The notes beneath the pieces were generated by a model that saw nothing but the letters and a program-made list of their open reading frames with translations, did no database searches and was not told where the DNA came from. A stretch of 64,000 nucleotides of DNA from the IMG/VR virus record IMGVR_UViG_3300020165_000007, positions 124,001 through 188,000 of that record; one strand, written 5' to 3'. The stretch comes from a virus. A program made the position numbers and the translations under genes. Positions 1-64,000 of this stretch are shown here, piece by piece. Positions within the stretch are counted from its first letter, which is position 1; every line of letters begins with the position of its first letter.

Positions 1-498
1 AAACATACCTAAAGTTGTTAAAGTACCGATAGGTTTTTTCATTTTTTTCTTTGGGCTACCGAATAAATCTTCTATAACTGCATCCTCATCAATATACCCC
101 ATTCCGTCACTATTCGGACTAGGATTATTACCTGCCGGACCTTCAGTATTACCAGGACTATTACCGGCGTAAGGATTATATCCACTTTCCTTCTCTACTG
201 AGTTATCTAAATCTTCATCCTCAGATATTTCACTTTCATTCTTCATTGTTAATGCAACGTCTCCTTGGTCGGTTGCGGTTATCTGATTATTCTCACCGCT
301 ATTAGCGTCTTTATCAAACTCTTTTCTATCTGTTTCATTATCTAAATCAAAAACTTTTGTTTTTGTATTATAACTTTCAGCCTCTTTAATTAATCTATCA
401 TATAGTAAATCAATGTGAGTGTTAGACATTTTCTTAATAGTATCATAAGAAAAACCCTCCTCTAATAATGATACTATTTTTTTTTCTTTATTCTTCAT
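1..498 (-). CDS. Acidic protein, C-terminus beyond window edge
   Basis: The frame starts at the ATG ending at 498 and stays open to base 1, so about 166 residues are visible and the C-terminus is missing. The N-terminus is a short basic helix reaching LLEEG, followed by a second helix (HIDLLYDRL) and then a long Asn/Ser/Gly/Asp/Glu-rich, probably disordered stretch. It overlaps the upstream gene's end by 11 nt, so it is probably cotranscribed with it. The LLEE-G element matches the (L/I)xE pattern seen at the N-termini of many proteins here. A prohead core or scaffold role is only a guess. Confidence 0.7.
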   Translation of the reverse strand, partial: MKNKEKKIVSLLEEGFSYDTIKKMSNTHIDLLYDRLIKEAESYNTKTKVFDLDNETDRKEFDKDANSGENNQITATDQGDVALTMKNESEISEDEDLDNSVEKESGYNPYAGNSPGNTEGPAGNNPSPNSDGMGYIDEDAVIEDLFGSPKKKMKKPIGTLTTLGMF

Positions 499-898
499 GT
501 GTCATAAAACTTTTTTCATAAGAAAGAACAATATCTCTTTCATATAATTTATCTTCTACGGATTTTACTGTATCTCCGTATCTAAAGACTAATCTTTTAT
601 ACTTACTATCGACTACAAACTCAGAATCAGATTTTTCCCATCCTAAAGATATAACATCCTCAACTGCGTCATAAACAGAAAAAAAGTCAGAGTTTTGAAC
701 TAACTCTAATTCAATATCTGAGTTTCTCAAAACACCAACTTTTTTAATATATTCAACATTAGGTGGTAATGGTTTACCTGAAGCCGGTTCAGAATCCCAA
801 TCCTCACCCCATACTTCTTCTACGTCAGAGAATATAAACTCATAGATATTGTCCCCTTTATAATTGGGACCCAATTCGTTGACGTAGATTAACCTCAT
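488..898 (-). CDS. Conserved phage-type protein of unknown function
   Basis: Encodes 136 residues, acidic and soluble, with no signal peptide or membrane segment. The N-terminal stretch (VNELGPNYKG, VWGEDWDSEP) has the look of a conserved phage family, but I cannot name a function. It overlaps the gene upstream by 4 nt and the gene downstream by 11 nt, so the three form one translational unit. This placement suggests a virion or assembly role; that is inference from context only. Confidence 0.8.
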   Translation of the reverse strand: MRLIYVNELGPNYKGDNIYEFIFSDVEEVWGEDWDSEPASGKPLPPNVEYIKKVGVLRNSDIELELVQNSDFFSVYDAVEDVISLGWEKSDSEFVVDSKYKRLVFRYGDTVKSVEDKLYERDIVLSYEKSFMTHEE

Positions 899-2091
899 AG
901 TAATTCTCCATTAGGTGATACTTTCAATTGTTTACCATCTACTTCAAATACCAAGTTGTTCTTGTTTGTTTTACCTAAGAACTTAGAACCCTTGTTTTCC
1001 TTCATGATAAACTCTGAGGTTAATTCTTGCTCTAAAGTCTCTGACATTTCTTTAACTTCAGACTTAACTTTAACCTTGTTTACTTTTTCTGTGATAAATC
1101 TCATTACGTTCTTATCTTCAGTTTCCTTTTTTTCTTCTTCAGAAATTACGAAATACTTTGATAAAACCTTATCTACTTTAGATTCTGTGAATACTTCATC
1201 TACAACTTCTTCGATTCCGTATCCTTCACCTAATTCCTCATCACCTACAGGTTCTTCTTCCACACTCATATCCAAGTCTAAGTCCAACTCATCTTCACCA
1301 CCGGCTTCAATATCAAGTTCTCCCTCAACACCATAGTCGATTTCTTCATCTTCAAAGTTACTTAAAATATCTTCTAAGTCTTCTTCTGATAAGTTTTCTA
1401 AATTCACGGCAGATATAATTGAATTTAAAACGTACTTAATATCTTCAGAAGAAAGTCCTTCTTGAGAATCTAATGTTCTTAACTTTTGACCTAGTTTACC
1501 CGTTAATTTTTGGATTAATTTAAATGATATTTCGTCTTCCTCTGATTCAATGTCAGTTTCAGGTACATCCATATCTAAGTCTAATTCTTCTTCACCTTCA
1601 GGTGTTTCTAAATCCATGTCTAAATCTAATTCTTCTTCTTCACCTCCTAAACTCCCTAAATCTAAATCACCACCCATATCGCTCATCGAAGCTTCAGGTG
1701 ATGGTTCTGGTTCAGGTGTTGGAGTCTTAAGTACAAACTTTTTTTGTTCACCTATTAAGTCAACATTTTCACTATGTTCATGAATCCTATTCAATTCGCC
1801 AGCCATTAGATTTATTTTTTTCATGGCTTGTGAATAAGAGCGATAATATTTCCTATTCTTCATAGGATTAATATATTCTAATTCACTTTCGTTAATTCCT
1901 CTTTTAACTATGTAACCACTTTTTTCGTGTACAATACCGTAAACGTTACCATCTGCGAGTTGTATAGTGTAATCGGATTTATTTTCATTCAAATTTTGAG
2001 TGGTCTCGTTATACCGAGCAATTTCTAGGATACGTCTAATTTTACTGTCTCCTTGTAATTTTTCACTTCCTATTGGGTTTAAATCTGCCAT
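895..2091 (-). CDS. Acidic structural-region protein (MADLNPIGSEKL family)
   Basis: About 398 residues. I start at the ATG at 2091 (MADLNPIGSEKL) and not at the upstream in-frame ATG at 2127, because the upstream start would add a lysine-rich tail and overlap the preceding gene. Residues 1-110 look globular. Residues about 125-165 are Pro/Glu- then Asp/Glu/Leu-rich repeats (LDLDMD-type), with another acidic block near residues 240-290. The C-terminal 60 residues look folded again (FVISEEEKK, FLGKTNKNN). Its length, acidity and position suggest a virion or assembly protein with disordered acidic linkers. I recognise the N-terminal motif as recurring in marine phages but know of no function. 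Confidence 0.75.
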   Translation of the reverse strand: MADLNPIGSEKLQGDSKIRRILEIARYNETTQNLNENKSDYTIQLADGNVYGIVHEKSGYIVKRGINESELEYINPMKNRKYYRSYSQAMKKINLMAGELNRIHEHSENVDLIGEQKKFVLKTPTPEPEPSPEASMSDMGGDLDLGSLGGEEEELDLDMDLETPEGEEELDLDMDVPETDIESEEDEISFKLIQKLTGKLGQKLRTLDSQEGLSSEDIKYVLNSIISAVNLENLSEEDLEDILSNFEDEEIDYGVEGELDIEAGGEDELDLDLDMSVEEEPVGDEELGEGYGIEEVVDEVFTESKVDKVLSKYFVISEEEKKETEDKNVMRFITEKVNKVKVKSEVKEMSETLEQELTSEFIMKENKGSKFLGKTNKNNLVFEVDGKQLKVSPNGELL

Positions 2092-2104
2092 TTTTAATTT
2101 TTTT

Positions 2105-2287
2105 TTAAGAGAAAACACCATTACCACCTAACTGTACTAAATTACACTGAATTGATTCTGTTATTGTGTATGCTGATAGTTCGTCGTTATATTCTACAGT
2201 ATTCATACTAGGATGAACCGTAGGTGTTCCACCAGTATATAAGTTATATGTCGAATCTGCGCTATATGTACATCCCGTGATTGCCAT
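2105..2287 (-). CDS. Small protein of unknown function
   Basis: Sixty residues, rich in Thr, Ser, Tyr and Asn, without charge clusters, signal peptide or membrane segment. A TATTTATT variant of the late-type motif lies 14 nt upstream of the ATG, the spacing seen for other virion-type genes, which supports this start. It is probably the first gene of the run that continues leftward to base 1. The beta-rich composition would suit a small virion decoration or tail protein, but nothing specific is recognisable. Confidence 0.6.
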   Translation of the reverse strand: MAITGCTYSADSTYNLYTGGTPTVHPSMNTVEYNDELSAYTITESIQCNLVQLGGNGVFS

Positions 2288-2301
2288 GTTTATATTTTTT
2301 T

Positions 2302-2309
2302 AATAAATA
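2302..2309 (-). promoter_or_regulatory. Late-type motif TATTTATT
   Basis: On the minus strand this octamer reads TATTTATT and lies 14 nt before the ATG at 2287. It is a one-base variant of the TATTTATA octamer that precedes many virion-type genes in the window. Confidence 0.4.
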
Positions 2310-2338
2310 TACCGTAAATACATAATTTTCTATTTTAT

Positions 2339-3088
2339 TTAACTATCTGATAAATTTTCTTTGATTGAGAGTGTTTTATCAATCAATTCATTTTTATTAT
2401 CGAACAGTTTTTGTATATATCCGTTTCTACGTAAAAATTTAAAAACTAAGTTTTCATAAGAGTATTCTCCTCCTTTTTCTAACCCACCACTTCTAAATTT
2501 TTTTATTTTGTCTTTAACCGAATCTAATTTTAATAAGGCTGAATCTAAATCGATTTCTTCTTCTACATCTTCTATCGTATTATCAATAATATCCATCCAA
2601 TTTTGAGATTTAGATTCTATCTTTTTCGTATCTATTATTACTTCTTCCGGTTTTGGTTGTTTCATCCATTCATTATAAAGAACTGAATAAACACCTGTCG
2701 ACATATGAGGTTCATTCATATCTTGAACATATAACTCAACTTCATATCCTTTAACAGTAATATCATGTTGTGAATTAAAAACCGTTCTCTTTAAGTTAAA
2801 TAAATCTTTAAATATTTCTTCTTGTTCTCCTGACTCTTTAAAATCATATATTATATGTAAGTCAATATCTGAATAGTCAGACCAGTTAAAATTAGCTAAT
2901 GAACCTGTCATAGTAATATCTTGAACAAAAATATCAAATCCCAAAAAATCAATAAACTCGTTTGCAATATCTAAAAGACCATCTCTTATTTCAGGTTTCA
3001 TTTTAGACTCTTCAACATTGTCGTAGTTATCCCATATTTCAGGATTAAGAGTATCCTTAACCAAAAAACTACTAATTATTTTATCCAT
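2339..3088 (-). CDS. Pol beta superfamily nucleotidyltransferase-like protein
   Basis: A 249-residue protein with the signature of the nucleotidyltransferase fold near residues 62-80: GSLANFNWSDYSDIDLH, that is Gly-Ser followed by a D-x-D pair (SDIDLH). A third acidic position could come from YEVELYVQD about 45 residues later. The C-terminal third is helical and highly charged. Family members transfer nucleotides to small molecules, RNA or proteins, or act as toxins; the substrate here cannot be read from sequence. It overlaps the KTSC-domain gene upstream by 8 nt, so the two are cotranscribed. The fold assignment is fairly secure, the activity is not. Confidence 0.75.
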   Translation of the reverse strand: MDKIISSFLVKDTLNPEIWDNYDNVEESKMKPEIRDGLLDIANEFIDFLGFDIFVQDITMTGSLANFNWSDYSDIDLHIIYDFKESGEQEEIFKDLFNLKRTVFNSQHDITVKGYEVELYVQDMNEPHMSTGVYSVLYNEWMKQPKPEEVIIDTKKIESKSQNWMDIIDNTIEDVEEEIDLDSALLKLDSVKDKIKKFRSGGLEKGGEYSYENLVFKFLRRNGYIQKLFDNKNELIDKTLSIKENLSDS

Positions 3089-3335
3089 CTTTATCTATTT
3101 TTTTATAATCAAACTTTTTACCTATTTCTTTATTAAAAAAACTTCCTTGTGATTCTGCCATTCTAAACTTAGTAAAGATAGAGTGAGGCACTTCACTATA
3201 TTCATATTGTATCTCACCTTTAAACGTCACTAAAAGTTTTTGTGTCGACGTATCATACTCCACAATCTTGACTGTTGAAGAGTCAATCTCACAGATTATC
3301 TTCTTACCTAATATTCTTTCTGTTTTAATCGACAT
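3081..3335 (-). CDS. KTSC-domain protein
   Basis: Eighty-four residues. The C-terminal half (EYSEVPHSIFTKFRMAESQG, then SFFNKEIGKKF) matches the KTSC domain: an aromatic/valine/proline stretch, then a Ser-Gly-x-Phe-Phe-Asn motif and a basic end. KTSC is a small domain found alone in phages and fused to lysyl-tRNA synthetases; its molecular role is not established. It overlaps its neighbours by 11 and 8 nt. Confidence 0.75.
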   Translation of the reverse strand: MSIKTERILGKKIICEIDSSTVKIVEYDTSTQKLLVTFKGEIQYEYSEVPHSIFTKFRMAESQGSFFNKEIGKKFDYKKIDKDG

Positions 3336-3834
3336 TACTATTGGATATTAATATATAAGAAATAAAATCGTTGTCTTCTCCCATTGTGAGCCTTTGAACC
3401 TTGTTTAAAAATCCACTAACCTTAAAGTCCTCATTACTTATTCTTAAATCTTCCGCCGCCGCTATTTCAGCATTATTCCTTGCCTTTTTCTTTGCAATTT
3501 CACGGTCCGTTGAGTCTGCAACACCAAAATATAAAGTTTCACCATTAACGTCTATTTTACCTTCTGATTTATTCGTGTCTCGAACATCCTGAATAATTTC
3601 ATCAATGGGTTTATTGTTATACTTTTTTACTTCTACTTCTACTTCTTCTTCATCACCGTCAAGTTTATCTTTGATATTATCGACAGTGTTTTTAATCGCC
3701 TCTTTACCTTTTTGGAAACCTTTCTTTATACCATCTCTTACACCTCTAAAAATTCCTTGTTCATCAAGCTCAGATTCGTTAATACCCATTAACTCACGAT
3801 TACGTTTTACTTCATTCAATATATCCTTATTCAT
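3325..3834 (-). CDS. Candidate capsid-targeted internal protein
   Basis: A 169-residue protein. The first 19 residues (MNKDILNEVKRNRELMGINE) form an amphipathic basic helix ending in (I)xE, like T4 internal-protein targeting peptides cut by the gp21 protease. Residues 30-70 are very lysine/glutamate rich. The C-terminal part (residues about 85-165) contains ADSTDREIAKKKARNNAEIA and looks like a small alpha/beta domain. A TATTTATA motif lies 13 nt before the ATG. The function of the mature protein is unknown; packaging in the head is inferred from the N-terminus. Confidence 0.75.
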   Translation of the reverse strand: MNKDILNEVKRNRELMGINESELDEQGIFRGVRDGIKKGFQKGKEAIKNTVDNIKDKLDGDEEEVEVEVKKYNNKPIDEIIQDVRDTNKSEGKIDVNGETLYFGVADSTDREIAKKKARNNAEIAAAEDLRISNEDFKVSGFLNKVQRLTMGEDNDFISYILISNSNVD

Positions 3835-3845
3835 GACAATATTTT

Positions 3846-3853
3846 ACTATAAA
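3846..3853 (-). promoter_or_regulatory. Late-type promoter motif TATTTATA
   Basis: Perfect TATTTATA on the minus strand, 13 nt before the ATG at 3834. The same octamer at the same spacing precedes the genes starting at 10962 and 27906. Confidence 0.5.
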
Positions 3854-3865
3854 TACTTCTATTAA

Positions 3866-3899
3866 TAAAAAACCCCTCACTTTTGATGAGGGGGTTTTA
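3866..3899 (-). terminator. Rho-independent terminator
   Basis: A stem of about 8 bp (CCCCTCA with TGAGGGG) is flanked by A-rich and T-rich runs on both sides. It directly follows the stop codon of the UVR-domain gene and separates it from the virion-type run. Confidence 0.8.
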
Positions 3900-4343
3900 T
3901 TAAGAGTTAAGTTTTTTAAGTTTATCCCTATATTTTATCGAAGATTCAAAATCCTGAGATTTTATAGACTCATCTAATTTAGTTTTAATTTCCTCAATCT
4001 TTTCTTTATTCGACTCAATTTTTTTGATTTGGTCTCGTATTTTAGCGGCTGTCTCATAATCTTGTATTTCTACCGCATCTGATAATTGGGTTTTTAAAGT
4101 AAAAGTTTCATCTGTTTCTACAGTTGTTGGTTCATCCGTATATTGATATAACGTTGTGACTTGATATGTACCATCATCAGAAATAAATGTTTCTTTTTTC
4201 CATTTACCGTTTTTATCATCTCCGTGTTCTACATTTTTTTTACCTTTAATATATAAAGGGTTTGATTTATATGACCCAATCCCGTCAAAAAGAGAGTCAA
4301 AATCTGAAAATAAGTCATTAAAATTAAAATTTCTACGTAACAT
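3900..4343 (-). CDS. UVR-domain protein, candidate Clp adaptor
   Basis: A 147-residue protein. The N-terminal 85 residues are unrecognised (an Asp/Phe-rich start, then a beta-rich segment). The C-terminal half carries two tandem UVR motifs: AVEIQDYETAAKIRDQIKKI and, after a short spacer, SIKSQDFESSIKYRDKLKKL. UVR motifs occur in UvrB/UvrC and in McsA-type activators of ClpC, where they bind the unfoldase. The gene is divergent from, and immediately beside, a ClpC-like unfoldase that has its own UVR-like motif. This makes an adaptor role likely. No McsA-type zinc-binding cysteines are present. Confidence 0.8.
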   Translation of the reverse strand: MLRRNFNFNDLFSDFDSLFDGIGSYKSNPLYIKGKKNVEHGDDKNGKWKKETFISDDGTYQVTTLYQYTDEPTTVETDETFTLKTQLSDAVEIQDYETAAKIRDQIKKIESNKEKIEEIKTKLDESIKSQDFESSIKYRDKLKKLNS

Positions 4344-4422
4344 TTTGTTTTTTTATTATTAGTTTATTAAATTTACATTTTTATAGTTAATATCGTACCA
4401 ACATATTAAATTAACTCTAAAA

Positions 4423-4467
4423 CTGACATTATGTCAGGTAAAGTTTAAATGATATGTCACAATGTCA
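4423..4467. promoter_or_regulatory. Possible operator between UVR gene and clpC-like gene
   Basis: A 15-nt palindrome, CTGACATTATGTCAG, lies at 4423-4437. It is followed at 4454-4467 by TGTCACAATGTCA, which repeats the TGTCA half-site twice. The cluster ends 5 nt before the -33 element of the clpC-like promoter, a usual place for a repressor or activator to bind. The regulator is unknown. Confidence 0.45.
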
Positions 4468-4471
4468 ACAC

Positions 4472-4503
4472 TTGATTTAATGGTATAATATATACTATAT
4501 TTG
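4472..4503 (+). promoter_or_regulatory. Bacteroidota-type promoter of clpC-like gene
   Basis: TTG at 4472-4474 and TATATTTG at 4496-4503, spaced 21 nt, match the Bacteroidota housekeeping promoter TTG-N19-21-TAnnTTTG. The start codon is 19 nt downstream. Confidence 0.75.
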
Positions 4504-4522
4504 TATAAAATTATTTAAGATT

Positions 4523-6544
4523 ATGATAGAATCGGTAGACCCAAACGAAAAAGGAGGAGGAAAAAAGAAAAAAGAAGTTAGTAACTCCAGAACTCCTGTT
4601 CTAGATAATTTTTCTAGAGATTTAATTAAGTTAGCGTCGGAAGGTAAATTAGACCCTGTTGTAGGTCGAGAAGTAGAAATAACAAGGATTGCACAAATTC
4701 TTTCTAGAAGAAAGAAAAACAATCCTATTATTGTTGGTGAACCTGGATGTGGTAAAACTGCGATAGTGGAGGGTTTAGCTATGAGAATTTTTGAGGGAGA
4801 TTGTCCTCAAAATCTGTGTGATAAAAGAATCGTATCTTTAGATATGACTTCTATAGTCGCGGGAACAAAATATAGGGGTCAGTTTGAAGAAAGAATGAAA
4901 GTTATTTTAGATGAACTCCATGATAACCATGATATTGTAGTGTTTATTGATGAGATTCATACTATTATAGGTGCGGGTAATTCCTCAGGTTCATTAGACG
5001 CTTCCAATATATTTAAACCGGCACTAGCGAGGGGTGAAATTCAATGTATCGGAGCAACAACTCTTGATGAATACCGTGAAAATATAGAGAAAGACGGGGC
5101 TTTGGAGAGACGTTTTCAAAAGGTGATGGTTGATGGGTCTACACCTGAAGAAACTATGGTTATCTTAGAGAACTTAAAGTCTAGATATGAAGACCATCAT
5201 AAAGTATCGTATAGTTATGAATCATTAGAGGCTTGTGTTTCTTTATCAGGAAGATATGTTAATGATAGAGAATTCCCTGATAAAGCGATTGATGTTATGG
5301 ATGAGGTTGGGGCTAAGGCACAAATCAATGTTAAATTTCCTGAAATTATAGAGAAACTTAGAGAGGATGCTTTTAATATAAAAGAAAAGAAAATACAAGT
5401 CGTAAAAAGTCAGAGATATGAGGAAGCGGCTCAATTAAGAGATGAAGAGAAAAAGATTCTTTCTCGTCTTGAGTTTGAAAAAGAAAAATTCGAAAGTGAT
5501 AAGGATGAGAAAAGAAAAGAGATTACCGAAGAAATGGTTTATGAGGTAGTTTCTACTATGACTAAAATTCCATTGTCTAAATTAAATGCGGATGACAAAG
5601 AATCTTTATTAAAGTTAGAAAGCAATCTTAACAATTCTGTTATTGGACAAGAAGAGGCAGTCAAAACAATATCTAAGTCTATTAGAAGAAATAGGGTCGG
5701 TATTAAAGACCCTAATAGACCCATCGGTTCGTTTATCTTTTTAGGTTCTACAGGAATTGGTAAGACTCACTTAGCTAAACAATTAGCTAAAGAAATTTTC
5801 GGGGATGAGGAATCTTTGATTAGGGTAGATATGTCAGAATATCAAGAGAAGTACTCAATGAGTAGACTTATAGGTTCTCCTCCAGGGTATGTGGGATATG
5901 ACCAAGGAGGTCAATTAACTGAAGCAGTTAAAAATAAACCATATTCTGTGGTACTATTTGATGAGATTGAAAAGGCGAATAAAGATATTTTTTCAATTCT
6001 ACTTCAAATGATGGATGATGGTCATTTAACAGATTCGTTTGGTCGTAAGATTAATTTTAAAAATTGTCTTATTATAATGACCTCAAACTTAGGGGTTAAG
6101 AAATTACAAGATTTCGGTACCGGTGTTGGGTTTGACACTAAGACTCGTATGTCAAGTAACGAAGAAATGAAAAAGTCCTTACTACAAAAGGAACTTAAAA
6201 ATCACTTTACCCCTGAGTTTTTGAATCGTGTAGATGAAGTTGTAGTTTTTAATCCCCTTAAGGAAAACGAGGTGGAAAAAATTGTTGAAATTGAACTATC
6301 AAAACTTAATCGTAGATTAGTTAAGTTGGGTTATAAGGTATCCATTGACAATAAGGTTAAAAAGTTTTTGTCTGAGGTTGGGTTTGATGAGAAGTATGGA
6401 GCAAGACCTATAAAACGGGCAATTCAAGAAAAAATCGAGGATTTAATTTCAGAAGAAGTATTAAGAGGTAATATCGTAGAAGGTAAACCCTGTAAACTTA
6501 AAATGAAAGGTAAAGAAGAGGTTGTACTAATAAAGGGGAGATAA
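4523..6544 (+). CDS. clpC: ClpC/ClpA-type double-AAA+ protein unfoldase
   Basis: A 673-residue Hsp100 ATPase. The first AAA+ module has Walker A GEPGCGKT (residues 72-79) and Walker B FIDE (141-144). A UVR-like motif (RYEEAAQLRDEEKK, about 298-311) sits in the short middle region, as in ClpC. The second module has Walker A GSTGIGKT (408-415) and Walker B LFDE (478-481), then the D2 small domain. V535-G536-F537 sits in the loop that ClpC and ClpA use to dock on ClpP, so this looks like a proteolytic partner and not a ClpB-type disaggregase. The usual N-terminal Clp repeat domain is absent and only about 40 residues precede the first module, so substrate entry probably needs an adaptor. The divergent UVR protein next door is the obvious candidate, and a ClpP gene lies at 52.4 kb. 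Confidence 0.93.
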   Translation: MIESVDPNEKGGGKKKKEVSNSRTPVLDNFSRDLIKLASEGKLDPVVGREVEITRIAQILSRRKKNNPIIVGEPGCGKTAIVEGLAMRIFEGDCPQNLCDKRIVSLDMTSIVAGTKYRGQFEERMKVILDELHDNHDIVVFIDEIHTIIGAGNSSGSLDASNIFKPALARGEIQCIGATTLDEYRENIEKDGALERRFQKVMVDGSTPEETMVILENLKSRYEDHHKVSYSYESLEACVSLSGRYVNDREFPDKAIDVMDEVGAKAQINVKFPEIIEKLREDAFNIKEKKIQVVKSQRYEEAAQLRDEEKKILSRLEFEKEKFESDKDEKRKEITEEMVYEVVSTMTKIPLSKLNADDKESLLKLESNLNNSVIGQEEAVKTISKSIRRNRVGIKDPNRPIGSFIFLGSTGIGKTHLAKQLAKEIFGDEESLIRVDMSEYQEKYSMSRLIGSPPGYVGYDQGGQLTEAVKNKPYSVVLFDEIEKANKDIFSILLQMMDDGHLTDSFGRKINFKNCLIIMTSNLGVKKLQDFGTGVGFDTKTRMSSNEEMKKSLLQKELKNHFTPEFLNRVDEVVVFNPLKENEVEKIVEIELSKLNRRLVKLGYKVSIDNKVKKFLSEVGFDEKYGARPIKRAIQEKIEDLISEEVLRGNIVEGKPCKLKMKGKEEVVLIKGR

Positions 6545-6558
6545 TTTCTCCCCTTTTG
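6533..6558 (+). terminator. Rho-independent terminator of clpC-like gene
   Basis: An inverted repeat of AAGGGGAGA with its complement TCTCCCCTT overlaps the stop codon and runs into a T-rich stretch. Confidence 0.7.
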
Positions 6559-6559
6559 T

Positions 6560-6590
6560 TTGGTTTAAAGTAAATAATTTAGTATATTTG
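6560..6590 (+). promoter_or_regulatory. Bacteroidota-type promoter of M20 peptidase
   Basis: TTG at 6560-6562 and TATATTTG at 6583-6590, spacing 20 nt. The TTTG end of this element creates an in-frame TTG codon at 6588 that is not the real start. Confidence 0.75.
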
Positions 6591-6608
6591 TATACAAATC
6601 AACCACAA

Positions 6609-7679
6609 ATGAATAACGAACAACTTAATCGTCTCAAAGAAGTACTTTCAATCCCAACTAAAACCTATAAGGAAGATGGAATGGTAGACTATATTATTAA
6701 TGTTCTTGAGACGATTGACGGTGTAACGTATTACAATGACCCAATGAATAACGTTTACGCCACTAAAGGTACATTACCTGATGGTGAGTTTTATCCGATG
6801 TTTGTTGCACATACTGATACGGTTCATGAACTGGTTGAAGACATTGTTGTTGAGGAGGAGAATCTCGAAAAACCACCCACTTTTGGTCGAACGTTTACTG
6901 AAGAACTAAACTTATCTCTAAAGGGATACACTCCACAAGGGAATCCAACGGGAATCGGTGGTGACGATAAATGTGGTGTTTTCTTGGCACTCGAACTCCT
7001 TCGCACTTTGTCACATGTAAAGGTCGGTCTTTTCGTATCTGAAGAGACCGGATGTCACGGCTCTAAGGAGTGTGATGTTGAGTTCCTCAAGGATGTGGGT
7101 TATGCGATTCAATTTGACGCACCTGGAAATCATTTGGTTACCGAAGTTTGTTCGGGAATTCGTTTATTTGAGAGTAATGGTGAGTTCATTAAACGCATTA
7201 CCCCCATCTTTGAAAACTCTATGGGTGTATCTCCTTACCTTCAGTCACACCCATATACTGATGTCTCACAAATTAAACAAAAAGGTGATTTTTCTTGTAT
7301 CAACTTTTCTTGTGGTTATTACAACATGCATTCAACATCTGAATTTGTAGTTGTAAAAGATGTTGAAGATGCCCTAAAACTCGCTATTGGTGTTGTAAAT
7401 GAGCTTGGTTTGAATAAGTTTGGTTACACTTACATCAAACCTACATACGATTACTACGGTCAAGGTAGTTTATTCACTAGTTATGATATTGAGGATGATG
7501 ATTACGATTATGAATCAGTAGAATGGGAAGAAAGTGATAATCATTACTTCAACATCTCAGATGATTCAATTGAAATTGAAAGTAAAATTAATGGAAATAC
7601 TGTCACTTTAAATATGAAGGATATGGCAGATTTATATCTACTTATCCGTGAGCGTTTATTGGAAAACGAAGAGATTTAA
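6609..7679 (+). CDS. M20-family metallopeptidase / deacylase
   Basis: About 356 residues from the ATG at 6609. Metal-binding motifs of M20 enzymes appear in order: AHTDTVH (H68, D70), IGGDDKCG (D119), the catalytic SEETG pair (E145-E146) and FDAPG (D170). A later conserved NMHSTSEF histidine matches the last ligand. The lid domain between the last two motifs is shorter than in most bacterial M20 enzymes. The C-terminal 80 residues are an acidic tail. These enzymes hydrolyse peptide or acyl-amide bonds in the cytoplasm; substrate unknown. All seven arginines use CGN codons, unlike virion-type genes here. It runs tail to tail with the next gene (4-nt overlap). Confidence 0.85.
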   Translation: MNNEQLNRLKEVLSIPTKTYKEDGMVDYIINVLETIDGVTYYNDPMNNVYATKGTLPDGEFYPMFVAHTDTVHELVEDIVVEEENLEKPPTFGRTFTEELNLSLKGYTPQGNPTGIGGDDKCGVFLALELLRTLSHVKVGLFVSEETGCHGSKECDVEFLKDVGYAIQFDAPGNHLVTEVCSGIRLFESNGEFIKRITPIFENSMGVSPYLQSHPYTDVSQIKQKGDFSCINFSCGYYNMHSTSEFVVVKDVEDALKLAIGVVNELGLNKFGYTYIKPTYDYYGQGSLFTSYDIEDDDYDYESVEWEESDNHYFNISDDSIEIESKINGNTVTLNMKDMADLYLLIRERLLENEEI

Positions 7680-9538
7680 AACGGGTCAAAAAGTGTGTAG
7701 TTGTTCAACAATTTAATTATTGTTGTCAACTTAGCACTACCTTTTTTTATTTCATTATCTTTATTAATTATTTCAAAATTAATTTTAGAGTTTTTTGGGT
7801 TAACCCCTGTAAATATTATAGAATCTTCACTTTCTGACGATTTAATTGCGTGAGGAGTATTAAGACCAAATTTATTATTTATATACTTTAATATTCTTCT
7901 ATACTCATTAACGTCTGACACTACATTATCATCAGATTCGACATCCGATAAAACATTTTCCAACAGATTTGTCATATCACTGTTAAACGAGTCATTAAAC
8001 ACATCCAAATCCTGATATTCATTTACACTATCCATAAAGTATGTGTCTAAGTCAATATTTTGTTGGATTACGTTCTCCAACACTTGCTCTGTAGACAAGT
8101 CTTTATTGTAATCTAAATTATCCTCGTAGATATCAATAAGTTTATCAATACTGATTTTATATTGACCAAAACAACCTTCATCGTCAACCTTTGTTAATCC
8201 TATTTCATCATAAAGATTACATATTTCATCTTCAATATATTTTATTACACCTTGGTGTATAGACCTGTCCTCGGCTTCGGAATACAAATAACCAAAATCT
8301 TCATATAATTTTGGTAATTTATTTTCTATAAATTTCGATACTTTTACGTCCCAATCACCGTCAGGTTTAATTTCACTACCATCAAACGCCTCTAACAACT
8401 CAGGTTCTATTATCTCAACAATAGAACGTAATATATCTATATGTTCAGGTGTTAATACATAAAGTGGGTAACCTTCCATCATATCGTCATTAAATCTTGA
8501 TGTCTCATAAAAAAAATCTCCATTAGGGTTTTCATATGACCATAGATAATAACCTATCGCATCTTCACCGACCTCATCCTCCATAAAGTCCAAATAATTC
8601 TTAAGTTCATTACTGAAATTAAAAATTGCGTTCTCACCATCAAACCTATCAAAGAAGTGAGATGTTAATGATTCATACATAGATGTCTTAGGGTTATTTT
8701 TTACTTTCTTTAGAGTTTCGTAGTCATCCCCACGTTCCGTCAGTTTATTAATCTCTTCCTTTATTGGTGCAAATCTTTCTAATAAAAAACTAAATTTTTC
8801 CCCGTGGTCCTGTTGATTGTATACCTCAGGTGTGCCGTTACCATGAGGTACAAGTAATGCCATTTTACCGTATGTTCTGTCTGAAGATTTTTTATCTATA
8901 ATGTAATATAGTTTACCTCTTGATGTATATCTGTTAAAATAGTCGTCGTTATCAGTACTGGTGGTACACCATTTAGTACTTGCTCCGTAGTAACATGATG
9001 ATTTATGTGATAATGGACGTATTATTAAAAATCTATCGTTTTCATAAACTCTATCTACTTCTTTTTTTACTTCTTTTTCAGTCCTTATCTCATCTAAATA
9101 ATCTTCGTACTTATTAACAAAACGAAATAAATCGTGAATGGTATCAAACGAGGTAATGTCTTTTGGTTTTGACCTTATCTTTTTTTCTGTACTTTCACTA
9201 CTAAAATTTCCTTCTATATTTAAGATATTAAACATATTATCAACCTTTTCAGGTGATAATCTTTCAACAATATCATGATACTTTTTAATATTGACCCATA
9301 TAATACTTGCGACTGAAATTGGGTCCCCTCCTCCTACAACTGAAGAAGTGGGTTTATTAATTTCATCTATAAATTTTTTAACACCCCATTCAGAATACTT
9401 TTTAGTTAAGCTTGGGTCGTTATTTATAATTATTTCGGCATATTTTATCGCCTCGTCACCTAACGGTTCAAGTTGATTTCGGAACTTATCTATTATACGC
9501 TCCTTTTTACCTTCTAATAATAGAGTTATAAACTTCAT
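7676..9538 (-). CDS. Candidate capsid-targeted protein with WCT motif
   Basis: A 620-residue protein. It starts MKFITLLLEGKK, a short hydrophobic leader reaching LLE-G, which fits the cleavable N-terminal pattern of this window. Around residues 165-225 is a conserved-looking block: FLIIRPLSHKSSCYYGASTK, then WCTTS and GKLYYIIDKK. I associate this block with phage proteins of unknown function. The C-terminal half is acidic and mostly helical. The start codon overlaps the stop of the upstream gene by 1 nt, so the two are coupled. Function unknown; head packaging is inferred. Confidence 0.75.
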   Translation of the reverse strand: MKFITLLLEGKKERIIDKFRNQLEPLGDEAIKYAEIIINNDPSLTKKYSEWGVKKFIDEINKPTSSVVGGGDPISVASIIWVNIKKYHDIVERLSPEKVDNMFNILNIEGNFSSESTEKKIRSKPKDITSFDTIHDLFRFVNKYEDYLDEIRTEKEVKKEVDRVYENDRFLIIRPLSHKSSCYYGASTKWCTTSTDNDDYFNRYTSRGKLYYIIDKKSSDRTYGKMALLVPHGNGTPEVYNQQDHGEKFSFLLERFAPIKEEINKLTERGDDYETLKKVKNNPKTSMYESLTSHFFDRFDGENAIFNFSNELKNYLDFMEDEVGEDAIGYYLWSYENPNGDFFYETSRFNDDMMEGYPLYVLTPEHIDILRSIVEIIEPELLEAFDGSEIKPDGDWDVKVSKFIENKLPKLYEDFGYLYSEAEDRSIHQGVIKYIEDEICNLYDEIGLTKVDDEGCFGQYKISIDKLIDIYEDNLDYNKDLSTEQVLENVIQQNIDLDTYFMDSVNEYQDLDVFNDSFNSDMTNLLENVLSDVESDDNVVSDVNEYRRILKYINNKFGLNTPHAIKSSESEDSIIFTGVNPKNSKINFEIINKDNEIKKGSAKLTTIIKLLNNYTLFDPF

Positions 9539-10962
9539 TAGTCATATGCTGCACATCCTATACCACCACTGTCTTCAAAAAATCCGACACCACCACCGCT
9601 CTTAATAAAATTAAAAATCTTACGGTTTCTCCCTCCTGTTGGTTGTGTATCACTTGTTATTTTAATATCCCATTCACCAATTTTATCATCAGTACCAGGT
9701 TCACTCTTTTCTGTATCATAATCAAATTTAACAGCCAATTGTATTATACAATATTTATACTGTTCATATTCATTTGGTGAACTGTGTGGTTCTTGCCCAT
9801 TAAATGTTCTGTCACCCTCTTGTTTAAATGAATTAGGGTCACCACCACCATCAGAAAATTGATTTGGACTTGGTGGATTTGGTCCTGATGAACCGTCACC
9901 ATTTCTACCATTAGAATTTAAAGTGACATTTACTGTACTTATGTCGGGTACTAAAGAACTTAATTCATTAACTATGTAACTATATACACTTTCAGCTCTC
10001 TCTTGAGAAAGTTCTTTAAAATTCATTTGCTGAGCCTCTCCTGTATTTCTGTATCTTGACGCTGATGTCGCAATTACAAATGGGTAGTTTTCACCGTCTA
10101 CTTTATTCGCCACTGAAACTTTAGCATCTGGAAATTGTTTTAGAAAATCGGTAATATCACCTTTAAATTTTTTAGTCCACTCAACGACGCCTTGACCCAC
10201 TCTTGTTGAGTTGTTAGGGAATGGTTCACCTTCAGTTTTCTTGTCTATTGAGTGATTAACTTTAACCGCGGGTATTACAGTTTCATCTTTTTCTTCTTTT
10301 GATAACTTACCAGGTATTAGACGTATTGATTTAATATTTTTTCTACATTCACCTATATCAGGAGTACTTTCATCTTTCTTTTCAGGGTATTTTTTAGTAC
10401 ACCAATCGATAAAATATTGAATGAACCCTTCTTTATTTTCTTCTGTCATAGGAGGAACATCGGCACCTGATTGTCTTTTGTCTTTTCCTTTTACACCCTT
10501 ACTACCAGTTTTACAAGCGTTAAGTGATGACTCATTAAAGTCCGGATTTAACGAATCTTCGCCGAGAGGGAATCCGAATTTTACTTGACCTAAACGGTCA
10601 CCGTTTTGGTCTTCAATATTTCTTAACTCTTTTACAGAGTTACGATATTGGCTTTCATCTTTAAAATATGATTTAGGGATGTAATTGTAACTACTGTATA
10701 GATATTGTCCATCAACACCTCTTCTTGTTGTTGTTTTTTCCGGTAACTTTTCAGACTCTAATTCTGAAACAGGGAATCTATATTTGAAATAATATCTTGG
10801 TGAACAACTGAAATCATCACCAGCACTTTCCCAATAAATTTTACTCTTTTCATCTAATAATGAGACAAACACTCTTTCTATATTGTCAGTTTGTTCTAAA
10901 ACTAACTCCAACCCCATAATTTGTCTCATGCGGTTAACTTCATTTATAATATTACGCTTCAT
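9538..10962 (-). CDS. Candidate capsid-targeted protein with OmpA-like domain
   Basis: A 474-residue protein. The N-terminus (MKRNIINEVNRMRQIMGLEL then VLEQ) is a basic amphipathic helix ending in LE-Q, as in other cargo candidates. Residues about 240-370 resemble an OmpA-like domain: a beta strand (YPFVIATSASRYR) followed by the typical helix LSQERAESVYSYIV, then another strand. OmpA-like domains bind peptidoglycan, which would suit a protein acting in the periplasm during entry. A Gly/Pro/Asn-rich stretch follows. TATTTATA lies 13 nt before the ATG. The OmpA assignment is moderate. Confidence 0.75.
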   Translation of the reverse strand: MKRNIINEVNRMRQIMGLELVLEQTDNIERVFVSLLDEKSKIYWESAGDDFSCSPRYYFKYRFPVSELESEKLPEKTTTRRGVDGQYLYSSYNYIPKSYFKDESQYRNSVKELRNIEDQNGDRLGQVKFGFPLGEDSLNPDFNESSLNACKTGSKGVKGKDKRQSGADVPPMTEENKEGFIQYFIDWCTKKYPEKKDESTPDIGECRKNIKSIRLIPGKLSKEEKDETVIPAVKVNHSIDKKTEGEPFPNNSTRVGQGVVEWTKKFKGDITDFLKQFPDAKVSVANKVDGENYPFVIATSASRYRNTGEAQQMNFKELSQERAESVYSYIVNELSSLVPDISTVNVTLNSNGRNGDGSSGPNPPSPNQFSDGGGDPNSFKQEGDRTFNGQEPHSSPNEYEQYKYCIIQLAVKFDYDTEKSEPGTDDKIGEWDIKITSDTQPTGGRNRKIFNFIKSGGGVGFFEDSGGIGCAAYD

Positions 10963-10975
10963 TGTAATTTTTCTT

Positions 10976-10983
10976 TATAAATA
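10976..10983 (-). promoter_or_regulatory. Late-type promoter motif TATTTATA
   Basis: Perfect octamer on the minus strand, 13 nt before the ATG at 10962. Confidence 0.5.
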
Positions 10984-11020
10984 GTTTGTATAAAGAAAAA
11001 CTTTCACTATCTTTATGTTT

Positions 11021-11584
11021 ATGAAGAATCTATTACCCCTCCTTTTTTGTTTGATTTCATTAACGACCACATCTCAAATTACATGGGAAGGTGCTAAATG
11101 TTATTATATTGATGATAAGGGTAATGAGGTTGAAGTTTCATGTGAAGGATATATCCCAACACCAGTACCTCAGGTAAATATTGATTCTCTTTGTTGGGAA
11201 ATGGAAAAACGTTTTGTAAATACATTAAACGAATGGAGAGTAAATCATGGATTGAATGGATTAGAATACGATGATGACATGGAATCTCTACTGACTGTGC
11301 CTTGGAATGAAAATCAGGTAAAAACAGGTAAAGTTGGTCATGGTGAAGGGTATAACAGTTTCACAAATCGGATTGATTGGGCGGGTTTTGATACTTGTGG
11401 TGAATGTTGTGGGTCTAATCATAGGTCGGATGTTAATAATGTTTCTCAGTTTTTTTTACAGTATCAAAAAAGTCCCCCACACTGGAAAATTTTAACAAAT
11501 AGTAAGTATAACTATATTTCTGTATCAGTTCTTTATGACCGAGAAACAAATACTTATTATTCTGTAGTAAATGTTCGAAAGTGA
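11021..11584 (+). CDS. Secreted CAP/SCP-domain protein
   Basis: About 187 residues. A clear signal peptide (MKNLLPLLFCLISLTTTSQ) is followed by a short linker. A CAP (PR-1/SCP) domain starts near residue 60: LNEWRVNHGLNGLEYDDDM, then the metal-site-type HGEGYNS, a Cys-rich GECCGSN, and HWKILTNSKYNYISVSVLYD. The order and spacing match bacterial CAP proteins, whose functions are diverse (lipid or protein binding, some nuclease or protease claims). It would be exported to the periplasm or outside. I chose the second in-frame ATG so the signal peptide starts with MK; the ATG at 11015 is equally possible. Confidence 0.8.
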   Translation: MKNLLPLLFCLISLTTTSQITWEGAKCYYIDDKGNEVEVSCEGYIPTPVPQVNIDSLCWEMEKRFVNTLNEWRVNHGLNGLEYDDDMESLLTVPWNENQVKTGKVGHGEGYNSFTNRIDWAGFDTCGECCGSNHRSDVNNVSQFFLQYQKSPPHWKILTNSKYNYISVSVLYDRETNTYYSVVNVRK

Positions 11585-11585
11585 T

Positions 11586-11615
11586 TTGATTGTTTAAGAT
11601 TTATATTTATATTTG
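11586..11615 (+). promoter_or_regulatory. Bacteroidota-type promoter of tmRNA
   Basis: TTG at 11586-11588 and TATATTTG at 11608-11615, spacing 19 nt, overlapping the end of the CAP gene. The mature tmRNA 5' end is 19 nt further on. Confidence 0.75.
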
Positions 11616-11634
11616 TAGTGTTCTTTGAAAATAT

Positions 11635-12021
11635 GGGGGTGTTTTATGGATTTGACCGGTATGGTCAGGTGTAGAGTGCACGTAGTGAGAGGATACCTAT
11701 CACTTTAATCTACGGTTTCAATTTGTAACAGGCGAAACTTTCGCAAAACTTCAGGCTGTCGGTTTACTCCGCACTGAAGAGGTTTACGCTGCCTAAGGCA
11801 TCGTTTACCACGGGTCGGTCAGGACGTTAACCTTGGAACAGAAGTCCGTTGTAGTGGTGGAAAAATGACTGAACCCTAAATCGAGTCATACATCTATTGT
11901 CAGTGGAGGATGTTAAAATTCAACTGAATATTTCGGATTATTAAGAATTAATAATGAACTAAACGTGTAGGACTCTATATTTGAAATATTTGGGACCTGG
12001 GTTCGAGCCCCAGCACCTCCA
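11635..12021 (+). ncRNA. ssrA: Transfer-messenger RNA (tmRNA)
   Basis: The 5' end GGGGGTG pairs with CACCTCC at the 3' end to form the acceptor stem, and a T-arm with GGTTCGAGCCCC precedes it. The 5' region carries the typical GGATTTGAC. The tag frame starts at 11731 (GETFAKL) and ends TEEVYAA with a TAA stop at 11794-11796, giving a 21-residue tag. A start of GE fits Bacteroidota tags, but the end is VYAA where ALAA is usual, and the tag is longer than the short host tags I know. The gene codes no CCA. It rescues stalled ribosomes and marks products for ATP-dependent proteases, which fits the Clp genes in this window. Confidence 0.92.
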
Positions 12022-12029
12022 CAAATAAA

Positions 12030-12060
12030 TCCCCTATTGTTTTGGCAGTAGGGGATTTTT
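12030..12060 (+). terminator. Rho-independent terminator of tmRNA
   Basis: Stem TCCCCTA with TAGGGGA followed by five T. The -33 element of the next promoter lies inside its loop. Confidence 0.8.
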
Positions 12061-12072
12061 GACTTATATTTG
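12042..12072 (+). promoter_or_regulatory. Bacteroidota-type promoter
   Basis: TTG at 12042-12044 inside the preceding terminator hairpin and TATATTTG at 12065-12072, spacing 20 nt, upstream of the ATG at 12103. Confidence 0.7.
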
Positions 12073-12102
12073 TATCACAATCACCACATAAACAATATTA
12101 AT

Positions 12103-12690
12103 ATGACTCAAGAACAAGTAATCGAAGAAGTGCAGAACTACAACGGAACCAACAATTTTATGAACTCACTCAAAAGAGGTCTTAATAAGTTTAACTCACT
12201 GACCGATAATCAAACCGCAGCAGCTATTCGTGTTATCGAGGGTGCTCGTCGTCATGAACAGGCTCAACAGCGTTTGAATATCACTTTGGTTGGTGATACC
12301 ATCAAGATTGGTCGTAAGATTGCATTGGGTATTAAAGAAGAGTATGGTCTTGAGTTTCACCCCATCCTTATCGATGTAACTGCGGTTACGGGTATGACTG
12401 ACCGAGCACTTCGGGTCAAAGGCAAGTTGACGAAAGAAAACGGAGGTGTATGTCGTTGTTGCGCTAAAACCCTTACTGATGATGTTTCTAAGTTGACAGG
12501 TATCGGTCCTGTGTGTTCTAAGTATGTTGGTGTTGCTCATCCTCGTAGCGCTTACGACACTGTCGCAATCGAGAATTATAAAAAGGATATGTCTCGAAAA
12601 ATTGATGAGATTGGTGAGTTTGAGTTTTGGATTCCTAAAAGGGCGATTGTTAAGTGGAATGGTATGGGAGGAGTGATGGTGAAGATGTGA
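12103..12690 (+). CDS. DUF6011-like zinc-finger protein
   Basis: About 195 residues from the ATG at 12103, downstream of a clear promoter; the earlier in-frame ATG at 12070 lies within the promoter. Near residues 120-150 is a four-cysteine zinc site of the DUF6011 type: VCRCCAKTLTD followed by LTGIGPVCSKYVG. The N-terminal half is helical. The function of DUF6011 is unknown; a nucleic-acid or protein-binding role is plausible. Ten of twelve arginines use CGN codons, which sets it apart from virion-type genes. The host-type promoter suggests early expression. Confidence 0.85.
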   Translation: MTQEQVIEEVQNYNGTNNFMNSLKRGLNKFNSLTDNQTAAAIRVIEGARRHEQAQQRLNITLVGDTIKIGRKIALGIKEEYGLEFHPILIDVTAVTGMTDRALRVKGKLTKENGGVCRCCAKTLTDDVSKLTGIGPVCSKYVGVAHPRSAYDTVAIENYKKDMSRKIDEIGEFEFWIPKRAIVKWNGMGGVMVKM

Positions 12691-12718
12691 GAAGGGGGGG
12701 TAACACCCCCCTTTTTTG
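12691..12718 (+). terminator. Rho-independent terminator
   Basis: A run of seven G and its C-rich complement around a TAACA loop, followed by six T. Confidence 0.8.
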
Positions 12719-12725
12719 TTTTTTA

Positions 12726-12733
12726 TATATTTG
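12726..12733 (+). promoter_or_regulatory. TAnnTTTG element upstream of holin candidate
   Basis: TATATTTG with no good TTG at 19-21 nt upstream; the preceding terminator occupies that space. A weak or partial promoter for the gene at 12773. Confidence 0.4.
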
Positions 12734-12772
12734 TAGATATTTATTACAATAAACTGTAAAAAAATATTTAAT

Positions 12773-13003
12773 ATGGGAACAGCAGAAATTAAAAGTCTTA
12801 TTAGACACGGATTAACCGCAATTGGTACTTTGTTGGTACTAACAGGTTTGAACACATGGATACCTTTGGTAGACTTATTAACTGAGAATTTAGATTCAGT
12901 AATAAATGCTATCGAGGTTCTAATAGGTTTAGGAATAGCGGTCTTTGGATTCTTTAGGAACAAAGAGAGATTCGAAATAGTTAAGGAGGCCGAGGCCAAA
13001 TAA
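12773..13003 (+). CDS. Small two-helix membrane protein, holin candidate
   Basis: Seventy-six residues with two hydrophobic segments (residues about 11-32 and 45-62) separated by an acidic loop, and a charged C-terminus (RNKERFEIVKEAEAK). Size and layout match class II holins or their regulators. It stands between two terminators as a single-gene unit. No lysis enzyme is adjacent: the amidase is at 34 kb, so the holin role is inferred from topology only. Confidence 0.6.
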   Translation: MGTAEIKSLIRHGLTAIGTLLVLTGLNTWIPLVDLLTENLDSVINAIEVLIGLGIAVFGFFRNKERFEIVKEAEAK

Positions 13004-13020
13004 TAAAAACCTTTAAAATT

Positions 13021-13052
13021 AAAACCCCCGAACAAATCGGGGGTTTTTTTTT
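13021..13052 (+). terminator. Rho-independent terminator
   Basis: Stem ACCCCCG with CGGGGGT followed by nine T; also A-rich on the other side. Confidence 0.85.
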
Positions 13053-13094
13053 GACTAATAAATTATTATATTTTATATTATAAAAAAAAACATA

Positions 13095-13592
13095 ATGAGT
13101 AACGTACTTGTACTAAATTCTGATTTTTCACCATTAAATATCACAACTTTACATAGAGGGTTTATATTGGTGAACAAAGGTAAAGCAGAAATAGTAAAAA
13201 AGGGAGACCGTGATATCGTCACCACTATAGGTAAATTTGTTCGTCCCGTAATTATAAGGTTATTAAATTATATTAGATATCGAAGAACCTCATTAAAAGT
13301 TAATAGAAAAAGAATTTTTAAAAGAGATAAGTCTACCTGCCAATATTGCGGTTCAAAAAAAAATCTAACTATCGACCACATTATACCTCGTTCTCGTGGA
13401 GGTAAGAATACTTGGAAAAATTTGGTTACTTGTTGTTCTAGATGTAATGTTACAAAAGGTAATAAAACCCCTAACGAGTGGGGTGTTAAGTTAATAAATA
13501 GACCTCATGAACCCTCTGTATTTTCTTCCTTATTATACGAAGAAGCTGAGGTTATATGGGACGATTTTAGGAAAGGATTTTCTACTTATTGA
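13095..13592 (+). CDS. HNH endonuclease
   Basis: A 165-residue protein. The C-terminal half has the HNH fold with its zinc site: CQYCGSKKNLTIDHIIPRSR, then GGKNTWKNLVTCC and CNVTKGNKTP. The first His of the motif (DHIIP), the Asn (KNL) and the last Asn/Lys region are present, so it looks active. The N-terminal 75 residues, beginning VLVLNSDFSPLN, match a common family of stand-alone HNH proteins in bacteria and phages. It could be a homing-type or packaging-associated nuclease; no intron or split gene is next to it. Confidence 0.9.
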   Translation: MSNVLVLNSDFSPLNITTLHRGFILVNKGKAEIVKKGDRDIVTTIGKFVRPVIIRLLNYIRYRRTSLKVNRKRIFKRDKSTCQYCGSKKNLTIDHIIPRSRGGKNTWKNLVTCCSRCNVTKGNKTPNEWGVKLINRPHEPSVFSSLLYEEAEVIWDDFRKGFSTY

Positions 13593-13648
13593 CCGTTATA
13601 AACTATTTATAGGTGTAGTTCTTCATAAACAAGTAAACCTATAAATTA

Positions 13649-16645
13649 ATGAATTTTACTTTTTTTAATAAGGCACGCCGTATGCTTTTAATACCTTTAA
13701 TGCTCTTGTTTTCAGTAGTATTAAGGGCTCAATGTGACGTTTTTATAGAACAGGGTTCTGTAGTCGTCACTGATAATGGTAGTGGTGTCAAGTTTCAATT
13801 TGACGTTACAAACAATTCGGGTAGTGAATGGGAAGGGGACGTACTTAAGATGTATTGGTCACTTAATTCAAGTGCACCAATATGGACCATAGATTATACC
13901 TCAAACAACAATGTTGGACCCTTACCTCCTGGTCAGACTAGGACAATAACAACCCCTTGGTTCGACATTCCAAATCTCCCTTCATGGTTTCCTGAAGACC
14001 CAGGTCCTGGTGGAGTAAATGATTTATCGTGGGAAGAGTCTATGGAATGGGCGTATTATGGTTTATCTTTCCCTTTTGATGGGGCTTGGTCACAATTTAA
14101 TCTTAGGTTAGGTAGTTGTGGGTTAGCTGATGGCGCTTGGGTATATAACTCAGACGGAACACCATACTACGGACCTTTTAATACTGATTGTCCTGATGTA
14201 AATAATGATGCGTTTTGTGATTGTGATGTTAATTTCCTTGGATTTGACCCTGAAACATATGACGTAAGTATTGAAGTAGTATCACATTGGAACTGTGGCA
14301 CTTCTTTAAATACGGTGGGTCAGTCGGGACAAATGGATTATGTAAATATGGTTCAAATAGGTGCACACGTACCTGGTTGGGATTATGAATGGGGTTGTAC
14401 CGCATCTGAATATCATTTAGGATGGACATTTGATAATCCTGTATCATTTGCTGAGTATTACGCGGGTGATACAATAAATTATAATATGTTTGCTGACGAT
14501 ACATTTTATGATGATTGTTTCCAAAGTATCTTAGAGTCTGATACATTAACTTCATGTTTGGAAGTTGTATTATGGCAAATAAACTATTCGGAAACTGCGA
14601 TTATTGGTGAAATTGATGGTGGTTGGGCCCAGACGTGTGGATTATGTGCGGACCAAACACAGTTTTATCCTGACATATCAATGGAATTAAATTCTATTAA
14701 TGTATGTGATGCACCACCCCCTATTTACCCTGGTTGTACTGACCCTTTAGCAGAAAACTTTAATGGTAATGCGGGGTATGATGACGGGACTTGTACTTTT
14801 GCACCTGTATACGGTTGTCAAGACCCTATCGCTTGTAATTATAATCAACAAGCAACCGAAAATGATGACTCATGTATATATTGTGATACTCCAGAGGGAG
14901 AAGAATTATGTAATGAATATCATGGCGATAGCACTTATTGGGAGTTTTATAGTAATCTATTCGACTGTGATGATGAAGTAATATATACTCCTGACGCAGG
15001 TGGATATGTTTCATTTGTAAATGCAGTGTGTGATGACGGGATAGTTTCTAACGAAATTAGTATAATAGTAGTTAACCCTGATACGGGTAATTTTAATTCA
15101 AATGACACATTATTTGTGTATTGTGTAGAAGTACCTGAATTAGGTCTTGATACTTGTTTAAATGGTAATTTAAACGGTACTGATTGGATTGAACCTGGTG
15201 GGGGTCAGTTAATATGGACTATTAATGTACCTGATTTTATAACTCAACTAACAATTAATGTATATGATGTTGAAGGTGAGATTGATGAATATTCATATAA
15301 CAATACGTTCTTATACTTAAATAATATAAGTGACCCCGATGTATGTCTTGTTTTAGGATGTACAGACCCAATAGCGGAAAATTATAATCCGTTAGCAACT
15401 GAGGATGATGGAAGTTGTGAATATATGGTTGATTTATCATTAGATAGTATAACTATAAACGAATACTGTGACGGATTTACCCCATACTGGGTTCCTACGT
15501 TACATCTAAACAATCTAACCAATCCCGCGATAAATGAATACTGTATTAAAGTTCAAGTCTTAGGACAAACAAACGACACTATTTGTTTTAATGCGATGGG
15601 TACAACAATAAACTCATTCGGTGATATCTCTATTGAGTGGCCTAACCCCATATACTCATATGGTGTTGTTAGTGTACACGTTTTAGACGTAAATGGTGAG
15701 AGTCCTAACTCATGGGAAAATTTCGGAGAAGATGATAATATTAGTAATAATATACTTGTCCTTACAATCGGAGGTTCCGGAATTAATTGCAATGTTGCGG
15801 GATGTATCGACGATACTGCTAATAACTATAATCCTGACGCAAATGTGGATGATGGTAGTTGTACTTACGATATATTCGGATGTACCGATGAAAGCGCTAA
15901 TAATTACAATCCCAATGCGAATTTAGACGATGGTACATGTACGTATGATATTTATGGTTGTACAGATGAAGAAGCAAATAACTACAACTCAACAGCTAAC
16001 GTGGACGATGGGTCTTGTACTTATGACGTTTTCGGCTGTACAGACTCAACCGCAAATAATTATAACCTCTTAGCTACAGTCGATGACGGTTCTTGTGAAT
16101 ATGATGTATTTGGGTGTACTGATGAAAGTGCTAACAATTATAATTCACTTGCTAACGTGGATGATGGTAGTTGTACTTACGATATATTAGGGTGTACCGA
16201 TTTAAACGCTAACAATTATAATATGTTCGCAAATGTAAATGATGGGTCATGTGAATATGACGTGTTTGGATGTACTAACATGGACGCATTAAATTATAAT
16301 TTTGAAGCGACGATAGAAGATGGTACTTGTGTTTTTCCTAGTCCTTGTGATGAATTCGACGGTCAGGCATTTGCACCTAACGCATTTAGTCCTAATAATG
16401 ACGGTTTAAACGATTCTTGGGGGGTAATAACCGACGAAGAGTGTTGGAACACATGGGAAGTATCTATTTTCAATAGATGGGGTCAAGTGGTCTTTAAAAT
16501 CGATAATCCTAATGGAAGATGGGATGGAAGTTTTAATAATGGTGGGTATTACGTACAAGACGGAGTTTACGCTTACACAATTAGGGCAGTGGCATGGAAT
16601 TTGGAGGTCTTGGATACGAGTGGTTATATAACCGTTCTCAGGTAA
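13649..16645 (+). CDS. Large secreted repeat protein with T9SS type B-like sorting domain
   Basis: A 998-residue protein with an N-terminal signal peptide (hydrophobic core LLIPLMLLFSVVL, cut near RAQ). Residues about 30-350 are beta-rich. Ten copies of a Cys-bounded repeat, pattern GCTD-x2-A-x-NYN-x2-A-x2-DDGSC, follow: three dispersed and the last seven in tandem (nt about 15,798-16,340). These look like short Ca-binding repeats. The last 85 residues match the gliding-motility-associated type B C-terminal domain: FAPNAFSPNNDGLND, IFNRWGQVVF, WDG, VQDGVYAYTI. Type B tails direct export by the T9SS and attachment through PorP/SprF-like proteins, and one is encoded at 23.5 kb. The product would be a cell-surface adhesin or shield made during infection. 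Confidence 0.88.
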   Translation: MNFTFFNKARRMLLIPLMLLFSVVLRAQCDVFIEQGSVVVTDNGSGVKFQFDVTNNSGSEWEGDVLKMYWSLNSSAPIWTIDYTSNNNVGPLPPGQTRTITTPWFDIPNLPSWFPEDPGPGGVNDLSWEESMEWAYYGLSFPFDGAWSQFNLRLGSCGLADGAWVYNSDGTPYYGPFNTDCPDVNNDAFCDCDVNFLGFDPETYDVSIEVVSHWNCGTSLNTVGQSGQMDYVNMVQIGAHVPGWDYEWGCTASEYHLGWTFDNPVSFAEYYAGDTINYNMFADDTFYDDCFQSILESDTLTSCLEVVLWQINYSETAIIGEIDGGWAQTCGLCADQTQFYPDISMELNSINVCDAPPPIYPGCTDPLAENFNGNAGYDDGTCTFAPVYGCQDPIACNYNQQATENDDSCIYCDTPEGEELCNEYHGDSTYWEFYSNLFDCDDEVIYTPDAGGYVSFVNAVCDDGIVSNEISIIVVNPDTGNFNSNDTLFVYCVEVPELGLDTCLNGNLNGTDWIEPGGGQLIWTINVPDFITQLTINVYDVEGEIDEYSYNNTFLYLNNISDPDVCLVLGCTDPIAENYNPLATEDDGSCEYMVDLSLDSITINEYCDGFTPYWVPTLHLNNLTNPAINEYCIKVQVLGQTNDTICFNAMGTTINSFGDISIEWPNPIYSYGVVSVHVLDVNGESPNSWENFGEDDNISNNILVLTIGGSGINCNVAGCIDDTANNYNPDANVDDGSCTYDIFGCTDESANNYNPNANLDDGTCTYDIYGCTDEEANNYNSTANVDDGSCTYDVFGCTDSTANNYNLLATVDDGSCEYDVFGCTDESANNYNSLANVDDGSCTYDILGCTDLNANNYNMFANVNDGSCEYDVFGCTNMDALNYNFEATIEDGTCVFPSPCDEFDGQAFAPNAFSPNNDGLNDSWGVITDEECWNTWEVSIFNRWGQVVFKIDNPNGRWDGSFNNGGYYVQDGVYAYTIRAVAWNLEVLDTSGYITVLR

Positions 16646-16660
16646 ACAATCGATTAAATA

Positions 16661-16689
16661 AAAAAGTGACCTTCGGGTCACTTTTTTTT
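16661..16689 (+). terminator. Rho-independent terminator after repeat protein
   Basis: Stem AAGTGACC with GGTCACTT around a TTCG tetraloop, followed by eight T. Confidence 0.88.
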
Positions 16690-16696
16690 ATATAAG

Positions 16697-16725
16697 AAAA
16701 AAGGACTGACACCGCCAGTCCTTTT
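16697..16725 (-). terminator. Rho-independent terminator for the minus-strand run
   Basis: Stem AAAAGGACTG with CAGTCCTTTT; on the minus strand it is followed by a T-rich tract. It stands back to back with the preceding plus-strand terminator. Confidence 0.8.
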
Positions 16726-16759
16726 CATAGATTTAATTTTACCCCCTTTTTTTAAAAGT

Positions 16760-17395
16760 TTATGAGAAGACCTTATCTCTAATGCCTCTCAATTTCGAGT
16801 CCATATTTGACTCAATGGAATCCAATAAAGATTCCAACGCCGTTGTAAACTTATCTTCAATATCTCTTTTAAATCTATCGTTATCAATTTGCTTCATCAC
16901 AATTTCTTTTGTCGTATCTGTAAGTCCTTCTAAGTATTTTTCTTCAAATTCTCTTGTGAATACATCGGCGATACTTCTCGGTAAGAACTTCTTATCCGTA
17001 AATATTTTAGAAAATTCCTCTTCTTCAATTTCTGATATTGTCTGAGACAATACATCCTTTTCAAAACCATCAATATTAAGTTTACCCTCTAAAAAAAATA
17101 ATAACTTATCTTTTAACGTGTCTATAACTTTAGAACCATCATCACCCATAATACCTTTAAGTGTCATAATTAAATCTTCATTAACTACGGATTCACTAAT
17201 ACCCATTTTTATCAAATGATTAGCCTCTAAAAATAATTTATTAAAGAATTTGGTGGTATGAATTTTAGAATTAAAGTTAACAGACTCAGATATAATACCT
17301 AATCTTCCTTTAACAATTTTAGATTCAGTAAGACTATTAAGTTTTTTAGTTTCTAATTCTATTAGATTCTTTTTAACTATGTGTTTTAGACTCAT
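16760..17395 (-). CDS. Candidate capsid-targeted helical protein
   Basis: About 211 residues from the ATG at 17395, which overlaps the upstream stop as ATGA; an in-frame ATG 18 nt earlier is less likely. The N-terminus (MSLKHIVKKNLIELETKKLN) is a basic amphipathic helix with LTE-S at about residues 21-24. The rest is predicted mostly helical and highly charged, with no membrane segment. It resembles internal or core proteins of phage heads in style only. Function unknown. Confidence 0.7.
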   Translation of the reverse strand: MSLKHIVKKNLIELETKKLNSLTESKIVKGRLGIISESVNFNSKIHTTKFFNKLFLEANHLIKMGISESVVNEDLIMTLKGIMGDDGSKVIDTLKDKLLFFLEGKLNIDGFEKDVLSQTISEIEEEEFSKIFTDKKFLPRSIADVFTREFEEKYLEGLTDTTKEIVMKQIDNDRFKRDIEDKFTTALESLLDSIESNMDSKLRGIRDKVFS

Positions 17396-18789
17396 TTTTC
17401 TTTGGGTTTCCACGCATTTATTGATTCTGTGAATTCCTTACTATTAACTCTCACTCTTTCATAAATATCTGAGTTTTCAGGTTTTTTAAGTTTAAAACCT
17501 TTTTTTTTTAAGTTTTCTAAAAATTCCTTCTGAGACTTCGTAAATTCGTTTGTAAGACCTTCCCCATTTAGTAATGACTGTAAACCTTTCTTTTCTTTAC
17601 CCTTCATAACCTCTTCAAAAGGTTGTTCTTTTTTCATCGATTGATTATGTGTGTTGATATAACTATCTCTTTGTATTTCCTCTTTTTCTCCCCCTCCAAA
17701 TTCAACTTCAGGTATCTTATCACCACCGACTATCTTAAAATCTCTATAATCAGGACCCTCATTATTAGTAATGGTAAAATATATTATACCACCGTCCAAT
17801 AATTTACCTAATCCATTCATCTGAGAATTAAAAGGAAGTTCAATATTTGCATTATTATAGTAAGAACCCAATCTAACGACAGGTTCTCCCGTTTTTTTAT
17901 CTTCACCTTTAGCGACTACTACTGACCTAATAAATGCAATATCTTCAGGATATTTTTTCATTAAATCCATAAATTCTTTATTTATTTCTTCACGGTCTTT
18001 ATCTGTAAAAACTACTTTTTGTTTTCCTTTGTCATTTGCAGTATAAAAATTAAATTCTTTTAACTTTTCATCTATTTTTTCTGGTATTGAATTTTCCATT
18101 TCATTTTCTTTTAATACGTCTTTTAACCCTTCATTAACTTTATTTGTACACCAATTAGAATCTGAAAATTCTTGCCATGAACCACTACTCGGCGGGTCTA
18201 TAAAACCCCATTTTCCACCTCTTTCTTCTATCGGTAACGGTATATTTTTTCTACCTGTTTGTGAATCAGCAAAAAAGACAATTCTCTCATCTTCGTATTG
18301 ACTGTTTGGTTCTCTTTGAACGAATATTAAAGGCCAAACTCTTCCACAAGGTATACCTTTCAAGTAATCGACCACATCTCTAAATTGTTGATTTACAGTT
18401 GAGCTTACACCGCTTTTACCTAAATTTAATTTCTCTTTTTTTAACTCTCTACCACTTTTTTGTCTTGCGGGTGGTGATGGCGGTGTTCCTCCTGGGTTAG
18501 GTTGTGTTGTCGAGCCTGTTGTAGGAGATGGCGTAGTACTACCAGTAGGAGGAGGTGTTGTACTTATCTTTTTAGTGTAGTACGCTTTTGGTGGCATTGG
18601 AGGACCTGTGACAGTATCATCTTGATATAATTTATAATCTGAAATGTTATCACCGTTAGATGTGATTTTGTTTTTTAAATTTGGTTCATTATCCGGTCCT
18701 TCCCATCCTGCACCAGAAGGTGTGCCACTTTTTTTTTCAGTTTGTCCCCAACTAGTGGATTGTTCGTTTAGTATTATTTTATTTGACAT
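17392..18789 (-). CDS. Candidate capsid-targeted protein with a domain shared with the M23 protein
   Basis: About 465 residues from the ATG at 18789. It opens MSNKIILNEQS, a very short leader reaching LNE-Q. Residues about 15-105 are Pro/Thr/Ser/Gly-rich and disordered. Residues about 125-215 form a domain that recurs at the C-terminus of the M23 peptidase at 55.2 kb: RxxPLIFVQREPN, then RGGKWGFID, WQEF and SNWCTNK. The rest is charged and helical. It overlaps both neighbours, so it belongs to one minus-strand operon. The shared domain suggests a common partner or location in the virion. Function unknown. Confidence 0.75.
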   Translation of the reverse strand: MSNKIILNEQSTSWGQTEKKSGTPSGAGWEGPDNEPNLKNKITSNGDNISDYKLYQDDTVTGPPMPPKAYYTKKISTTPPPTGSTTPSPTTGSTTQPNPGGTPPSPPARQKSGRELKKEKLNLGKSGVSSTVNQQFRDVVDYLKGIPCGRVWPLIFVQREPNSQYEDERIVFFADSQTGRKNIPLPIEERGGKWGFIDPPSSGSWQEFSDSNWCTNKVNEGLKDVLKENEMENSIPEKIDEKLKEFNFYTANDKGKQKVVFTDKDREEINKEFMDLMKKYPEDIAFIRSVVVAKGEDKKTGEPVVRLGSYYNNANIELPFNSQMNGLGKLLDGGIIYFTITNNEGPDYRDFKIVGGDKIPEVEFGGGEKEEIQRDSYINTHNQSMKKEQPFEEVMKGKEKKGLQSLLNGEGLTNEFTKSQKEFLENLKKKGFKLKKPENSDIYERVRVNSKEFTESINAWKPKEK

Positions 18790-18794
18790 TATAT

Positions 18795-20651
18795 TCATTT
18801 TGATTTAAAATCACCATTATCATATACATAATAAGTATCAGTTCCATTACCTTTTCTTGACACTACATACCATGTTTTACCACCGTCCTCACCTGCTTTT
18901 TTCGCAGATAAGTAATTATATACATCCTCACTTAAATTATCCCTTACGAATGATTTGAAACTATCTTCCTCATTCTTATACGTAACAATCTCGGCAGATG
19001 GTAGAAGATTACGGACCTTATTTACTATTTCCATAATTATTCCATCAAATTCACTCATGTCGTACTTTCCTTGTGAGGCTGTTTCTATAAATGCATCAAC
19101 TATAGAATAACCCATACTGTCCTGAACGCTACCTAAACCTCCAGGTACAAGCCTTTCAATAATATTAACCATAGTTCCAACAAAGCTATTAGGGTCATCT
19201 TCCCCTTTCTGTCTAAGAACATCAAAAAGAACTCCAACTCTTTCGTAGGCCCATTCACTTAATCCTTGTTTCCATATTGTATTAAAATCAATTTTAAAAT
19301 TATTTAAATCCGTATCAAACATATCGGAAAGCCCGTCTAATAATGAGTTCCAACCAGACTCAATTAAACCTCTCAGAATATCAAATACAAATATAATAAC
19401 CGATTGTGCAAACCAACCTACAAAATAACCAACAAGTGATTGTGCCAAATAAACTAATGCATATTTCAACTTTTTACCTCCAGTTTCTCCTGCGGATGTC
19501 CTAATTAAACCCAAATACTGCTTATTTAAACCTGCAAATTGATTTGTAAGCATAAATTGACCTACTGACGTTCTAGGGTCAATTAATGATTTTACGGCCT
19601 CCATTCTTTGACCTTTAGTTAATAATTGTTTTACTGTTAATAATAATTCACCTGAAAATGACTTCATAACGTCTCCCATTATTTCTCCCACACCCTCTCC
19701 GGACTTCTCCCAAGTGTCATTAAAAATACTAAAAAACGGTATTTCACCATCCCTAATTAAATTTGTTATTTCAGAATCTAAACCTGCATCGGCAAGAACT
19801 TCTGCGGCCGCTCCGTCTTTTTTAATTTCTAACTGGTTTAATAATCTTGTTATTGCAACTGCATAAGCTTCTGTAATTTCTTTAATTTTTTTATCTGAAT
19901 TTTGTTGACTTTTGGCAATTGCGACATCAGTTATGTAACCCGCATTTAATTCCTTAATTTCCTGTTTTACCTTATCAAAACTTTTTACAAACAATGTAAA
20001 GAAATCTTGAATAAATAATGTTGGAGTTTTATCATCAATAACTTTTCTGAGCTTTCTCATTTGTCTCTTACTTAGTTTAGTAGGGGCTACACCTGATAAA
20101 GTATCTACAAAACTACTTGGTTTATTAACGTATATATCTAATTGTTTTTTTACAGTATCAAAAATCCCATTTACATTAATAGGTTTTTGTGGTGAGTCAC
20201 CAACAACACGATTTAATGCCGTTACTAACTCGGTACCGGGTTTCTTCATTCCTTTTCTTAATTTTTCTAAAAATTCTCTCTCACTCATACTATTCTTTCT
20301 TTGGATATCCTTTAAAAATCCTTTATAAAATTCTAATGCAAGTTCATCGTCGTCATTTATAAGTTTACCCAATAGAGTTTTTTCAGTTTCACCCATTTCG
20401 GATACTCTACCATTAAAATCTTCTAAAATATAAATAAGACTATCAAAATTTTCTCTTTTGAACGTTGTACCACCTATTTCTATTTCTAAAAAATCACTTT
20501 TTTTAAGTGCCTTATTGACATATTTTAATATGTTATCGTATACACTGCTACCAATACTTTCTTTTAATATCGTTTTAGGTAAAGACATAATTTCCTTCAT
20601 CCTATGTATTTCAATAAGAATATTAGGGTTAGTTAAATGTAATAGGTCCAT
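18795..20651 (-). CDS. Candidate capsid-targeted membrane-active protein
   Basis: A 618-residue protein. The first 34 residues (MDLLHLTNPNILIEIHRMKE, then IMSLPKTILKE-S) resemble the cleavable leaders in this window, with LKE-S as the likely cut. Residues about 70-390 are helical and charged. A hydrophobic stretch near residues 398-430 (LVGYFVGWFAQSVIIFVFDI) could span a membrane. A TATTTATT motif lies 10 nt before the ATG. A large injected protein with a membrane segment would fit a role in crossing the inner membrane at entry, but that is conjecture. Confidence 0.72.
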   Translation of the reverse strand: MDLLHLTNPNILIEIHRMKEIMSLPKTILKESIGSSVYDNILKYVNKALKKSDFLEIEIGGTTFKRENFDSLIYILEDFNGRVSEMGETEKTLLGKLINDDDELALEFYKGFLKDIQRKNSMSEREFLEKLRKGMKKPGTELVTALNRVVGDSPQKPINVNGIFDTVKKQLDIYVNKPSSFVDTLSGVAPTKLSKRQMRKLRKVIDDKTPTLFIQDFFTLFVKSFDKVKQEIKELNAGYITDVAIAKSQQNSDKKIKEITEAYAVAITRLLNQLEIKKDGAAAEVLADAGLDSEITNLIRDGEIPFFSIFNDTWEKSGEGVGEIMGDVMKSFSGELLLTVKQLLTKGQRMEAVKSLIDPRTSVGQFMLTNQFAGLNKQYLGLIRTSAGETGGKKLKYALVYLAQSLVGYFVGWFAQSVIIFVFDILRGLIESGWNSLLDGLSDMFDTDLNNFKIDFNTIWKQGLSEWAYERVGVLFDVLRQKGEDDPNSFVGTMVNIIERLVPGGLGSVQDSMGYSIVDAFIETASQGKYDMSEFDGIIMEIVNKVRNLLPSAEIVTYKNEEDSFKSFVRDNLSEDVYNYLSAKKAGEDGGKTWYVVSRKGNGTDTYYVYDNGDFKSK

Positions 20652-20661
20652 AGTTTTTTAT

Positions 20662-20669
20662 AATAAATA
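20662..20669 (-). promoter_or_regulatory. Late-type motif TATTTATT
   Basis: Variant octamer on the minus strand, 10 nt before the ATG at 20651. Confidence 0.4.
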
Positions 20670-20670
20670 C

Positions 20671-20701
20671 TTGGCAGAATAAAAAAAAATTAATATATTT
20701 G
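20671..20701 (+). promoter_or_regulatory. Bacteroidota-type promoter
   Basis: TTG at 20671-20673 and TATATTTG at 20694-20701, spacing 20 nt. It abuts the divergent late-type motif, so an early plus-strand and a late minus-strand promoter share about 40 bp. Confidence 0.7.
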
Positions 20702-20724
20702 TAGAGAACAAAATTAATTCAATA

Positions 20725-20949
20725 ATGAAATACTCAGTTAAGGAAGTTGTTATTTATAAAAAAGAAACAGTAACAATAAGGGAAGTACATAAAGTTGGTA
20801 GTACTTATGCTTATGTTCTGAGTAGTGGTGAAAGTTGTTTTGAGGATGAATTACGTAAATCATCTAAAGACCGTTATGTCTCACATGTCAATAACTTAAT
20901 TAGAGAGAATATGGACGATATTTTAAAGTACTGTTTTAGTCCTGTCTAA
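20725..20949 (+). CDS. Small early-type protein of unknown function
   Basis: Seventy-four residues, soluble, with a beta-rich first half (VVIYKKETVTIREVHKVG) and a helical C-terminus. It has its own host-type promoter and no partner genes on its strand. Its 3' end overlaps the end of the convergent gene by 14 nt. A small host-takeover or regulatory protein is likely from context, but nothing is recognisable. Confidence 0.7.
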   Translation: MKYSVKEVVIYKKETVTIREVHKVGSTYAYVLSSGESCFEDELRKSSKDRYVSHVNNLIRENMDDILKYCFSPV

Positions 20950-22747
20950 AAACAGATGAGTCGCAGCTATATTGTGTTAGTCTCATATCTGGTTCCGACT
21001 TTCTTTTACGTAATCCATCATAAAAATATATGGTGCCGTCAATATCATAGGATATCTCTTGTTCCCTTTCAACACTACTATCGTTTTTTCTTCTATTATA
21101 TTTTATTTCTTTTGCGTTTGGGTGATTGATAACACACGGATAGTCTTCTTTAAATTTATTCTTTTTTTCTTCGTCGCTTTTTGGTTTATCATCTGTACCC
21201 GAAACTAGTTCAAATATAGTTTTATTATTAGATTCCTCTAAAGTACGTAACGCTTCATAAAGTGATTCCATTGACTCCTCAGCTACTTTATCAGGGTTTT
21301 GACCTAACGCCCTTATAGTAGACGCCCCTAAAATTGTAGTAAATATACCACCCATCTGTAATCCCATATTTAAAGTAGATTTTAAAAAGTTTGTTTCTTC
21401 AAGTATTTCAGATACGGCCTCTAAAGATTTTTTAGTTAATGGTTTTGACATACCAGACTCATTCAATTTAATAATTGCGTCGTCTACATATTTTTTAAAA
21501 TTACCCGCCTTTGTGATTAATTCTCTACTTGAGGCATAAAAAGAATAAACAAGAGACCTTTCTTCTTTTGACAGATTTTTTAACGCCGACCAAATTACTG
21601 TAGGTTTAACCTCACCTGACAAGAATTTAATATAGTTTGTTATAAATCCAATAACCCTAACGAATGATGTTTTACCTATCTTTGTCCCTAATTGTTTAAA
21701 TACTGAAGAGCCTATGTCACCGAATAAAGGTATCAAACCGATAGATAATGATATAAGTGCACCAAATTTATCATTTTTATTTTTCCATAAATCGTAAGCA
21801 TGTGCAAATTCAATAGAAAATGATGCGACTGGATTTATAAAAAACATAAGACCAGCTAATAAATCACACCAAAATTCTTCATAGGCATAATCAATACCTA
21901 TTAATTTAAATGCCCCAACATTCTTACCTTCAGTACCAAACCATTCATCAAAAATACTATCCTCACCACAAACAAGTGAAGATAATTGTTTGAAACCAAT
22001 CTCTGACATTTCAGAAGCTTCATTCCACCATATTTCTAAACCACTTGCTTGTAAAACTTCTTTTTTAGGTTGTTGGTAGATATTATTGTTATCATTTTTA
22101 TAGTATTTAAAATACCAATCAATACTAAAAGGATTATTTTTATTACTCTCAGTGTTTAGATTCTTAGATATTTTACCCCCTAATAGAGTACGATAATTAG
22201 TGCCGTTTATTTTTAGTTTTTGAGAAACGCCATTAGGGTAAATTCTCTGTAGTTGGTCATATAACGAATTTCTTAATCCACTCTCAAACTCTTCTCCGTA
22301 TTTTTCACCGTATTCATTAAACCAATCGTCCATAGTTTTATCTGATGAGTTATTAATAGGAGACTCGATAAAACTTTCATACAACTCCTTCCAGTTAGAA
22401 TTAATTGTTTTTATTACTTTAGTGTTTTCCGGAAAATACATTACTCCTTTTGGTGTGTTATACATACACCACCCTTTATACACGGGGTGTTCGACTGTTC
22501 CTGCAACTGCTAAATCAGGACTACCACAATTTTTAGGGTACCCGAAATCACTCCCTGTTATATCTTCATCCGATTGATATTGTTTAATTTTAATAGGGTC
22601 ATTCTTTATTGAGGATGATATTTTACCTACCTCAACATCTCTTAATGGTCCTGATGGTTTTTTATCTTGTTCAGATAAAACTTTAGACCTATCGTAATTC
22701 ATAAGTCTATTCATCTCCACTAACTGTATTCTAATATTTTCCTCCAT
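20936..22747 (-). CDS. Candidate capsid-targeted membrane-active protein
   Basis: A 603-residue protein. The N-terminus (MEENIRIQLVEMNRLMNYDR then SKVLSEQ) is an amphipathic helix ending LSE-Q. Residues about 275-345 contain two or three hydrophobic segments (LLAGLMFFINPVASFSIEFA, LISLSIGLIPLFGDIGS), and another weaker one lies near residues 480-500. The arrangement parallels the 618-residue protein at 18.8 kb: leader, soluble region, central membrane segments. The two may act together in genome entry. Late-type motif spacing to the ATG is only 4 nt. Confidence 0.72.
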   Translation of the reverse strand: MEENIRIQLVEMNRLMNYDRSKVLSEQDKKPSGPLRDVEVGKISSSIKNDPIKIKQYQSDEDITGSDFGYPKNCGSPDLAVAGTVEHPVYKGWCMYNTPKGVMYFPENTKVIKTINSNWKELYESFIESPINNSSDKTMDDWFNEYGEKYGEEFESGLRNSLYDQLQRIYPNGVSQKLKINGTNYRTLLGGKISKNLNTESNKNNPFSIDWYFKYYKNDNNNIYQQPKKEVLQASGLEIWWNEASEMSEIGFKQLSSLVCGEDSIFDEWFGTEGKNVGAFKLIGIDYAYEEFWCDLLAGLMFFINPVASFSIEFAHAYDLWKNKNDKFGALISLSIGLIPLFGDIGSSVFKQLGTKIGKTSFVRVIGFITNYIKFLSGEVKPTVIWSALKNLSKEERSLVYSFYASSRELITKAGNFKKYVDDAIIKLNESGMSKPLTKKSLEAVSEILEETNFLKSTLNMGLQMGGIFTTILGASTIRALGQNPDKVAEESMESLYEALRTLEESNNKTIFELVSGTDDKPKSDEEKKNKFKEDYPCVINHPNAKEIKYNRRKNDSSVEREQEISYDIDGTIYFYDGLRKRKSEPDMRLTQYSCDSSVFRQD

Positions 22748-22759
22748 ATCAAATAAATA

Positions 22760-23440
22760 TTACGTTAAAGTATTTGATTTACCTCTATTAATTCCAGATT
22801 CCCATTTACTATTTTGGTCAATCATATTTCCCTTACCTCTACTTATATTAGAATTCCATACATTAATAGTTAATTGATTTGCAGGTCCACGAGTTAAACC
22901 TGTTTCCCATGTAGAAGTATTACTGTTTGTAGAACTAGAATCTCCTCCTGTAGTTTCTCCTCCACCTTCATCTTGTTCGTTAAACTCAGACTCTACATTA
23001 CCATATATTTCGGGATACCTAAGACCAAACATTTTAAGTAATTCACCTGCCTTAGCATTCGCTTCATCCTCTATTTTACCACCAACATTTTGTATTTTAC
23101 CTTCAAGTTCACCGTCTTCATTTTGATGATGATGAACCAATTCATGTGCGACCGACCTCATAACGTCTTGTAACGCTCTTTCTTTAGTATATACCGTAAC
23201 TTCAGCATTCTCTATATCTGCATTTTCACCGTCTTCGTACCTATAAACCGCAGTTGTATCTACTTTGGATTTATCCTCCGTGTAATCAATACGAACGTTA
23301 TTTTTTATATTTAATTCTTTAACAGTTAAATCAACAAACTTATCTAATAAAATTCTTTCATTATTATCAAATGATTCATCACCCTCATTAATACTCATAA
23401 GGGTTTTTATTCTATTGATATCTTCGTTAAGTAAATTCAT
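22760..23440 (-). CDS. Candidate capsid-targeted zinc metallopeptidase
   Basis: About 226 residues from the ATG at 23440; a TTG two codons earlier is unlikely. The leader MNLLNEDINRIKTLMSINEG ends INE-G. A zincin motif, VAHELVHHHQ (HExxH), sits near residues 100-110 with a possible downstream Glu ligand (EDEANAKAGEL). After a Gly/Glu/Ser/Thr-rich linker come three short C-terminal repeats of the type W-x-(S/T)-x-(L/I)-x-RG. A packaged peptidase could act on head proteins during maturation or on host proteins after injection. Confidence 0.78.
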   Translation of the reverse strand: MNLLNEDINRIKTLMSINEGDESFDNNERILLDKFVDLTVKELNIKNNVRIDYTEDKSKVDTTAVYRYEDGENADIENAEVTVYTKERALQDVMRSVAHELVHHHQNEDGELEGKIQNVGGKIEDEANAKAGELLKMFGLRYPEIYGNVESEFNEQDEGGGETTGGDSSSTNSNTSTWETGLTRGPANQLTINVWNSNISRGKGNMIDQNSKWESGINRGKSNTLT

Positions 23441-23457
23441 ATTCAATAAATACTACG

Positions 23458-24432
23458 TTAGAAAGAACATGACGGAACTGTAATTTTTTTTTCACTTGTT
23501 TTATTGTTTATTTTTATTACAACAGATATTTCATGAGCACCACCTGTGGTGGGACCTAATTGTGATATAGTAACATCATAATTGTAAAAGAACATTAATT
23601 CTCCCGTATCTACACCCATATTTAATAATAAAGCATCCCTATAAGAGTATCCTTCTACAAGTCTTAACCCACCACCAAATAAGAATTTACCTTTTCTAAT
23701 ATTATTATTTAATGTTAGTTGTGTGAACTGACCTTGTCGTAGTATTGAAATTGATGGTGTATAAGTCACGTCTTCATTCCTATCGGTAGATTTATCTAAG
23801 GGTATTATCACCCCTCCGTGAATATTATATTTTACTGGTAAGTAACTTTCTCCATATATTAACGTTTGGTTCGGTTGGTTTATATGTGACACACTAAATC
23901 CTGCAAACCATTTATGATTAAATAAAAGTATTCCTGTACCTACATCAAAATAATTAACTTTAAAGTTATTTAAAAAAGATTCATTTGTGTAATTAGTAAA
24001 CGCGACACCGTTAAAAGAATCTTCAAAGAACAGTTTTTTACTATCTATGAAATTTTGCTTATAACTAAATTCCAAACCAAATTTAATATTTAAATTATTA
24101 GTTAGTTTTTGTTGATTACTATAATAGGTGTTAAATGAATTTAATGAGTATATTCCATTGGCGGACCTATCATTCATCATTAATATACCGAAACCACTTT
24201 TCAAATCTCTAATATATTGTTCGTAAGTTACAACGCTAGTTACGTATTGACTACCTAATGATGGCCAATGATTTCTATATGTCATACTTAACTCAGGACA
24301 ATTCCTTGACCCAGCGAATGCGGGATTCAAGTACAAAACACTACTGTTTATTTGTGAAAATGAAACGTCTTGAGAAAAACCTATTGCAAACAAACTTAAA
24401 AACCCAAAAATTAATAAAATCTTCTTAATCAT
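23458..24432 (-). CDS. PorP/SprF-like type IX secretion membrane protein
   Basis: About 324 residues. A signal peptide (IKKILLIFGFLSLFAIGFSQ) is followed by the family hallmark FSQINSSVLYLNPAFAGS, then SMTYRNHWPSLG and beta strands typical of a 14-stranded outer-membrane barrel. Length and order match PorP/SprF proteins of Bacteroidota. In hosts these sit in the outer membrane and anchor type B T9SS substrates at the surface. The phage itself encodes such a substrate at 13.6 kb. It is not part of a secretion gene cluster here. TATTTATA lies only 3 nt before the ATG. Confidence 0.88.
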   Translation of the reverse strand: MIKKILLIFGFLSLFAIGFSQDVSFSQINSSVLYLNPAFAGSRNCPELSMTYRNHWPSLGSQYVTSVVTYEQYIRDLKSGFGILMMNDRSANGIYSLNSFNTYYSNQQKLTNNLNIKFGLEFSYKQNFIDSKKLFFEDSFNGVAFTNYTNESFLNNFKVNYFDVGTGILLFNHKWFAGFSVSHINQPNQTLIYGESYLPVKYNIHGGVIIPLDKSTDRNEDVTYTPSISILRQGQFTQLTLNNNIRKGKFLFGGGLRLVEGYSYRDALLLNMGVDTGELMFFYNYDVTISQLGPTTGGAHEISVVIKINNKTSEKKITVPSCSF

Positions 24433-24435
24433 ACC

Positions 24436-24443
24436 TATAAATA
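24436..24443 (-). promoter_or_regulatory. Late-type motif TATTTATA, close spacing
   Basis: Perfect octamer on the minus strand, 3 nt before the ATG at 24432. If this is a -10 element the transcript would begin at or inside the start codon. Confidence 0.4.
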
Positions 24444-24464
24444 TCAAAAAATATGTCTATTTAT

Positions 24465-24494
24465 TTGTAGATTAACTAAATATACTTATATTTG
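24465..24494 (+). promoter_or_regulatory. Bacteroidota-type promoter with almost no leader
   Basis: TTG at 24465-24467 and TATATTTG at 24487-24494, spacing 19 nt. The ATG starts 5 nt after the element, so the mRNA would be leaderless or nearly so. Confidence 0.65.
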
Positions 24495-24498
24495 TAAT

Positions 24499-25008
24499 AT
24501 GAAACACTACCTCACCCTTTTATCTTTAGTTTTACTCTTCTCAGGATGTTATCAATATGCGGAACATACCTACCCTACTATGGACGGCACATATATCCTT
24601 AGGTCTATTACTGTAAACAGTACAGATATATTAAATTCCGAACTTGTAGACGACGACCCTCTTTCATTAATCTACCCTAACCCTATTGGTCCTTTGGATT
24701 CCATGAAAGTAAATAAGAGTCGTATTAGTATTAGTGGTGACCGTTTATTTGCTGGATACTACTTAGAAAATGGAGGAGACCATTGGAGAGTAGAATATCC
24801 AGTTAATATTACTCAAGACTTCGTTACAGGTCGATGGGTTAATATGAATGTTTCTTATAATACCCCACAACTTAACACGTATCGTCATTACGTAATTATA
24901 GAGGATGGTTTAGAATATTTAATTTTAGAATGTCCAAAACAATATCCAGAGGGTGTTGAAGGTAATGAATATAGTTATTCATTAACTTTTTATAGGGAAG
25001 GACCTTAA
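24499..25008 (+). CDS. Lipoprotein, lipocalin-like
   Basis: A 169-residue protein with a lipoprotein signal (LSLVLLFSGC, Cys near residue 17). The mature part is beta-rich: MDGTYILRSITVNS near the start and repeated strands afterwards resemble small Bacteroidota lipocalin-like lipoproteins. It would be anchored in the periplasm or at the cell surface. Single gene behind a host-type promoter, so probably made early; superinfection exclusion is a common role for such phage lipoproteins but is not shown. Its end overlaps the convergent gene by 4 nt. Confidence 0.8.
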   Translation: MKHYLTLLSLVLLFSGCYQYAEHTYPTMDGTYILRSITVNSTDILNSELVDDDPLSLIYPNPIGPLDSMKVNKSRISISGDRLFAGYYLENGGDHWRVEYPVNITQDFVTGRWVNMNVSYNTPQLNTYRHYVIIEDGLEYLILECPKQYPEGVEGNEYSYSLTFYREGP

Positions 25009-25529
25009 TCTAGAAGGTTCTTAACCTGTTCTATATTCTTAATGAATTTTTCTGGGTTATCTATCGCCCATTGTTTAACAGACTCAGGTAGGGAAGATTT
25101 TTTTAGTTCCTGAAGTACTATTTTAACCTTATCCTTACCTATAGACTCATTTATTTCGTTACTAACCATTACGTCACCTAACATACTAAACAGCTTATGT
25201 TTTAGTTGTGGAGTTGGAGCAACAAACGTAATCTCAAAACCGTTATCGTCAGCCCATCGAATTAGTTCGTCTCCATTTAAAAATTGTTGTCTTTTTTGTG
25301 GAAATTTATCTACAAGTTTAGATGGAGAAGCTACTACCGAAACTATTTTTAAGGTGGGTGTAATAATTATTGCAATTTTTTGCTCATCCATACCAAAAAA
25401 AACTTGTTTAGTTAAAAATATTCTACCTAAAAGTTTAAGAATAAAGTCTTCATAAGAACTTTTCTCTCTTTCAGGTTTATTCGGAACATTAAATGAGCCG
25501 GATTCGTTAAGATATTTTTTATCTGCCAT
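25005..25529 (-). CDS. Candidate virion protein of unknown function
   Basis: About 174 residues from the ATG at 25529. The short start MADKKYLNESG contains LNE-S, the smallest version of the leader pattern. The middle (KIAIIITPTLKIVSVVASPS) is a pair of beta strands; the C-terminus is helical. No family recognised. TATTTATA lies 6 nt before the ATG. Confidence 0.65.
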   Translation of the reverse strand: MADKKYLNESGSFNVPNKPEREKSSYEDFILKLLGRIFLTKQVFFGMDEQKIAIIITPTLKIVSVVASPSKLVDKFPQKRQQFLNGDELIRWADDNGFEITFVAPTPQLKHKLFSMLGDVMVSNEINESIGKDKVKIVLQELKKSSLPESVKQWAIDNPEKFIKNIEQVKNLLD

Positions 25530-25535
25530 CACATC

Positions 25536-25543
25536 TATAAATA
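25536..25543 (-). promoter_or_regulatory. Late-type motif TATTTATA
   Basis: Perfect octamer on the minus strand, 6 nt before the ATG at 25529. Confidence 0.4.
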
Positions 25544-25547
25544 TGCG

Positions 25548-25856
25548 TTACCTATAATCGGCGTCAGGTAATTTAGTCTCATAAATTAAATAATATTCAT
25601 TTAAAAATGAAACTAAATTATCGTTGTCAATAAAGAAGTCGTCCTCCTCTTCAAACCCTAAATCCCAATCATCATCCATATCACTAAAAATGTCAAAAGA
25701 AGTAAAGTTTTCTCCATACCCAAAATCCTGTAAGTATTGAAACTCTATGGTATCAGACCTAACTAAATCTTCTCCATCATTTCTTAATCTAAATTCTACC
25801 TCAACAACGTTATTGTCTTTATTAATAAAGTTTGTTATTATTTCTACGACTTCCAT
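25548..25856 (-). CDS. Small acidic protein of unknown function
   Basis: A 102-residue, strongly acidic protein (runs such as DMDDDWDLGFEEEDDFF), without signal or membrane segments. It shares a 46-nt AT-rich divergent spacer with the plus-strand gene at 25903. Highly acidic small phage proteins are often DNA mimics or inhibitors, but there is no direct evidence for that here. Confidence 0.6.
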   Translation of the reverse strand: MEVVEIITNFINKDNNVVEVEFRLRNDGEDLVRSDTIEFQYLQDFGYGENFTSFDIFSDMDDDWDLGFEEEDDFFIDNDNLVSFLNEYYLIYETKLPDADYR

Positions 25857-25902
25857 TTTTTTATTTTAAATCTTTTATTTTATTACAAATATCAAAAAAA
25901 TC

Positions 25903-26214
25903 ATGAAAAGACAATTATTAATAGACGAATATTCATTTAACGATGGAGAATTGAATATAATTTTTCAAGATGGGGATAAAAATTACCGAGAAGATAACAT
26001 AGATGAAGATATTTTCGAATCTTATATTACCGCATCAGGTAGATTAGAAGGGTTTGAAGATATGTGGGATGGGTATAGTGAGTCTCATTATACTAAAGAC
26101 TATATTATGGACTATTCCTACTGGTTAAGTGAAATTTGTGAGAGTAGTGACATTTTAGATTTTATTTACTATTATTACGAAAGTAATAAATTACCTAAAA
26201 TACTTGAAGAATGA
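25903..26214 (+). CDS. Small acidic protein of unknown function
   Basis: A 103-residue acidic protein, rich in Asp, Glu and Tyr, with a central SESHYTKDYIMDYSYWLSEI region. Its stop overlaps the start of the RmlC-like gene (ATGA), so the two are translated together. Not recognised. Confidence 0.65.
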   Translation: MKRQLLIDEYSFNDGELNIIFQDGDKNYREDNIDEDIFESYITASGRLEGFEDMWDGYSESHYTKDYIMDYSYWLSEICESSDILDFIYYYYESNKLPKILEE

Positions 26215-26852
26215 ATTTAATCTCCACTTCCTTTGATAACGTATATCTTATTGAGGAACCTGTCCATACTGATGATAGGGGTTTTTTTATGGAAACATGG
26301 AATGAAATAGGATACTCTAATAGAAAGTTACTTAAAGATATACCTTCACTAAAAGCGATACAGAATGACGATTCATTATTCTCAACTCTGTTTGTTCAAG
26401 ATAACCTATCTAAATCAAAATTAGGGGTCTTTAGAGGACTACATTATCAAACAGGTGACTTTCCTCAGCCCAAATTAGTTAGAGTATTAAAAGGGTCCGT
26501 AATCGATTTTATAGTTGATTTGAGAGAGGATTCTAAAACCTACGGTAAGTTTGAGTTTTTTGAATTAAATGATAAAAATAATATGAGTTTATTTATTCCC
26601 TCATACTTCGCTCACGGATTTTTATCTTTAGAAGACGATACTCTTCTTTCTTACAAGTGTGGTAGTTATTACAGTAAAGAAAGTGAAGGAAGCGTAAATT
26701 ATAATGACCCAGTCATCAGACATGTAATTAACAATAAAGACACAATTAAAGACGTTATAGAAATTAACTTACCTCATCATAATGAAAAAGATTTACTCAT
26801 ATCTGATAAAGATAAAAACGCACCAAAATTCCTTTATAGAAGGCATGAATGA
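26211..26852 (+). CDS. rfbC: dTDP-4-dehydrorhamnose 3,5-epimerase-like protein
   Basis: A 213-residue protein of the RmlC cupin family. The start (EEPVHTDDRGFFMETWNE), FVQDNLSKSK, the catalytic-His motif FRGLHYQTG, PKLVRVLKGSVIDFIVDLR, the YGKFE strand and FIPSYFAHGF all appear in order. The catalytic His and the conserved Lys, Asp and Tyr positions are present, so it may be active. RmlC epimerises a sugar nucleotide on the way to dTDP-rhamnose and related sugars. No other sugar-nucleotide gene is in the window. The product may modify a glycan or supply a sugar for DNA or surface modification. Confidence 0.88.
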   Translation: MNLISTSFDNVYLIEEPVHTDDRGFFMETWNEIGYSNRKLLKDIPSLKAIQNDDSLFSTLFVQDNLSKSKLGVFRGLHYQTGDFPQPKLVRVLKGSVIDFIVDLREDSKTYGKFEFFELNDKNNMSLFIPSYFAHGFLSLEDDTLLSYKCGSYYSKESEGSVNYNDPVIRHVINNKDTIKDVIEINLPHHNEKDLLISDKDKNAPKFLYRRHE

Positions 26853-27021
26853 ATATGAATTGTTTTCACATACAGAAAAAATAATTGATTCTTTAAATAA
26901 AAAGGAACAATGCAATTCAACTTTACGATATATAGAGTTGTATTATAAAAGAACTGAAAATTTTGTACTATACAATACTTTGTTACGAAAACTTAATAAT
27001 AAAAAATCCCTCCTAATGTGA
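26845..27021 (+). CDS. Small protein of unknown function
   Basis: Fifty-eight residues from the ATG at 26845, overlapping the end of the epimerase gene by 8 nt. Charged and helical (LRYIELYYKRTENFVLYNTL). The last codons run into the terminator hairpin. It is supported mainly by tight coupling and codon phase. Confidence 0.5.
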   Translation: MNEYELFSHTEKIIDSLNKKEQCNSTLRYIELYYKRTENFVLYNTLLRKLNNKKSLLM

Positions 27022-27032
27022 GGGATTTTTTA
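27001..27032. terminator. Bidirectional terminator
   Basis: Stem AATCCCTC with GAGGGATT, with A-run on the left and T-run on the right. It lies between converging genes and can serve both. Confidence 0.85.
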
Positions 27033-27033
27033 T

Positions 27034-27906
27034 TTAGATAAATTTCTTAAATCTATCAAACATTTCTACTATTCGTTCTTTTTGTTTTATAAAGTCTTCC
27101 ATTAGGTCTTCGTCAACATCTTCATATGTCTCACCACATCCTTCACACACATCTTCCTCCTCAACCTCTTCGTATGTTTCACCACATCCTTCACACACAT
27201 CTTCCTCATCAACCTCTTCGTATGTTTCACCATCCATGGAACCGTCTGAATTGAAATTATAAGCCCCCATTTCACCACTATACTTTTCCTTACCGTCTAA
27301 GTCTTGATTCATATCTGAATCAACATCATCATACTCGGCAGCACTCATCTCACCCCCAAACATTTGCATGATGGAATCAATATCCATACCATAAGAATCG
27401 GAAATATCAGTTGTAGAGTCATCAAATTGTTCAGGACCTCCAGATTCAAAGTCGTAAGCTGATTCTACATCTGACACATCCATATCATCAGCCGCGTATT
27501 CTTTAACTTCCTCCTGTAATGATTTACACTTTTCACTATTCATGTTTAAGAATAATTGAGCCTGTTTCTCTGGTTTTCCACCTTCTTTTCGGGCTTTTTC
27601 AACACAGTCACATGTAACTTCACCCCCACAGTATTCAGTAAAACTACCTTTATCCATATCAACTTTCTGAATCCAATCTTTATCTTCTTCACTAACAACA
27701 GATTCGTTAACCAAATGATTTTTGTATTGACCGACCTCACCTCTGTTGTTAACGGTAATACCTTGTGAATCTGATGGACCTTCGTCCTGTAATAATGGTT
27801 GTGGACCTGATGGAATATTACCAGTAGCATATCCGTTGTAGAATGCTGAGTGTTGCTGAAGGATTGAATTTCTCTCTTCGTCTGACATTGTAGAATAACC
27901 TCTCAT
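27034..27906 (-). CDS. Acidic protein with C-terminal CxxC repeats
   Basis: About 290 residues from the ATG at 27906 (MRGYSTMSDEERNSI), chosen because a TATTTATA motif lies exactly 13 nt upstream. The middle is Asp/Ser/Gly-rich and acidic. Near the C-terminus are two near-identical 16-residue repeats, CEGCGETYEEV-(D/E)EEDV, preceded and followed by partial copies; each has a CxxC pair, so two pairs could bind one zinc. An earlier CGGEVTCDC lies near residue 95. The end is a basic helix. A virion protein is likely from the promoter type; function unknown. Confidence 0.7.
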   Translation of the reverse strand: MRGYSTMSDEERNSILQQHSAFYNGYATGNIPSGPQPLLQDEGPSDSQGITVNNRGEVGQYKNHLVNESVVSEEDKDWIQKVDMDKGSFTEYCGGEVTCDCVEKARKEGGKPEKQAQLFLNMNSEKCKSLQEEVKEYAADDMDVSDVESAYDFESGGPEQFDDSTTDISDSYGMDIDSIMQMFGGEMSAAEYDDVDSDMNQDLDGKEKYSGEMGAYNFNSDGSMDGETYEEVDEEDVCEGCGETYEEVEEEDVCEGCGETYEDVDEDLMEDFIKQKERIVEMFDRFKKFI

Positions 27907-27919
27907 GACTATTTTTTTA

Positions 27920-27927
27920 TATAAATA
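27920..27927 (-). promoter_or_regulatory. Late-type promoter motif TATTTATA
   Basis: Perfect octamer on the minus strand, 13 nt before the ATG at 27906. This fixes the start choice for that gene. Confidence 0.5.
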
Positions 27928-27971
27928 TGTTTTACTTACAGAATAATTTGACATCTTAAATAAAGATTTGT

Positions 27972-28235
27972 ATGTTTAAAACAAAAATGGATAAAACTAA
28001 GTACTTCGATTTTGCTGAGGGAGCTGTAATGTTAGATGGTTTTGATGACTGTGTAATAGGTATTTCAGAGTCTTTCGGAGAAGAACCTCGTCTTATATAC
28101 TCCAAAATACAGATAATAAAAAAGTTAATGGAGGATATGACAGAAGACGAAGCTGTTGAATACTACTACTATAATATAGTTGGTGGTTATTTTGGTATAC
28201 AAAACCCGATTTTCATTCAAGATAATTTGGATTAA
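27972..28235 (+). CDS. Conserved small phage protein
   Basis: An 87-residue protein. LDGFDDCVIGISESFGEEPR, then YSKIQIIKKLMEDMTEDEAV and YYNIVGGYFG look like a small family common in phages and plasmids, in which a helix with 'M-T-x-(D/E)-E-A' is followed by an N-x-x-G-G/A-Y motif. Its function is unknown to me. The alternative start at the second Met (27987) cannot be excluded. Confidence 0.75.
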   Translation: MFKTKMDKTKYFDFAEGAVMLDGFDDCVIGISESFGEEPRLIYSKIQIIKKLMEDMTEDEAVEYYYYNIVGGYFGIQNPIFIQDNLD

Positions 28236-28257
28236 TTGGTATAAAGTCGTATATTTG
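28227..28257 (+). promoter_or_regulatory. Bacteroidota-type promoter
   Basis: TTG at 28227-28229 and TATATTTG at 28250-28257, spacing 20 nt, inside and just after the end of the preceding gene. Confidence 0.7.
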
Positions 28258-28277
28258 TTTTCACAAAAGAGAATAAT

Positions 28278-28688
28278 ATGACTGTACATGAACTTAGTGA
28301 CTACTTCAACCAATCTCCGAACATGGCAAAAGTTTATAAAGAACATAAGTCCATCGGTCGTTTGATTCGTAGTAATATGTTTAAGTACTCTAATCCTCGT
28401 CGTTGGAATAATAAGGACTTGACTTATAAAATCACGTACATTAAGGTCGACAAGAGTGAAAATTTAATAGTCAATCTCAAAGTCTCAGGTACGATGGGTA
28501 ATAATTGGGGTGGAGAAAAGGGGACTTGTGTTACTGAATATGTTAAAGTTAATTTCTCAAGTTCCCGTAGACGTAATGATGATATTCGTAGGGCGGTTCG
28601 AGAAGATGTTCAAAAGTTTTTCCGTCTTTTCGGTATGGATAGTTATAGGGTTGAGATTGGTAAGATTAAAGTGTGTAAAGAACTTTAA
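28278..28688 (+). CDS. Small early-type protein of unknown function
   Basis: A 136-residue basic protein with an Arg-rich stretch (SSSRRRNDDIRRAVRED) and a C-terminus VEIGKIKVCKEL. The end resembles the C-terminus of the protein at 38825 (DKVKICKITFE), which also has a host-type promoter, so the two may be distant paralogues. Arginines are mostly CGN codons. Ends overlap the convergent gene by 4 nt. Function unknown. Confidence 0.75.
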   Translation: MTVHELSDYFNQSPNMAKVYKEHKSIGRLIRSNMFKYSNPRRWNNKDLTYKITYIKVDKSENLIVNLKVSGTMGNNWGGEKGTCVTEYVKVNFSSSRRRNDDIRRAVREDVQKFFRLFGMDSYRVEIGKIKVCKEL

Positions 28689-31270
28689 AGTTTTACCGTA
28701 AAATACTTAAAAGCTAACGGACCTAATTTCCTCAATTCTCGGTTAATATTATTAGTAGTTAACTCTTGCTCTTTATCTTGTAGATTTCTAAATGCTACTG
28801 ATATCATAACCTGTTGTGACTTCTCTGCAAGTTGCAACAGGTTTTCTTTTTCATCCTCATCTTCAATTTGTTGGTAACTACCCTGTAATTCTTGTATCTT
28901 TAAATATTTTTCCAAGAAGTCTCTACCGCTCCAAGTAAAATCAGGTGATTGCATCATATTAACAATACCACTATCTCTTAACGCCTTTAAAAAATCAAAG
29001 ATATAACCACCATTATCCATTTTTAGAAGGGGTAGTAATGGTTTCATTTCATCAATAAAATTTTCATTAATTGTTGTAATAGACTCAGGATATGTATCAC
29101 TAATAGTACCCTCATTTTTATCGGGGTAATCTGAATTCTTTAATATATGTCTAAGTAAGTTTAAAGAACCAATTCTTTTGTCGTTAGTATCCACAACAGT
29201 CCAAGGAACCTCACCTTTACCCAAGTCAAAAACTTTTTCTTTGTATTCTGTATAGTCATCCCACTTTTCTAAAGACTTTTCATCATTAGGTGAAAATTTC
29301 CAATATTTTAAAGGCGAAGACTTTCTTAAATCAAATCTTTTTTCTTGTGTTTTAGGTGTTATTGATAACCAAAACTTATATAAGTCAGTTCCCCTACTAA
29401 CTAAAGACTTTTCAAAATCATTAACATTATTCATAAACCCCTCATATTCTTCATCAGTTCCATATCCCATAACTGGTTCCACAATTCCTCTGTTATACCA
29501 ACTACGGTCAAAAAAAGTAATTTTACCAGGTTCAATATGTTGTTCATATCTTTTAAACCAATCCTCCCTTTCTTCAGGTGTTGGTATTCCCAAGGCAACC
29601 ACATTAAAATATTTTGGGTCTAAATATTTAGTTATGGTTCTTATCGTTGAGCCTTTACCTGCAGTGTCTCTACCTTCGAATACTACTGCGATAGATTTAC
29701 CTGTCTGCTTGATGTGTTCTTGTAATTTTAATAACTCAACTTGTAATGGTAGTAACTCTTTTTTAAATTGTTTTTTACCTATGGAAGATATCTCAGGCTC
29801 CTCGCCTCCGTAAACTAACTCATCTTCAACATTAAAATCATCATCTTCAAATTCTGACGATTTTCTATTACCGATAGAATTAACTAAGATTTCTAAATAT
29901 TCTCTGGCGTTTATTCTTGGGTTACCTGATTTTAAAAATTTTCTTTCTAAGTTTCTTATTACTAAGTTGTTTATATCCTCATCTTTTAGTTGAGATAGTA
30001 AATCTTCCATTTCTGACGGGTCAATATCTTTACTTCTTAATACGTTAGATAAATCTTCTTTAGATTCATCCATTTGACTGGGAAGGTCTATCAATCCTTT
30101 ATCTTTCATTATTCTCGCCAGTCTATCTCCATATAAATCAATAACTCTTTTTAAGAATAAATCAGGATTTTTTCTAATATATTGAATTATATCAAACCTG
30201 ACATTTTTAGAGTATTTTCCAAATAAGTCTGATATTTTGTCGTCTTTTCTATACGAGTCTTTACGATAAAACAGGTTTTTTATTTCTTTATTACTGACCT
30301 TAGGAAACGTAATAATTTTACAATCACCTCCAACCTTACCCTGTGGTAATGAAATACTATTTACACTTTTCCCACTTTTATAATTATTAATAACTAAATC
30401 AATTAAACTATCGGTGTCATTTAAACAATATGAAATATATTCATCATTTAAAATAGAAAAAATCCATTTTAGTGACTTTTCTTCACCGGACACCGCACTC
30501 TTCCCCTCTGTTTCTCCTACAACGAAAGATACTTTCATCATTAGTTTTTTATATGGATTAAACTCATCATCTTTATCCATTAAATCTATAGGTCTTTTTA
30601 AATCATCTATTTCATACCCATCCTCAACCATTTTAATTTTTGCGGCCTTAAACCCACTAGATAATGAACCTAAGTCAAATCGTTCACCTGGTTGTGTCAA
30701 TTTAACTGAGTAATAATCCTCACCGATTTTTATATCTTCTTTTCGTTGAGATATTATAGGTTTACCTCCTGTAAGTCCTGCTAATAACCCTTCAAAATTA
30801 AATCCTCTACCGTCTTTATCTTTTTTAAATGATAAGAAGTACTCATAAAATCTAATTTTATCAACTAATCTTTTTAATGTGTTTTCTAAATCAATATCTT
30901 TATTAATGTCAAAAAATGTTAGTCCTTCACTACTTAAAATCTTTTTTATCACATTACTTGAAGACATCTTTGTTTTTGGTATCGGACCTAACGTAGACAT
31001 TATTTTACTTAGAGTTGTTGATGTCGCGTCTATTTCTTCTTTAATTACATCTTGATTTTCTTTAACCCACACATCTTCATCACCAACTAAATTAAGGGTT
31101 CTACCGTTATCCCACTCAACATAATATAATGGTTCATTGCTCCATGGGTCAGACCCAATACCAATAACAGTACCTTTAGTGCCGACAGTTATTGGGGAGT
31201 AAGGGTCACTCATAACAATTAAAGTGACTCTATCACCTTTTTTTAAATTTGGGTTAATATCCATACTCAT
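28685..31270 (-). CDS. ppk2: Polyphosphate kinase 2 fused to a DUF4314-like and other domains
   Basis: An 861-residue protein. Residues 1-65 resemble DUF4314, a small SH3-like domain: KGDRVTLIVMSDPYSPITVG and VEWDNGRTLNL. Residues about 70-490 are unrecognised. Residues about 500-740 form a PPK2 domain: Walker A FEGRDTAGKGST near 531-542, GIPTPEER, FFDRSWYNRGIVEPVMGY, and WKFSPNDEKSLEKWDDY. PPK2 uses polyphosphate to phosphorylate nucleotides, or the reverse. The last 120 residues are helical. PPK2 enzymes are normally about 230-300 residues, so the N-terminal 490 residues are an unusual addition. It has the late-type promoter context of virion genes. Confidence 0.88.
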   Translation of the reverse strand: MSMDINPNLKKGDRVTLIVMSDPYSPITVGTKGTVIGIGSDPWSNEPLYYVEWDNGRTLNLVGDEDVWVKENQDVIKEEIDATSTTLSKIMSTLGPIPKTKMSSSNVIKKILSSEGLTFFDINKDIDLENTLKRLVDKIRFYEYFLSFKKDKDGRGFNFEGLLAGLTGGKPIISQRKEDIKIGEDYYSVKLTQPGERFDLGSLSSGFKAAKIKMVEDGYEIDDLKRPIDLMDKDDEFNPYKKLMMKVSFVVGETEGKSAVSGEEKSLKWIFSILNDEYISYCLNDTDSLIDLVINNYKSGKSVNSISLPQGKVGGDCKIITFPKVSNKEIKNLFYRKDSYRKDDKISDLFGKYSKNVRFDIIQYIRKNPDLFLKRVIDLYGDRLARIMKDKGLIDLPSQMDESKEDLSNVLRSKDIDPSEMEDLLSQLKDEDINNLVIRNLERKFLKSGNPRINAREYLEILVNSIGNRKSSEFEDDDFNVEDELVYGGEEPEISSIGKKQFKKELLPLQVELLKLQEHIKQTGKSIAVVFEGRDTAGKGSTIRTITKYLDPKYFNVVALGIPTPEEREDWFKRYEQHIEPGKITFFDRSWYNRGIVEPVMGYGTDEEYEGFMNNVNDFEKSLVSRGTDLYKFWLSITPKTQEKRFDLRKSSPLKYWKFSPNDEKSLEKWDDYTEYKEKVFDLGKGEVPWTVVDTNDKRIGSLNLLRHILKNSDYPDKNEGTISDTYPESITTINENFIDEMKPLLPLLKMDNGGYIFDFLKALRDSGIVNMMQSPDFTWSGRDFLEKYLKIQELQGSYQQIEDEDEKENLLQLAEKSQQVMISVAFRNLQDKEQELTTNNINRELRKLGPLAFKYFTVKL

Positions 31271-31315
31271 AAAAAATACCTTTTATCATAAATATACTAA
31301 ATAACCTAATATTTA

Positions 31316-31323
31316 TATTTATA
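31316..31323 (+). promoter_or_regulatory. Late-type promoter motif TATTTATA
   Basis: Perfect octamer on the plus strand, 10 nt before the ATG at 31334. A plus-strand example showing that the motif orientation follows the gene. Confidence 0.5.
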
Positions 31324-31333
31324 ATATAAAGTT

Positions 31334-31972
31334 ATGAAGGTAATTTTAACTGAAAGTCAATTTAACACGTTATTAAAAGAGAATTACAAGGAGAAGGTCG
31401 GAGGTTCTCTAATGAATCTTAGTAAATTCTCAAATAAAGTAGTCAGAGACGCGTCAAACCAACTAAAATTTGATTTTAGATTTTTAGTCACTTATGGTGC
31501 AGGTATAGGCTCTATACTACAATCGGTATTTGATTATTTAGAAGGTAACTTTACAGGTCTGAGTGAAACTCAGTTAGCGGGATTGGCTGTTATGGCGGTA
31601 GGGGTTGTGTTTTTTGAAAATAAAGATTTAAAGTCTCAAATAAAAAATATTGAGTCGATGGGTTTAAGTTCTGAATTAGATAACGTTGTTAGTTATACTC
31701 AAAATTTAAAAAATAAATTTTCTAATATTTTAAGGGTTTTAGGTTTGTCTATTCACAGAACATCAAATATTATATCATATAGTTTTTTAATACCATTACT
31801 CTCTATTATTATAGAAATTGTAACATTACATGGTGTTGAATCTTCCCAATTTAGTATGTTAATTGAGAGTTTATTAACATCGGGTCTTATTGCCGTAGAG
31901 GGTGTAGCGTTAAGAGATATATTAATGAAGGCTGGTGATATTATTAGTCAAAAGACTGTTAATCAAAAGTAA
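31334..31972 (+). CDS. Candidate capsid-targeted membrane protein
   Basis: A 212-residue protein starting MKVILTESQFNTLLKENYKE, a leader with LKE-N. Three or four hydrophobic segments follow: near residues 50-68, 82-97, 140-165 and 175-192. It is one of few plus-strand members of the leader-bearing group and has its own TATTTATA. Membrane topology with a cleavable leader suggests delivery into the host envelope. Function unknown. Confidence 0.7.
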   Translation: MKVILTESQFNTLLKENYKEKVGGSLMNLSKFSNKVVRDASNQLKFDFRFLVTYGAGIGSILQSVFDYLEGNFTGLSETQLAGLAVMAVGVVFFENKDLKSQIKNIESMGLSSELDNVVSYTQNLKNKFSNILRVLGLSIHRTSNIISYSFLIPLLSIIIEIVTLHGVESSQFSMLIESLLTSGLIAVEGVALRDILMKAGDIISQKTVNQK

Positions 31973-32267
31973 ATTCTTTATCCACTACATAGTAAAAGAC
32001 ATCCATAGCCCAATATAAGTTTTTGACTTTACCCTTCTCTCTTTCTTTACTTATTTTTTTAATCTTCTCTTTATCTCCTGAGATTACTCCAACAATTTTT
32101 TTACCACTAGGTAGGTCTATATGTTTATGAGTATTAATCGATATTGGTTCAGGTTTATCAAAATCCTTTAACCTCTTCACTAATTGTTTTTTACTCCCAC
32201 CATATGATAACCTACGAGTTTTACAATAATTTTTTAATTCTACTAATGAAAGTGAGTTATAATCCAT
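31959..32267 (-). CDS. SAP-domain protein
   Basis: A 102-residue basic protein. The first 35 residues match a SAP motif: LSLVELKNYCKTRRLSYGGS then KKQLVKRLKDF, a two-helix DNA-binding element. The remainder is Lys-rich with a beta strand at the end. Small SAP proteins in phages bind DNA; the target is unknown. Its 3' end overlaps the convergent gene by 14 nt. Confidence 0.8.
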   Translation of the reverse strand: MDYNSLSLVELKNYCKTRRLSYGGSKKQLVKRLKDFDKPEPISINTHKHIDLPSGKKIVGVISGDKEKIKKISKEREKGKVKNLYWAMDVFYYVVDKEFTFD

Positions 32268-32291
32268 AAAGACTAAATTACTAATTTAATC

Positions 32292-32666
32292 TCATAATTC
32301 AAAATCTTTTTTTAATTGTTCAATATCCATTCTAAGTTTTTCATCTCTTTCAATAGAATCTGTAGCACTTTCAAAGTCTACGTCTTTTTTGTTTTTAGAT
32401 GAATAATCAGTATCGGTAGAATATGCTTTATTATGTGAACCTCCCGAATCTAACCCCTTTTCTAATCTAATTAATCTTTTATGTATTTCCTTAATAGAAT
32501 TTTCTACATCTGACCAATTTTCAATACTTTGTAAAATTATAGTATCTGATAAAAATTCAGGTAAATCATAATCAACAACGTCTGATGTATTCCCGTAAAG
32601 ACCTTGTTCTTTAATAGTCTGTATAATTACTTTATTTAGTTGGGTTTCTGTTAACTTAATTTTCAT
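32292..32666 (-). CDS. Candidate capsid-targeted small protein
   Basis: A 124-residue protein beginning MKIKLTETQLNKVIIQTIKE, followed by QG: the leader is almost the same type as those at 31334 (KVILTESQFN) and 61.4 kb (KLKESDLEN). The mature part is acidic and helical. It overlaps the zincin gene upstream by 4 nt. Function unknown. Confidence 0.72.
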   Translation of the reverse strand: MKIKLTETQLNKVIIQTIKEQGLYGNTSDVVDYDLPEFLSDTIILQSIENWSDVENSIKEIHKRLIRLEKGLDSGGSHNKAYSTDTDYSSKNKKDVDFESATDSIERDEKLRMDIEQLKKDFEL

Positions 32667-33505
32667 CTTACTTTATATTTTTCTTTGTACTTATTAGTTA
32701 AAAAAAGTACTAGTTCATTAATATCTTCGTTATTTAGATTATGAACATTTTTATTTCTATTAAACCAATCCCTCATTGTTTTTTCTATCGGTTCTTTTCT
32801 AAGTTTGTTTACTCTTCTAAAACCTTTTAACTCTGCGGGTATTTCATGTGGCTGTTTATAATACTCTTTATCTTTAGGTCTATCATCTGAATTATCCTCA
32901 AAAGGGTCTTTTTCATCATCTGGACTTCCCCATGAGGTTTGATAAACGTGTTCTAATTCGTGCGCAATTATATCATTTAAATCCGCAATTACATCATATA
33001 AAATTTTAGGTAAACCATTAGGGTTAATTATAAGATTAATTGTTATTGTATCACCCTCATCAACTGTCTGACCATCAATTAAGTAACCGTCTTTTAGGTT
33101 AGGGTCTAACTGATATGTAAATTCTACACTAAACTCAGGTATGTTTTTAAAGTCATACTCAAATTCTTCCCCGTCTGTTATTTTTTCAGGTAAGTAATGA
33201 TTTCCTGTTTCTTTACTTTTAATAATATTAACTAATGTCCTAACAATTTCTCTTATAGGTGCGTCTGTAACTCTTCTTTCAACTACTAACCCTTCTATCA
33301 GTATCTTACCCCTTTCTTTCAAGTGTTCTTTAATTTGAAACACTAATTCTTCGACTATAGTATTTGGATTTTCGTCTTCATAAAATCCTGTTTTGATTCT
33401 GAAGTAGTTTTTACTCACTAAGGACTCTGCATAAGGAATGTTATTTGTCTTAACGACAACCATTTCCATTATACCATCATAATAATCTTTAAATTCTTCA
33501 CTCAT
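32663..33505 (-). CDS. Zincin-like metallopeptidase
   Basis: About 280 residues from the ATG at 33505. A zinc-binding motif IIAHELEHVYQ (HExxH) lies near residue 190, with a possible third ligand in the PHEIPAELKGFRR segment about 45 residues later. The N-terminal half is alpha/beta. It overlaps genes on both sides (4 and 8 nt). A second HExxH protein lies at 22.8 kb, so the phage carries at least two small zincins plus the secreted M43 enzyme. Role unknown; structural-protein maturation is possible. Confidence 0.78.
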   Translation of the reverse strand: MSEEFKDYYDGIMEMVVVKTNNIPYAESLVSKNYFRIKTGFYEDENPNTIVEELVFQIKEHLKERGKILIEGLVVERRVTDAPIREIVRTLVNIIKSKETGNHYLPEKITDGEEFEYDFKNIPEFSVEFTYQLDPNLKDGYLIDGQTVDEGDTITINLIINPNGLPKILYDVIADLNDIIAHELEHVYQTSWGSPDDEKDPFEDNSDDRPKDKEYYKQPHEIPAELKGFRRVNKLRKEPIEKTMRDWFNRNKNVHNLNNEDINELVLFLTNKYKEKYKVR

Positions 33506-33989
33506 TATCCTCAAATATAATATCATTAATTTTTAATTCATAGTCTTCCATACCAATTAATCTTGCAAGTCTACCAAATTGACTATCCCAATTATAACTA
33601 CTACTTTTAAATTGTTTTTTAAAAAAATCAAATAAATCTCCAAGTTTTGAGTCCACAACTAGTGTATTAATATCAGTATCACCTAATATGACGTTTTTTA
33701 ATACAATATCGCAACTTAACGACTTATAAATTTTACCCATACTATTTATCACTGAAAACTTTTTAGGTATAAATTTAATTTCACATTTTATTTTCGTTGG
33801 TGTAGAAAATAAAAAAATCTCATCCTCCATATGTCTAAAGGTAGATAGTAGGTGTAACCTATCTTTAAAATTAACAGAATCTTTTTTTAACTCTTCAATA
33901 GTTTCATCCCTGTTTTGTATTACGTCTTTAGCGTAATAATCATCAGGTCGGTTATAAAGATAGTCGGGTAATTCAATGTCTAATTCCAT
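33498..33989 (-). CDS. Protein of unknown function
   Basis: A 163-residue soluble protein, charged, with alternating strands and helices, and no recognised motif. It is the first gene of a four-gene overlapping run (to 32292), with a late-type motif variant at 33994-34001 only 4 nt before its ATG. Confidence 0.65.
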   Translation of the reverse strand: MELDIELPDYLYNRPDDYYAKDVIQNRDETIEELKKDSVNFKDRLHLLSTFRHMEDEIFLFSTPTKIKCEIKFIPKKFSVINSMGKIYKSLSCDIVLKNVILGDTDINTLVVDSKLGDLFDFFKKQFKSSSYNWDSQFGRLARLIGMEDYELKINDIIFEDNE

Positions 33990-34001
33990 AACAAATAAAT
34001 A

Positions 34002-34847
34002 TTACAAACTTTGTAACATTTCAATAAGTTTTGGATGTGGGTAAATATCAAACTTATCTTTTCTAAAATTAGTGTGTGACCATATCCCCGAACCACCCTC
34101 ATTCGCTAATGGTTGGTAGTCAAAAGGTTTCCAATTGTTTCTTTTAGCATCTGTATATAACCTTAACGCATAATTAGTATTTCTACCATGTAATCCGTCT
34201 TCGAGTAGCATTTTACCATTCATACCTAAGTACCCCTTACTATTTAAAAATTTCTGTTGTTTAAGTATAGGTAAATCCTTTATTGTATCATCATAAGATT
34301 CAAATAATTCATTAATGCCCTTACACACGTCAATATTATATTTTTCAGATAAAGTAGATATCAAATACTTAATAGACGAGATTTGTTTATCTGTATAGTT
34401 GTGATAATATCTAAATCCTCTCCAATTTTTACCTAAATCAATTACATCTTCATCAGGTACTTTAGAATTGACATATGTGAAATATTGACCGTCTTGAGAC
34501 CTCGTTAGAGGTCCGTAATTACATATTTCAATACCTATTGATTGTTTATTTAACTGTGAGTTGTTTGAATTTTTAGTCCCTAAGTGATGTGCCCAATATT
34601 TTAAATCAAAACACTCCACAATATTACCGTCCCACTTAGTGTCTCCATCTCTAGTTGATTTATTTCCTATTACAAAATGAGTCGCAACCCTTAAAGATTT
34701 ACCTCCTTTAGTTTTATCTCTATCCCACGCATACACAACCCAATCAGGTCTATGACTACCAGCAGTATGATGTAGTACTATAGATTTCTTTTCCGTTTCA
34801 TCCGGAAAAAATTCATCTTTTGGAAGGTGTAATTTATTTATCTTCAT
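34002..34847 (-). CDS. N-acetylmuramoyl-L-alanine amidase (endolysin)
   Basis: A 281-residue amidase of the amidase_2/PGRP fold: KSIVLHHTAGSHRPDWVVYA gives the first zinc His, then ATHFVIGN, WAHHLG and QSIGIEICNYG. The remaining ligands appear at the very C-terminus: WSHTNFRKDKFDIYPHP (H and D). A long insertion (residues about 150-255) separates them. It cleaves the sugar-peptide bond of peptidoglycan at lysis. No signal peptide, so it needs a holin; the candidate is at 12.8 kb. Confidence 0.88.
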   Translation of the reverse strand: MKINKLHLPKDEFFPDETEKKSIVLHHTAGSHRPDWVVYAWDRDKTKGGKSLRVATHFVIGNKSTRDGDTKWDGNIVECFDLKYWAHHLGTKNSNNSQLNKQSIGIEICNYGPLTRSQDGQYFTYVNSKVPDEDVIDLGKNWRGFRYYHNYTDKQISSIKYLISTLSEKYNIDVCKGINELFESYDDTIKDLPILKQQKFLNSKGYLGMNGKMLLEDGLHGRNTNYALRLYTDAKRNNWKPFDYQPLANEGGSGIWSHTNFRKDKFDIYPHPKLIEMLQSL

Positions 34848-34883
34848 AATAATATTATTAGATTTGTCTTATATAATATAAAT

Positions 34884-35471
34884 ATGAAAAAAATAACTTT
34901 ATTATTTAACTTATTACTTTCATTTACCACATTATGGTCTCAAAATGAAAAAAATATTGTTACGGATATTTTTATTGTAAAATATTCTGAAACTTTAGAG
35001 CAACCTACATTTATTTTTTATGAGGTAAAGTGCCCTAACGGTAATCAATCAAGAAGTGGTCTAAACTTTAAAAAATATGAAGGAGTACATACCTCGGATA
35101 ATGACGATTACGTAGATAATATATGGGATAAAGGTCACTTAGCACCCGCAGCCGCATTTAACTGTGATTTAGAAACCTTAAAAAAAACATTTTCTTTTTT
35201 AAATTGTGCGTTACAGCATCAGTCGTTAAATAGGGGTCCTTGGAGAGAGTTAGAAGAGTTTGAGCGTAACTTATCTAAAATTTTCGATAAAGTTTTTGTT
35301 GAAATAACTTGTCATTTTAGTGAAAATTCGTTAGTATTACCAACTGGAGCAACAGTTCCTGACGGATTTAGTAAAAATATAACATTTAATAATACCATTG
35401 AATGTTTTTATTTTCCTAATTCAGATGTGTCAGGAATTGATTGGTCAGAATTTAGAATAACTAATAAATAA
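34884..35471 (+). CDS. Secreted DNA/RNA non-specific endonuclease
   Basis: A 195-residue protein with a signal peptide ([19 protein letters not shown]). The NUC-family active site is present: [11 protein letters not shown] (in place of DRGH), followed by [20 protein letters not shown] with the metal-binding Asn. It would act in the periplasm or outside, degrading DNA or RNA of competitors or the host. It starts the plus-strand run that continues with DnaK (22-nt gap). A secreted nuclease in a phage is unusual. Confidence 0.83.
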
Positions 35472-35493
35472 AATAATAAAAATTAAATTAAGT

Positions 35494-37374
35494 ATGGGAA
35501 AAGTTATTGGAATCGATTTGGGTACAACTAATTCATGTGTTTCTGTAGTTGAAGCGGGTACTCCTATCGTAATAGTCAATTCTGAAGGTAGAAGAACAAC
35601 ACCTTCAATAGTTTCATTTAAAGATGGTGACCGCATTGTTGGAGATGCAGCAAAACGTCAATCTATTACAAATCCAGAGAATACAATATACTCTGTTAAA
35701 CGTTTTATCGGTAGTACCTATTCAGAGGTTTCGAAAGAAGTTAAAAAAATGCCATATAAAATATCTAAAGGTGACGGTGGAAAAGTCATAATAAATGTTA
35801 ATGATAGAGATTATGTACCACAAGAAATTTCGGCAATTGTTTTACAAAATTTGAAAAAAACTGCTGAAGATTATTTAGGAGAAAAAGTAACACAAGCCGT
35901 TATTACGGTACCTGCATATTTTAACGATTCACAAAGAAACGCAACAAAAGAAGCGGGTGAAATTGCTGGTCTTGAGGTACTTAGAATAATTAACGAACCT
36001 ACTGCAGCTGCACTATCTTACGGTTTAGATAAAGAAGGAGATAAAAAAGTTGCAGTATATGACTTAGGTGGTGGTACTTTTGACATATCTATTTTAGATA
36101 TGGGTGATGGGGTATTTGAAGTTTTATCCACTAACGGAGACACTCATTTAGGTGGAGATAACTTTGACGAGGTTTTAATTGATTGGATGATAAATAAATT
36201 TAAAGAGGAGTCGGGTATTGACGTATCTAAGGATTCTATGGCGATACAGAGACTTCGTGACGCATCTGAGAAATCTAAAATCGAATTATCATCGTCAAGT
36301 TCAACAGAGATTAATTTACCTTATCTCTCTGCAGGTTCAGAAGGTCCAAAACATTTTGTATGTAAATTAACTAGGTCTGAATTTGAAAGGATGGTAGAGG
36401 ATTTAGTAAAGAAGACCATTTCTCCTTGTCGTAAGGCGGTAAAATCGGCAAATCTAAAAGTAGATGATATTGATGAAGTAATTTTAGTAGGAGGTTCAAC
36501 AAGAATGCCATGTATACAAAATGCCGTTGAAAAGTTCTTTAAGAAGACCCCATCTAAAGGAGTTAACCCTGATGAGGTAGTCGCTATGGGTGCGTCTATA
36601 CAGGGTGGGGTACTTGCTGGTGATGTTAATGACGTTCTTTTATTGGATGTAACTCCTTTATCTTTAGGTATTGAAACAATGGGTGGTATTATGACAAGGT
36701 TAATCGAATCTAACACGACAATACCCACATCAAAATCTCAGGTATTTTCAACGGCGGTAGATAATCAACCCGCTGTTGATATTCATGTATTACAAGGTGA
36801 AAGACCTTTATCTTCAGACAATAGAACGTTAGGTAGATTCCAATTAACAGATTTACCCCCATCACCAAGAGGGATACCTCAAATAGAAGTGACGTTTGAT
36901 ATTGACGCCAACGGTATTATAAATGTAAGTGCAAAAGACAAGGCTACTGATAAGGTGCAAAATATACGTATAGAATCAGGAAATGGTTTGTCAGATGAAG
37001 AAATTGAAAGAATGAAGAAAGACTCTTTAAAGAATGAGGAGTCTGATAATAAAAAGAAATCTGAGATTGAAAAATTAAATGAGGTAGACTCTATGATTTT
37101 TCAAACCGAAAAACAGATAAAAGAATTCGGGGATAAATTAAGTGACACAGACAAAGACAATTTAAATAATAGTTTAAGTAAATTAAAATCCTCATATGAG
37201 GAAAAAGATTTTAATTCTATTGACGAGGATTTAAATTTGTTAAATGAAACATGGTCATCAATATCAACAAAATTATACGAAAATAATCAAGAAGATGATT
37301 CTAATCAATCAGATTCTTTAGATGACGATATAGATGTAAATGATGTGGAATTTGAAGAAGTAAAAACACATTAA
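35494..37374 (+). CDS. dnaK: Hsp70 chaperone DnaK
   Basis: A 626-residue full-length Hsp70. The ATPase domain has [13 protein letters not shown], the phosphate-2 loop [14 protein letters not shown] and the adenosine motif [11 protein letters not shown]. The interdomain linker is [13 protein letters not shown], followed by the substrate-binding beta domain ([14 protein letters not shown]) and a helical lid. The tail ends NDVEFEEVK, as in bacterial and especially Bacteroidota DnaK. All key residues look intact. It is followed after 18 nt by an FKBP gene, not by grpE or dnaJ. A complete DnaK is rare in phages; it may support folding of large virion proteins or rescue under stress. Confidence 0.96.
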
Positions 37375-37392
37375 AATTAAATAAATAAAATT

Positions 37393-37821
37393 ATGAAAGT
37401 TAAAAACGGAGACAGTGTCAAGGTCCATTATATCGGCACTTTAAATGATGGAAATGAGTTTGATAATTCATATAAAAGAGGTTCTACACTTGATTTCAAA
37501 GTAGGTGGAGGGCAAATGATTAAAGGATTTGATGACGCCATGGTTGAGATGGAAGTAGGTGATAAAAAAAGTATTAACATTAATCCTGAAGAGGCGTATG
37601 GTCCTCGTAGAGAGGAGGCGATAACTTCAGTCTCTAAAGATAATTTTCCACCTGATTTTGTAGCTAAAGAAGGTGAGATGGTACAGGGAAGTACAGAGAG
37701 CGGACAACCAATCACAGCGTTAATTTTAGAGATAAAAGATGATGAAATTATCTTAGATATGAATCATCCTTTAGCGGGAGAAGAGTTAAATTTTCAAATC
37801 GAACTTTTAGAAATAGTATAA
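37393..37821 (+). CDS. FKBP-type peptidyl-prolyl isomerase (SlyD-like)
   Basis: A 142-residue FKBP. HYIGTLNDGNEFDNSYKRGS, then GGGQMIKGFDDAMVEMEVGD and PEEAYGPRREE are the family motifs. The insert between residues about 70 and 120 is the flap (IF) chaperone domain of SlyD/SlpA proteins, and the end (NHPLAGEELNFQIELLEI) closes the FKBP domain. It lacks the His/Cys-rich nickel tail. It catalyses proline isomerisation in the cytoplasm and probably works with DnaK as a folding unit; the two are cotranscribed. Confidence 0.92.
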   Translation: MKVKNGDSVKVHYIGTLNDGNEFDNSYKRGSTLDFKVGGGQMIKGFDDAMVEMEVGDKKSININPEEAYGPRREEAITSVSKDNFPPDFVAKEGEMVQGSTESGQPITALILEIKDDEIILDMNHPLAGEELNFQIELLEIV

Positions 37822-37884
37822 TTAATTTGTTTTTATTAATTATCATCTCTATATTTATCATGAAGATTTTAATTTAAATTTAAA

Positions 37885-38094
37885 ATGAGTAAAATTTCTT
37901 ATGATGACTATTTGGGTCATGACCCATTTTTTTCACCTTGTATACATTGTGGATGTTCTGAGTTTCATATGGATTGGGATGAAATGATTTACAAATGTTC
38001 CGATTGTCAGAAACCCATAGAATCAGAAAATAACAATTATGGAAAAGAAAAAAGACCCAAAGAAGGAGTTAAAAAATTTAAAGGAGAAGACTAG
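37885..38094 (+). CDS. Small zinc-ribbon-like protein
   Basis: Sixty-nine residues with CIHCGC and, 16 residues on, CSDC, giving a likely zinc ribbon, then a basic tail. It lies downstream of the DnaK-FKBP pair. Its last 56 nt overlap the next small gene in another frame. Confidence 0.7.
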   Translation: MSKISYDDYLGHDPFFSPCIHCGCSEFHMDWDEMIYKCSDCQKPIESENNNYGKEKRPKEGVKKFKGED

Positions 38095-38176
38095 TCTTTT
38101 ATACTGGAAAGTTGATTATTACAATACATCAGATATTGGATATCCAGATGAAGAAACCTATTTATCTAAAAAATAG
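38039..38176 (+). CDS. Small lysine-rich protein
   Basis: Forty-five residues, Lys-rich at the start and acidic/Tyr-rich later (YWKVDYYNTSDIGYPDEET). It overlaps the zinc-ribbon gene and stops just before the next ATG. The coupling supports it; the function is unknown. Confidence 0.5.
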   Translation: MEKKKDPKKELKNLKEKTSLLYWKVDYYNTSDIGYPDEETYLSKK

Positions 38177-38180
38177 GTAT

Positions 38181-38324
38181 ATGAAATTTGATACATCATT
38201 AAGAAAGAAAATAATATTTTTTATTTTCTTTCTTATGCCAGGAGGATTTATTCTATTGTCTATTATGCTTTTTTTTGATGAATTTATTTTAAACAGAAAC
38301 CATGACGAAATTAACCCTAAGTAA
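38181..38324 (+). CDS. Small single-span membrane protein
   Basis: Forty-seven residues from the ATG at 38181, 4 nt after the preceding stop. A hydrophobic segment covers residues about 10-33 (IIFFIFFLMPGGFILLSIML) with a basic N-terminus. It overlaps the transglycosylase gene by 23 nt. Could be a lysis accessory protein; not recognisable. Confidence 0.55.
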   Translation: MKFDTSLRKKIIFFIFFLMPGGFILLSIMLFFDEFILNRNHDEINPK

Positions 38325-38790
38325 AATATTCTTTTTTTTAATTTTTATTTTCTCATTCCCTATGATTTCATATGAGAGAGCGAATAATATAGGGTTCAGA
38401 AACTTACGTATCAAACCTATTGAAACTAAAAGGGTTGTTCGAGTACCACAAAAAGTTGTTATCGGGATGATTCAAGTGGAAAGTAATGGTAACGATAGTG
38501 CTTACAATAAATCTGAAGAGGCTGTTGGTTGTTTACAGATAAGACCTATTATGGTAAGAGAAGTAAATCGTATTTTAAAAAAACAAGGAAAAGAACATAG
38601 GTTTAAAATGAAGGACAGGTGGGATAGAAATAAATCTTTAGATATGTTTTGGGTTTGGAAGGACTACCATCATCCAAACAGTGAAGATGAGGTAATTGCG
38701 AGAAATTGGAATGGAGGTCCCAACGGGTACATTAAAAAGTCAACGGAAAAGTATTGGGAAAAGGTTAGTAGTTGTTTGGAATATAAGTAA
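38302..38790 (+). CDS. Lytic transglycosylase (SLT-like)
   Basis: A 162-residue protein. An N-terminal hydrophobic segment (LSKIFFFLIFIFSFPMIS) is a signal or anchor. The catalytic motif VVIGMIQVESNGNDSAYN holds the SLT Glu, followed by EAVGCLQIRPIM and a late ARNWNGGPNG. It would cleave glycan strands of peptidoglycan from the periplasm. It ends a run of small genes behind DnaK-FKBP. Confidence 0.82.
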   Translation: MTKLTLSKIFFFLIFIFSFPMISYERANNIGFRNLRIKPIETKRVVRVPQKVVIGMIQVESNGNDSAYNKSEEAVGCLQIRPIMVREVNRILKKQGKEHRFKMKDRWDRNKSLDMFWVWKDYHHPNSEDEVIARNWNGGPNGYIKKSTEKYWEKVSSCLEYK

Positions 38791-38806
38791 TTGTTTTGTA
38801 TATTTG
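38776..38806 (+). promoter_or_regulatory. Bacteroidota-type promoter
   Basis: TTG at 38776-38778 and TATATTTG at 38799-38806, spacing 20 nt, overlapping the end of the transglycosylase gene. Confidence 0.7.
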
Positions 38807-38824
38807 TAAAACAGAACAGAACAA

Positions 38825-39160
38825 ATGATTGTAGAAAAACTCACAACACGTCAGTACGGTAAACTTTTCAAACAACTTGTTGGTACTATTAAATCTAATA
38901 ATAGTAACTTTGACGGTACTATTGAAGTTACTCGTCTTCGTAAATATGATGATGTTAATCCTCAATATCACGGTGGTGAAGTAGATATTATTTACCGTGG
39001 AACTATATTGGCGGCGAATGGTAGAAATTATAATGGAAATCAGTTTGGTGGTGGAAGAATTCGTAGATATTTTCGCGCCCAATTTGGTAACCATCTTGAT
39101 ATGTACACTCGCCCTTTTGGTATTGATAAAGTAAAAATTTGTAAAATAACATTTGAATAA
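38825..39160 (+). CDS. Small early-type protein of unknown function
   Basis: A 111-residue basic protein with a Gly/Asn-rich middle (GRNYNGNQFGGGRIRRYFRA) and the end FGIDKVKICKITFE. The C-terminus is like that of the protein at 28278. Its stop overlaps the next start by 1 nt. Most arginines are CGN. Confidence 0.72.
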   Translation: MIVEKLTTRQYGKLFKQLVGTIKSNNSNFDGTIEVTRLRKYDDVNPQYHGGEVDIIYRGTILAANGRNYNGNQFGGGRIRRYFRAQFGNHLDMYTRPFGIDKVKICKITFE

Positions 39161-39807
39161 TGAAAAAGTATATTGTTCGTTTTTATGGGTGGGAGGAAGA
39201 GATGAATGGATTTAATCTTTCTCAAGAGCAAGCGGATAAGCTTGATGAAGCACTTGAAAGTGGTGAATATGAATCACTTGATAGTATCGGTATGGATATT
39301 GAAGAAATTCTTGGTGTTGAATTCTTTGAAGGTGACGCATTTTCTACGACTAAGGCAAATTACTTAACTGAAAATACATACGTTTATGTTTATGATGAAA
39401 ATGAGAATGAACTATTCTCCTTTGGTTTGGATGAAATGGGTGATATTGAAGACCATAACGAAGAATACGATTATGAAGATGTAACCCAAATTGAGTTCGT
39501 TCCTGAAAAAGGTGGTGTTGAAAATACTCTTTTTGTTTCATCATCAAGTAAAGGAGGTCTTTATGAGTTTCATATTGAAAGTGACGAAGTACCAAAACCT
39601 GAAGATTTTTCTATTGTGACGGGCATGATTGAGATAATAGACTTATATTACGAGTTTATTGATAACGTTTACTTTAAGGGTGAAAAACTTGAAATTGAGG
39701 AATGGTTGGATAATCGTGGCAAAGGAATTTATCTACATTACACCAAACTTCAAGACCTTTATGATTTTTGGGAAAAAAATGGTATTAAAAATCCATACGT
39801 GGATTGA
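39160..39807 (+). CDS. Acidic early-type protein of unknown function
   Basis: A 215-residue acidic protein (pI low by inspection), alpha/beta, with no signal or membrane segment. It starts MKKYIVRFYGWEEE. Coupled with the gene before it (TAATG-type overlap), and followed by the tRNA array. Both arginines are CGT. Function unknown. Confidence 0.72.
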   Translation: MKKYIVRFYGWEEEMNGFNLSQEQADKLDEALESGEYESLDSIGMDIEEILGVEFFEGDAFSTTKANYLTENTYVYVYDENENELFSFGLDEMGDIEDHNEEYDYEDVTQIEFVPEKGGVENTLFVSSSSKGGLYEFHIESDEVPKPEDFSIVTGMIEIIDLYYEFIDNVYFKGEKLEIEEWLDNRGKGIYLHYTKLQDLYDFWEKNGIKNPYVD

Positions 39808-39841
39808 CAATATTATTTTAATGTTGTATCGTAATACAACA

Positions 39842-39924
39842 GGAGGGATGCCAGAGTGGTTAATGGAGCAGTTTGCTAAACTGTCGTCGGTAACGACGCG
39901 TGGGTTCGAATCCCACTCCCTCCG
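39842..39924 (+). tRNA. tRNA-Ser (GCT)
   Basis: Acceptor GGAGGGA pairs with TCCCTCC, anticodon GCT at 39875-39877, long variable arm (CGTCGGTAACGACG), T-arm GGTTCGAATCC. No encoded CCA. Reads AGC/AGT. Confidence 0.95.
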
Positions 39925-39937
39925 CAAAAATTAAAAA

Positions 39938-40054
39938 ATGAACTTTAAATATAACATATCAAACAATACAGAACATTTTGAATACACGGTGTATTTGACT
40001 GAAGAAGAATTCAAATCAATTAATTTCGAAAATTACTCAACTACATTTGGTTAA
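39938..40054 (+). CDS. Very small protein
   Basis: Thirty-eight residues, acidic, with an open frame of MNFKYNISNNTEHFEYTVYL and TEEEFKSINFENY. It sits between tRNA-Ser and a host-type promoter. Composition looks like real coding sequence, but size makes it uncertain. Confidence 0.4.
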   Translation: MNFKYNISNNTEHFEYTVYLTEEEFKSINFENYSTTFG

Positions 40055-40077
40055 ATGAATAATAAGTCATATATTTG
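40047..40077 (+). promoter_or_regulatory. Bacteroidota-type promoter
   Basis: TTG at 40047-40049 and TATATTTG at 40070-40077, spacing 20 nt. Confidence 0.7.
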
Positions 40078-40097
40078 TAGAACAAAACAAATAAACA

Positions 40098-40352
40098 ATG
40101 TCAAAAGAAAAACTGTATCGTAGTTCAAATGGTGACTACCTTTACTTGTTCAACTGGAAATGTGGTGGGTTCAATGACGTGTGGGCACCCAATAAGCGTG
40201 AAGCTTATAAGCGTGTAATGAAGGAGCGTAAGGAGTCGGAGGAAAAATACCCTAATCATTCTAAACTTCGTCCTGACTATGATTCAATGCGTCGTTGCAC
40301 TTATAGTGAATATCAGGAACAAAATAAAATGGGTTGGCTACTATCAATCTAA
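40098..40352 (+). CDS. Small early-type protein of unknown function
   Basis: An 84-residue basic protein (WKCGGFNDVWAPNKREAYKR). All seven arginines use CGT, the extreme of the CGN group. Followed after 6 nt by tRNA-Lys, so the two may share a transcript. Function unknown. Confidence 0.72.
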   Translation: MSKEKLYRSSNGDYLYLFNWKCGGFNDVWAPNKREAYKRVMKERKESEEKYPNHSKLRPDYDSMRRCTYSEYQEQNKMGWLLSI

Positions 40353-40358
40353 TTATAT

Positions 40359-40432
40359 GACTTCGTAGCTCAGTTGGTTAGAGCATCTCACTTTTAATGA
40401 GAGGGTCCTGGGTTCGAGTCCCAGCGGGGTTA
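40359..40432 (+). tRNA. tRNA-Lys (TTT)
   Basis: Anticodon arm TCTCA-CTTTTAA-TGAGA with anticodon TTT. The acceptor GACTTCG/CGGGGTT contains three G-T pairs. T-arm CTGGGTTCGAGTCCCAG. Confidence 0.92.
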
Positions 40433-40522
40433 CTTCATCTACCTAAAATTATATCAACATGAAATATTAGCAATAACAAACAAATCAGCTTAATTTAAAA
40501 TTTATAACTAATGTAAACAAAG

Positions 40523-40712
40523 ACATTCTCTGAGTAGGGTAAGAATAAAGGAGAGTGTTATAACAAAACTTCTTGCGTGAGTTGGTAAGGTAGCAGCGCA
40601 AGTCTTGTCAGACGCTTACCAAGTCATGGACGAGTGGTGTAAGAAGGTTCCGTTCAAGTTAATGAGAGCGGGTAGACCCAAACAATGGTGGAGTACCAAT
40701 CAAAATCTCCAC
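40523..40712 (+). ncRNA. Structured RNA region of unknown type in the tRNA array
   Basis: About 280 nt between two tRNAs hold no convincing gene but several stems. ACATTCTC (40523) pairs with GAGAGTGT (40551). CTTCTT near 40569 pairs with AAGAAG near 40650 and encloses GTTGGTAAGG and GTCTTGTCAGAC, like a degenerate D-arm and a tRNA-Asp-type anticodon arm. GTGGAG (40688) pairs with CTCCAC (40707). No normal T-arm is present. It could be a decayed tRNA or a small RNA. Confidence 0.35.
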
Positions 40713-40718
40713 TGAAAT

Positions 40719-40800
40719 ACCGATGTGGCGTAATTGGTAGCCGCGACAGTCTTAGGAACTGTTGTCGAAAGACGTGTAGGTTCGAGTCCTATCATCGGTA
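40719..40800 (+). tRNA. tRNA-Leu (TAG)
   Basis: Acceptor ACCGATG with CATCGGT, anticodon arm ACAGT-CTTAGGA-ACTGT, variable arm GTCGAAAGAC, T-arm GGTTCGAGTCC. Reads CTA. Confidence 0.93.
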
Positions 40801-40807
40801 CTTATAT

Positions 40808-40883
40808 GGTGACTATAGTTCAGTTGGTTAGAACGTCTGATTGTGGTTCAGAAGGTCGTCGGTTCGACTCCGATTAGTCACCC
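40808..40883 (+). tRNA. tRNA-His (GTG)
   Basis: Acceptor GGTGACT with AGTCACC, anticodon GTG in loop TTGTGGT, T-arm CGGTTCGACTCCG, C discriminator as expected for His. Confidence 0.94.
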
Positions 40884-40889
40884 ATTATA

Positions 40890-40961
40890 AGGTCAGATGT
40901 CCGATTGGAAGGTGTAGGTACGCAATACCTATAACGGTGGTTCGAATCCATCTCTGACCTC
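40890..40961 (+). tRNA. tRNA-Cys (GCA)
   Basis: Acceptor AGGTCAG with CTGACCT, anticodon arm TAGGT-ACGCAAT-ACCTA, T-arm GGTTCGAATCC. The D-arm is short, and the discriminator is C, not the usual U, which is unusual for Cys. Confidence 0.88.
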
Positions 40962-40984
40962 AATTTGAATGAAAACTGTAAATT

Positions 40985-41263
40985 ATGTATGACCCAAAAC
41001 AAGACCCTGCCTTTACAAATAACCCTTATCTAACAGATTATGAATTTAATTATGATTTAATGATGGACCCATGTAGTAACCCAAATCCACCTTCATGGTG
41101 TGAAGACGGTACTGGAGGTCCTTGTAATAACCCTGACCACGGACCTTATTGTGATGGTGTTCACGCAGTACCATGTGATGGTGGAATTATGATGTTATTT
41201 CTTTCTGCAATATTTGGGGTATCATTAATCAAAAAAAGATTTGTTTTATCGAGATACATGTAG
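40985..41263 (+). CDS. Small protein with PID-CTERM-like sorting tail
   Basis: Ninety-two residues between tRNAs. The body is Pro/Asn/Cys-rich (PNPPSWCEDGTGGPCNNPDH). The C-terminus has VPCDGG, a hydrophobic segment (IMMLFLSAIFGVSL) and a basic end (IKKR). This layout resembles the Bacteroidota PID-CTERM sorting signal (PIDGG, hydrophobic helix, Lys/Arg). No N-terminal signal peptide is obvious, which argues against classic export; a simple C-terminal membrane anchor is the alternative. Confidence 0.65.
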   Translation: MYDPKQDPAFTNNPYLTDYEFNYDLMMDPCSNPNPPSWCEDGTGGPCNNPDHGPYCDGVHAVPCDGGIMMLFLSAIFGVSLIKKRFVLSRYM

Positions 41264-41271
41264 TATATTTG
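41241..41271 (+). promoter_or_regulatory. Bacteroidota-type promoter of tRNA-Arg
   Basis: TTG at 41241-41243 and TATATTTG at 41264-41271, spacing 20 nt, 19 nt before the tRNA. Confidence 0.72.
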
Positions 41272-41290
41272 TATTCGTTATTTAACATAT

Positions 41291-41364
41291 GCACCCCTAG
41301 CTCAGTTGGATAGAGCATCTGCCTTCTAAGCAGACGGTCACAGGTTCGAATCCTGTGGGGTGTA
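41291..41364 (+). tRNA. tRNA-Arg (TCT)
   Basis: Acceptor GCACCCC with GGGGTGT, anticodon arm TCTGC-CTTCTAA-GCAGA, T-arm ACAGGTTCGAATCCTGT. Reads AGA/AGG, the arginine codons favoured by the virion-type genes here. Confidence 0.95.
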
Positions 41365-41383
41365 CAAAAAATCTACAATAGAT

Positions 41384-41413
41384 TTGGTAGTTCAAAAAAG
41401 TTACTTATCTTTG
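41384..41413 (+). promoter_or_regulatory. Bacteroidota-type promoter of tRNA-Leu
   Basis: TTG at 41384-41386 and TATCTTTG at 41406-41413, spacing 19 nt. The sequence after it (TAGTGTTCTTT) repeats that after the tmRNA promoter. Confidence 0.7.
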
Positions 41414-41431
41414 TAGTGTTCTTTACAGAAT

Positions 41432-41517
41432 GCCCGGATGGTGGAAGTGGTAGACACGACAGACTTAAAATCTGTTTCGCCGAACGGTGAGTGTGGGTTC
41501 GAGTCCCACTCCGGGTA
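41432..41517 (+). tRNA. tRNA-Leu (TAA)
   Basis: Acceptor GCCCGGA with TCCGGGT, anticodon TAA in loop CTTAAAA, long variable arm (CGCCGAACGGTGAG), T-arm GTGGGTTCGAGTCCCAC. Reads TTA. Confidence 0.95.
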
Positions 41518-41606
41518 CTAAGATAAAGTTCTTTGATATGATGGTATAGTAAATAAGTAAAACTTTCGCTGATGACCCCTCTGCGACAAAAAAGGGGAAC
41601 CAATAC

Positions 41607-41680
41607 GGGGACGTAGCTCAATTGGTTAGAGCATCAAGCTTATATCTTGAAGGTCGGAGGTTCGATTCCTCTCGTCCCTA
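41607..41680 (+). tRNA. tRNA-Ile (TAT)
   Basis: Acceptor GGGGACG with CGTCCCT, anticodon arm TCAAG-CTTATAT-CTTGA, T-arm GGAGGTTCGATTCCTC. Anticodon TAT reads ATA directly, so no lysidine enzyme is needed. Confidence 0.93.
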
Positions 41681-41699
41681 CTAAAACTATAATAAAATG

Positions 41700-41791
41700 G
41701 GGGGTCGTCTCTTCGTCCTGATGTGTGGCGACCTCCCGATATAACAAATCGCGTGTGAGGTGAATATGGGGCTTCGGCCCCTACCTCACAC
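41700..41791 (+). ncRNA. Two strong hairpins, unknown small RNA
   Basis: Hairpin 1: GGGGGTCG (41700) pairs with CGACCTCC (41729). Hairpin 2: GTGTGAGGT (41753) pairs with ACCTCACAC (41783) and encloses a second perfect stem, GGGGC-TTCG-GCCCC. They are GC-rich in an AT-rich genome and have no T-run, so simple terminators are unlikely. Position in the tRNA array suggests a stable RNA or processing signals. Confidence 0.45.
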
Positions 41792-41797
41792 ACAACA

Positions 41798-41979
41798 AGC
41801 CGTGTAGTCGTGAAAGGAGTGGTGACTGGAAGCGACCTGAGTACTAGAAAACTCAGACCTGTGTGAAAGCAATCTGTGGGTTGGATGCGCCGACTAAGTA
41901 GTATCTTTTGATACCTTACCCTTATTCTAGTTTGGGTGTCGTTCGGAGAGTAGTGGGTTCGAATCCCATCACATTGGCT
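41798..41979 (+). ncRNA. tRNA-like structured RNA
   Basis: The 3' end has a normal T-arm (GTGGG-TTCGAAT-CCCAT, 41953-41969) followed by CACATTGG. Two 5' partners are possible. AGCCGTGT at 41798 pairs with ACATTGGCT with one bulge, giving a molecule of about 180 nt. CAATCTGTG at 41870 pairs with CACATTG with a CT bulge, giving about 108 nt. Internal stems CTGAG/CTCAG and GTATC-TTTT-GATAC are clear, but neither makes a regular seven-base anticodon loop. Confidence 0.4.
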
Positions 41980-41989
41980 AAATTTAAAT

Positions 41990-42092
41990 CACTAAACCCT
42001 CCTACTGACAAGGAGGGGAGGTAAAGATGAACGGGGTATGTCAGAATCCTCAGTAATCGGTGTAACGGTTCGAATCCGTCAGGGGTATTGTC
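41990..42092 (+). ncRNA. Second tRNA-like structured RNA
   Basis: A T-arm-like element (ACGG-TTCGAAT-CCGT, 42065-42079) follows a strong hairpin, CCCTCCT (41997) with AGGAGGG (42011). I find no 7-bp acceptor partner for the 3' AGGGGTATT, and no anticodon arm. It may be a decayed tRNA or part of one longer RNA with the element before it. Confidence 0.3.
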
Positions 42093-42125
42093 CTTGTAAC
42101 TATCGGAGTATACACCACCTCAATT

Positions 42126-42198
42126 GCCACTATAGCTTAGTTGGTAGAGCAGCTGATTTGTAATCAGCAGGTCGGCGGTTCGAGTCCGTCTAGTGGCT
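42126..42198 (+). tRNA. tRNA-Thr (TGT)
   Basis: Acceptor GCCACTA with TAGTGGC, anticodon arm GCTGA-TTTGTAA-TCAGC, T-arm GGCGGTTCGAGTCCGTC. Reads ACA. Confidence 0.95.
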
Positions 42199-42212
42199 CC
42201 ATATAAAAAAGA

Positions 42213-42292
42213 GGGGGTATCGCATAGTGGCAATTGCGGCTGACTGTAAATCAGCTCCTTCGGGTTCGGAGGTTCGAGTCCTTCTACCCCCA
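42213..42292 (+). tRNA. tRNA-Tyr (GTA)
   Basis: Acceptor GGGGGTA with TACCCCC, anticodon arm GCTGA-CTGTAAA-TCAGC, long variable arm as expected for bacterial Tyr, T-arm GAGGTTCGAGTCCTT. Confidence 0.94.
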
Positions 42293-42295
42293 CAT

Positions 42296-42369
42296 TCTCC
42301 CTTAGCTCAGTTGGTTAGAGCATCTGACTGTTAATCAGAGGGTCCTTGGTTCGAGCCCAAGAGGGAGAG
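42296..42369 (+). tRNA. tRNA-Asn (GTT)
   Basis: Acceptor TCTCCCT with AGGGAGA, anticodon arm TCTGA-CTGTTAA-TCAGA, T-arm CTTGGTTCGAGCCCAAG, G discriminator. Only 3 nt after tRNA-Tyr, so they are processed from one transcript. Confidence 0.95.
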
Positions 42370-42389
42370 CGGCGCCTGAAGACTGAGAG

Positions 42390-42425
42390 AAGGGGAGTGA
42401 CTATTAATTTAGTCCTCCTCTTTTT
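42390..42425 (+). terminator. Terminator of the tRNA array
   Basis: Imperfect stem GGGGAGTGACTA with TAGTCCTCCTC, followed by TTTTT. Confidence 0.55.
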
Positions 42426-42426
42426 G

Positions 42427-42434
42427 TATTTATA
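42427..42434 (+). promoter_or_regulatory. Late-type promoter motif TATTTATA
   Basis: TATTTATA (extended to TATTTATAAATA) on the plus strand, 14 nt before the ATG at 42449 and right after the tRNA terminator. Confidence 0.45.
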
Positions 42435-42448
42435 AATAAAATAATAAA

Positions 42449-43384
42449 ATGAAAATAGGATTATGGCACGAAGGGCTTGTAGGGGACGACCTACAAACCA
42501 ATGAATCAAGTTTTAGTACATATGCAAGTGAGTATGTTAAATTTGTTACTGACAATAATATAGACAGGGCATTTTTTATATTACATGACCCCAATAGTAA
42601 AGACGGTAGATACCTTAAAAACGGATGGTTTGAAAAATATTGGTTAAATAAACTACCTAAAAATTGTGAGGTAGGACTTTTAATTGATACCGAACCTGGT
42701 TCTTCATGGGTAAACTCCAACCCTATATTAACTTCAGGTGATAGTATGGAAATTGCATTTCAATATATATCAACATTAAATAACACTTCGGGTAATAAAC
42801 AAATAACGTGCGTGTCTTTTGATTCTGAGGATGTATCGGGTTCAGGTAAGTGGGGAGATGGATATTATAGTGTGGACGGAATTAAATGGATTAACAATAT
42901 GGTGGGTAAGTATATTACTAACCCAAACTTTGATTGGGGGTTTGCTGGTCAATCTAACGACCCTAACAAACTTAACAACTACAGGGAAGTATATTGGGTT
43001 GGTGAGTTACTAAATTGTGGTTGTACTGGAATTTTAGCTAAAAACGATAGTCTTAAATGTCAGTGTCCGAATACGCCTTACTGTAAAAATAAAAACGATA
43101 TAAACGGAATTTTAAATACTCCGATAGGTGATTACCTAAAAAAACCTGAATTAACTGGTTCTACAATATGGACTATGTTTTCAGTAGAAAGTACATCTAA
43201 AACTGATTGTGTATCATTACCTTACGCTAGTAACTCTAAACACCCGTGTGGTATTATGGACGCTTTTGGTGTGTGGGATAAATCGGACTTTATGTCTTTT
43301 TTAAATGAGGTTGAGTTAAAATATGGAATTAAACAAGTTATGATTTATGAGTGGCAATTCATTCCGAAAAAGTGGTTAATATAA
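42449..43384 (+). CDS. TIM-barrel-like protein of unknown function
   Basis: A 311-residue protein with no signal peptide. The strand-helix alternation (KIGLWHEGL; DRAFFILHDP; CEVGLLIDTEPGSSW; ITCVSFDSEDVSGSG; DWGFAGQS; QVMIYEWQF) resembles a glycoside-hydrolase-like TIM barrel. Acidic residues at strand ends (IDTEPG, FDSEDVSG) could be catalytic. A Cys-rich segment (GCTGILAKNDSLKCQCPNTP) is inserted before the last strands. A peptidoglycan- or glycan-cleaving role is possible, but no family is certain. Confidence 0.65.
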   Translation: MKIGLWHEGLVGDDLQTNESSFSTYASEYVKFVTDNNIDRAFFILHDPNSKDGRYLKNGWFEKYWLNKLPKNCEVGLLIDTEPGSSWVNSNPILTSGDSMEIAFQYISTLNNTSGNKQITCVSFDSEDVSGSGKWGDGYYSVDGIKWINNMVGKYITNPNFDWGFAGQSNDPNKLNNYREVYWVGELLNCGCTGILAKNDSLKCQCPNTPYCKNKNDINGILNTPIGDYLKKPELTGSTIWTMFSVESTSKTDCVSLPYASNSKHPCGIMDAFGVWDKSDFMSFLNEVELKYGIKQVMIYEWQFIPKKWLI

Positions 43385-43565
43385 ATATTATTAACCACAA
43401 CGGCCACCCCAATACTACCCATAATCTGTCCAAGTAGTTCATAGTTATTCCTGATTTCTGAATTGGATTTTCTAATATAACCGCAACGACTATACCTAAT
43501 GTAAAGTAGATGCAAACAGTTCTAATGTTAGTTATGTCATTAATGAATAGTTCAATAAGGCTCAT
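43359..43565 (-). CDS. Small two-span membrane protein
   Basis: Sixty-eight residues with two hydrophobic segments (ICIYFTLGIVVAV-type near residues 16-32; LDRLWVVLGWPLWLIIFIL near 45-63). Layout resembles small phage holin or antiholin proteins. Its end overlaps the convergent gene by 26 nt. A second holin candidate besides the one at 12.8 kb. Confidence 0.6.
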   Translation of the reverse strand: MSLIELFINDITNIRTVCIYFTLGIVVAVILENPIQKSGITMNYLDRLWVVLGWPLWLIIFILTTFSE

Positions 43566-43599
43566 ACCATAAATACTTTTTTATATCAAAATTTAATCA

Positions 43600-43607
43600 T
43601 ATCTTTG
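43600..43607 (+). promoter_or_regulatory. TAnnTTTG element with almost no leader
   Basis: TATCTTTG ends 5 nt before the ATG at 43612, like the element before 24499. No clear TTG upstream. Confidence 0.45.
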
Positions 43608-43611
43608 TATT

Positions 43612-43761
43612 ATGACAAACGAAGATTTACAAAAACTTAAAGATAATATTTCAGAATACAGAGAAGATGAAGGATATGAGCGAACTTTTGAAAATGGAGG
43701 ACAGAATTACTATAATATCTCCTTTTACCCGATGTCTTGTTTTGGAAAACGAGGGTCGTAA
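43612..43761 (+). CDS. Small acidic protein
   Basis: Forty-nine residues: MTNEDLQKLKDNISEYREDE and a Tyr/Phe-rich end with NYYNISFYPMSCFG. It directly follows a host-type -7 element. Function unknown. Confidence 0.5.
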   Translation: MTNEDLQKLKDNISEYREDEGYERTFENGGQNYYNISFYPMSCFGKRGS

Positions 43762-43878
43762 GGTGATTAAACCATACCAGGTATATAAAACTTGGGTTAT
43801 TGACATTAGATAATGTATTACTATATTTACATGAGGAAAGGGTTCTTTGACATAAACAAATATTAAAATTTAAAAATC

Positions 43879-44217
43879 ATGAATACAGAAATAATGTTTT
43901 TTGTAGGGGGTATTTTAATGTCAGGTCTAATAGGTTTGGTATTTTGGGTATCTTCGAACAGAAAAGAAATAGTTAGTATTAAAGCGGAAGACGAGTCATT
44001 GTCAGACCTTTTAAAACAATTACAAAATGAAGTTAAAGACTTAGAACTAAATGTTCATAAATTCGTTGATAATATGTACAGAGATACTGATGATAAGTTC
44101 AACAATTTTGATAAAGGATTGGATAGTAGATTAGATAAAATGGAAAACCGTCTCCACACTATGTATGAAGACGGTTGTAAACCAGTTGATAAACTTAAAA
44201 CTCAGTTAAACGGGTAA
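43879..44217 (+). CDS. Membrane-anchored coiled-coil protein
   Basis: A 112-residue protein. Residues 5-25 form one membrane span (MFFVGGILMSGLIGLVFWVS) and the rest is a charged coiled coil with heptads (LSDLLKQLQNEVKDLELNV). The topology matches inner-membrane spanins or small anchors. Ends 2 nt before the convergent protease gene. Confidence 0.7.
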   Translation: MNTEIMFFVGGILMSGLIGLVFWVSSNRKEIVSIKAEDESLSDLLKQLQNEVKDLELNVHKFVDNMYRDTDDKFNNFDKGLDSRLDKMENRLHTMYEDGCKPVDKLKTQLNG

Positions 44218-44218
44218 A

Positions 44219-46234
44219 TTAGTTAAAGAACTCTTTCTTAATTTGATAATTACCATTAGTGTATTTTATTTTCTTAATATAAATTCCTGATGAGGTTATC
44301 TCACTTAAATTAATCTTAGCACCGTAGATATTATAGTATTCTATATTTTCTACGGTGTTTTGATTTTCAGGAATTTGTATTCCTTTAGAATTAATAATTT
44401 GTTTAACCGACTCAGGGATTTCAGTTTCTAACATCATACCATTCTCACACTGTAGACCAAATACGGAAATAAAGTCTAATATATCGTCAACACCAATAAT
44501 ACTATCCTGATTAAAATCTAACGGACTACATTCTACAGTTAATCCAAAGTTTTGTAGTAAAGGAAATAAGTCAGAGGTACCTACAATACCATCTTCATCT
44601 AAATCCCAAGGACAATCACCTAATGGTGGACATACATCAACAGGAGGACCCACATAAAAAGGTAATATCTCTTCATCTCCCCAATTTCCTGTTACTGTGT
44701 TTAGAGTGTCATTACCATTTATAATAGAAGTCGGACCCCCACAAGGGTAAAACATACCATTTCCAAATAAATCTTCTAAAACTAAAACATAATTTCCTTC
44801 TTCTAAACAATATGTGTTAGTTTCAACCTCACATGCGTATACTTCATTATCATAGTAACCCCCCTCATCAATTAATTCCTCAGTATCTGAGTTGTATAGA
44901 CTCCATTCGAATCCATAAGGTAAAGCATCAAATTCTATAGTAATGTCTATAAAAGTACCTTCATAATTGTTAATTTGAAGGGTATTAGTATTATTATCTT
45001 CATATATGTCACCTAATACTTCTACATTAACCTCTATATCTGAGATACCGTATTCTATATTGATATTAGGTATTATTATAACTTCACTTTCAGCAAAACC
45101 TAAATTTCCTACCCAATTAATAGAACTACTTTCACCATTTAGAGAATAATTAATAGTGGCTTCAGTTAATGTATCACCAAAACTCTGTAAGTTGAAAATT
45201 ATATCCTTTGTGGTTGAACATCCCAAATTAGGAACTGATAACCCATTAATAGAAACGTCTATCCCCCCAACGGCACCACATGCTAAATTATTATCCACAA
45301 CTCCAGGTCTAAAAGTTTCTAATTGGGATAACATTCTTAAAGTCTGTCCTTGGGTAAAACTTTCCATACAATTATCAGTAGTATAATCCATAAAATTCTC
45401 TATTAAATCACCACCACAAGCACCTCCATTTAAGGGACATCCAATGTTTCCTGTAGTGACAGGTGTATCACATACTTTATCCCCTTGTGTTTCACAGTTA
45501 GTGTTGGTAGGGGTACATGTACTTGTTTGATTAAATGTGTGAAATAACCCACAATAGTGTCCCATTTCATGAACCAGAGTTCTATTTAACCCATAACTAC
45601 CTACATTAGTAATTCCAAAAGCGTTAGTCCCCATAAATACCCCATAATTAGTTGGGGGTAAATAAGCGAACCCTAACGGACTACCAAAAGGCGCTATAAA
45701 AACATTACAATAATTATTTCTATCATATCCAATTTGATTGGATACTTGAATGTGGTTATTGTAAAAAGCCGTAGCGTCCCACTCCTCTATATTTAAATTA
45801 TCCCAATCATAATATCTAATACCTTCAATAGGTTCTCCATCAGTAGAAGCATTTGCTATACAAAAATTTATCTGTGTGTTTGCAGTAGGTACATCACTAA
45901 ATTCTCCCGCAAAATTATCATTTAAATTATCAAAAGCTTCTTGTATAAATTCCACAGGTAAATGGTAGTCAGTTCCGTAGGGTTCACCAAAATGAATTAC
46001 ATGAACTATTACAGGAATTGTAATAGGTAAATCTGATTTGTTTGAAATTCTTATCGTCTCTTCTGATTTTTTCGCTATAGATTCAAGTTTTTGGTAGCTC
46101 CTTTTAAATTTAGGGTCTTTTAGTTGCTGTTCAAATAATATATCAGTACCACATCTCGTGGGTTCCTGAGAAAATATTATGTTATTAAATAAACTAAATA
46201 AAAATACTAAAATTAAAGGTCTTAAAAATGTCAT
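44219..46234 (-). CDS. Secreted M43-family metalloprotease with T9SS type A-like tail
   Basis: A 671-residue protein with a signal peptide (LILVFLFSLFNNIIFSQ). Residues about 60-310 are an M43 (pappalysin/cytophagalysin) catalytic domain with the long zinc motif VHEMGHYCGLFHTF near residue 220 and a Met-turn candidate (NFMDYTTDNCM). CARDB-like and beta domains follow. Two dockerin-like repeats come next (DLDEDGIVGTSDLFPLL; DFNQDSIIGVDDILDFI). The last 70 residues resemble a type A T9SS sorting domain (YYNIYGAKINL, SSGIYIKKI, KEFFN). It should be exported by the host T9SS. Confidence 0.9.
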   Translation of the reverse strand: MTFLRPLILVFLFSLFNNIIFSQEPTRCGTDILFEQQLKDPKFKRSYQKLESIAKKSEETIRISNKSDLPITIPVIVHVIHFGEPYGTDYHLPVEFIQEAFDNLNDNFAGEFSDVPTANTQINFCIANASTDGEPIEGIRYYDWDNLNIEEWDATAFYNNHIQVSNQIGYDRNNYCNVFIAPFGSPLGFAYLPPTNYGVFMGTNAFGITNVGSYGLNRTLVHEMGHYCGLFHTFNQTSTCTPTNTNCETQGDKVCDTPVTTGNIGCPLNGGACGGDLIENFMDYTTDNCMESFTQGQTLRMLSQLETFRPGVVDNNLACGAVGGIDVSINGLSVPNLGCSTTKDIIFNLQSFGDTLTEATINYSLNGESSSINWVGNLGFAESEVIIIPNINIEYGISDIEVNVEVLGDIYEDNNTNTLQINNYEGTFIDITIEFDALPYGFEWSLYNSDTEELIDEGGYYDNEVYACEVETNTYCLEEGNYVLVLEDLFGNGMFYPCGGPTSIINGNDTLNTVTGNWGDEEILPFYVGPPVDVCPPLGDCPWDLDEDGIVGTSDLFPLLQNFGLTVECSPLDFNQDSIIGVDDILDFISVFGLQCENGMMLETEIPESVKQIINSKGIQIPENQNTVENIEYYNIYGAKINLSEITSSGIYIKKIKYTNGNYQIKKEFFN

Positions 46235-46396
46235 TACTTATGGTAGAGTAGATTGTACTACTCGTATATAAATAGATTTATTTTTTAAGTTATCCATGTA
46301 GGATTATTCCTATTAAAATAACTTTGATAAATGATTATTTTTTACTATATTTAATTAGTTGGATTTATATCCATAAACTTTTTAAAACTTATAAAA

Positions 46397-46621
46397 ATGA
46401 AAAATTTAATATTTTTATCCGCTGTCGCTTTATTGTCTTCATGTGGAACGGTAAATGAAGAAACTGAAGTTACTATTACAGACACTACTAATCAATGTTG
46501 TGATACTACTGTAGTTGACACAACAGTAGTTAACATTTTTGACCCAACAGGTATTAGTAACGTTCAAGAACTTCTTGACACTTTATCTAATATGCCCGAA
46601 GGAACTATAGTTAAAGATTAA
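46397..46621 (+). CDS. Small lipoprotein
   Basis: Seventy-four residues with a lipobox (AVALLSSC, Cys at residue 16). The mature part is Thr/Asp-rich, with a CCDTT pair and acidic end. It heads a small run of three genes (lipoprotein, membrane peptide, kinase). Function unknown. Confidence 0.72.
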   Translation: MKNLIFLSAVALLSSCGTVNEETEVTITDTTNQCCDTTVVDTTVVNIFDPTGISNVQELLDTLSNMPEGTIVKD

Positions 46622-46627
46622 TAACCG

Positions 46628-46765
46628 ATGTCGAAAAAAAACTACGAAGATTTATACCAAGGAAGAAGAAAGAATCAACTAGAATTTAGTTATAAAGTGG
46701 TTATTCTTGGGTACTATGGAATTATCCTTAGTATTTTATGTTTTATGTTATATCATTATTTGTAA
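46628..46765 (+). CDS. Small single-span membrane protein
   Basis: Forty-five residues, basic N-terminus and one hydrophobic segment (VVILGYYGIILSILCFMLYH). It lies 6 nt after the lipoprotein stop and its stop overlaps the kinase start (TAATG). Confidence 0.55.
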   Translation: MSKKNYEDLYQGRRKNQLEFSYKVVILGYYGIILSILCFMLYHYL

Positions 46766-47313
46766 TGAAACGTACTAAAATAATAAATTTGTTCGCGGGA
46801 CCTGGGGCTGGTAAATCAACCATAGCCTCAGGTCTTTTTCACGAAATGAAAAAACGTCATATTAAATGTGACGCCCCTTATGAGTTTCCAAAAGAACTTG
46901 CTTGGAATGAATCTAATAAAGAAATAAAAGACCAGCTTTACGTCATCGCAAATCAACATAGGGGTATTGTTAGGTCTTATGGTATTGTTGATTACATTAT
47001 TTTAGATTCTCCTTTACTATTATCGTTAGCGTATAGAGATAATTACACTTCAGAATATCCCGCGAATTTATATGGGGAAAGTTTTGAGCGTATGATGTTA
47101 GATATTCATAACAAATATGATAATATTAATATATTTTTAGATAGACCTGAAAATATACACGAATATGAAGGTAGGTTTCATAATGAAGATATGTCAAAAA
47201 AACTAGATAGAAGAATAATTTCTATTTTAGAAGTTAACAACATCCCTTTTATAAAAATGAAAGTTGATAAAAATACTATAGATAGTATTTTAAATTTAAT
47301 CAATTATCCTTGA
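46765..47313 (+). CDS. P-loop nucleotide kinase-like protein
   Basis: About 182 residues from the ATG at 46765. Walker A NLFAGPGAGKSTIASGL near residues 8-24, Walker B-like YIILDSPLLL near 74-84, and a lid-like DRPENIHEYEGR with later basic residues. This resembles the AAA_28/NadR-type kinase group and phage deoxynucleoside kinases. Substrate unknown. Its end overlaps the convergent tail fibre gene by 10 nt. Confidence 0.8.
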   Translation: MKRTKIINLFAGPGAGKSTIASGLFHEMKKRHIKCDAPYEFPKELAWNESNKEIKDQLYVIANQHRGIVRSYGIVDYIILDSPLLLSLAYRDNYTSEYPANLYGESFERMMLDIHNKYDNINIFLDRPENIHEYEGRFHNEDMSKKLDRRIISILEVNNIPFIKMKVDKNTIDSILNLINYP

Positions 47314-50300
47314 GCCTCAGTCCAAGATATTCTACATTTTACATTACCCGCTTGTGAACCGTTATTCTTAGCGAATATTGTTAAGGTGTCTGGACCGTCA
47401 GGGAAAGAGTTAGGACCCCCTAAAACACTATTACTTAAATCTCTAACGTCTGATATGTCAAGAGTGGATGATGTGGCTCTCGTACCACCTTCGTCTGTAA
47501 GGAACAGTCCTATAACATCACCACCAATAACCTCAGTATTATCTGTGTGGTCAACGTACTGTGATATACTTCCATTACCCGCAGCATCCCAATTACTTTC
47601 AGTTTCGAATAATGTTGATTCTCCGTTTATTTTAACAGTTATCGTAAACTGACCTGTAGCAACAACACCTATTGTTTTTAGTGTGACTAAAGAACGATTG
47701 ATTAAGTTTCTAACTCCATAAAACCCTGGAATACCATAATCAACGCTAGGTGCTAATCGAATTGTTAATAACGCCTCTTCATTCCCCGCAGTAATTGTTT
47801 TATTACCCGCATTTGACGCAGTAAATAAGTATGATTTATCCACATCAAATTTACCGTCCATAATTACTGAGACACCCCAGTGACTTAAAGTAGGTGAAAA
47901 GTTTTGATTAACGGATAACCAAGTATCATTAACAGAACCTGTAGTATTTCCTGCTGATAAAAACCCTACATTTCTATTAACTAAATTAAGTGTAGTATTA
48001 TCACCAGATTCACTTCCTTTAGTATATTCTATATATTCATTATTAATGTTTATAGTACCGGCACTTGGTAAATAATACGCATCTTCAGTAAGTATGTCTA
48101 ATGTTGTTGATGAGGTGGTCATTGAAGATTTTAAGTAACCGCTTTTAGAAACTGTATTAATTTCAAATCTAGCAGGTAAGTTACCTGTCCTCATATAAGC
48201 CTCTGTGTTAAGATTATTATTTACAAATTCATGAAAGTAGAACACTTCTCCTTGCGTTCCTCTCATACCGTACCTAATTTTACCCGCACCGTACCATGAA
48301 TAATCTAGGAATACCATTTGCATTTTTGATGCGTCAAATACATAACCAGAAGGACCGCTACCATCTAAAACATCTAAATTAAAGTCAGACCTTTTAACCC
48401 TTTGTTCTACAGTCTTAACGAGTTTTATTCTCTCTACTGTCGAACCTTTATAGTCAGGTGCTACTGTTATCTGAGTGTCACTATCAATGGATGTTATATA
48501 ATAAGCTTGACCTTTAATAACTACAAAATCACCTTCATATAGTTGTGTGGTAAATTTAGTGCCGTCACCTGTAACTATAGATGAATCTGTCGTTGCAGTT
48601 ATAAATCCTGATATCTGAGTAGTACTATTTCTTTTTACGCAGTATAACTCATCCCCATCATGCTCAAAGAATAATCCGTTCTGTTGGTCGAATAGACCTG
48701 ACCTTACAACTGCATCATTCCACTCATTTACAATAATTCTAATAAGACCACCAGGATTAGTATCGGTAGGTACACTTCCTGAATCTATTGGTATTTGTAG
48801 TGAAAAATCTTTAGGACTTGATACTCCATTTATAGATGTGCCACTAACGTTGTATGGGTTTGAACCGCCACTAACAGTAAATCCTTCTAATGTTATTTTA
48901 ATCGATTCTAAATAATCTCCAGGTAGTTTAAATCCGTGTACTTGGTCAGTCTCAATAAACATATCATAATATGGATATGTTGTAGCGTCGTAATTACTTG
49001 TATCTACACTGTACAGAAATACATCATAAGTTGGTTTAAATAGGATACCAGTACTGAACTGTATACCTTTACCTGATTGGTATCTAAAGTACCCTCTAGT
49101 CTGCCTTACAATTTGACAATTAGGTGAATATCCCTCAGGGCTAATTTGAACCCCTCCATCAAAGTATCTATGTATTGCACTTCCATTATTTCTAACATAA
49201 ACTTTAGTTGTGGAATCCGAAACTGTATTAGAGTTCGTATAGTCGCTATCAGACGCACCTAAGAACTCAACTTCAGTATTACTTAATACTTTAGTGATTT
49301 CAAAAGAACCTATCCAATCCGTATCCGAAGATGCGGAATCCACCACATAAATAGTAGAACCTATAAATAATGAGTGGTTGGTTGAAAATGTGACTTTGAG
49401 GTTACGTCCTCCACTAACACGAGATACGGAGGTAAGAGGTAGTTCGGAGGAAAAATAAAACCCTCCAGTATAAATGACAGTATAATCAGTTTTTTGGTTA
49501 CCTACATATGTTGTTGGCGAGTTAGGGATTATACCAAACGAAGTCGAACCTGAAGTACTTACAATTAGGAAAGATGTGTCTAAATATGTAGGGTCTTTAG
49601 TTTCTTTGAAAATGATGGGTTGACCAACATAGAAAGGAATTGTTGGTGCTACCGTTACTGTAACTTGCAGACCGTCTCTTGATATAGTATCTAGATTTAA
49701 TGAAAACGCTTGTCTTGTAAAATATGGTGATGTGGTATTAACTGTCGGTGACCACGATAATATTCGTTCAGATGTTCTTGGGTCGTCTAAAGCGACTATA
49801 GTTGCCGCAGAACCGAACTTCTCGTAATGACACTCAATTTTATTTTGACCTTCAAAAAACTTGACGTAAACAATTTTATCAACTTGGCTTTGTGTACTAG
49901 AACCATTAGGGGCATACTCTGCTTTCCAAATAAACACCCTATTTGGTGAAGTACCTGTACTACGTTTGGAGTATTTAGCTACCTCCATATCAGTACCAAA
50001 CATCTTCAATATTGGTCCATATGCGGTATTTCCAGGGTAAGACGATTGACCTATATTTGAAATGTCTCCGTTACCCGTTGCTCTAGTTCCAAAAAATAAC
50101 ACACCGTTATTATTACCCCTTACAGTATTAAATGTAAAACCATTGACAGTAACATTAAACCCTATACTTCCATTTCTAGATGCTGAAGTATCATTATTGT
50201 CAGGATTACTAAAGTTTTCTATCGTGGTAAAACTCGCACTTTCTAAAGAAGTGTCGTAAGTAATACTAGTCGTATTTGCTGGTGTTACTAAAGTCGAGGG

Positions 50301-50765
50301 TGATATTGATGTTATTTGTTCCGCGGTAAATGCTGGTTCGTTAGCTTTTTGATATATACCAGGTATGTTAGCTTGTAGTTGAACAGTTTCCCATTTTGTA
50401 GGTTGTAAAGAATATTCAAAGTCGGTATCAATAAGTGATTGTGGATTACTTACTCTCATCTTATCCACAGGGTCACTATATGGACCATCGGGTACTATTT
50501 TTTGACCTCCCTTATCAGCATATATTTGTAAATAATCAGTATCAGACATGGTCGATGTGTCATACTCTAAAGTCAATGTAGTAAGATTTGTGTCTTTGTC
50601 ATAAGTGGCGCTACCTCCTCTACCTTGTTGTGCAAAATTATATATTATAAGGTTATCGGTCGTGTTAGTTATTAATAACCATTCTTTTACATTGTAGTTA
50701 CCTCTAACTATAATTTTTTTCTCACTTGCATCGAAAGTGTAATTTTCTAATAATGTTTTAGCCAT
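47304..50765 (-). CDS. Large tail-fibre/structural protein
   Basis: An 1153-residue protein, almost all beta-rich, with Thr/Ser/Asn/Gly-heavy composition and few charges, as in phage tail fibres and baseplate-attached proteins. The N-terminus (MAKTLLENYTFDASEKKIIV) begins a domain seen in phage structural proteins. Residues about 140-320 and 640-740 look like jelly-roll or lectin-type domains. No signal peptide and no (L/I)xE leader. It probably binds the host surface. It is followed upstream by a smaller beta-rich protein separated by a structured repeat. Confidence 0.8.
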   Translation of the reverse strand: MAKTLLENYTFDASEKKIIVRGNYNVKEWLLITNTTDNLIIYNFAQQGRGGSATYDKDTNLTTLTLEYDTSTMSDTDYLQIYADKGGQKIVPDGPYSDPVDKMRVSNPQSLIDTDFEYSLQPTKWETVQLQANIPGIYQKANEPAFTAEQITSISPSTLVTPANTTSITYDTSLESASFTTIENFSNPDNNDTSASRNGSIGFNVTVNGFTFNTVRGNNNGVLFFGTRATGNGDISNIGQSSYPGNTAYGPILKMFGTDMEVAKYSKRSTGTSPNRVFIWKAEYAPNGSSTQSQVDKIVYVKFFEGQNKIECHYEKFGSAATIVALDDPRTSERILSWSPTVNTTSPYFTRQAFSLNLDTISRDGLQVTVTVAPTIPFYVGQPIIFKETKDPTYLDTSFLIVSTSGSTSFGIIPNSPTTYVGNQKTDYTVIYTGGFYFSSELPLTSVSRVSGGRNLKVTFSTNHSLFIGSTIYVVDSASSDTDWIGSFEITKVLSNTEVEFLGASDSDYTNSNTVSDSTTKVYVRNNGSAIHRYFDGGVQISPEGYSPNCQIVRQTRGYFRYQSGKGIQFSTGILFKPTYDVFLYSVDTSNYDATTYPYYDMFIETDQVHGFKLPGDYLESIKITLEGFTVSGGSNPYNVSGTSINGVSSPKDFSLQIPIDSGSVPTDTNPGGLIRIIVNEWNDAVVRSGLFDQQNGLFFEHDGDELYCVKRNSTTQISGFITATTDSSIVTGDGTKFTTQLYEGDFVVIKGQAYYITSIDSDTQITVAPDYKGSTVERIKLVKTVEQRVKRSDFNLDVLDGSGPSGYVFDASKMQMVFLDYSWYGAGKIRYGMRGTQGEVFYFHEFVNNNLNTEAYMRTGNLPARFEINTVSKSGYLKSSMTTSSTTLDILTEDAYYLPSAGTININNEYIEYTKGSESGDNTTLNLVNRNVGFLSAGNTTGSVNDTWLSVNQNFSPTLSHWGVSVIMDGKFDVDKSYLFTASNAGNKTITAGNEEALLTIRLAPSVDYGIPGFYGVRNLINRSLVTLKTIGVVATGQFTITVKINGESTLFETESNWDAAGNGSISQYVDHTDNTEVIGGDVIGLFLTDEGGTRATSSTLDISDVRDLSNSVLGGPNSFPDGPDTLTIFAKNNGSQAGNVKCRISWTEAQG

Positions 50766-50771
50766 ATTTTC

Positions 50772-50849
50772 TTTAGTATTATGACATAGCTATTGATATA
50801 GCTATGTTTGTTTAGTATTATGACATGGCTATTGTCATAGCCATGTTTG
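50772..50849. repeat. Two tandem 39-nt repeats, each with a hairpin
   Basis: Units 50772-50810 and 50811-50849 are the same length and nearly identical. Each contains a 9-bp inverted repeat: CATAGCTAT-TGAT-ATAGCTATG in the first, CATGGCTAT-TGTC-ATAGCCATG in the second. The one stem difference is compensated on the other arm (A-T to G-C), which points to selection for pairing. The second unit includes the last codons of the gene at 50818. Confidence 0.75.
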
Positions 50850-51201
50850 TATTATCCATTAGGTCACCGTATAAGACCCAATTATCGGTTGATAGTTGTT
50901 TTAATTTGACAACCGAACCTTCTTTTTCGGTCATTAGGTCTGCTTTTGATGTGATTGTTACACCCTGAGCACCCACAAAAGTAATCTGACCTGTATTTGA
51001 TTGCTCTATTGTTATTTCACCTGACGATGTAAACTCTACTGATGAGTTCGCAGGAACAGTAAACACTGAATCAGTAGTTCCTAAATATTCTATGTATCCT
51101 CCAACATCATCATTTGTAAACTGATATGTTGACCTATCACTTACAGTTGTTATGCTTGATGGAATTGGTTTTATTTCTACACCCGATATTTTAAGCCCCA
51201 T
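50818..51201 (-). CDS. Small tail/virion protein
   Basis: A 127-residue beta-rich protein. FTNDDVGGYIEYLGTTDSVF, then VPANSSVEFTSSGEITIEQS and GQITFVGAQGVTI match a short domain often found at the ends of phage tail proteins and fibres. Next to the 1153-residue fibre gene and on the same strand. The C-terminus (NMAMTIAMS) is encoded by the structured repeat. Confidence 0.72.
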   Translation of the reverse strand: MGLKISGVEIKPIPSSITTVSDRSTYQFTNDDVGGYIEYLGTTDSVFTVPANSSVEFTSSGEITIEQSNTGQITFVGAQGVTITSKADLMTEKEGSVVKLKQLSTDNWVLYGDLMDNTNMAMTIAMS

Positions 51202-51270
51202 ATAATTACTCCTTTTTAATAAGTACCTTAAAAACCATAATAAAAAATTTTTTATTTAAAATATTATACT

Positions 51271-51278
51271 TATATTTG
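51271..51278 (+). promoter_or_regulatory. TAnnTTTG element of tRNA-Met
   Basis: TATATTTG 17 nt before the tRNA 5' end. Confidence 0.55.
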
Positions 51279-51294
51279 TATTTGTATTCAAACC

Positions 51295-51368
51295 GCGCCC
51301 ATAGCTCAGTTGGTTAGAGCATCCGACTCATAATCGGCAGGTCCTAGGTTCAAGTCCTAGTGGGCGCA
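51295..51368 (+). tRNA. tRNA with anticodon CAT (Met or Ile2)
   Basis: Acceptor GCGCCCA with TGGGCGC, anticodon loop CTCATAA, T-arm CTAGGTTCAAGTCCTAG. The paired first base argues against initiator tRNA. As tRNA-Ile(TAT) is present, elongator Met is the simpler reading. Confidence 0.93.
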
Positions 51369-51381
51369 CAAACACATTACG

Positions 51382-51858
51382 ATGAATATTTTTATTTTAG
51401 ATACCGATGTTAAAAAATGTGCTGAATATCATAACGACAAACATGTCGTTAAGATGATACTTGAAAGCGCACAACTATTATGTGGAGTTCATCACATGAC
51501 AGAATCTAGTATGGATTACGTACCATATAAGTTATCTCATAAAAATCATCCTTGCTCGATATGGGCTCGTGAAAATATGTCAAACTACTTATGGTTATGT
51601 GAACTTGGTCTTGAACTATGTAAGGAATATACATACCGTTACGGTCGTCGACACAAATCACAGGAGGTTATTGAATGGTGTATTGAAAATCGTCCTAAAA
51701 TACCTGAAGATGATTTTACTACCCCACCTAAGGCAATGCCTGAAGAATATAAAGTAAATGATGTTGTCCAGTCATATCGTAATTACTATATAGGTGAGAA
51801 AAAATCTTTTAGTAAATGGAAAAATAGAGATTCACCTGTTTGGTTTAATCTAAATTAG
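51382..51858 (+). CDS. Conserved phage protein of unknown function
   Basis: A 158-residue protein with a dense set of conserved-looking motifs: DTDVKKCAEYHNDKHVVKMI, then LSHKNHPCSIWARENMSNYL and DVVQSYRNYYIGEKK. I recognise this pattern from many phages, always without assigned function. His, Cys, Trp and Asp in the motifs suggest an enzyme or a metal site. Six of seven arginines are CGN. It follows tRNA-Met by 13 nt. Confidence 0.85.
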   Translation: MNIFILDTDVKKCAEYHNDKHVVKMILESAQLLCGVHHMTESSMDYVPYKLSHKNHPCSIWARENMSNYLWLCELGLELCKEYTYRYGRRHKSQEVIEWCIENRPKIPEDDFTTPPKAMPEEYKVNDVVQSYRNYYIGEKKSFSKWKNRDSPVWFNLN

Positions 51859-51886
51859 TAATTACATTTACGTAAAATAAACTATT

Positions 51887-51976
51887 ATGATTTACATAGC
51901 TAATTTAATACTTACAATTTATGCGGTGACGATTACTTACTCTGTTATAAAATTAATCAAAATAAATAATGAATAA
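51887..51976 (+). CDS. Very small hydrophobic peptide
   Basis: Twenty-nine residues, one hydrophobic segment (YIANLILTIYAVTITYSVIK). It overlaps the start of the next membrane protein gene by 8 nt. Confidence 0.4.
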   Translation: MIYIANLILTIYAVTITYSVIKLIKINNE

Positions 51977-52328
51977 ATACTTTCAATTTTCAGGTACTAT
52001 TAATGGTACAAATTACTTTCTAAGAAATCTGTTGTCTACTTTTATCGCATTTGGCGGAGGGTGGATGATTGGTTATGGGTTGGCTACAGAAGCCACATAT
52101 CTTTTTATGTTGGGGTTATTACTACTACTTCCAACTATATGGTTTAATATCTGTACAATATTTAAAAGGTCAAACGCTTTATTTCCACAACAAGCGATAT
52201 GGATTACAGTCGGTATGATAACCTTTCAGGTACTCGGAGAGATTAATGAATTATTTTCTATCGTCCCTCTTATTATGGGATTGATTCTTTTGTTTAAAAA
52301 TTCTAATATAGAAACACACGAAGGTTAA
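51969..52328 (+). CDS. DUF805-like membrane protein
   Basis: A 119-residue protein with four hydrophobic segments. The N-terminus ([20 protein letters not shown]) and [10 protein letters not shown] resemble DUF805 proteins, small inner-membrane proteins of unknown function common in bacteria. Followed directly by tRNA-Ser. Confidence 0.7.
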
Positions 52329-52335
52329 ACCTTTA

Positions 52336-52420
52336 GGAGAGATGGCAGAGCGGTCGAATGCGACGGTCTTGAAAACCGTTGTACCGAAAGGTACCGGGGG
52401 TTCGAATCCCTCTCTCTCCA
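52336..52420 (+). tRNA. tRNA-Ser (TGA)
   Basis: Acceptor GGAGAGA with TCTCTCC, anticodon TGA in loop CTTGAAA, variable arm GTACCGAAAGGTAC, T-arm GGGGGTTCGAATCCC. Reads TCA. Confidence 0.95.
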
Positions 52421-52441
52421 CATAATTTAAAAATTAAAAAA

Positions 52442-53113
52442 ATGGAATACGGAGAAGATTTTAAAAAGTATGCAATGAGTGACCATAATATCTCATCATT
52501 TAATATGGATTATTATGAAAAACAAATTAAAGGTTCACTCACACCATATATTCTTGAAGAAAGGGAAATGAGAGTTACTCAGATGGATATATTCTCTAGA
52601 TTAATGAGGGACCGTGTATTGTGGGTGGCCGGTGGTGTTGATGACCGTATGTCAACAGTGGTCCAAGCTCAACTAATGTATCTTGACTCTGTAGATAATT
52701 TAGATATTACAATGCATATCGATTCTCCAGGTGGTTCAGTTAAATCTGGTTTGTCTATGGTAGATGTGATGCAGTATATTAAATCGGACATTGTTACTGT
52801 AAATACGGGAATGGCAGCTTCTATGGGTTCAGTACTATTAGGTGCGGGGACTAAAGGAAAAAGGTCGTCACTAAGATTTTCAAAGACAATGTTACACCAA
52901 TCTAGCGGAGGGGCTTATGGAAATATTCAAGACGCTAGAATTAATTTTGAAGAGTGGGAAAAAGTTAATAAAATTCTTTTTGAATTACTCGGAGAGTTCT
53001 GTGGTAAAGACCCAAAACAGGTTATTGAAGACTCCTCAAGGGACTTTTGGATGGACGCTAATGAAGCACTTGAGTATGGTATTATCGATGAGGTGATAAA
53101 AGTTAAGTCGTAA
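52442..53113 (+). CDS. clpP: ClpP-type serine protease
   Basis: A 223-residue ClpP from the ATG at 52442; an earlier in-frame ATG lies inside tRNA-Ser. MHIDSPGGSVKSGLSMVDVM is the oxyanion region. The catalytic triad is present: S128 in GMAASMGSVLL, H152 in MLHQSSGG, and D201 in SSRDFWMDANEALEYG. The N-terminal 35 residues are longer than in E. coli and may be a propeptide. With the ClpC-like unfoldase (VGF docking loop), it would form an ATP-dependent protease in the cytoplasm. Alternatively it is a ClpP-like prohead protease; in phages such proteins cut scaffold. The classic triad and the unfoldase favour the first. Confidence 0.92.
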   Translation: MEYGEDFKKYAMSDHNISSFNMDYYEKQIKGSLTPYILEEREMRVTQMDIFSRLMRDRVLWVAGGVDDRMSTVVQAQLMYLDSVDNLDITMHIDSPGGSVKSGLSMVDVMQYIKSDIVTVNTGMAASMGSVLLGAGTKGKRSSLRFSKTMLHQSSGGAYGNIQDARINFEEWEKVNKILFELLGEFCGKDPKQVIEDSSRDFWMDANEALEYGIIDEVIKVKS

Positions 53114-53199
53114 TCTTTAAAATATTTTAGTAAGAATATTGTTATACTTAGAATTTTAATATATTTATCGTGTGTATAATAACGTTAATATAGTAAAAA

Positions 53200-53823
53200 A
53201 TGGATTTTATAAAAATTTTAGAGGTGTTACTTACTTCAATTACTTCAATTGTAGTAGCTTTGGTCGGTGCTGGGTTTTTTAAGAGATATAATGATAAAAA
53301 AACAAAATTAGAATCTAAGGGTACTTTACTCGCTCAAATTAAAAAGGATGAGATAGTTCATTTAGCGATAAGAGATGTCAGACGTAGATATAATGCGGAT
53401 AGAGTTTATGTATGGCAATTTCATAACGGAGGGTATTTCTACACTTCATCCCCTATGCAAAAATTATCAATAACCTATGAAAGGTGTTCCCAAGGACTAG
53501 AAAGAAAATCTGAAAAAAATCAAAATCATTTAATAACTAACTTTACCACGTATATAAAAGATGTGATGGACGGTAAAATGTATTTTCCAGATATAACAAA
53601 ATTACAAGATATTGGATTGAGGTCATTGGCACAATCTCAAGGAACTACTTCTCATTGCGCGACTCCTATTTACGATAAACAAGGCCATTTAATAGCTTTG
53701 TTATGTTTAGATTGGGTTTGGAGTGATATACCCTCTGAATTTTTAAAAAAGGACGGAACGTTCACACAAGATTTTATAGATGAGTTTAGTAAAGATTCTG
53801 ACACATTAGACCCTTACTTATGA
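53200..53823 (+). CDS. Membrane protein with GAF-like domain
   Basis: A 207-residue protein. Residues 5-28 form one membrane span (LLTSITSIVVALVGAGFF). After a short linker the soluble part looks like a GAF domain: NADRVYVWQFHNGGYFYTSS, then SHCATPIYDKQGHLIALLCL. GAF domains bind small molecules or sense signals. It overlaps the next gene by 4 nt. Confidence 0.7.
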   Translation: MDFIKILEVLLTSITSIVVALVGAGFFKRYNDKKTKLESKGTLLAQIKKDEIVHLAIRDVRRRYNADRVYVWQFHNGGYFYTSSPMQKLSITYERCSQGLERKSEKNQNHLITNFTTYIKDVMDGKMYFPDITKLQDIGLRSLAQSQGTTSHCATPIYDKQGHLIALLCLDWVWSDIPSEFLKKDGTFTQDFIDEFSKDSDTLDPYL

Positions 53824-54053
53824 ATGTATTAAACGCATATAAAAAAAATTACAGTATAATAAAAGTTATTATATTATTATCTATATTATCTGTAGTTAAT
53901 ACGTTAGAGGGGTTTTTATACGCCGAGTATGGGTTTTCTAATGTATTTATATTTACAGAAATATTTAGCTTTGCACTTACTATGATAATAGTGCTTGGAA
54001 TATGGTGTGGGTGGGAAAAAGATAAATGTACTACTTACACTAAAGATAAATAA
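53820..54053 (+). CDS. Small two-span membrane protein
   Basis: Seventy-seven residues with two hydrophobic segments (IIKVIILLSILSVVNTL; ITEIFSFALTMIIVLGIW) and a basic C-terminus. Coupled by ATGA to the GAF-like gene. It may be a partner of that protein. Ends 2 nt before the convergent gene. Confidence 0.6.
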   Translation: MNVLNAYKKNYSIIKVIILLSILSVVNTLEGFLYAEYGFSNVFIFTEIFSFALTMIIVLGIWCGWEKDKCTTYTKDK

Positions 54054-54055
54054 CT

Positions 54056-54883
54056 TTAGTAAGCTCGTATACTAACCTCAGGATTATTACTTCCGTATGT
54101 TGATGGTTTTTTTTGAATTCTATACCTTGGGTGATTTAATGTGATACCCTCTAATCTTATTGAAACGAAATTTGTGTCATACCCTCCCCATTCGTCTTCG
54201 AATAGTATAGTATCTGCAGTGTTATCAATAAGCATAATCTCACTATCGTACTTCTCAGATATTGTTTTAAAGTCGTTTACTGAATTATATTTACCTATAT
54301 TATTTTTAACTTCATCAACAAATTCACTATTTTGAGTAAGTACTGTTGAATAAACGATATCGATAGATTCCTCATTATCATCAATTTCTCCATCTCCTTC
54401 ACATTCAGGACATTCATAATTTCCATCTCCTGAACACGCATCACAGTAAACATACTCATCTCCATTACAATCTGAACATGACTCATCATCGTCATCACTA
54501 CCACACTTATCACATGGTACTTGACCATCTCCACCACACTCATCACACTCTACTTGACCCTCACCTCCACAATAATCACAATCAGACTTATTAAAATACT
54601 CATAACCATCGGATTCCATAGTATCAATCATAAATATGTTATCTGTTTTTCTAACTGCTTCGATATCCGTATCACCATTTAATAAGTTATAAGCCGCAAA
54701 TATACCTCTAACCATTACAATATCTTCAGTGTTTTCTAAAATATTAAAAGTTATAACGTTTTTTAAAGATACTTGAGCGATATACGATACTGAAGGTTTT
54801 TTACCTTTAATTCCTTTATTTAATAGTTCCATAGAGACCAATTGAGCCAAAACTTTACCTATTTTTAAAATATTTTCTTCCAT
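54056..54883 (-). CDS. Protein with DnaJ-type zinc-finger repeats
   Basis: A 275-residue protein with no J domain. Residues about 100-165 hold a run of CxxCxGxG-like repeats: CDYCGGEGQVECDECGGDGQ, VPCDKCG, SCSDCNGDEYVYCDACSGDG and YECPECEGDG. This is the zinc-finger module of DnaJ (usually four repeats), here longer. The N-terminal 95 residues and C-terminal 100 residues are unrecognised. In DnaJ this module binds clients and cooperates with DnaK. TATTTATA lies 13 nt before its ATG. A link with the phage DnaK is inference. Confidence 0.82.
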   Translation of the reverse strand: MEENILKIGKVLAQLVSMELLNKGIKGKKPSVSYIAQVSLKNVITFNILENTEDIVMVRGIFAAYNLLNGDTDIEAVRKTDNIFMIDTMESDGYEYFNKSDCDYCGGEGQVECDECGGDGQVPCDKCGSDDDDESCSDCNGDEYVYCDACSGDGNYECPECEGDGEIDDNEESIDIVYSTVLTQNSEFVDEVKNNIGKYNSVNDFKTISEKYDSEIMLIDNTADTILFEDEWGGYDTNFVSIRLEGITLNHPRYRIQKKPSTYGSNNPEVSIRAY

Positions 54884-54896
54884 AACCTAATAATAC

Positions 54897-54904
54897 TATA
54901 AATA
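54897..54904 (-). promoter_or_regulatory. Late-type promoter motif TATTTATA (minus)
   Basis: Perfect octamer on the minus strand, 13 nt before the ATG at 54883. Forms a divergent pair with the plus-strand octamer at 54910. Confidence 0.5.
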
Positions 54905-54909
54905 GTAAG

Positions 54910-54917
54910 TATTTATA
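54910..54917 (+). promoter_or_regulatory. Late-type promoter motif TATTTATA (plus)
   Basis: Perfect octamer on the plus strand, 17 nt before the ATG at 54935. Confidence 0.45.
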
Positions 54918-54934
54918 TAATATACGATAGTAAA

Positions 54935-55174
54935 ATGGGTCATATTAGAAAAAATATTAAAAGGGTTTTAAAAGAGTACGATAAAGAGGAATTATTTGAC
55001 TACACACCAAATTTTTCCGCGGATGAATTACTCAAGTATATAGAATCAGAATGGGACGTAGAGATGTTGAGTTTAGTTAACTCAAAAATAAATGAGAGGA
55101 TTGATTTCTTAAACCGTATTGCTGACATGAGTGCCAAGAAAGAAGTTAAAGGTTTTAAAAGATATGAAGATTAA
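54935..55174 (+). CDS. Candidate capsid-targeted small protein
   Basis: Seventy-nine residues starting MGHIRKNIKRVLKEYD, a basic amphipathic helix ending LKE-Y. The rest is helical and charged. It overlaps the M23 gene by 11 nt. Function unknown. Confidence 0.65.
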   Translation: MGHIRKNIKRVLKEYDKEELFDYTPNFSADELLKYIESEWDVEMLSLVNSKINERIDFLNRIADMSAKKEVKGFKRYED

Positions 55175-56087
55175 ATTAATCGATATACTATTAGAAGAAG
55201 TTACTGAGTCTCAACTACTACCGTCACCAATCGGACCTACTAGTGAAACTTCTTCGTTTGGTTCTCGTTCTATCGGTGGAGTAAGGGGTCAACATAACGG
55301 TATAGATTTACACTCACCTGTGGGTACTCAGATACTTAATCCGGCTAGTGGTAGAGTTATAACAGCAAAAAAAGTCGATGAGACATGGAATGAAGTACTT
55401 ATTAGAACAGAAAACAAACCTAATGGTAATGATAGGTGTGGTTCTCGTGTTGTCATAGAACATACATCAGGAATACTAAACGGTCTAAAAACTATTTACT
55501 GTCATTTGTCAGAAATAAATGTGGGTAAGGGTGATGTTATTGAAGAAGGTCAATTAATTGGTCTTACAGGTGGTAAACGTAATAGTAAAGGGTCAGGTAG
55601 AACTATCGGTCCACACTTACATTTAGGGGTTAAAAATAATAATGAACCTTTAGACCCTAAAAACTACTTTTCATTCAAACGGGGAGGTCTTGGAGTGTCA
55701 TCCGTACAAAGTAATAGTACAAATACAGGAACCACTAAAAGTTCACCTATAATACCTTCGGAGTACATTAAAAATAATTTAAAAAAGAAGGCCATAGGTA
55801 AAAATAAAGTTGAAGTAAATAATCAACTTAAAGACCTTAAAAATTACCTTTTCTACGATATTAAGTGTGCAAGAGCGTTTCCTGTAATATATGTACAATG
55901 GGAACCTAACCCACAAAATGAACCTGAACGGGTTGTATTATTTGGGGATTTGCAAGATGGTACACCTTATCAAGTGATTCCTGTAGAAAAAAGAGGTGGT
56001 GAGTGGGGATTTATTGATTCTTCTGTAGGTGAATGGCAAGAATTTTCAGAATCTAATTGGTGTACGAATAAGTACAGACTTAAGTAA
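55164..56087 (+). CDS. M23 peptidase with leader and shared C-terminal domain
   Basis: About 307 residues from the ATG at 55164. The leader MKIKLIDILLEE reaches LLE-E. The M23 (lysostaphin-type) metal site is complete: HNGIDLHSPVGTQI (H, D) and, later, GPHLHLGV (HxH). A Ser/Thr linker leads to a C-terminal domain (VIYVQWEPN, RGGEWGFID, WQEFSESNWCTNK) that also occurs in the protein at 17.4-18.8 kb. It cuts peptide cross-links in peptidoglycan. With the leader it is a good candidate for a virion-borne wall hydrolase used at entry. Confidence 0.87.
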   Translation: MKIKLIDILLEEVTESQLLPSPIGPTSETSSFGSRSIGGVRGQHNGIDLHSPVGTQILNPASGRVITAKKVDETWNEVLIRTENKPNGNDRCGSRVVIEHTSGILNGLKTIYCHLSEINVGKGDVIEEGQLIGLTGGKRNSKGSGRTIGPHLHLGVKNNNEPLDPKNYFSFKRGGLGVSSVQSNSTNTGTTKSSPIIPSEYIKNNLKKKAIGKNKVEVNNQLKDLKNYLFYDIKCARAFPVIYVQWEPNPQNEPERVVLFGDLQDGTPYQVIPVEKRGGEWGFIDSSVGEWQEFSESNWCTNKYRLK

Positions 56088-56329
56088 GTAAAACCTAAAA
56101 CCGTTAATTTATTGTTTTTATTTAATAATGTGATAGGTTACTAACTATACTATTTTTAAGTTTTTAATATATTTATATGTAAATTCATAAACTTAAAAAG
56201 TATTACTGAATGGTTTAAACATATTTTTATTAAAATAATTTTGTTTATAACCAATCCCTACCCTATATTTACTAAAAACAATTACACTGTAGAAATACTC
56301 GTATATTTACTTTTTATAAAAAATTAAAA
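56088..56329. other. AT-rich intergenic stretch
   Basis: About 240 nt without a coding frame of use. It contains TATTTATA near 56171 and a TATATTTA near 56300 upstream of the next gene, but no convincing TTG/TAnnTTTG promoter, repeat or hairpin. Confidence 0.5.
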
Positions 56330-56545
56330 ATGATGGAAAAGACTGGTAGTATTAAGTTTCTTAACCAAGAAATTAAAAAGCTTGAAAAAATCAGAAGTGA
56401 ACTTCAGGAGAGATGTCTCCATAAAGAAACGTCAATTAAATTTATAACTACGGATACTACTCCAAGACTTATCTGTAGTAATTGTGATAAATCTATCGGA
56501 TATCCTGATAAGGAACAGTTAGACGTATTTCTTACAGGTCGGTAG
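56330..56545 (+). CDS. Small zinc-binding coiled-coil protein
   Basis: Seventy-one residues. A helical, Lys/Glu-rich first half (LNQEIKKLEKIRSELQERC) precedes CLHKETS and LICSNCDKSIG, giving Cys/His ligands for one zinc. It may bind nucleic acid or a protein partner. Function unknown. Confidence 0.65.
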   Translation: MMEKTGSIKFLNQEIKKLEKIRSELQERCLHKETSIKFITTDTTPRLICSNCDKSIGYPDKEQLDVFLTGR

Positions 56546-56743
56546 CGTTTTTTGTTTTTATGTCCTAATATTATTACGTATAACCGATTTTAAGGTTGTT
56601 ATTTAAACTATCTTTATCTTTACATATACCGATAAGGTTTATGTTAGTTTCGTTTAATAACGACTCTCTTTTTGTGCCTAACTGTATTATATTTTGATAC
56701 TTACTGGTGACTCCGTAATTTTTATTTATAATTATTACATAAA

Positions 56744-56776
56744 AAATAAACCCCCCACTATTGTGGAGGGTTTATT
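56744..56776. terminator. Bidirectional terminator
   Basis: Stem AAACCCTCCAC-type: AAACCCCCCAC pairs with GTGGAGGGTTT, with A/T runs on both sides. It sits between the zinc protein's long 3' region (56546-56743, no feature seen) and the converging small genes. Confidence 0.75.
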
Positions 56777-56803
56777 ACTATTCTAAAATACTTTTACTTA
56801 AAG

Positions 56804-56983
56804 TCAAAGGAGAATACCTTTATTTAAAATCAAAGGAGACTCATCCTTGTTTGATTTAACATAAAACAGTTTTTCTGTTTCTTCAATAATCAATTCCTTA
56901 TTACTGTAACGTCTTGGGTAGTTTTTGTAAACATACTCCGTAACTTTTTCTTTGACTTCCTTGTCCATTGTAATTGTTTCCAT
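56804..56983 (-). CDS. Small protein of unknown function
   Basis: Fifty-nine residues, beginning METITMDKEVKEKVTEYVYK and continuing with a basic NYPRRYSNKELI and an acidic end. It starts 14 nt after the stop of the gene at 56998, so the two form an operon. Too small to identify. Confidence 0.6.
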   Translation of the reverse strand: METITMDKEVKEKVTEYVYKNYPRRYSNKELIIEETEKLFYVKSNKDESPLILNKGILL

Positions 56984-56997
56984 TTTCTTTTTTTATT

Positions 56998-57366
56998 TTA
57001 ATAATTTAGTGTTGTTGCTTCCATTTTCCAATTACCATACCGACTATACTCTTCGTTAGGTTCTCCAACCTCTAACCAAGTTTCGGCACCCTTCTCACGG
57101 CTATCGTCAAAAACTTCCATCTCTGGCCACTCATCAAAAATCAATAGAGAGGCATCATCCTCATCATCAAAGTTTCCTTTGTTTTCTTCAAACCAATCAT
57201 AATCATCTTTAATCTCTTCAAGATACTCCAACAACTCTTCGGCGGTATTACCCTCATACGCGGGAGTACATTTACGAAGTGATTCAACGTCGACTTCAAT
57301 AGGTTCGGAAGCCTGTGCTATCCGATAAGATTCGCAAAAGCGAACATAAACTTTTTCTTCTGACAT
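56998..57366 (-). CDS. Acidic early-type protein
   Basis: A 122-residue acidic protein with a VDVESLRKCTPAYEGNTAEE region and a WFEENKG stretch. All five arginines use CGN. It has a TACATTTG promoter element upstream, making it a rare minus-strand member of the early-type group. Function unknown. Confidence 0.72.
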   Translation of the reverse strand: MSEEKVYVRFCESYRIAQASEPIEVDVESLRKCTPAYEGNTAEELLEYLEEIKDDYDWFEENKGNFDDEDDASLLIFDEWPEMEVFDDSREKGAETWLEVGEPNEEYSRYGNWKMEATTLNY

Positions 57367-57390
57367 TTTTGTTTTATTTTTTGTTCAGTA

Positions 57391-57398
57391 CAAATGTA
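57391..57398 (-). promoter_or_regulatory. TAnnTTTG element on minus strand
   Basis: TACATTTG on the minus strand, 24 nt before the ATG at 57366. Confidence 0.5.
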
Positions 57399-57435
57399 AA
57401 ACAAAAATCCCTTACAGACAAATAATTTTTAATAA

Positions 57436-58239
57436 TTAATCTCTTTGTGTACTAGAACTATAATTAACCCCTTCTTTCCATCCGTATTCGCTGAGTATTT
57501 TTTTCATCTCATTTTCAATTTCTCTTTGCACACTATAAGTATAACAAGGGTGAATATCTCTCCATCTTGGGTGTATTTGCACTTCACTATTGTAACTTTT
57601 CCTAACTCGGAAAACTATACTATGAATACAATTATGAGTATCTAAGTCCTTTATTCGTTTCCTAATTTCTTTTCTAAATACGTTTTTTATATAACTTTCT
57701 ATACCACTTATTACGTGTCTTTTTATAACGATACTGGCCTCTTGAGGGAAATATCTTCTAAAAAATGAGTTTAGTCTGTTATCTATTATGTTTGTGGTAC
57801 GAGCCCAATTGCCGTCTGTTTGAAGTGCCTTTTCCAAATCAATAGTTGGTGTTATAGAATATGGGTCACTTCTGGATGTATTTTTTTTAACATCAGGAAA
57901 GTTAAACGATAACCAATCAGGATATAAACTTGGGTTTTGTCTTTTATCCATCACAATAAACGCACTTGCATAATCTATGACAGTGGAAGTAATTTTATTT
58001 CTTTCCCTACGTACAGTATCATATAATTTTTGATTAGCAGTACGGTATTGTTTTTGTAATTCATCGTACTTTTCTCTACTAATTTTACGGTTTGTTGTCT
58101 TATGTCTATACACCTTTTCCTCCCATTGCCAACGGTAAGAATATAACCTATCCTTAATTTTTTTAACTCTCTTATCAAGACGGTCAATATAGTCTTGGTT
58201 CACCTTAAGAACCGACATTTCATTTAATTGTTCAGACAT
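57436..58239 (-). CDS. Basic protein of unknown function
   Basis: A 267-residue, strongly basic helical protein (Arg/Lys-rich throughout). It starts MSEQLNEMSVLK, with LNE-M as a possible minimal leader. Residues about 20-85 are a likely coiled coil. It overlaps the upstream gene by 8 nt. The high positive charge would suit DNA binding in the head. Not recognised. Confidence 0.68.
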   Translation of the reverse strand: MSEQLNEMSVLKVNQDYIDRLDKRVKKIKDRLYSYRWQWEEKVYRHKTTNRKISREKYDELQKQYRTANQKLYDTVRRERNKITSTVIDYASAFIVMDKRQNPSLYPDWLSFNFPDVKKNTSRSDPYSITPTIDLEKALQTDGNWARTTNIIDNRLNSFFRRYFPQEASIVIKRHVISGIESYIKNVFRKEIRKRIKDLDTHNCIHSIVFRVRKSYNSEVQIHPRWRDIHPCYTYSVQREIENEMKKILSEYGWKEGVNYSSSTQRD

Positions 58240-58576
58240 TACAAAACTTATTTAAATCAATTTTTAGTGTTTCTAACTCATTTTCATCGACAATACTACC
58301 AGGTACTAAATTGTAACCATCATTTCTTGTTAATTTTTTAGAACTACACCTATATGTTATTGAATGTGATTTATTACCCTTACTCACTAAGTCTGCACTT
58401 ATCAAATCACCCTCTCCTACGATATTTTCTAATTCCAATCTTCCGTCAAATTGTACATCGAGTCCTTTTTGAAATCCCACGTCATAACCTGTTTTAGCAA
58501 AATTAATAACTTGCTCATTTAGGTTATAAAGACCCCTAATTTTACTCTTTTCTAACTCAGTAATCGTAAACTTCAT
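58232..58576 (-). CDS. Candidate capsid-targeted small protein
   Basis: A 114-residue protein beginning MKFTITELEKSKIRGLYNLN and then EQ: a leader ending LNE-Q, close in style to the one at 63.7 kb (SIQSLYKGLLNEQ). The mature part is beta-rich (DVQFDGRLELENIVGEGDLI). Function unknown. Confidence 0.7.
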   Translation of the reverse strand: MKFTITELEKSKIRGLYNLNEQVINFAKTGYDVGFQKGLDVQFDGRLELENIVGEGDLISADLVSKGNKSHSITYRCSSKKLTRNDGYNLVPGSIVDENELETLKIDLNKFCNV

Positions 58577-58588
58577 ATATTATAAATA

Positions 58589-58984
58589 TTACCAACCTAT
58601 TAAACGGCTAACAGGTAATTTAAAAGTTTTTTCAAACCATTTTTTATATAATTCCTCAAATTTATTACCTAAATACCCTATTTCCGTTGAAAAATAATCT
58701 TTTGAGTAATAGAGTAGTGGAAAATCTCCTTCCATAAACTCGTTATTTGTAAAAGTAACGTTTTCTAAGTATTTTGGGTCATATAAGGCGAACCAGTCAT
58801 TAATCTCAGGTAATGAATCGACATCGTCTTTAAAAAACTGTAAAACGTCCTTTTTACCGTCAATAAACTTATTAAATTCACCAACATCACTTAAATCCCA
58901 CACATTTGTTACGGGTTTTTCGTGTTTTTTCATTAATTTGTCAAAAGCTGAAACTAATTGTGACTGTTCTATCAGTATTTCCAT
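58589..58984 (-). CDS. Candidate virion protein of unknown function
   Basis: A 131-residue protein starting MEILIEQSQLVSAF, with LIE-Q as a minimal leader. The rest is alpha/beta and aromatic-rich (LLYYSKDYFSTEIGYLG). It shares an AT-rich divergent promoter region, containing TATTTATA-type octamers on both strands, with the gene at 59025. Confidence 0.65.
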   Translation of the reverse strand: MEILIEQSQLVSAFDKLMKKHEKPVTNVWDLSDVGEFNKFIDGKKDVLQFFKDDVDSLPEINDWFALYDPKYLENVTFTNNEFMEGDFPLLYYSKDYFSTEIGYLGNKFEELYKKWFEKTFKLPVSRLIGW

Positions 58985-59024
58985 ACATATAAATATATTT
59001 TTATTTATATTTATAAATAAAAAA

Positions 59025-59192
59025 ATGAAAAAGATTTATGAGTTTAGAGATGAGTTAATGAGAAGAAAAATTGAAGGGTTCGCACAGTTCTATATAGACG
59101 AAAAAGGAAAGTACTTTTCAATTGATGAATTTATTAAAGAAGTTGACGAATTAAGGGTATGTAGTTGTCCCCCAACTGTAAATAAGGACTGA
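59025..59192 (+). CDS. Small protein of unknown function
   Basis: Fifty-five residues from the ATG at 59025 (MKKIYEFRDELMRRKIEGFA), charged, ending with CSCPPTVNKD. It is divergent from the virion-type run and precedes a host-type promoter. Confidence 0.55.
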   Translation: MKKIYEFRDELMRRKIEGFAQFYIDEKGKYFSIDEFIKEVDELRVCSCPPTVNKD

Positions 59193-59198
59193 TTACCT

Positions 59199-59228
59199 TT
59201 GATTTATGTATTAAATTTACTATATTTG
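59199..59228 (+). promoter_or_regulatory. Bacteroidota-type promoter
   Basis: TTG at 59199-59201 and TATATTTG at 59221-59228, spacing 19 nt, 27 nt before the lipoprotein ATG. Confidence 0.72.
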
Positions 59229-59255
59229 TAGTATTAAACTAAAAAAATACTTATT

Positions 59256-59690
59256 ATGAAAAAATACCTTTTTATTACCTTATCAGTTATAATTTTATTC
59301 GGATGTACAAAAGAAACTTACCTCACCGAACCATTAATCACCCCACAAGTCGATAGTTTAACCAATAATCAGGAAGAGTTGAGTAATATTGAACTTTTCA
59401 ACAGTATGAACCGAGATGTCGAGGTTGAATTGACTTTTTATGGTAACTTAGGTGTTGGTGCTCTAGTTATGGCTCCTACTTGGACAGATACAGTATTAAC
59501 TCCTATTTACACCACGGTAGTAGACACTACAGAAACTTATACTTTAGGGGTCGGTGAGAGCTTCACAATTATGGTACAATCATTTAATAGCTGTTACGTT
59601 CAACTGGATGTAACTTTAGATGATAACGAAACCTATTCACTATATGACGATAGTAATACTGGTTATCTATACCACACCCTACAAAACTAA
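59256..59690 (+). CDS. Lipoprotein
   Basis: A 144-residue protein with a lipobox (VIILFGC, Cys at residue 17). The mature part is Thr-rich and beta-rich. Single gene behind a host-type promoter, so probably early; third such lipoprotein in the window. A role at the host surface, such as receptor masking, is possible but not shown. Confidence 0.78.
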   Translation: MKKYLFITLSVIILFGCTKETYLTEPLITPQVDSLTNNQEELSNIELFNSMNRDVEVELTFYGNLGVGALVMAPTWTDTVLTPIYTTVVDTTETYTLGVGESFTIMVQSFNSCYVQLDVTLDDNETYSLYDDSNTGYLYHTLQN

Positions 59691-59746
59691 TTTAAGACCC
59701 ATAACCTTTTTACCGATTGTAAGTGTCCTTAAACCGTAAAATCTGT

Positions 59747-60775
59747 TTATACCCCTCTATTGTCCATTACTGACCACACTTTTAGAGTCATATCACCTCT
59801 TAAAAGTGCCGCAATTAGTCTTCCTACCCCCCAATATAACTCTCCATTAACCATTGTTGACGGTTCTGCAGTTTTTGGGTCATAATTAATGTATTCTTCG
59901 TATCTTTCGGGATTTTGGTCGAATATTTCACCAGATTTTAGACCAAATTTACTTCCAATTTCGGTATCTGAGATGTGTTGTACGTCTTCTAACTCCAGTC
60001 TATACTTTGGGTTGGTCTTAATCATCTCCATAACATGTCTTGGAGTCCTTCCGATTGACTCTTTTACTGAATCTGTCTGTAATAAGTTCAATAAATTCAT
60101 AGTTATTGGGTAATTTGGGTCTAGCTCCCAATTTTTTATCAAATTTATGTCACTTTTTGACCCTTCAGGTCTTTCATCGATGATTTCTCTCTGAAATTCA
60201 TCAGGAAAACGGTCTAAAATCTCGACCCACTTGTTATTTCCCTGTTCTATGGCTTTTTTTTTGTAACTTTCGAGGTTAATTTCAGACATTTTACTCTCAG
60301 AAATAACGTTCATCATATTTTTTATACGATTTACATCCTCAGATATCTGTTCCATATCAATTATATTCCAATCACCCTCTCGGTCCAGCCAGTCGACATC
60401 AACCTCTTCTCCTTCATCATAACAAGGGTCACAATTATTTAAGGCGTTTTTTAAGTCATACTCATCATACGCTTCAACCTCATCTTGGTACGTTCTTCTT
60501 ACTACCTCAGTACCTGAAAATTCAGTTCTTATCTTATATTTTTTGAGTTTTGGTATGATAATATCTTTATCTTCCATGTTACCCCAATCATCAAAAGTTT
60601 CTTTATTTTGAAACAATAATGCTGTTAAAAAATCGTGGTTTCCCACAATTGATGTTAAAGGGTGTGGTATCGGATAGTCGTAAATGTCGTAGTTTGAACT
60701 GTTCTCCCAAGGGTCTTTGTCCTTATACAATAATTTAGCAATACTCAGTACCTTATTAAAGTGACTTTTATCCAT
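59747..60775 (-). CDS. Two-part protein with an internal leader-like motif
   Basis: About 342 residues from the ATG at 60775. The frame extends upstream with nine consecutive Arg codons, but that stretch is the antisense of the acidic tail of the next gene. Residues 1-140 look like one domain. Residues 141-160 (MEQISEDVNRIKNMMNVISE) look like the leaders found at N-termini elsewhere, close to the EDINRIKTLMSINE of the 22.8 kb zincin. Residues 161-342 are a second domain. It may be cut internally, or translation may also start at Met141. Confidence 0.68.
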   Translation of the reverse strand: MDKSHFNKVLSIAKLLYKDKDPWENSSNYDIYDYPIPHPLTSIVGNHDFLTALLFQNKETFDDWGNMEDKDIIIPKLKKYKIRTEFSGTEVVRRTYQDEVEAYDEYDLKNALNNCDPCYDEGEEVDVDWLDREGDWNIIDMEQISEDVNRIKNMMNVISESKMSEINLESYKKKAIEQGNNKWVEILDRFPDEFQREIIDERPEGSKSDINLIKNWELDPNYPITMNLLNLLQTDSVKESIGRTPRHVMEMIKTNPKYRLELEDVQHISDTEIGSKFGLKSGEIFDQNPERYEEYINYDPKTAEPSTMVNGELYWGVGRLIAALLRGDMTLKVWSVMDNRGV

Positions 60776-60810
60776 AACAGTAAAAAAATTCCCTATTAGA
60801 AGGATTTTTA

Positions 60811-61062
60811 TTAATCTTCGTCTTCGTCTTCGTCTTCTTCGTGACCACCTTCTAAGTCCAAGACTAATTTCTGACCACTGCAAGAACACTCACCATCTTT
60901 TAATAACATTGCGATATGGTCCAAAGTGATTTCAATTGCATCACCTTCTTCTTCGTCTTCTACTTCCATATCCATGTCCATTTCGACTTCTCCTTGCTCT
61001 GCAAGAACTCTTTTTACAATATTTTCTAAATCTGATTCCTTAAGTTTAATAATTTTTTTCAT
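60811..61062 (-). CDS. Candidate capsid-targeted acidic protein
   Basis: Eighty-three residues. KLKESDLENIVKRVLAEQ at residues 6-23 is the clearest leader of the set, ending LAE-Q. The mature part is very acidic, with a CSCSGQK pair and a tail of Asp/Glu repeats. It follows its neighbour with a 4-nt overlap and shares the leader with it almost residue for residue. Confidence 0.75.
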   Translation of the reverse strand: MKKIIKLKESDLENIVKRVLAEQGEVEMDMDMEVEDEEEGDAIEITLDHIAMLLKDGECSCSGQKLVLDLEGGHEEDEDEDED

Positions 61063-61487
61063 GATGTAAGTATTTTATTTAGTGCTAATATGTTATTTAA
61101 ATTATTTTTATAATTCTGAATCGCCTGTGCCATCTCATTAGACATTCCATCAACATTCGGAACAACTCTATCGATATTTTTCAAAGCATTTTTAACATCA
61201 TTATCCATACTTCTAACTAATGATTTAAGTTCTGCCTTTACCTTTTCTTCCTTTGGGTTTTGACCTTTTGGTAGTTCTTTTGGTTTTCCTGTTTTTACGT
61301 AACTTTTCTTAGTATCTCTAAAAGATTTTCTGTTTTGTTGTCTTGCTTTTACTGCTCCAACACCTCCGGCAACTTTTGCTTTTAATCTATCAACAACCTG
61401 TTCGGTAGCCTCTTCTTCTTGCTCCGCAAGAACTCTTTTTATGATATTTTCTAAATCTGATTCCTTAAGTTTTATAATTTTTGCCAT
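61059..61487 (-). CDS. Candidate capsid-targeted basic protein
   Basis: A 142-residue protein with the leader KLKESDLENIIKRVLAEQ (LAE-Q). The mature part is basic and helical (KARQQNRKSFRDTKKSYVKT). All seven arginines are AGA. It resembles DNA-binding internal head proteins in charge and size. TATTTATA lies 14 nt before the ATG. Confidence 0.78.
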   Translation of the reverse strand: MAKIIKLKESDLENIIKRVLAEQEEEATEQVVDRLKAKVAGGVGAVKARQQNRKSFRDTKKSYVKTGKPKELPKGQNPKEEKVKAELKSLVRSMDNDVKNALKNIDRVVPNVDGMSNEMAQAIQNYKNNLNNILALNKILTS

Positions 61488-61501
61488 AATAGTATTTTTA
61501 T

Positions 61502-61509
61502 TATAAATA
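61502..61509 (-). promoter_or_regulatory. Late-type promoter motif TATTTATA
   Basis: Perfect octamer on the minus strand, 14 nt before the ATG at 61487. Confidence 0.5.
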
Positions 61510-61578
61510 TAAGACTTATGTAAAAACTTTAAAGTTTTTTGGCGATTACAGAACCTTTACATTACTTTATACATTTTA

Positions 61579-62331
61579 TTATGATTCGAAATGTAATTTT
61601 ATACAAGACTCATGGAATGGGAAGAACTTATTCATCCTGTTTTTCACCGATTTTTCTACTCTATCAATCACCCACGAAGCATCCTGAAAATAACGAAGTG
61701 TGACACTATGTGGTTCCGCGTGTATGTCAAAATCTTTACCCATATCCTCATAAAATACAAATGAGTGTTCACTCACAGGGCTTATTACCATATGTACTAT
61801 TAAATCACACCCTTCTTTTTCTGAAGATACTATCTCCACACTATCGACTTGCCATACACCGTTTACGGACTCATTTACATCGGTTTCACCATCCCAATAT
61901 ATTCTATTGTCTTCAACATAGTTGTTTTCAAATGCATCTTTATTTAGTTTATCTCTTATAAGATTCTCAAGTTTATTGAATTCTACAGACTCATTAAATA
62001 AACCAAATTCACTTTTATAATACCCTTTGTTACCATCCAACGATATCTCATCATCAATCTCTTTCATTTTATTTTCTAAGTATTCACTAACATCAGATGG
62101 AAGATTTTCATCGTCTATCATACCATACTTTTTCAAAGAATTTCTAATATTACTAAACTCATTTTGAATTTTGTAATGTTCCGACCATATAGAATCCGGA
62201 GCGTCTGTAACTCTAAGTATTTCAGATTCAGTAAATCCGTTTTCTAAAAATAAAGACCTTAATTTTCTATATAATACGTATAGATTACTATCTAAGTCAG
62301 TTTGTATAATAAATTTTAGTGATGGTGACAT
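61579..62331 (-). CDS. Protein of unknown function
   Basis: A 250-residue acidic protein with no recognised motif. The last third is beta-rich (VWQVDSVEIVSSEKEGCDLI; HSFVFYEDMGKDFDIHAEPH). No leader, signal or membrane segment. It ends 90 nt before the leader-bearing pair and follows the spanin-like genes by 5 nt. Confidence 0.65.
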   Translation of the reverse strand: MSPSLKFIIQTDLDSNLYVLYRKLRSLFLENGFTESEILRVTDAPDSIWSEHYKIQNEFSNIRNSLKKYGMIDDENLPSDVSEYLENKMKEIDDEISLDGNKGYYKSEFGLFNESVEFNKLENLIRDKLNKDAFENNYVEDNRIYWDGETDVNESVNGVWQVDSVEIVSSEKEGCDLIVHMVISPVSEHSFVFYEDMGKDFDIHAEPHSVTLRYFQDASWVIDRVEKSVKNRMNKFFPFHESCIKLHFES

Positions 62332-62336
62332 ATTAA

Positions 62337-62750
62337 TTATTCATTACTTAATACTACAGGTAAAATAGCCGTTAATACGGTGGTTAATATTGTGACATTA
62401 CGTGTGTTTCTTAATCTTTTTATTTTATCCTCTTTAGATACAATTTCTAAAGATTGGTAAGTAGTCTTATCAATTAAACCTTGATTTATGAACATCAAAG
62501 AATCTGTAGTCGTTTTAAATTTATCAATTAATATATTGTTCTGTTCTACAATACTATTCAAATCATTTACTTGAGATAAAAGGGAGTCTACTTCCATTTT
62601 ACACAAATCATACTTAATTAAATCACTAGCGATTTGTTTGGCTTGGATTGTTGGAATGCAAACTAAGTCTTCACTCACTGTATCGCTTTGCGAAAAAATC
62701 GGAAAGCTCATTATGAGACATATTGTCGATACCATTAAGTGTCTTATCAT
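62337..62750 (-). CDS. Signal-peptide coiled-coil protein, spanin-like
   Basis: A 137-residue protein: signal peptide (MVSTICLIMSFPIFSQ), a short Cys-containing segment (VCIPTIQAKQIASDLI), a coiled coil (residues about 55-105), and a C-terminal hydrophobic segment (VTILTTVLTAILPVV). This layout is common in Bacteroidota phages near lysis genes. It overlaps the next gene by 80 nt in another frame, like embedded Rz/Rz1 spanin pairs, although it is not a lipoprotein. Confidence 0.65.
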   Translation of the reverse strand: MIRHLMVSTICLIMSFPIFSQSDTVSEDLVCIPTIQAKQIASDLIKYDLCKMEVDSLLSQVNDLNSIVEQNNILIDKFKTTTDSLMFINQGLIDKTTYQSLEIVSKEDKIKRLRNTRNVTILTTVLTAILPVVLSNE

Positions 62751-63048
62751 AATCTTTTTTTAACTTATCTATCTGTTTATTCCTGTTTTGAATTGTAGTG
62801 TTTAAACTATCTACCTTCGACTCGGTTTCAACTAAAGTAACCTCTAAACGTTCTTTTAATTTAGTTGCGTCATCAACTTTATCCTGTAACTTGTCTTTCT
62901 CTTCTTCTAATAAAGAATCAAATCTTTCTTCAGCAGCCATAACAGCCTTATCTACAAAATTTTTAGTCATGGACCAAACCGCAACTCCGCCTAATATACC
63001 TCCTATTAGTAATCCGACTCCTAAGGAAATTAACCTAACATTTTTCAT
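62671..63048 (-). CDS. Membrane-anchored coiled-coil protein, spanin-like
   Basis: A 125-residue protein with one N-terminal membrane span (LISLGVGLLIGGILGGVAVW) and a long coiled coil (residues about 40-110). This is the topology of an inner-membrane spanin. The overlap with the gene at 62337 supports a paired function in outer-membrane disruption at lysis. Confidence 0.68.
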   Translation of the reverse strand: MKNVRLISLGVGLLIGGILGGVAVWSMTKNFVDKAVMAAEERFDSLLEEEKDKLQDKVDDATKLKERLEVTLVETESKVDSLNTTIQNRNKQIDKLKKDYDKTLNGIDNMSHNELSDFFAKRYSE

Positions 63049-63063
63049 ACTTCACCATATGAT

Positions 63064-63756
63064 TTATGCCTTCATCATCGAGGATGGAAAATCGGGTTTA
63101 GATGGAAAATCAGGTTTGTTAATCTTATCTCTTGGTGGTACTTTACCTCCTTCAAAACATTGTCCTATACCAACACATTGTAGCAAACCTTTTATTTTAT
63201 CTTCATCAATACAGAAATCCTCTTTTAGTCCTCCCATAAACTTAGATATACATCCTTGTACTTTCTCACAGTCCACATTGATACCACCGTCTTTAACTGG
63301 TACAGTACCTATTTGACCACCACCTTTACACTTATCACAAATTTCTTTAGGGATACAACCTAATTCACATAATTTACCTGTAGTTTCAGGTCCGATACCA
63401 CCGTCAACTTTAAGTCCATTTTTTCCTTGAAATACTTCAACAACATCCTTAGTCATACTTCCAAAGATACCATCAACAACTAATGGTTGTAGAGGTTCGA
63501 TACCACATGCGTTTAACGCTTCTTGAAATAACTTAACCAACTCACCTTTAGCACCTCTCTTAAGTTGTCCTTTACCGACCAATACTTGACAAAATTCGTC
63601 AGCAATTGGTAAGTATTTTTTTACAGGTACTTCTTTTTTTGGTGGAGCGTCGGTCATTGGTGGAGATACGACTTTCTCTTGTTCATTTAATAAACCCTTA
63701 TATAGACTCTGTATACTCAGTTTTTCATTTTCGGATAGTATGATTCTTTTTCCCAT
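63064..63756 (-). CDS. Candidate capsid-targeted peptidoglycan-binding protein
   Basis: A 230-residue protein. The leader (ILSENEKLSIQSLYKGLLNE then Q) ends LNE-Q. After a Pro/Lys linker comes a PG_binding_1 domain: LKRGAKGELVKLFQEALNAC, then VDGIFGSMTKDVVEVFQ and VDGGIGPETTGKL. The C-terminal 90 residues are Cys- and Gly-rich (CDKCKGG, CEKVQGC, CIDEDK, CVGIGQC), perhaps disulphide-bonded. It could hold a virion enzyme or the particle to peptidoglycan during entry. Confidence 0.82.
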   Translation of the reverse strand: MGKRIILSENEKLSIQSLYKGLLNEQEKVVSPPMTDAPPKKEVPVKKYLPIADEFCQVLVGKGQLKRGAKGELVKLFQEALNACGIEPLQPLVVDGIFGSMTKDVVEVFQGKNGLKVDGGIGPETTGKLCELGCIPKEICDKCKGGGQIGTVPVKDGGINVDCEKVQGCISKFMGGLKEDFCIDEDKIKGLLQCVGIGQCFEGGKVPPRDKINKPDFPSKPDFPSSMMKA

Positions 63757-63771
63757 AATATTAAGTTTTAC

Positions 63772-63779
63772 TATAAATA
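63772..63779 (-). promoter_or_regulatory. Late-type promoter motif TATTTATA
   Basis: Perfect octamer on the minus strand, 15 nt before the ATG at 63756. Confidence 0.5.
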
Positions 63780-63790
63780 CTTTTATAAAT

Positions 63791-63818
63791 GAAAAATCCC
63801 CATTAATGAGGATTTTTC
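63791..63818 (-). terminator. Rho-independent terminator
   Basis: Stem AAAATCC with GGATTTT; on the minus strand it follows the small gene ending at 63832. Confidence 0.65.
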
Positions 63819-63831
63819 TTAATTAAAACAT

Positions 63832-63975
63832 TTATTTTTCATTCTTAAGTTCATCTCTTACGTCCCAATAATGTTCTCTAAGTCTTCTACCGAGTTGTTG
63901 CTCATTAAGCTTTTCATCTATAATCCATTTTGTTATTACGGAAATAGGTAGGTGGTGATATTCTTTATTACTCAT
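63832..63975 (-). CDS. Small helical protein
   Basis: Forty-seven residues: MSNKEYHHLPISVITKWIID, then EKLNEQQLGRRLREHYWDV. LNE-Q occurs mid-protein, as at cargo leader ends, but only 22 residues follow it. Complete in the window. Function unknown. Confidence 0.55.
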   Translation of the reverse strand: MSNKEYHHLPISVITKWIIDEKLNEQQLGRRLREHYWDVRDELKNEK

Positions 63976-64000
63976 TTTCTACTCTATTAATAATTTGTGG

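Follow-up and report, generated by a model that had tools for sequence, protein, structure and literature searches.

Phage T4 packs a handful of proteins into its head that travel with the DNA, and at least one of them, IPI, protects the incoming genome. According to excerpts of two papers, the T4 proteins IPI, IPII, IPIII and Alt carry a capsid-targeting sequence that is cut by gp21, a protease of MEROPS family S77 (PMC3012670, PMC9958956), and this leader is sufficient to package a foreign protein (PMC3012670). T4 IPIII begins with MKTYQEFIAEA. In the Salmonella giant phage SPN3US, according to the excerpted accounts, gp245 cuts ejection proteins at A-X-E (PMC5694885, PMC7411985).

The window analysed here, a stretch of 64,000 nucleotides (64 kb), is part of a 270-kb record of a T4-type phage, whose host is probably a member of the Bacteroidota. 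A first-pass annotation proposed that many unrelated proteins in the window begin with one shared N-terminal code ending in (L/I)xE. All 15 leader peptides that it listed are present where it had placed them (a slash marks the end of the leader):

3775..3834, minus strand: class A leader MNKDILNEVKRNRELMGINE/S of gene 3325-3834; used to build profile A2
9512..9538, minus strand: short T4-like leader MKFITLLLE/G of gene 7676-9538; motif alone
10894..10962, minus strand: class A leader MKRNIINEVNRMRQIMGLELVLE/Q of gene 9538-10962; profile match
18763..18789, minus strand: short leader MSNKIILNE/Q of gene 17392-18789; motif alone
20559..20651, minus strand: class A leader ending KTILKE/S of gene 18795-20651; profile match
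22670..22747, minus strand: class A leader ending KVLSE/Q of gene 20936-22747; used to build A2
23384..23440, minus strand: class A leader ending SINE/G of gene 22760-23440; profile match
31334..31381, plus strand: class B leader MKVILTESQFNTLLKE/N of gene 31334-31972; used to build profile A1
32607..32666, minus strand: class B leader MKIKLTETQLNKVIIQTIKE/Q of gene 32292-32666; used to build A1
54935..54976, plus strand: possible leader MGHIRKNIKRVLKE/Y of gene 54935-55174; motif alone
55164..55196, plus strand: short leader MKIKLIDILLE/E of the M23 peptidase gene 55164-56087; motif alone
58514..58576, minus strand: class C-like leader MKFTITELEKSKIRGLYNLNE/Q of gene 58232-58576; used to build A1
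60997..61062, minus strand: class B leader MKKIIKLKESDLENIVKRVLAE/Q of gene 60811-61062, acidic body; profile match
61422..61487, minus strand: class B leader MAKIIKLKESDLENIIKRVLAE/Q of gene 61059-61487, basic body; profile match
63682..63756, minus strand: class C leader MGKRIILSENEKLSIQSLYKGLLNE/Q of the PG_binding_1 gene 63064-63756; profile match

Ten of these 15 leaders went into building profiles A1 and A2, so their profile matches hold by construction; the leader of gene 60811-61062 was recovered by profile (E 4.8e-9) though it was not used in building. Four of the 15 (18789, 54935, 55164 and 9538) were recognised by the motif alone. At E 0.01, the leader at 22670..22747 did not match profile A5, nor did that at 58514..58576 match profile A4. 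Profile search gave 11 leader places in the window and a few more elsewhere in the 270-kb record, a smaller number than the "about twenty" first proposed for the window. For the gene at 18789, the first ATG of the ORF lies at 18798, and the start given in the first-pass annotation is the second ATG. A gene in a related record starts with MKFMTILLE/GKKERL, resembling the leader MKFITLLLE/G of gene 7676-9538.

The motif [LI][LNSKTAI]E[QSGN], which was picked after inspection of the data, occurs at residues 6-38 in 17 of the 77 window genes (some of them absent from the earlier list and looking like chance), compared with averages of 2.6 for interior windows and 3.6 for shuffles; none of 2000 trials reached 17. 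In a fresh test on 20 stretches of seven related records, it was found in 43 of 409 genes, with control values of 22.3 for interior windows (maximum of 1000 trials, 37) and 19.2 for shuffles (maximum, 40). Because 43 lies above both control maxima, the enrichment in related records is real but weaker.

IMG/VR was scanned with DNA patterns lacking the start codon, one per class. Judged by their sequences, the leaders are at least three unrelated-looking families with different cores (class A, MKNLITEISRIKxMMGLxxxLxE/; class B, MKKIIRLTESDLxRIVKRVIxE/Q; class C, MKKFIITESEKxRILxLHx(n)LxE/Q) together with short T4-like leaders, which rules out a single code. Among the matches listed, the class B pattern fell at ORF N-termini in 186 of 195 testable cases and the class C pattern in 126 of 126, and the class A pattern did so in 69 of 84, where "N-terminal" requires a start codon no more than 12 codons upstream as well as a first start of the frame within 30. 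Under a stricter rule (first start within 12), the figures are 174/195 for B and 116/126 for C among the matches listed, and 66/84 for A. This placement, together with a motif frequency in the window above all controls, shows that the leaders are not a product of chance.

The end motif is set by the search pattern itself in class B. In the classes where the pattern does not impose it, it was found in 70 of the 106 class C proteins among the matches listed (interior, 4.6) and in 36 of 44 class A proteins (interior, 1.9). The proposed (L/I)xE ending therefore holds for most leaders, but it is missing from the stretch examined in 36 of these class C and eight of these class A proteins. Class C spacers differ in length and often still end in (L/I)xE. 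The amphipathic, mostly basic helix that had been described is a property of class B only, whose leaders in IMG/VR have a hydrophobic moment of 0.62 versus 0.30 after shuffling and a mean net charge of +2.8; no amphipathic signal was seen in class C (0.26 versus 0.27) or class A (0.33 versus 0.31). In class B leaders, third codon positions vary at conserved residues. Since part of the leader is fixed by the patterns, leader-versus-body identity comes out too high, and it was not counted as evidence.

That the leaders stand on unrelated proteins was confirmed: at least 331 distinct leader-headed proteins fall into at least 198 body clusters (single linkage). At least 12 clusters mix leader classes, some of them joined only through a domain late in the proteins. 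In a clear swap, one body has a class B leader in locus L112 and a class C leader in locus L235, and in two B/C protein pairs the alignment begins at [VI]xEQ. The tandem genes 61059-61487 and 60811-61062 are identical at 65 of their first 72 bases and then at 23 of 48. On these comparisons the leaders are portable and exchanged between genes, so that a phage could add or replace cargo by pasting a leader before a new body. Several of the bodies are wall-active or membrane-like. That of gene 22760-23440 contains HELVH, a zincin-type motif, that of gene 31334-31972 is membrane-like by eye, and that of gene 9538-10962 is at best weakly OmpA/MotB-like (a weak MotB-type match, best E 7e-3). Structure prediction for 22760-23440 and 9538-10962 yielded poor models, with a mean pLDDT of 45.8 in both cases, and PDB sequence searches with three bodies returned nothing below E 0.06. 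Pfam and PHROGs censuses covered the 80 longest of the 198 cluster representatives, and Pfam gave 16 families among these 80, each in a single member. Some bodies resemble endolysins, and these need not be packaged.

A TATTTAT box lies ahead of 71% of leader genes and 34% of other genes, both sets being greedy longest-ORF calls, in which start positions are more certain for leader genes than for the comparison genes. Boxes ahead of leader genes in the window include:

61503..61509, minus strand: TATTTAT box, 22 nt upstream of gene 61059-61487
63773..63779, minus strand: TATTTAT box, 23 nt upstream of gene 63064-63756
10977..10983, minus strand: TATTTAT box, 21 nt upstream of gene 9538-10962
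3849..3855, minus strand: TATTTAT box, 21 nt upstream of gene 3325-3834
31310..31316, plus strand: TATTTAT box, 24 nt upstream of gene 31334-31972
54910..54916, plus strand: TATTTAT box, 25 nt upstream of gene 54935-55174

The box is also present ahead of scaffold, protease and other head-region genes, and in just one of 80 upstream regions of the capsid gene. The window as a whole is hardly enriched in TATTTAT (61 versus 53.9 expected). The box may be a late promoter shared by leader and head genes.

The gp21-like protease that the first-pass annotation advised looking for is encoded in the same record, about 7.3 kb ahead of the window (S77, PF03420, E 1.1e-23). Its His92, Ser155/156 and Asp181 motifs, which we take to be the catalytic residues, are conserved (5/5 aligned). 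The likeness to T4 extends to a gp23-type capsid protein encoded near the protease gene (PF07068, E 4.3e-73), which has LINE/A at residues 57-61, with the site after residue 60, as do 74 of 75 aligned major capsid proteins. This is presumed to be where S77 removes an N-terminal delta region; T4 gp23 loses 65 residues at the corresponding site, according to an excerpt (PMC9958956). The P1' residue is mostly Q in class B leaders versus A in the capsid protein.

The matches listed include 38 distinct records of 107 kb or more, of which 37 made up the leader-bearing set; the other one is near-identical to the window. One of the 37 (G041, locus L402) proved to be a chance match of pattern A with no leader and was dropped, leaving 36. 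Since these records were chosen for holding a leader, only further leaders, other classes and S77 are informative. S77 was found in 26 of the 36 versus two of 16 random contigs (Fisher p = 8e-5), these controls being 16 of the 17 listed contigs of at least 52 kb (a 59.7-kb one was omitted) and shorter than the leader-bearing set; with the controls restricted to the six contigs of at least 100 kb, the comparison is 26/36 versus 1/6 (p 0.016). In a 27th leader-bearing record, the S77 gene is cut by the contig end. Neither S77 nor a T4 portal was detected in the other nine, of which eight are without gp23 and one has gp23 fragments. Two of the nine are 233 and 274 kb; these nine records may be fragments or could have another head type. 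Of the random contigs, the sole large one to encode both S77 and gp23 gave 11 matches to class B, and the other 15 have no leader profile match of any class, including G059 (58 kb), in which S77 is present. Profile matches summed over models reach 30 per record, in sums that keep double hits and come from 18 of the 37 records and the window's own.

Consensus leaders B and C gave no tblastn match at E 10 in 50,697 isolate phage records, so both families looked absent from cultured phages at that sensitivity. Pattern B was found in 27 stretches in 257 Gb of cellular genomes versus at least 120 in IMG/VR. Seven of these stretches belong to a single unrelated family of small Flavobacteriaceae-type ORFs, several are frames matched by chance, and a few, in MAG or single-cell contigs, are leader-like starts. 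This distribution agrees with a leader that is mainly viral. The open-access papers searched yielded no account of such leaders.

These observations point to the leaders being capsid-targeting sequences in the T4 sense, greatly expanded, and we consider this quite probable; docking, cutting, packaging, injection and the roles of the cargo are what we infer from it. Chance likeness, in an AT-rich genome, among N-termini rich in E, K and L would agree with the loosest form of the motif being barely enriched (43 observed versus 33.7 interior and 36.7 shuffled), but it is scarcely credible beside the profile matches in other genomes, the fall of start-free patterns at N-termini and the swapped leaders on one body, and with the motif controls and end-motif counts added it was rejected. 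The box and leader do travel together, and the tandem pair resembles a duplicated 5' cassette, as would be expected if promoter box, ribosome site and first codons had spread as an expression cassette with the leader peptide as a passenger. The variable third codon positions in class B, however, look like protein-level constraint, and the unequal class C spacers often keep their (L/I)xE ends, which makes such a cassette very improbable.

Somewhat less improbable, yet still unlikely, is that the leaders dock elsewhere, at the tail, the baseplate, a membrane site or an intracellular phage compartment, and that the (L/I)xE end stays uncut. Wall-active and membrane-like bodies are what tail or envelope proteins would be, leader genes occur in the nine records without a detectable T4 portal, and some class C leaders lack the end motif. 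Against this, the end motif marks the junction of leader and body, the point at which the two B/C pairs begin to align and the DNA identity of the tandem pair drops, and the same genomes mostly encode the matching protease.

If capsid targeting is the function, the tagged proteins would be made late in infection alongside scaffold and protease, and the N-terminal leader would dock each of them to the prohead core. The phage S77 protease would then cut behind the terminal Glu of (L/I)xE, leaving the mature protein in the head with the DNA, to enter the next cell. Several leader families would do the same job and swap between genes. With less assurance, we lean towards the view that a large set of jumbo T4-like phages, mostly uncultured and probably infecting Bacteroidota, carry tens of different proteins per virion by means of exchangeable capsid-targeting families, the leader being a mobile "ship this" label moved by recombination. 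If so, the mature ends of hundreds of nameless phage proteins would be predictable injected effectors. If the leaders mark head cargo, an N-terminal profile would yield a ranked list of effectors with predicted mature starts, and the repertoires of large phages would be far bigger and more exchangeable than the T4 model.

Among cultured phages, Flavobacterium phage vB_FspM_immuto (host Flavobacterium sp. LMO8) has S77 and a gp23-type capsid with IVSE/A, and four of its genes begin with one common leader of the type MENFDLKKFLVENKLTxNSxL.E. This family differs from A, B and C, and immuto gives no A, B or C profile match despite its S77. As predicted for the window phage, SPN3US has a Glu-directed prohead protease, which removes N-terminal propeptides of head and ejection proteins; in the excerpted accounts, it differs in having several propeptides of more than 100 residues, eight processed proteins and the site A-X-E, and a shared N-terminus is described there only for the paralogs gp53 and gp54. 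With T4, as excerpted, the window phage has in common a short N-terminal leader with a Glu end, an S77 protease, a gp23-type capsid and one kind of leader on diverse cargo. By eye, and against IPIII only, leaders A, B and C are unlike MKTYQEFIAE, whereas the short leaders MKFITLLLE and MKIKLIDILLE resemble it. Unlike T4, the window phage and its relatives have three longer, unrelated-looking leader families, one replacing another on a single body, and match sums of up to 30 per record compared with the four T4 proteins named in the excerpt (PMC9958956).

The window covers positions 124001-188000 of a virus record of 270,383 bases. All 15 leaders named in the first-pass annotation, which had proposed a shared cleavable N-terminal peptide ending in (L/I)xE on many unrelated proteins, were found in the sequence. 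The strict end motif [LI][LNSKTAI]E[QSGN], sought at residues 6-38, is present in 17 of the 77 window genes, some of them absent from that annotation's list; interior windows taken from these proteins give 2.6 and shuffles 3.6. Because the motif was read off the window data, the count was repeated on fresh related stretches: 43 of 409 genes in 20 stretches (seven related records) carried it, compared with 22.3 (interior) and 19.2 (shuffled), so that the excess holds beyond the window but is weaker. The features concerned are as follows (window positions unless stated; L003 is a stretch of the same record that includes head genes).

13649-16645 (+), 998-aa protein with a CHU_C type IX secretion signal domain
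17392-18789 (-) and 55164-56087 (+), leader-bearing genes; by eye, both encode the region E(E/K)RGGxWGFID...SNWCTNK and differ in the remainder
23458-24447 (-), PorP/SprF-family type IX secretion membrane protein (E 4e-45)
28685-31270 (-), single protein in which a DUF4314 domain is followed by a polyphosphate kinase 2 domain
44219-46234 (-), M43 metallopeptidase
60811-61062 and 61059-61487, adjoining leader-bearing genes
115.9-116.7 kb of the record, about 7.3 kb before the window, S77 prohead protease
L003 10024-11619 (-), scaffold-like protein with several near-identical tandem 21-residue repeats (EANEGKYGGNKGDESRSHRDY)
L003 13230-13415 (+), about 117.2 kb of the record, small ORF with a TATTTAT box ahead, which we take to resemble ribosomal protein bS21

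In the two adjoining genes, 65 of the first 72 bases are identical and 23 of the next 48; the similar stretch stops just beyond the E/Q codons (the slash marks the predicted cut site), and behind these near-identical leaders one body is basic and the other acidic. IMG/VR was scanned with three degenerate DNA patterns, one for each leader core (classes A, B and C) and none including a start codon. Testable matches headed an open frame in 186 of 195 cases for class B and 126 of 126 for class C, both among the matches listed, and in 69 of 84 for class A. Of the 15 class A exceptions, 13 lack an in-frame start codon and are probably chance matches. The final E is imposed by the class B pattern and left free in the others. 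[LI]xE[QNSGA] follows the class C core in 70 of 106 proteins among the matches listed (interior mean 4.6, shuffle 10.7) and the class A core in 36 of 44 (interior 1.9, shuffle 6.3); within the stretch examined, it is absent from a third of class C (36, among the matches listed) and a fifth of class A. In class B the residue behind E is Q in 79 of 182 of the matches listed, then N, S, E, D and G, and the conserved residues are encoded by several synonymous codons, implying that the constraint acts on the peptide. The class B pattern also matches a family of 45-48-residue ORFs, MK(E/Q)KK(S/T)KRVIVRITESQF (sequence stretches L577-L580, L582, L584 and L595), mostly from marine Flavobacteriaceae records and unlike the phage leaders.

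Among the matches listed, 331 distinct leader-bearing proteins fall into 198 body clusters (single-linkage, E 1e-4), 12 of which hold more than one leader class, although some of these are joined by a late domain alone. The clearest swap concerns a single body, headed by a class B leader in stretch L112 and by one of class C in L235; the two proteins are 50.7% identical across 203 aligned columns, which include part of the leaders. For peptidoglycan-binding-like bodies with class B (L119, L132) or class C (L252) leaders, the alignment starts at [VI]xEQ, preceded by leaders of unequal length; that of L200 begins a few residues ahead of this site. In two class B proteins the B leader is followed by RQYLxE, a tail of the class C type, as though a second leader had been superimposed on the first; 19 of 106 class C leaders match this string pattern, and 119,843 residues of background yield two matches. 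MNLQExIRRILREE, at the start of two neighbouring genes (L615 7217-8013 (-), virus record G030), is a possible further leader type.

The record encodes the S77 protease listed above. Its His, Ser and Asp motifs, presumably catalytic, are invariant in an alignment with three relatives and the annotated protease of the cultured Flavobacterium phage immuto. Its gene lies near those for a capsid protein of the gp23 family (E 4.3e-73), a portal of the T4 type (E 2.2e-80) and, identified by eye, a scaffold-like protein and terminase. The N-terminal region of the capsid protein ends LINE/A after residue 60 in 74 of 75 aligned proteins (73 usable genes from 80 fetched relatives, the phage's own and that of immuto, which has IVSE/A at the corresponding site); a passage in PMC9958956 has the T4 protease taking off 65 residues of the capsid protein. 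The genome thus encodes the protease together with a site of the type that ends the leaders. The portal genes of records G022 (163.1-165.6 kb) and G052 (88.7-91.3 kb) have in-frame interruptions of roughly 400 residues, perhaps inteins.

Of 37 pattern-picked records of at least 107 kb, one, a chance match without a leader, was dropped. S77 was found in 26 of the 36 leader-bearing records (14 of 16 above 200 kb), whereas 16 random contigs of 52 kb or more include 2 with it (Fisher p 8e-5; p 0.016 when the controls are limited to the six that reach 100 kb). In one of the ten negative records the S77 gene is cut by the contig end; in the other nine the T4 portal was not found, nor gp23 in eight, the ninth having gp23 fragments, and these nine may be fragments or possess another head. 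Profile searches for classes A, B and C gave no match in 15 of the 16 random contigs. The remaining contig, which alone among the large ones has S77 and gp23, gave 11 matches to class B, with a leader variant such as MAKKLIRLTESDLHRIIENSVKRVLKE/S. Summed matches, double hits not removed, reach 30 per record (18, 7 and 5 in G030) and are 13 in the window's own record. S77 presence does not imply these three families, since immuto and one 58-kb random contig have S77 and no profile match; immuto has four genes with a shared leader of its own, ending LLE, LLKE, ILKE or LINE.

TATTTAT occurs within 80 bases upstream of 71% of 329 leader genes, compared with 34% of 2214 other genes at the same loci, starting 11-40 bases ahead of the start codon in 232 of 251 occurrences and in a single orientation (233 of 328, reverse complement 63 of 328). 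Within the window, 10 of 14 leader genes and 17 of 63 others have it upstream (p 0.003; 60811-61062 lies outside the gene set). The whole-window count is hardly enriched (61 compared with 53.9 expected); the box is notable for placement, not abundance. In the head region the scaffold, S77 protease and other module genes also have it; the capsid gene mostly lacks it (1 of 80 upstream regions). We infer that it is a phage late promoter element.

Few domains can be named; on leader-bearing window proteins they are M23 peptidase and PG_binding_1. Pfam names 16 families in 80 cluster representatives, one member apiece, including lysozymes, PG_binding, M23, cell-wall hydrolase, PAP2, OmpA and alpha/beta hydrolases; at E 0.001, at least 64 of the 80 match no Pfam family. 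Twelve of 25 PHROGs among the matches listed are endolysins by name, possibly via the same few proteins. Such wall-active cargo cuts both ways: it fits delivery at entry, yet packaging is not required of an ordinary endolysin. The host probably belongs to the Bacteroidota, judging by the PorP/SprF protein and the type IX signal domain that the phage encodes and by its capsid protein, whose closest counterpart in phage isolates is from a Flavobacterium phage.

The best explanation of these sequence patterns, and a fairly probable one, is a much larger form of the T4-type capsid-targeting system. Leader-bearing proteins would be synthesised late and docked by the leader to the prohead core; S77 would cut behind (L/I)xE, and the cut protein would be retained with DNA in the head and delivered to the next cell. 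A passage in PMC3012670 describes the T-even internal proteins as a highly diverse set in which the targeting sequence alone is conserved, and the principle is therefore already known; the novelty here lies in the families of leaders, in the exchange of one for another on a single body, and in the scale.

What the first reader, a model, noticed from the sequence alone, without database searches (positions are those of the whole stretch)
28685..31270. Polyphosphate kinase 2 built into an 861-residue late protein
A PPK2 domain with intact Walker A and DRSWYNR lid is preceded by about 490 extra residues, starting with a DUF4314-like SH3 module. The gene is in the virion-type, minus-strand group. 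PPK2 can turn host polyphosphate into nucleotide triphosphates without ATP. A late or virion-associated PPK2 could fuel DNA packaging, replication or early infection from stored polyphosphate.
Basis: partly seen in the sequence, partly recalled or inferred. Interest (0 to 1): 0.72.

Follow-up and report, generated by a model that had tools for sequence, protein, structure and literature searches.

The report
Phage polyphosphate kinase, possibly capsid-delivered
A 270-kb virus of bacteria carries an intact-looking enzyme for turning stored polyphosphate into nucleotide triphosphates, built into a modular protein beside a nuclease-like part; its relatives in other giant phages begin with short sequences like those phage T4 uses to pack proteins into its head, so the enzyme may be injected into the host with the viral DNA.

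Summary
ORF 28685-31270 (minus, 861 aa) carries a class I PPK2 (aa 499-719, Pfam E=6e-70); all seven active-site residues mapped onto solved FtPPK2 are identical. The window lies in a 270-kb phage record with T4-type capsid genes.

The "490 extra residues" resolve into DUF4314 (1-70), an undescribed PD-(D/E)XK-like domain (75-402) and a phage-only helical domain (403-490); ~125 residues follow PPK2. DUF4314 and the C-terminus are two halves of a common ~200-aa phage protein with ~660 aa inserted. In one relative PPK2 is swapped for an unrelated domain.

Twenty-two phage PPK2s, including those of 634-735-kb phages, form one clade apart from bacteria (100/100). Eighteen of 19 distinct N-termini in it contain the T4 prohead-protease motif L/I-x-E (6.1 expected, P=9e-9), in peptides resembling T4 capsid-targeting sequences. 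Nine of ten phages sampled encode that protease. Two relatives fuse PPK2 to lysozymes across such a site.

So delivery in the head is plausible for the family, weaker for this protein, which has no N-terminal tag, only sites at its three module joints (P=0.006). Activity and virion location are untested.

The parts
28685..31270 (-). whole CDS, 861 aa, stop codon included
   Evidence: orthologs
31070..31243 (-). DUF4314 (SH3-like), aa 10-67: N-terminal half of the host 'chassis' protein
   Evidence: Pfam E=1.5e-10
31037..31045 (-). possible prohead-protease site IKE|E, aa 76-78, at the DUF4314/middle joint
   Evidence: kept in L073 (IKE|E) and L074 (IKE|Q); stand-alone DUF4314 proteins have one L/I-x-E in the same linker, 6 of 6
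30065..31048 (-). PD-(D/E)XK-like domain, aa 75-402
   Evidence: family by pattern and profile; AF2 pLDDT 77; weak Foldseek matches to PD-(D/E)XK enzymes
30701..30793 (-). putative nuclease motif E160...D179...S188-x-K190
   Evidence: invariant in 29 members; E160 and in part S/K were used to pick members, D179 was not
30065..30073 (-). possible prohead-protease site MDE|S, aa 400-402, at the joint where PPK2 is swapped in L074
   Evidence: identical in L073 and L074
29801..30064 (-). phage-only helical domain, aa 403-490
   Evidence: shared with stand-alone phage PPK2s; most bacterial matches start after it
29114..29776 (-). PPK2 domain, aa 499-719, class I
   Evidence: Pfam E=6.2e-70; PDB matches; tree
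29651..29674 (-). Walker A GRDTAGKG, with D535 and K539
29489..29509 (-). Walker B DRSWYNR, with D588, R589 and class I Asn593
   Evidence: PMC8776046
29297..29338 (-). lid module, R645, R649, K655
   Evidence: PMC4748334
29063..29071 (-). possible prohead-protease site INE|N, aa 734-736, at the PPK2/C-terminal joint
   Evidence: INE|N in L073, INE|G in L074; MCP site is LINE|A
28688..29062 (-). C-terminal helical domain, aa 737-861: C-terminal half of the chassis protein
   Evidence: relatives are ~200-aa DUF4314 proteins, E down to 1e-15
31288..31294 (-). TATTTAT element 18-24 nt before the ATG, promoter-like
   Evidence: same element at 10-29 nt before many ORFs, incl. protease and portal genes

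Best explanation
The gene encodes a class I polyphosphate kinase 2 carried as an exchangeable module. Shown by sequence: an intact phage-lineage PPK2 with its phage-only helical domain follows a PD-(D/E)XK-like domain, and both are inserted between the two halves of a common DUF4314 phage protein. Inferred: the protein is made late and enters the prohead core; the phage's S77 prohead protease cuts it at the module joints (IKE|E, MDE|S, INE|N); the freed PPK2 is injected with the DNA and uses host polyphosphate to turn ADP/GDP (perhaps dNDPs) into triphosphates early in infection. The nuclease-like module may act on host or rival DNA and so feed the same nucleotide pool. In relatives an N-terminal targeting peptide does what the DUF4314 part may do here.
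For: All mapped catalytic and class residues identical. Phage-only PPK2 clade, 100/100. T4 motif L/I-x-E in 18 of 19 distinct phage PPK2 N-termini vs 6.1 expected, P=9e-9. S77 protease in the window's phage and 9 of 10 further records (6 over the curated cut-off, the three giant phages weaker); T4-homologous MCP site always LINE|A or S in six MCPs. PPK2 fused to two different lysozymes after LNE|T / INE|T: a wall enzyme and a cytoplasmic-substrate enzyme in one chain make most sense if packaged and cut. Module joints here carry sites, P=0.006, kept across the L074 cargo swap. 14 of 20 ORFs of the neighbouring minus-strand block have early sites vs 5.6.
Against: This protein has no N-terminal tag; packaging is argued from relatives and joints. 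L/I-x-E is short and common: 13 [LIVM]xE sites in the 861 aa, joints were chosen by eye, and the 19 N-termini are related, so the P-values are optimistic. No depletion of L/I-x-E inside phage PPK2s. No proteomics. Nuclease assignment rests on a motif and weak fold matches. Full-length model unusable.
Confidence: 0.45

Rival explanations
1. An ordinary auxiliary metabolic enzyme: PPK2 is made in the infected cell and acts in the cytoplasm, raising NTPs from host polyphosphate; it is never packaged, and the N-terminal peptides of relatives serve something else (folding, membrane or compartment targeting).
For: Virus-encoded ppk2 is reported and expressed in metatranscriptomes, read as metabolic (PMC9636769, PMC13188868). 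The window protein itself has no tag. Catalytic residues intact.
Against: N-terminal peptides with the protease motif in 18 of 19 PPK2s, the same kinds of peptide on unrelated proteins of the same phage, and lysozyme fusions across such sites.
Confidence: 0.35
2. The protein is a two-enzyme conflict effector: the nuclease-like module attacks DNA of a competitor or of the host while PPK2 adjusts nucleotide or signalling pools (anti-defence or superinfection exclusion).
For: PPK2 and the nuclease-like domain stay fused in four relatives that form one subclade, 96/92. Cargo is swapped in L074, as in variable effectors.
Against: Most phage PPK2s lack the nuclease-like domain; no defence or toxin neighbour was identified; the nuclease fold is only weakly supported.
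Confidence: 0.1
3. PPK2 runs in the other direction here (polyP synthesis, phosphate storage or polyP-protein effects), or serves mainly as a structural module.
For: The PPK2 reaction is reversible and Mn2+ favours synthesis in one class I enzyme (PMC8776046).
Against: All mapped catalytic residues are kept over a deep phage clade. Class I PA0141 prefers NDP phosphorylation 75-fold over synthesis (PMC8776046).
Confidence: 0.07

Closest known systems
Class I PPK2 of bacteria (F. tularensis FtPPK2 5LL0/4YEG, S. meliloti SmPPK2 3CZQ)
   Same: P-loop fold family, Walker A, Walker B, class I Asn, lid residues; 200-215 bits over the PPK2 domain
   Different: Separate phage clade, extra phage-only helical domain, fused between a nuclease-like and a DUF4314-type protein
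Phage T4 internal proteins (IPI-III, Alt) with capsid-targeting sequence cut by gp21 (PMC9026906)
   Same: Tagged relatives start with a short peptide ending in hydrophobic-x-Glu; the phages have an S77 protease and a gp23 MCP with a homologous site
   Different: Window protein lacks the N-terminal tag; sites lie at internal joints; cargo is a metabolic kinase; packaging not shown
Virus-encoded ppk2 reported as auxiliary metabolic gene (PMC9636769, PMC13188868)
   Same: PPK2 encoded by phages
   Different: Those reports list gene presence and expression; architecture, targeting peptides and fusions are not described in the passages read
PD-(D/E)XK nucleases (ThaI 3NDH, HinP1I 2FKC, RecE 3H4R)
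   Same: Order E..D..SxK, helix-strand-strand-helix core, among the top Foldseek hits
   Different: SxK instead of D/ExK; E-values 0.065 or worse; no Pfam or PHROG match

Membership tests
[quoted passage not shown]
   D535, K539, D588, R589 identical to FtPPK2 D62, K66, D117, R118
Class I PPK2 | Asn after RSxY (Gly in class II, Glu in class III) | tested here: met
   Asn593 (PMC8776046, PMC11641546)
Class I PPK2 | lid with conserved R-X2-3-R and Lys | tested here: met
   R645, R649, K655 = FtPPK2 R174, R178, K184 (PMC4748334)
Class I PPK2 | polyP-dependent NDP kinase activity | not testable with these tools
   needs an enzyme assay
T4-type internal protein with capsid-targeting sequence | N-terminal propeptide of ~10-20 aa ending in L/I-x-E | tested here: not met
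   the window protein starts with DUF4314; it is therefore not filed as such. Tagged relatives meet it, 18 of 19
T4-type internal protein with capsid-targeting sequence | phage encodes a gp21-type (S77) prohead protease and a cut gp23-type MCP | tested here: met
   S77 E=1.1e-23, gp23 E=1.7e-62, MCP site LINE|ASSS by homology
T4-type internal protein with capsid-targeting sequence | present and processed in the virion, injected | not testable with these tools
   needs virion proteomics
PD-(D/E)XK nuclease | conserved acidic/lysine motif in the order E..D..(D/E)xK | tested here: inconclusive
   E160, D179, S188-x-K190 conserved, with S in place of D/E; E160 and in part S/K were selection criteria
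PD-(D/E)XK nuclease | restriction-endonuclease-like core fold | tested here: inconclusive
   AF2 pLDDT 77; best PDB matches are such enzymes but E=0.065 or worse, TM about 0.2-0.3
DUF4314 phage protein | DUF4314 domain with the shared C-terminal domain | tested here: met
   Pfam over its cut-off; C-terminal domain shared with ~200-aa DUF4314 proteins

The most novel reading that the evidence does not exclude
A lineage of T4-like giant phages packs a polyphosphate kinase into the head as part of protease-cut cargo polyproteins (with nuclease-like or lysozyme parts) and injects it, so that infection starts with an ATP-independent NTP supply drawn from host polyphosphate.
Probability: 0.4. Interest if true: 0.85.

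Novelty: new variant of a known kind. Interest (0 to 1): 0.66.

Why it matters
If true, phages bring their own energy-supplying enzyme into the cell, tying host polyphosphate stores directly to infection success. More broadly, targeting peptides plus joint sites would give a sequence rule for predicting the injected cargo of giant phages whose virions have never been purified. The PD-(D/E)XK-like family is a further undescribed phage domain.

Tried and rejected
Depletion of L/I-x-E inside phage PPK2s or tagged proteins as a sign of packaging: no difference from bacterial PPK2s or from other phage proteins. Full-length AF2 model: pLDDT 58, pTM 0.35, too poor for domain arrangement, so not searched. 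Viral fold library for the middle domain: best match an unnamed phage protein. Middle domain against viral contigs by protein or alignment: only five contigs; a DNA pattern for FEG..AG then found the wider family. Sigma-70 and terminator scans: no more hits than shuffles. A second copy of the protein in the window's phage: none. A regex for a third tag class found nothing at N-termini. Literature searches found no phage PPK2 described in a virion; subscription papers are not held, including Li et al. 2025, Water Res 268:122678, on virus-encoded polyphosphate kinases (seen only as a reference). Misassembly or chimera: rejected, identical and 85%-identical copies on other contigs.

Full report
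OBSERVATION. PPK2 covers aa 499-719 (E=6.2e-70) and DUF4314 aa 10-67 (E=1.5e-10). The window is 124001-188000 of a 270,383-bp virus record with a single PPK2. Three other contigs encode the identical protein and L073 an 85% identical one.

CATALYTIC SITE. In the alignment with FtPPK2, residues with proposed roles (D62, K66, D117, R118, R174, R178, K184; PMC4748334) are D535, K539, D588, R589, R645, R649, K655, all identical. The residue after RSxY is Asn593, the class I signature (PMC8776046, PMC11641546). Class I enzymes phosphorylate nucleoside diphosphates.

ANATOMY OF THE EXTRA RESIDUES. Relatives of the C-terminal ~125 aa are stand-alone ~200-aa phage proteins made of DUF4314 plus that same C-terminal domain. 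So the window protein is that protein with ~660 aa inserted. The insert has two modules. Module 1 (aa 75-402) has no Pfam or PHROG family. A DNA pattern for its FEG..AG core found 110 stretches; most of the related proteins read from them are 460-510-aa stand-alone proteins, and one such representative also has no Pfam or PHROG family and no match in the annotated phage collection. Across 29 aligned members E160, D179, S188 and K190 are invariant. E160 lies inside the search pattern and SLK was asked for when distant members were picked; D179 was not a criterion. AF2 gave pLDDT 77 and pTM 0.71. The top three PDB matches are restriction enzymes (ThaI, HinP1I), with RecE and SSO0001 further down, all PD-(D/E)XK by my knowledge, but E is 0.065 or worse. 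I call it PD-(D/E)XK-like, not proven. Module 2 (aa 403-735) is PPK2 plus a ~90-aa helical domain shared with stand-alone phage PPK2s; most bacterial matches begin after it.

EXCHANGEABLE CARGO. L074 keeps the first ~402 aa, the C-terminus and the neighbours, but has an unrelated domain instead of PPK2. That domain is common in other phage proteins with other partners. L223 repeats DUF4314 + nuclease-like + PPK2; L166 has a tag + nuclease-like + PPK2. L051 and L052 have PPK2 followed by two different lysozymes (Phage_lysozyme E=5e-12; Phage_lysozyme2 E=5.5e-13).

ORIGIN. 22 phage PPK2s, including those of 634-735-kb phages, form one side of a branch with 100/100 support, apart from bacterial class I PPK2s; the four nuclease-fused ones group at 96/92. 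Two other phage-record PPK2s (L012, L013) fall among bacteria.

TARGETING PEPTIDES. Stand-alone phage PPK2s start with short peptides ending at hydrophobic-x-Glu (FIIE|E, FINE|E, FMNE|S, LINE|E, IIIE|S). T4 gp21 cuts after L/I-x-E, and the T4 capsid-targeting sequence is a short N-terminal propeptide (PMC9026906; PMC7411985). With that motif taken from T4, 18 of 19 distinct N-termini have it in the first 34 aa, against 6.1 expected from the same proteins' bodies, P=9e-9. A looser motif gave 19 of 19 vs 2.5, but I wrote it after seeing the sequences. The 19 are related, so they are not fully independent. The S77 protease is in the window's phage and 9 of 10 further records (6 over the curated cut-off; the three giant phages weaker); gp23 MCPs likewise in 9 of 10. 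In the six MCPs read, including the window phage's own, the site that lines up with T4's is always LINE|A or LINE|S.

THIS PROTEIN. It has no N-terminal tag. It has sites at its three joints (78, 402, 736), kept in both relatives aligned; chance of three of three is 0.006, with joints chosen by eye. The stand-alone DUF4314 proteins each have one site in the matching linker, 6 of 6 vs 0.29 expected, though some of the six are close relatives. The gene lies beside a minus-strand block (120-150 kb) in which 14 of 20 ORFs have an early site, 5.6 expected, and it has a TATTTAT element like those before the protease and portal genes. That element also occurs before genes elsewhere, so it does not by itself show late expression.

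NEGATIVE TESTS. No depletion of L/I-x-E inside phage PPK2s or tagged proteins. The full-length model is unusable.

JUDGEMENT. PPK2 catalysis: likely (about 0.9, from residues and family). Modular insertion and cargo exchange: shown by sequence. Prohead-protease processing and delivery: likely for the tagged relatives, possible for this protein. The link from polyphosphate to early NTP supply is inference from the enzyme class; whether the hosts hold polyphosphate was not tested. Virus-encoded ppk2 as such is known (PMC9636769, PMC13188868); the phage-only clade, the nuclease-like and lysozyme fusions and the targeting-like peptides were not found in the papers I could search.

Noticed in passing
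L051:5929-7875, L052:5926-7905: Freshwater phage PPK2s fused, after the same linker (LNE|TEGADP / INE|TEGADP), to two different lysozyme domains: PPK2 and a wall enzyme in one chain.
   Followed up: partly
L097-L160 (query L074:6985-7640): A very common undescribed phage domain (..ICDSxKFCxxQGxITFGQL..PWFxPQ..) that replaces PPK2 in L074 and elsewhere is joined to many different partners and tags, mostly across hydrophobic-x-Glu joints.
   Followed up: partly
L164-L273: Large PD-(D/E)XK-like family of 460-510-aa phage proteins, with no match in Pfam, PHROGs or the annotated phage collection for the representative searched.
   Followed up: partly
window 3325-3834, 9538-10962, 18795-20651, 20936-22747, 22760-23446, 31334-31972, 32292-32666, 61059-61487, 63064-63756: Unrelated proteins share a few kinds of N-terminal peptide (such as M..ILNEV.R..ELMGINES or MK.ILTES...LLKEN), candidate capsid-targeting peptides; two regexes hit only N-termini in this phage (3 and 4 ORFs) and never inside proteins.
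   Followed up: partly
G000 genome-wide, e.g. window 31288-31294: TATTTAT sits 10-29 nt before the ATG of many ORFs (55 of 86 occurrences within 200 nt upstream), a likely phage promoter or leader element.
   Followed up: partly
window 39842-42370: Ten tRNA genes in a cluster (Ser, Lys, Leu, His, Arg, Leu, Ile, Thr, Tyr, Asn).
   Followed up: no
window 4523-6544, 35494-37374, 37393-37821, 44219-46234: Host-like genes: ClpB/AAA+ unfoldase and M43 metallopeptidase, and by sequence a DnaK-like chaperone next to an FKBP-like protein.
   Followed up: no
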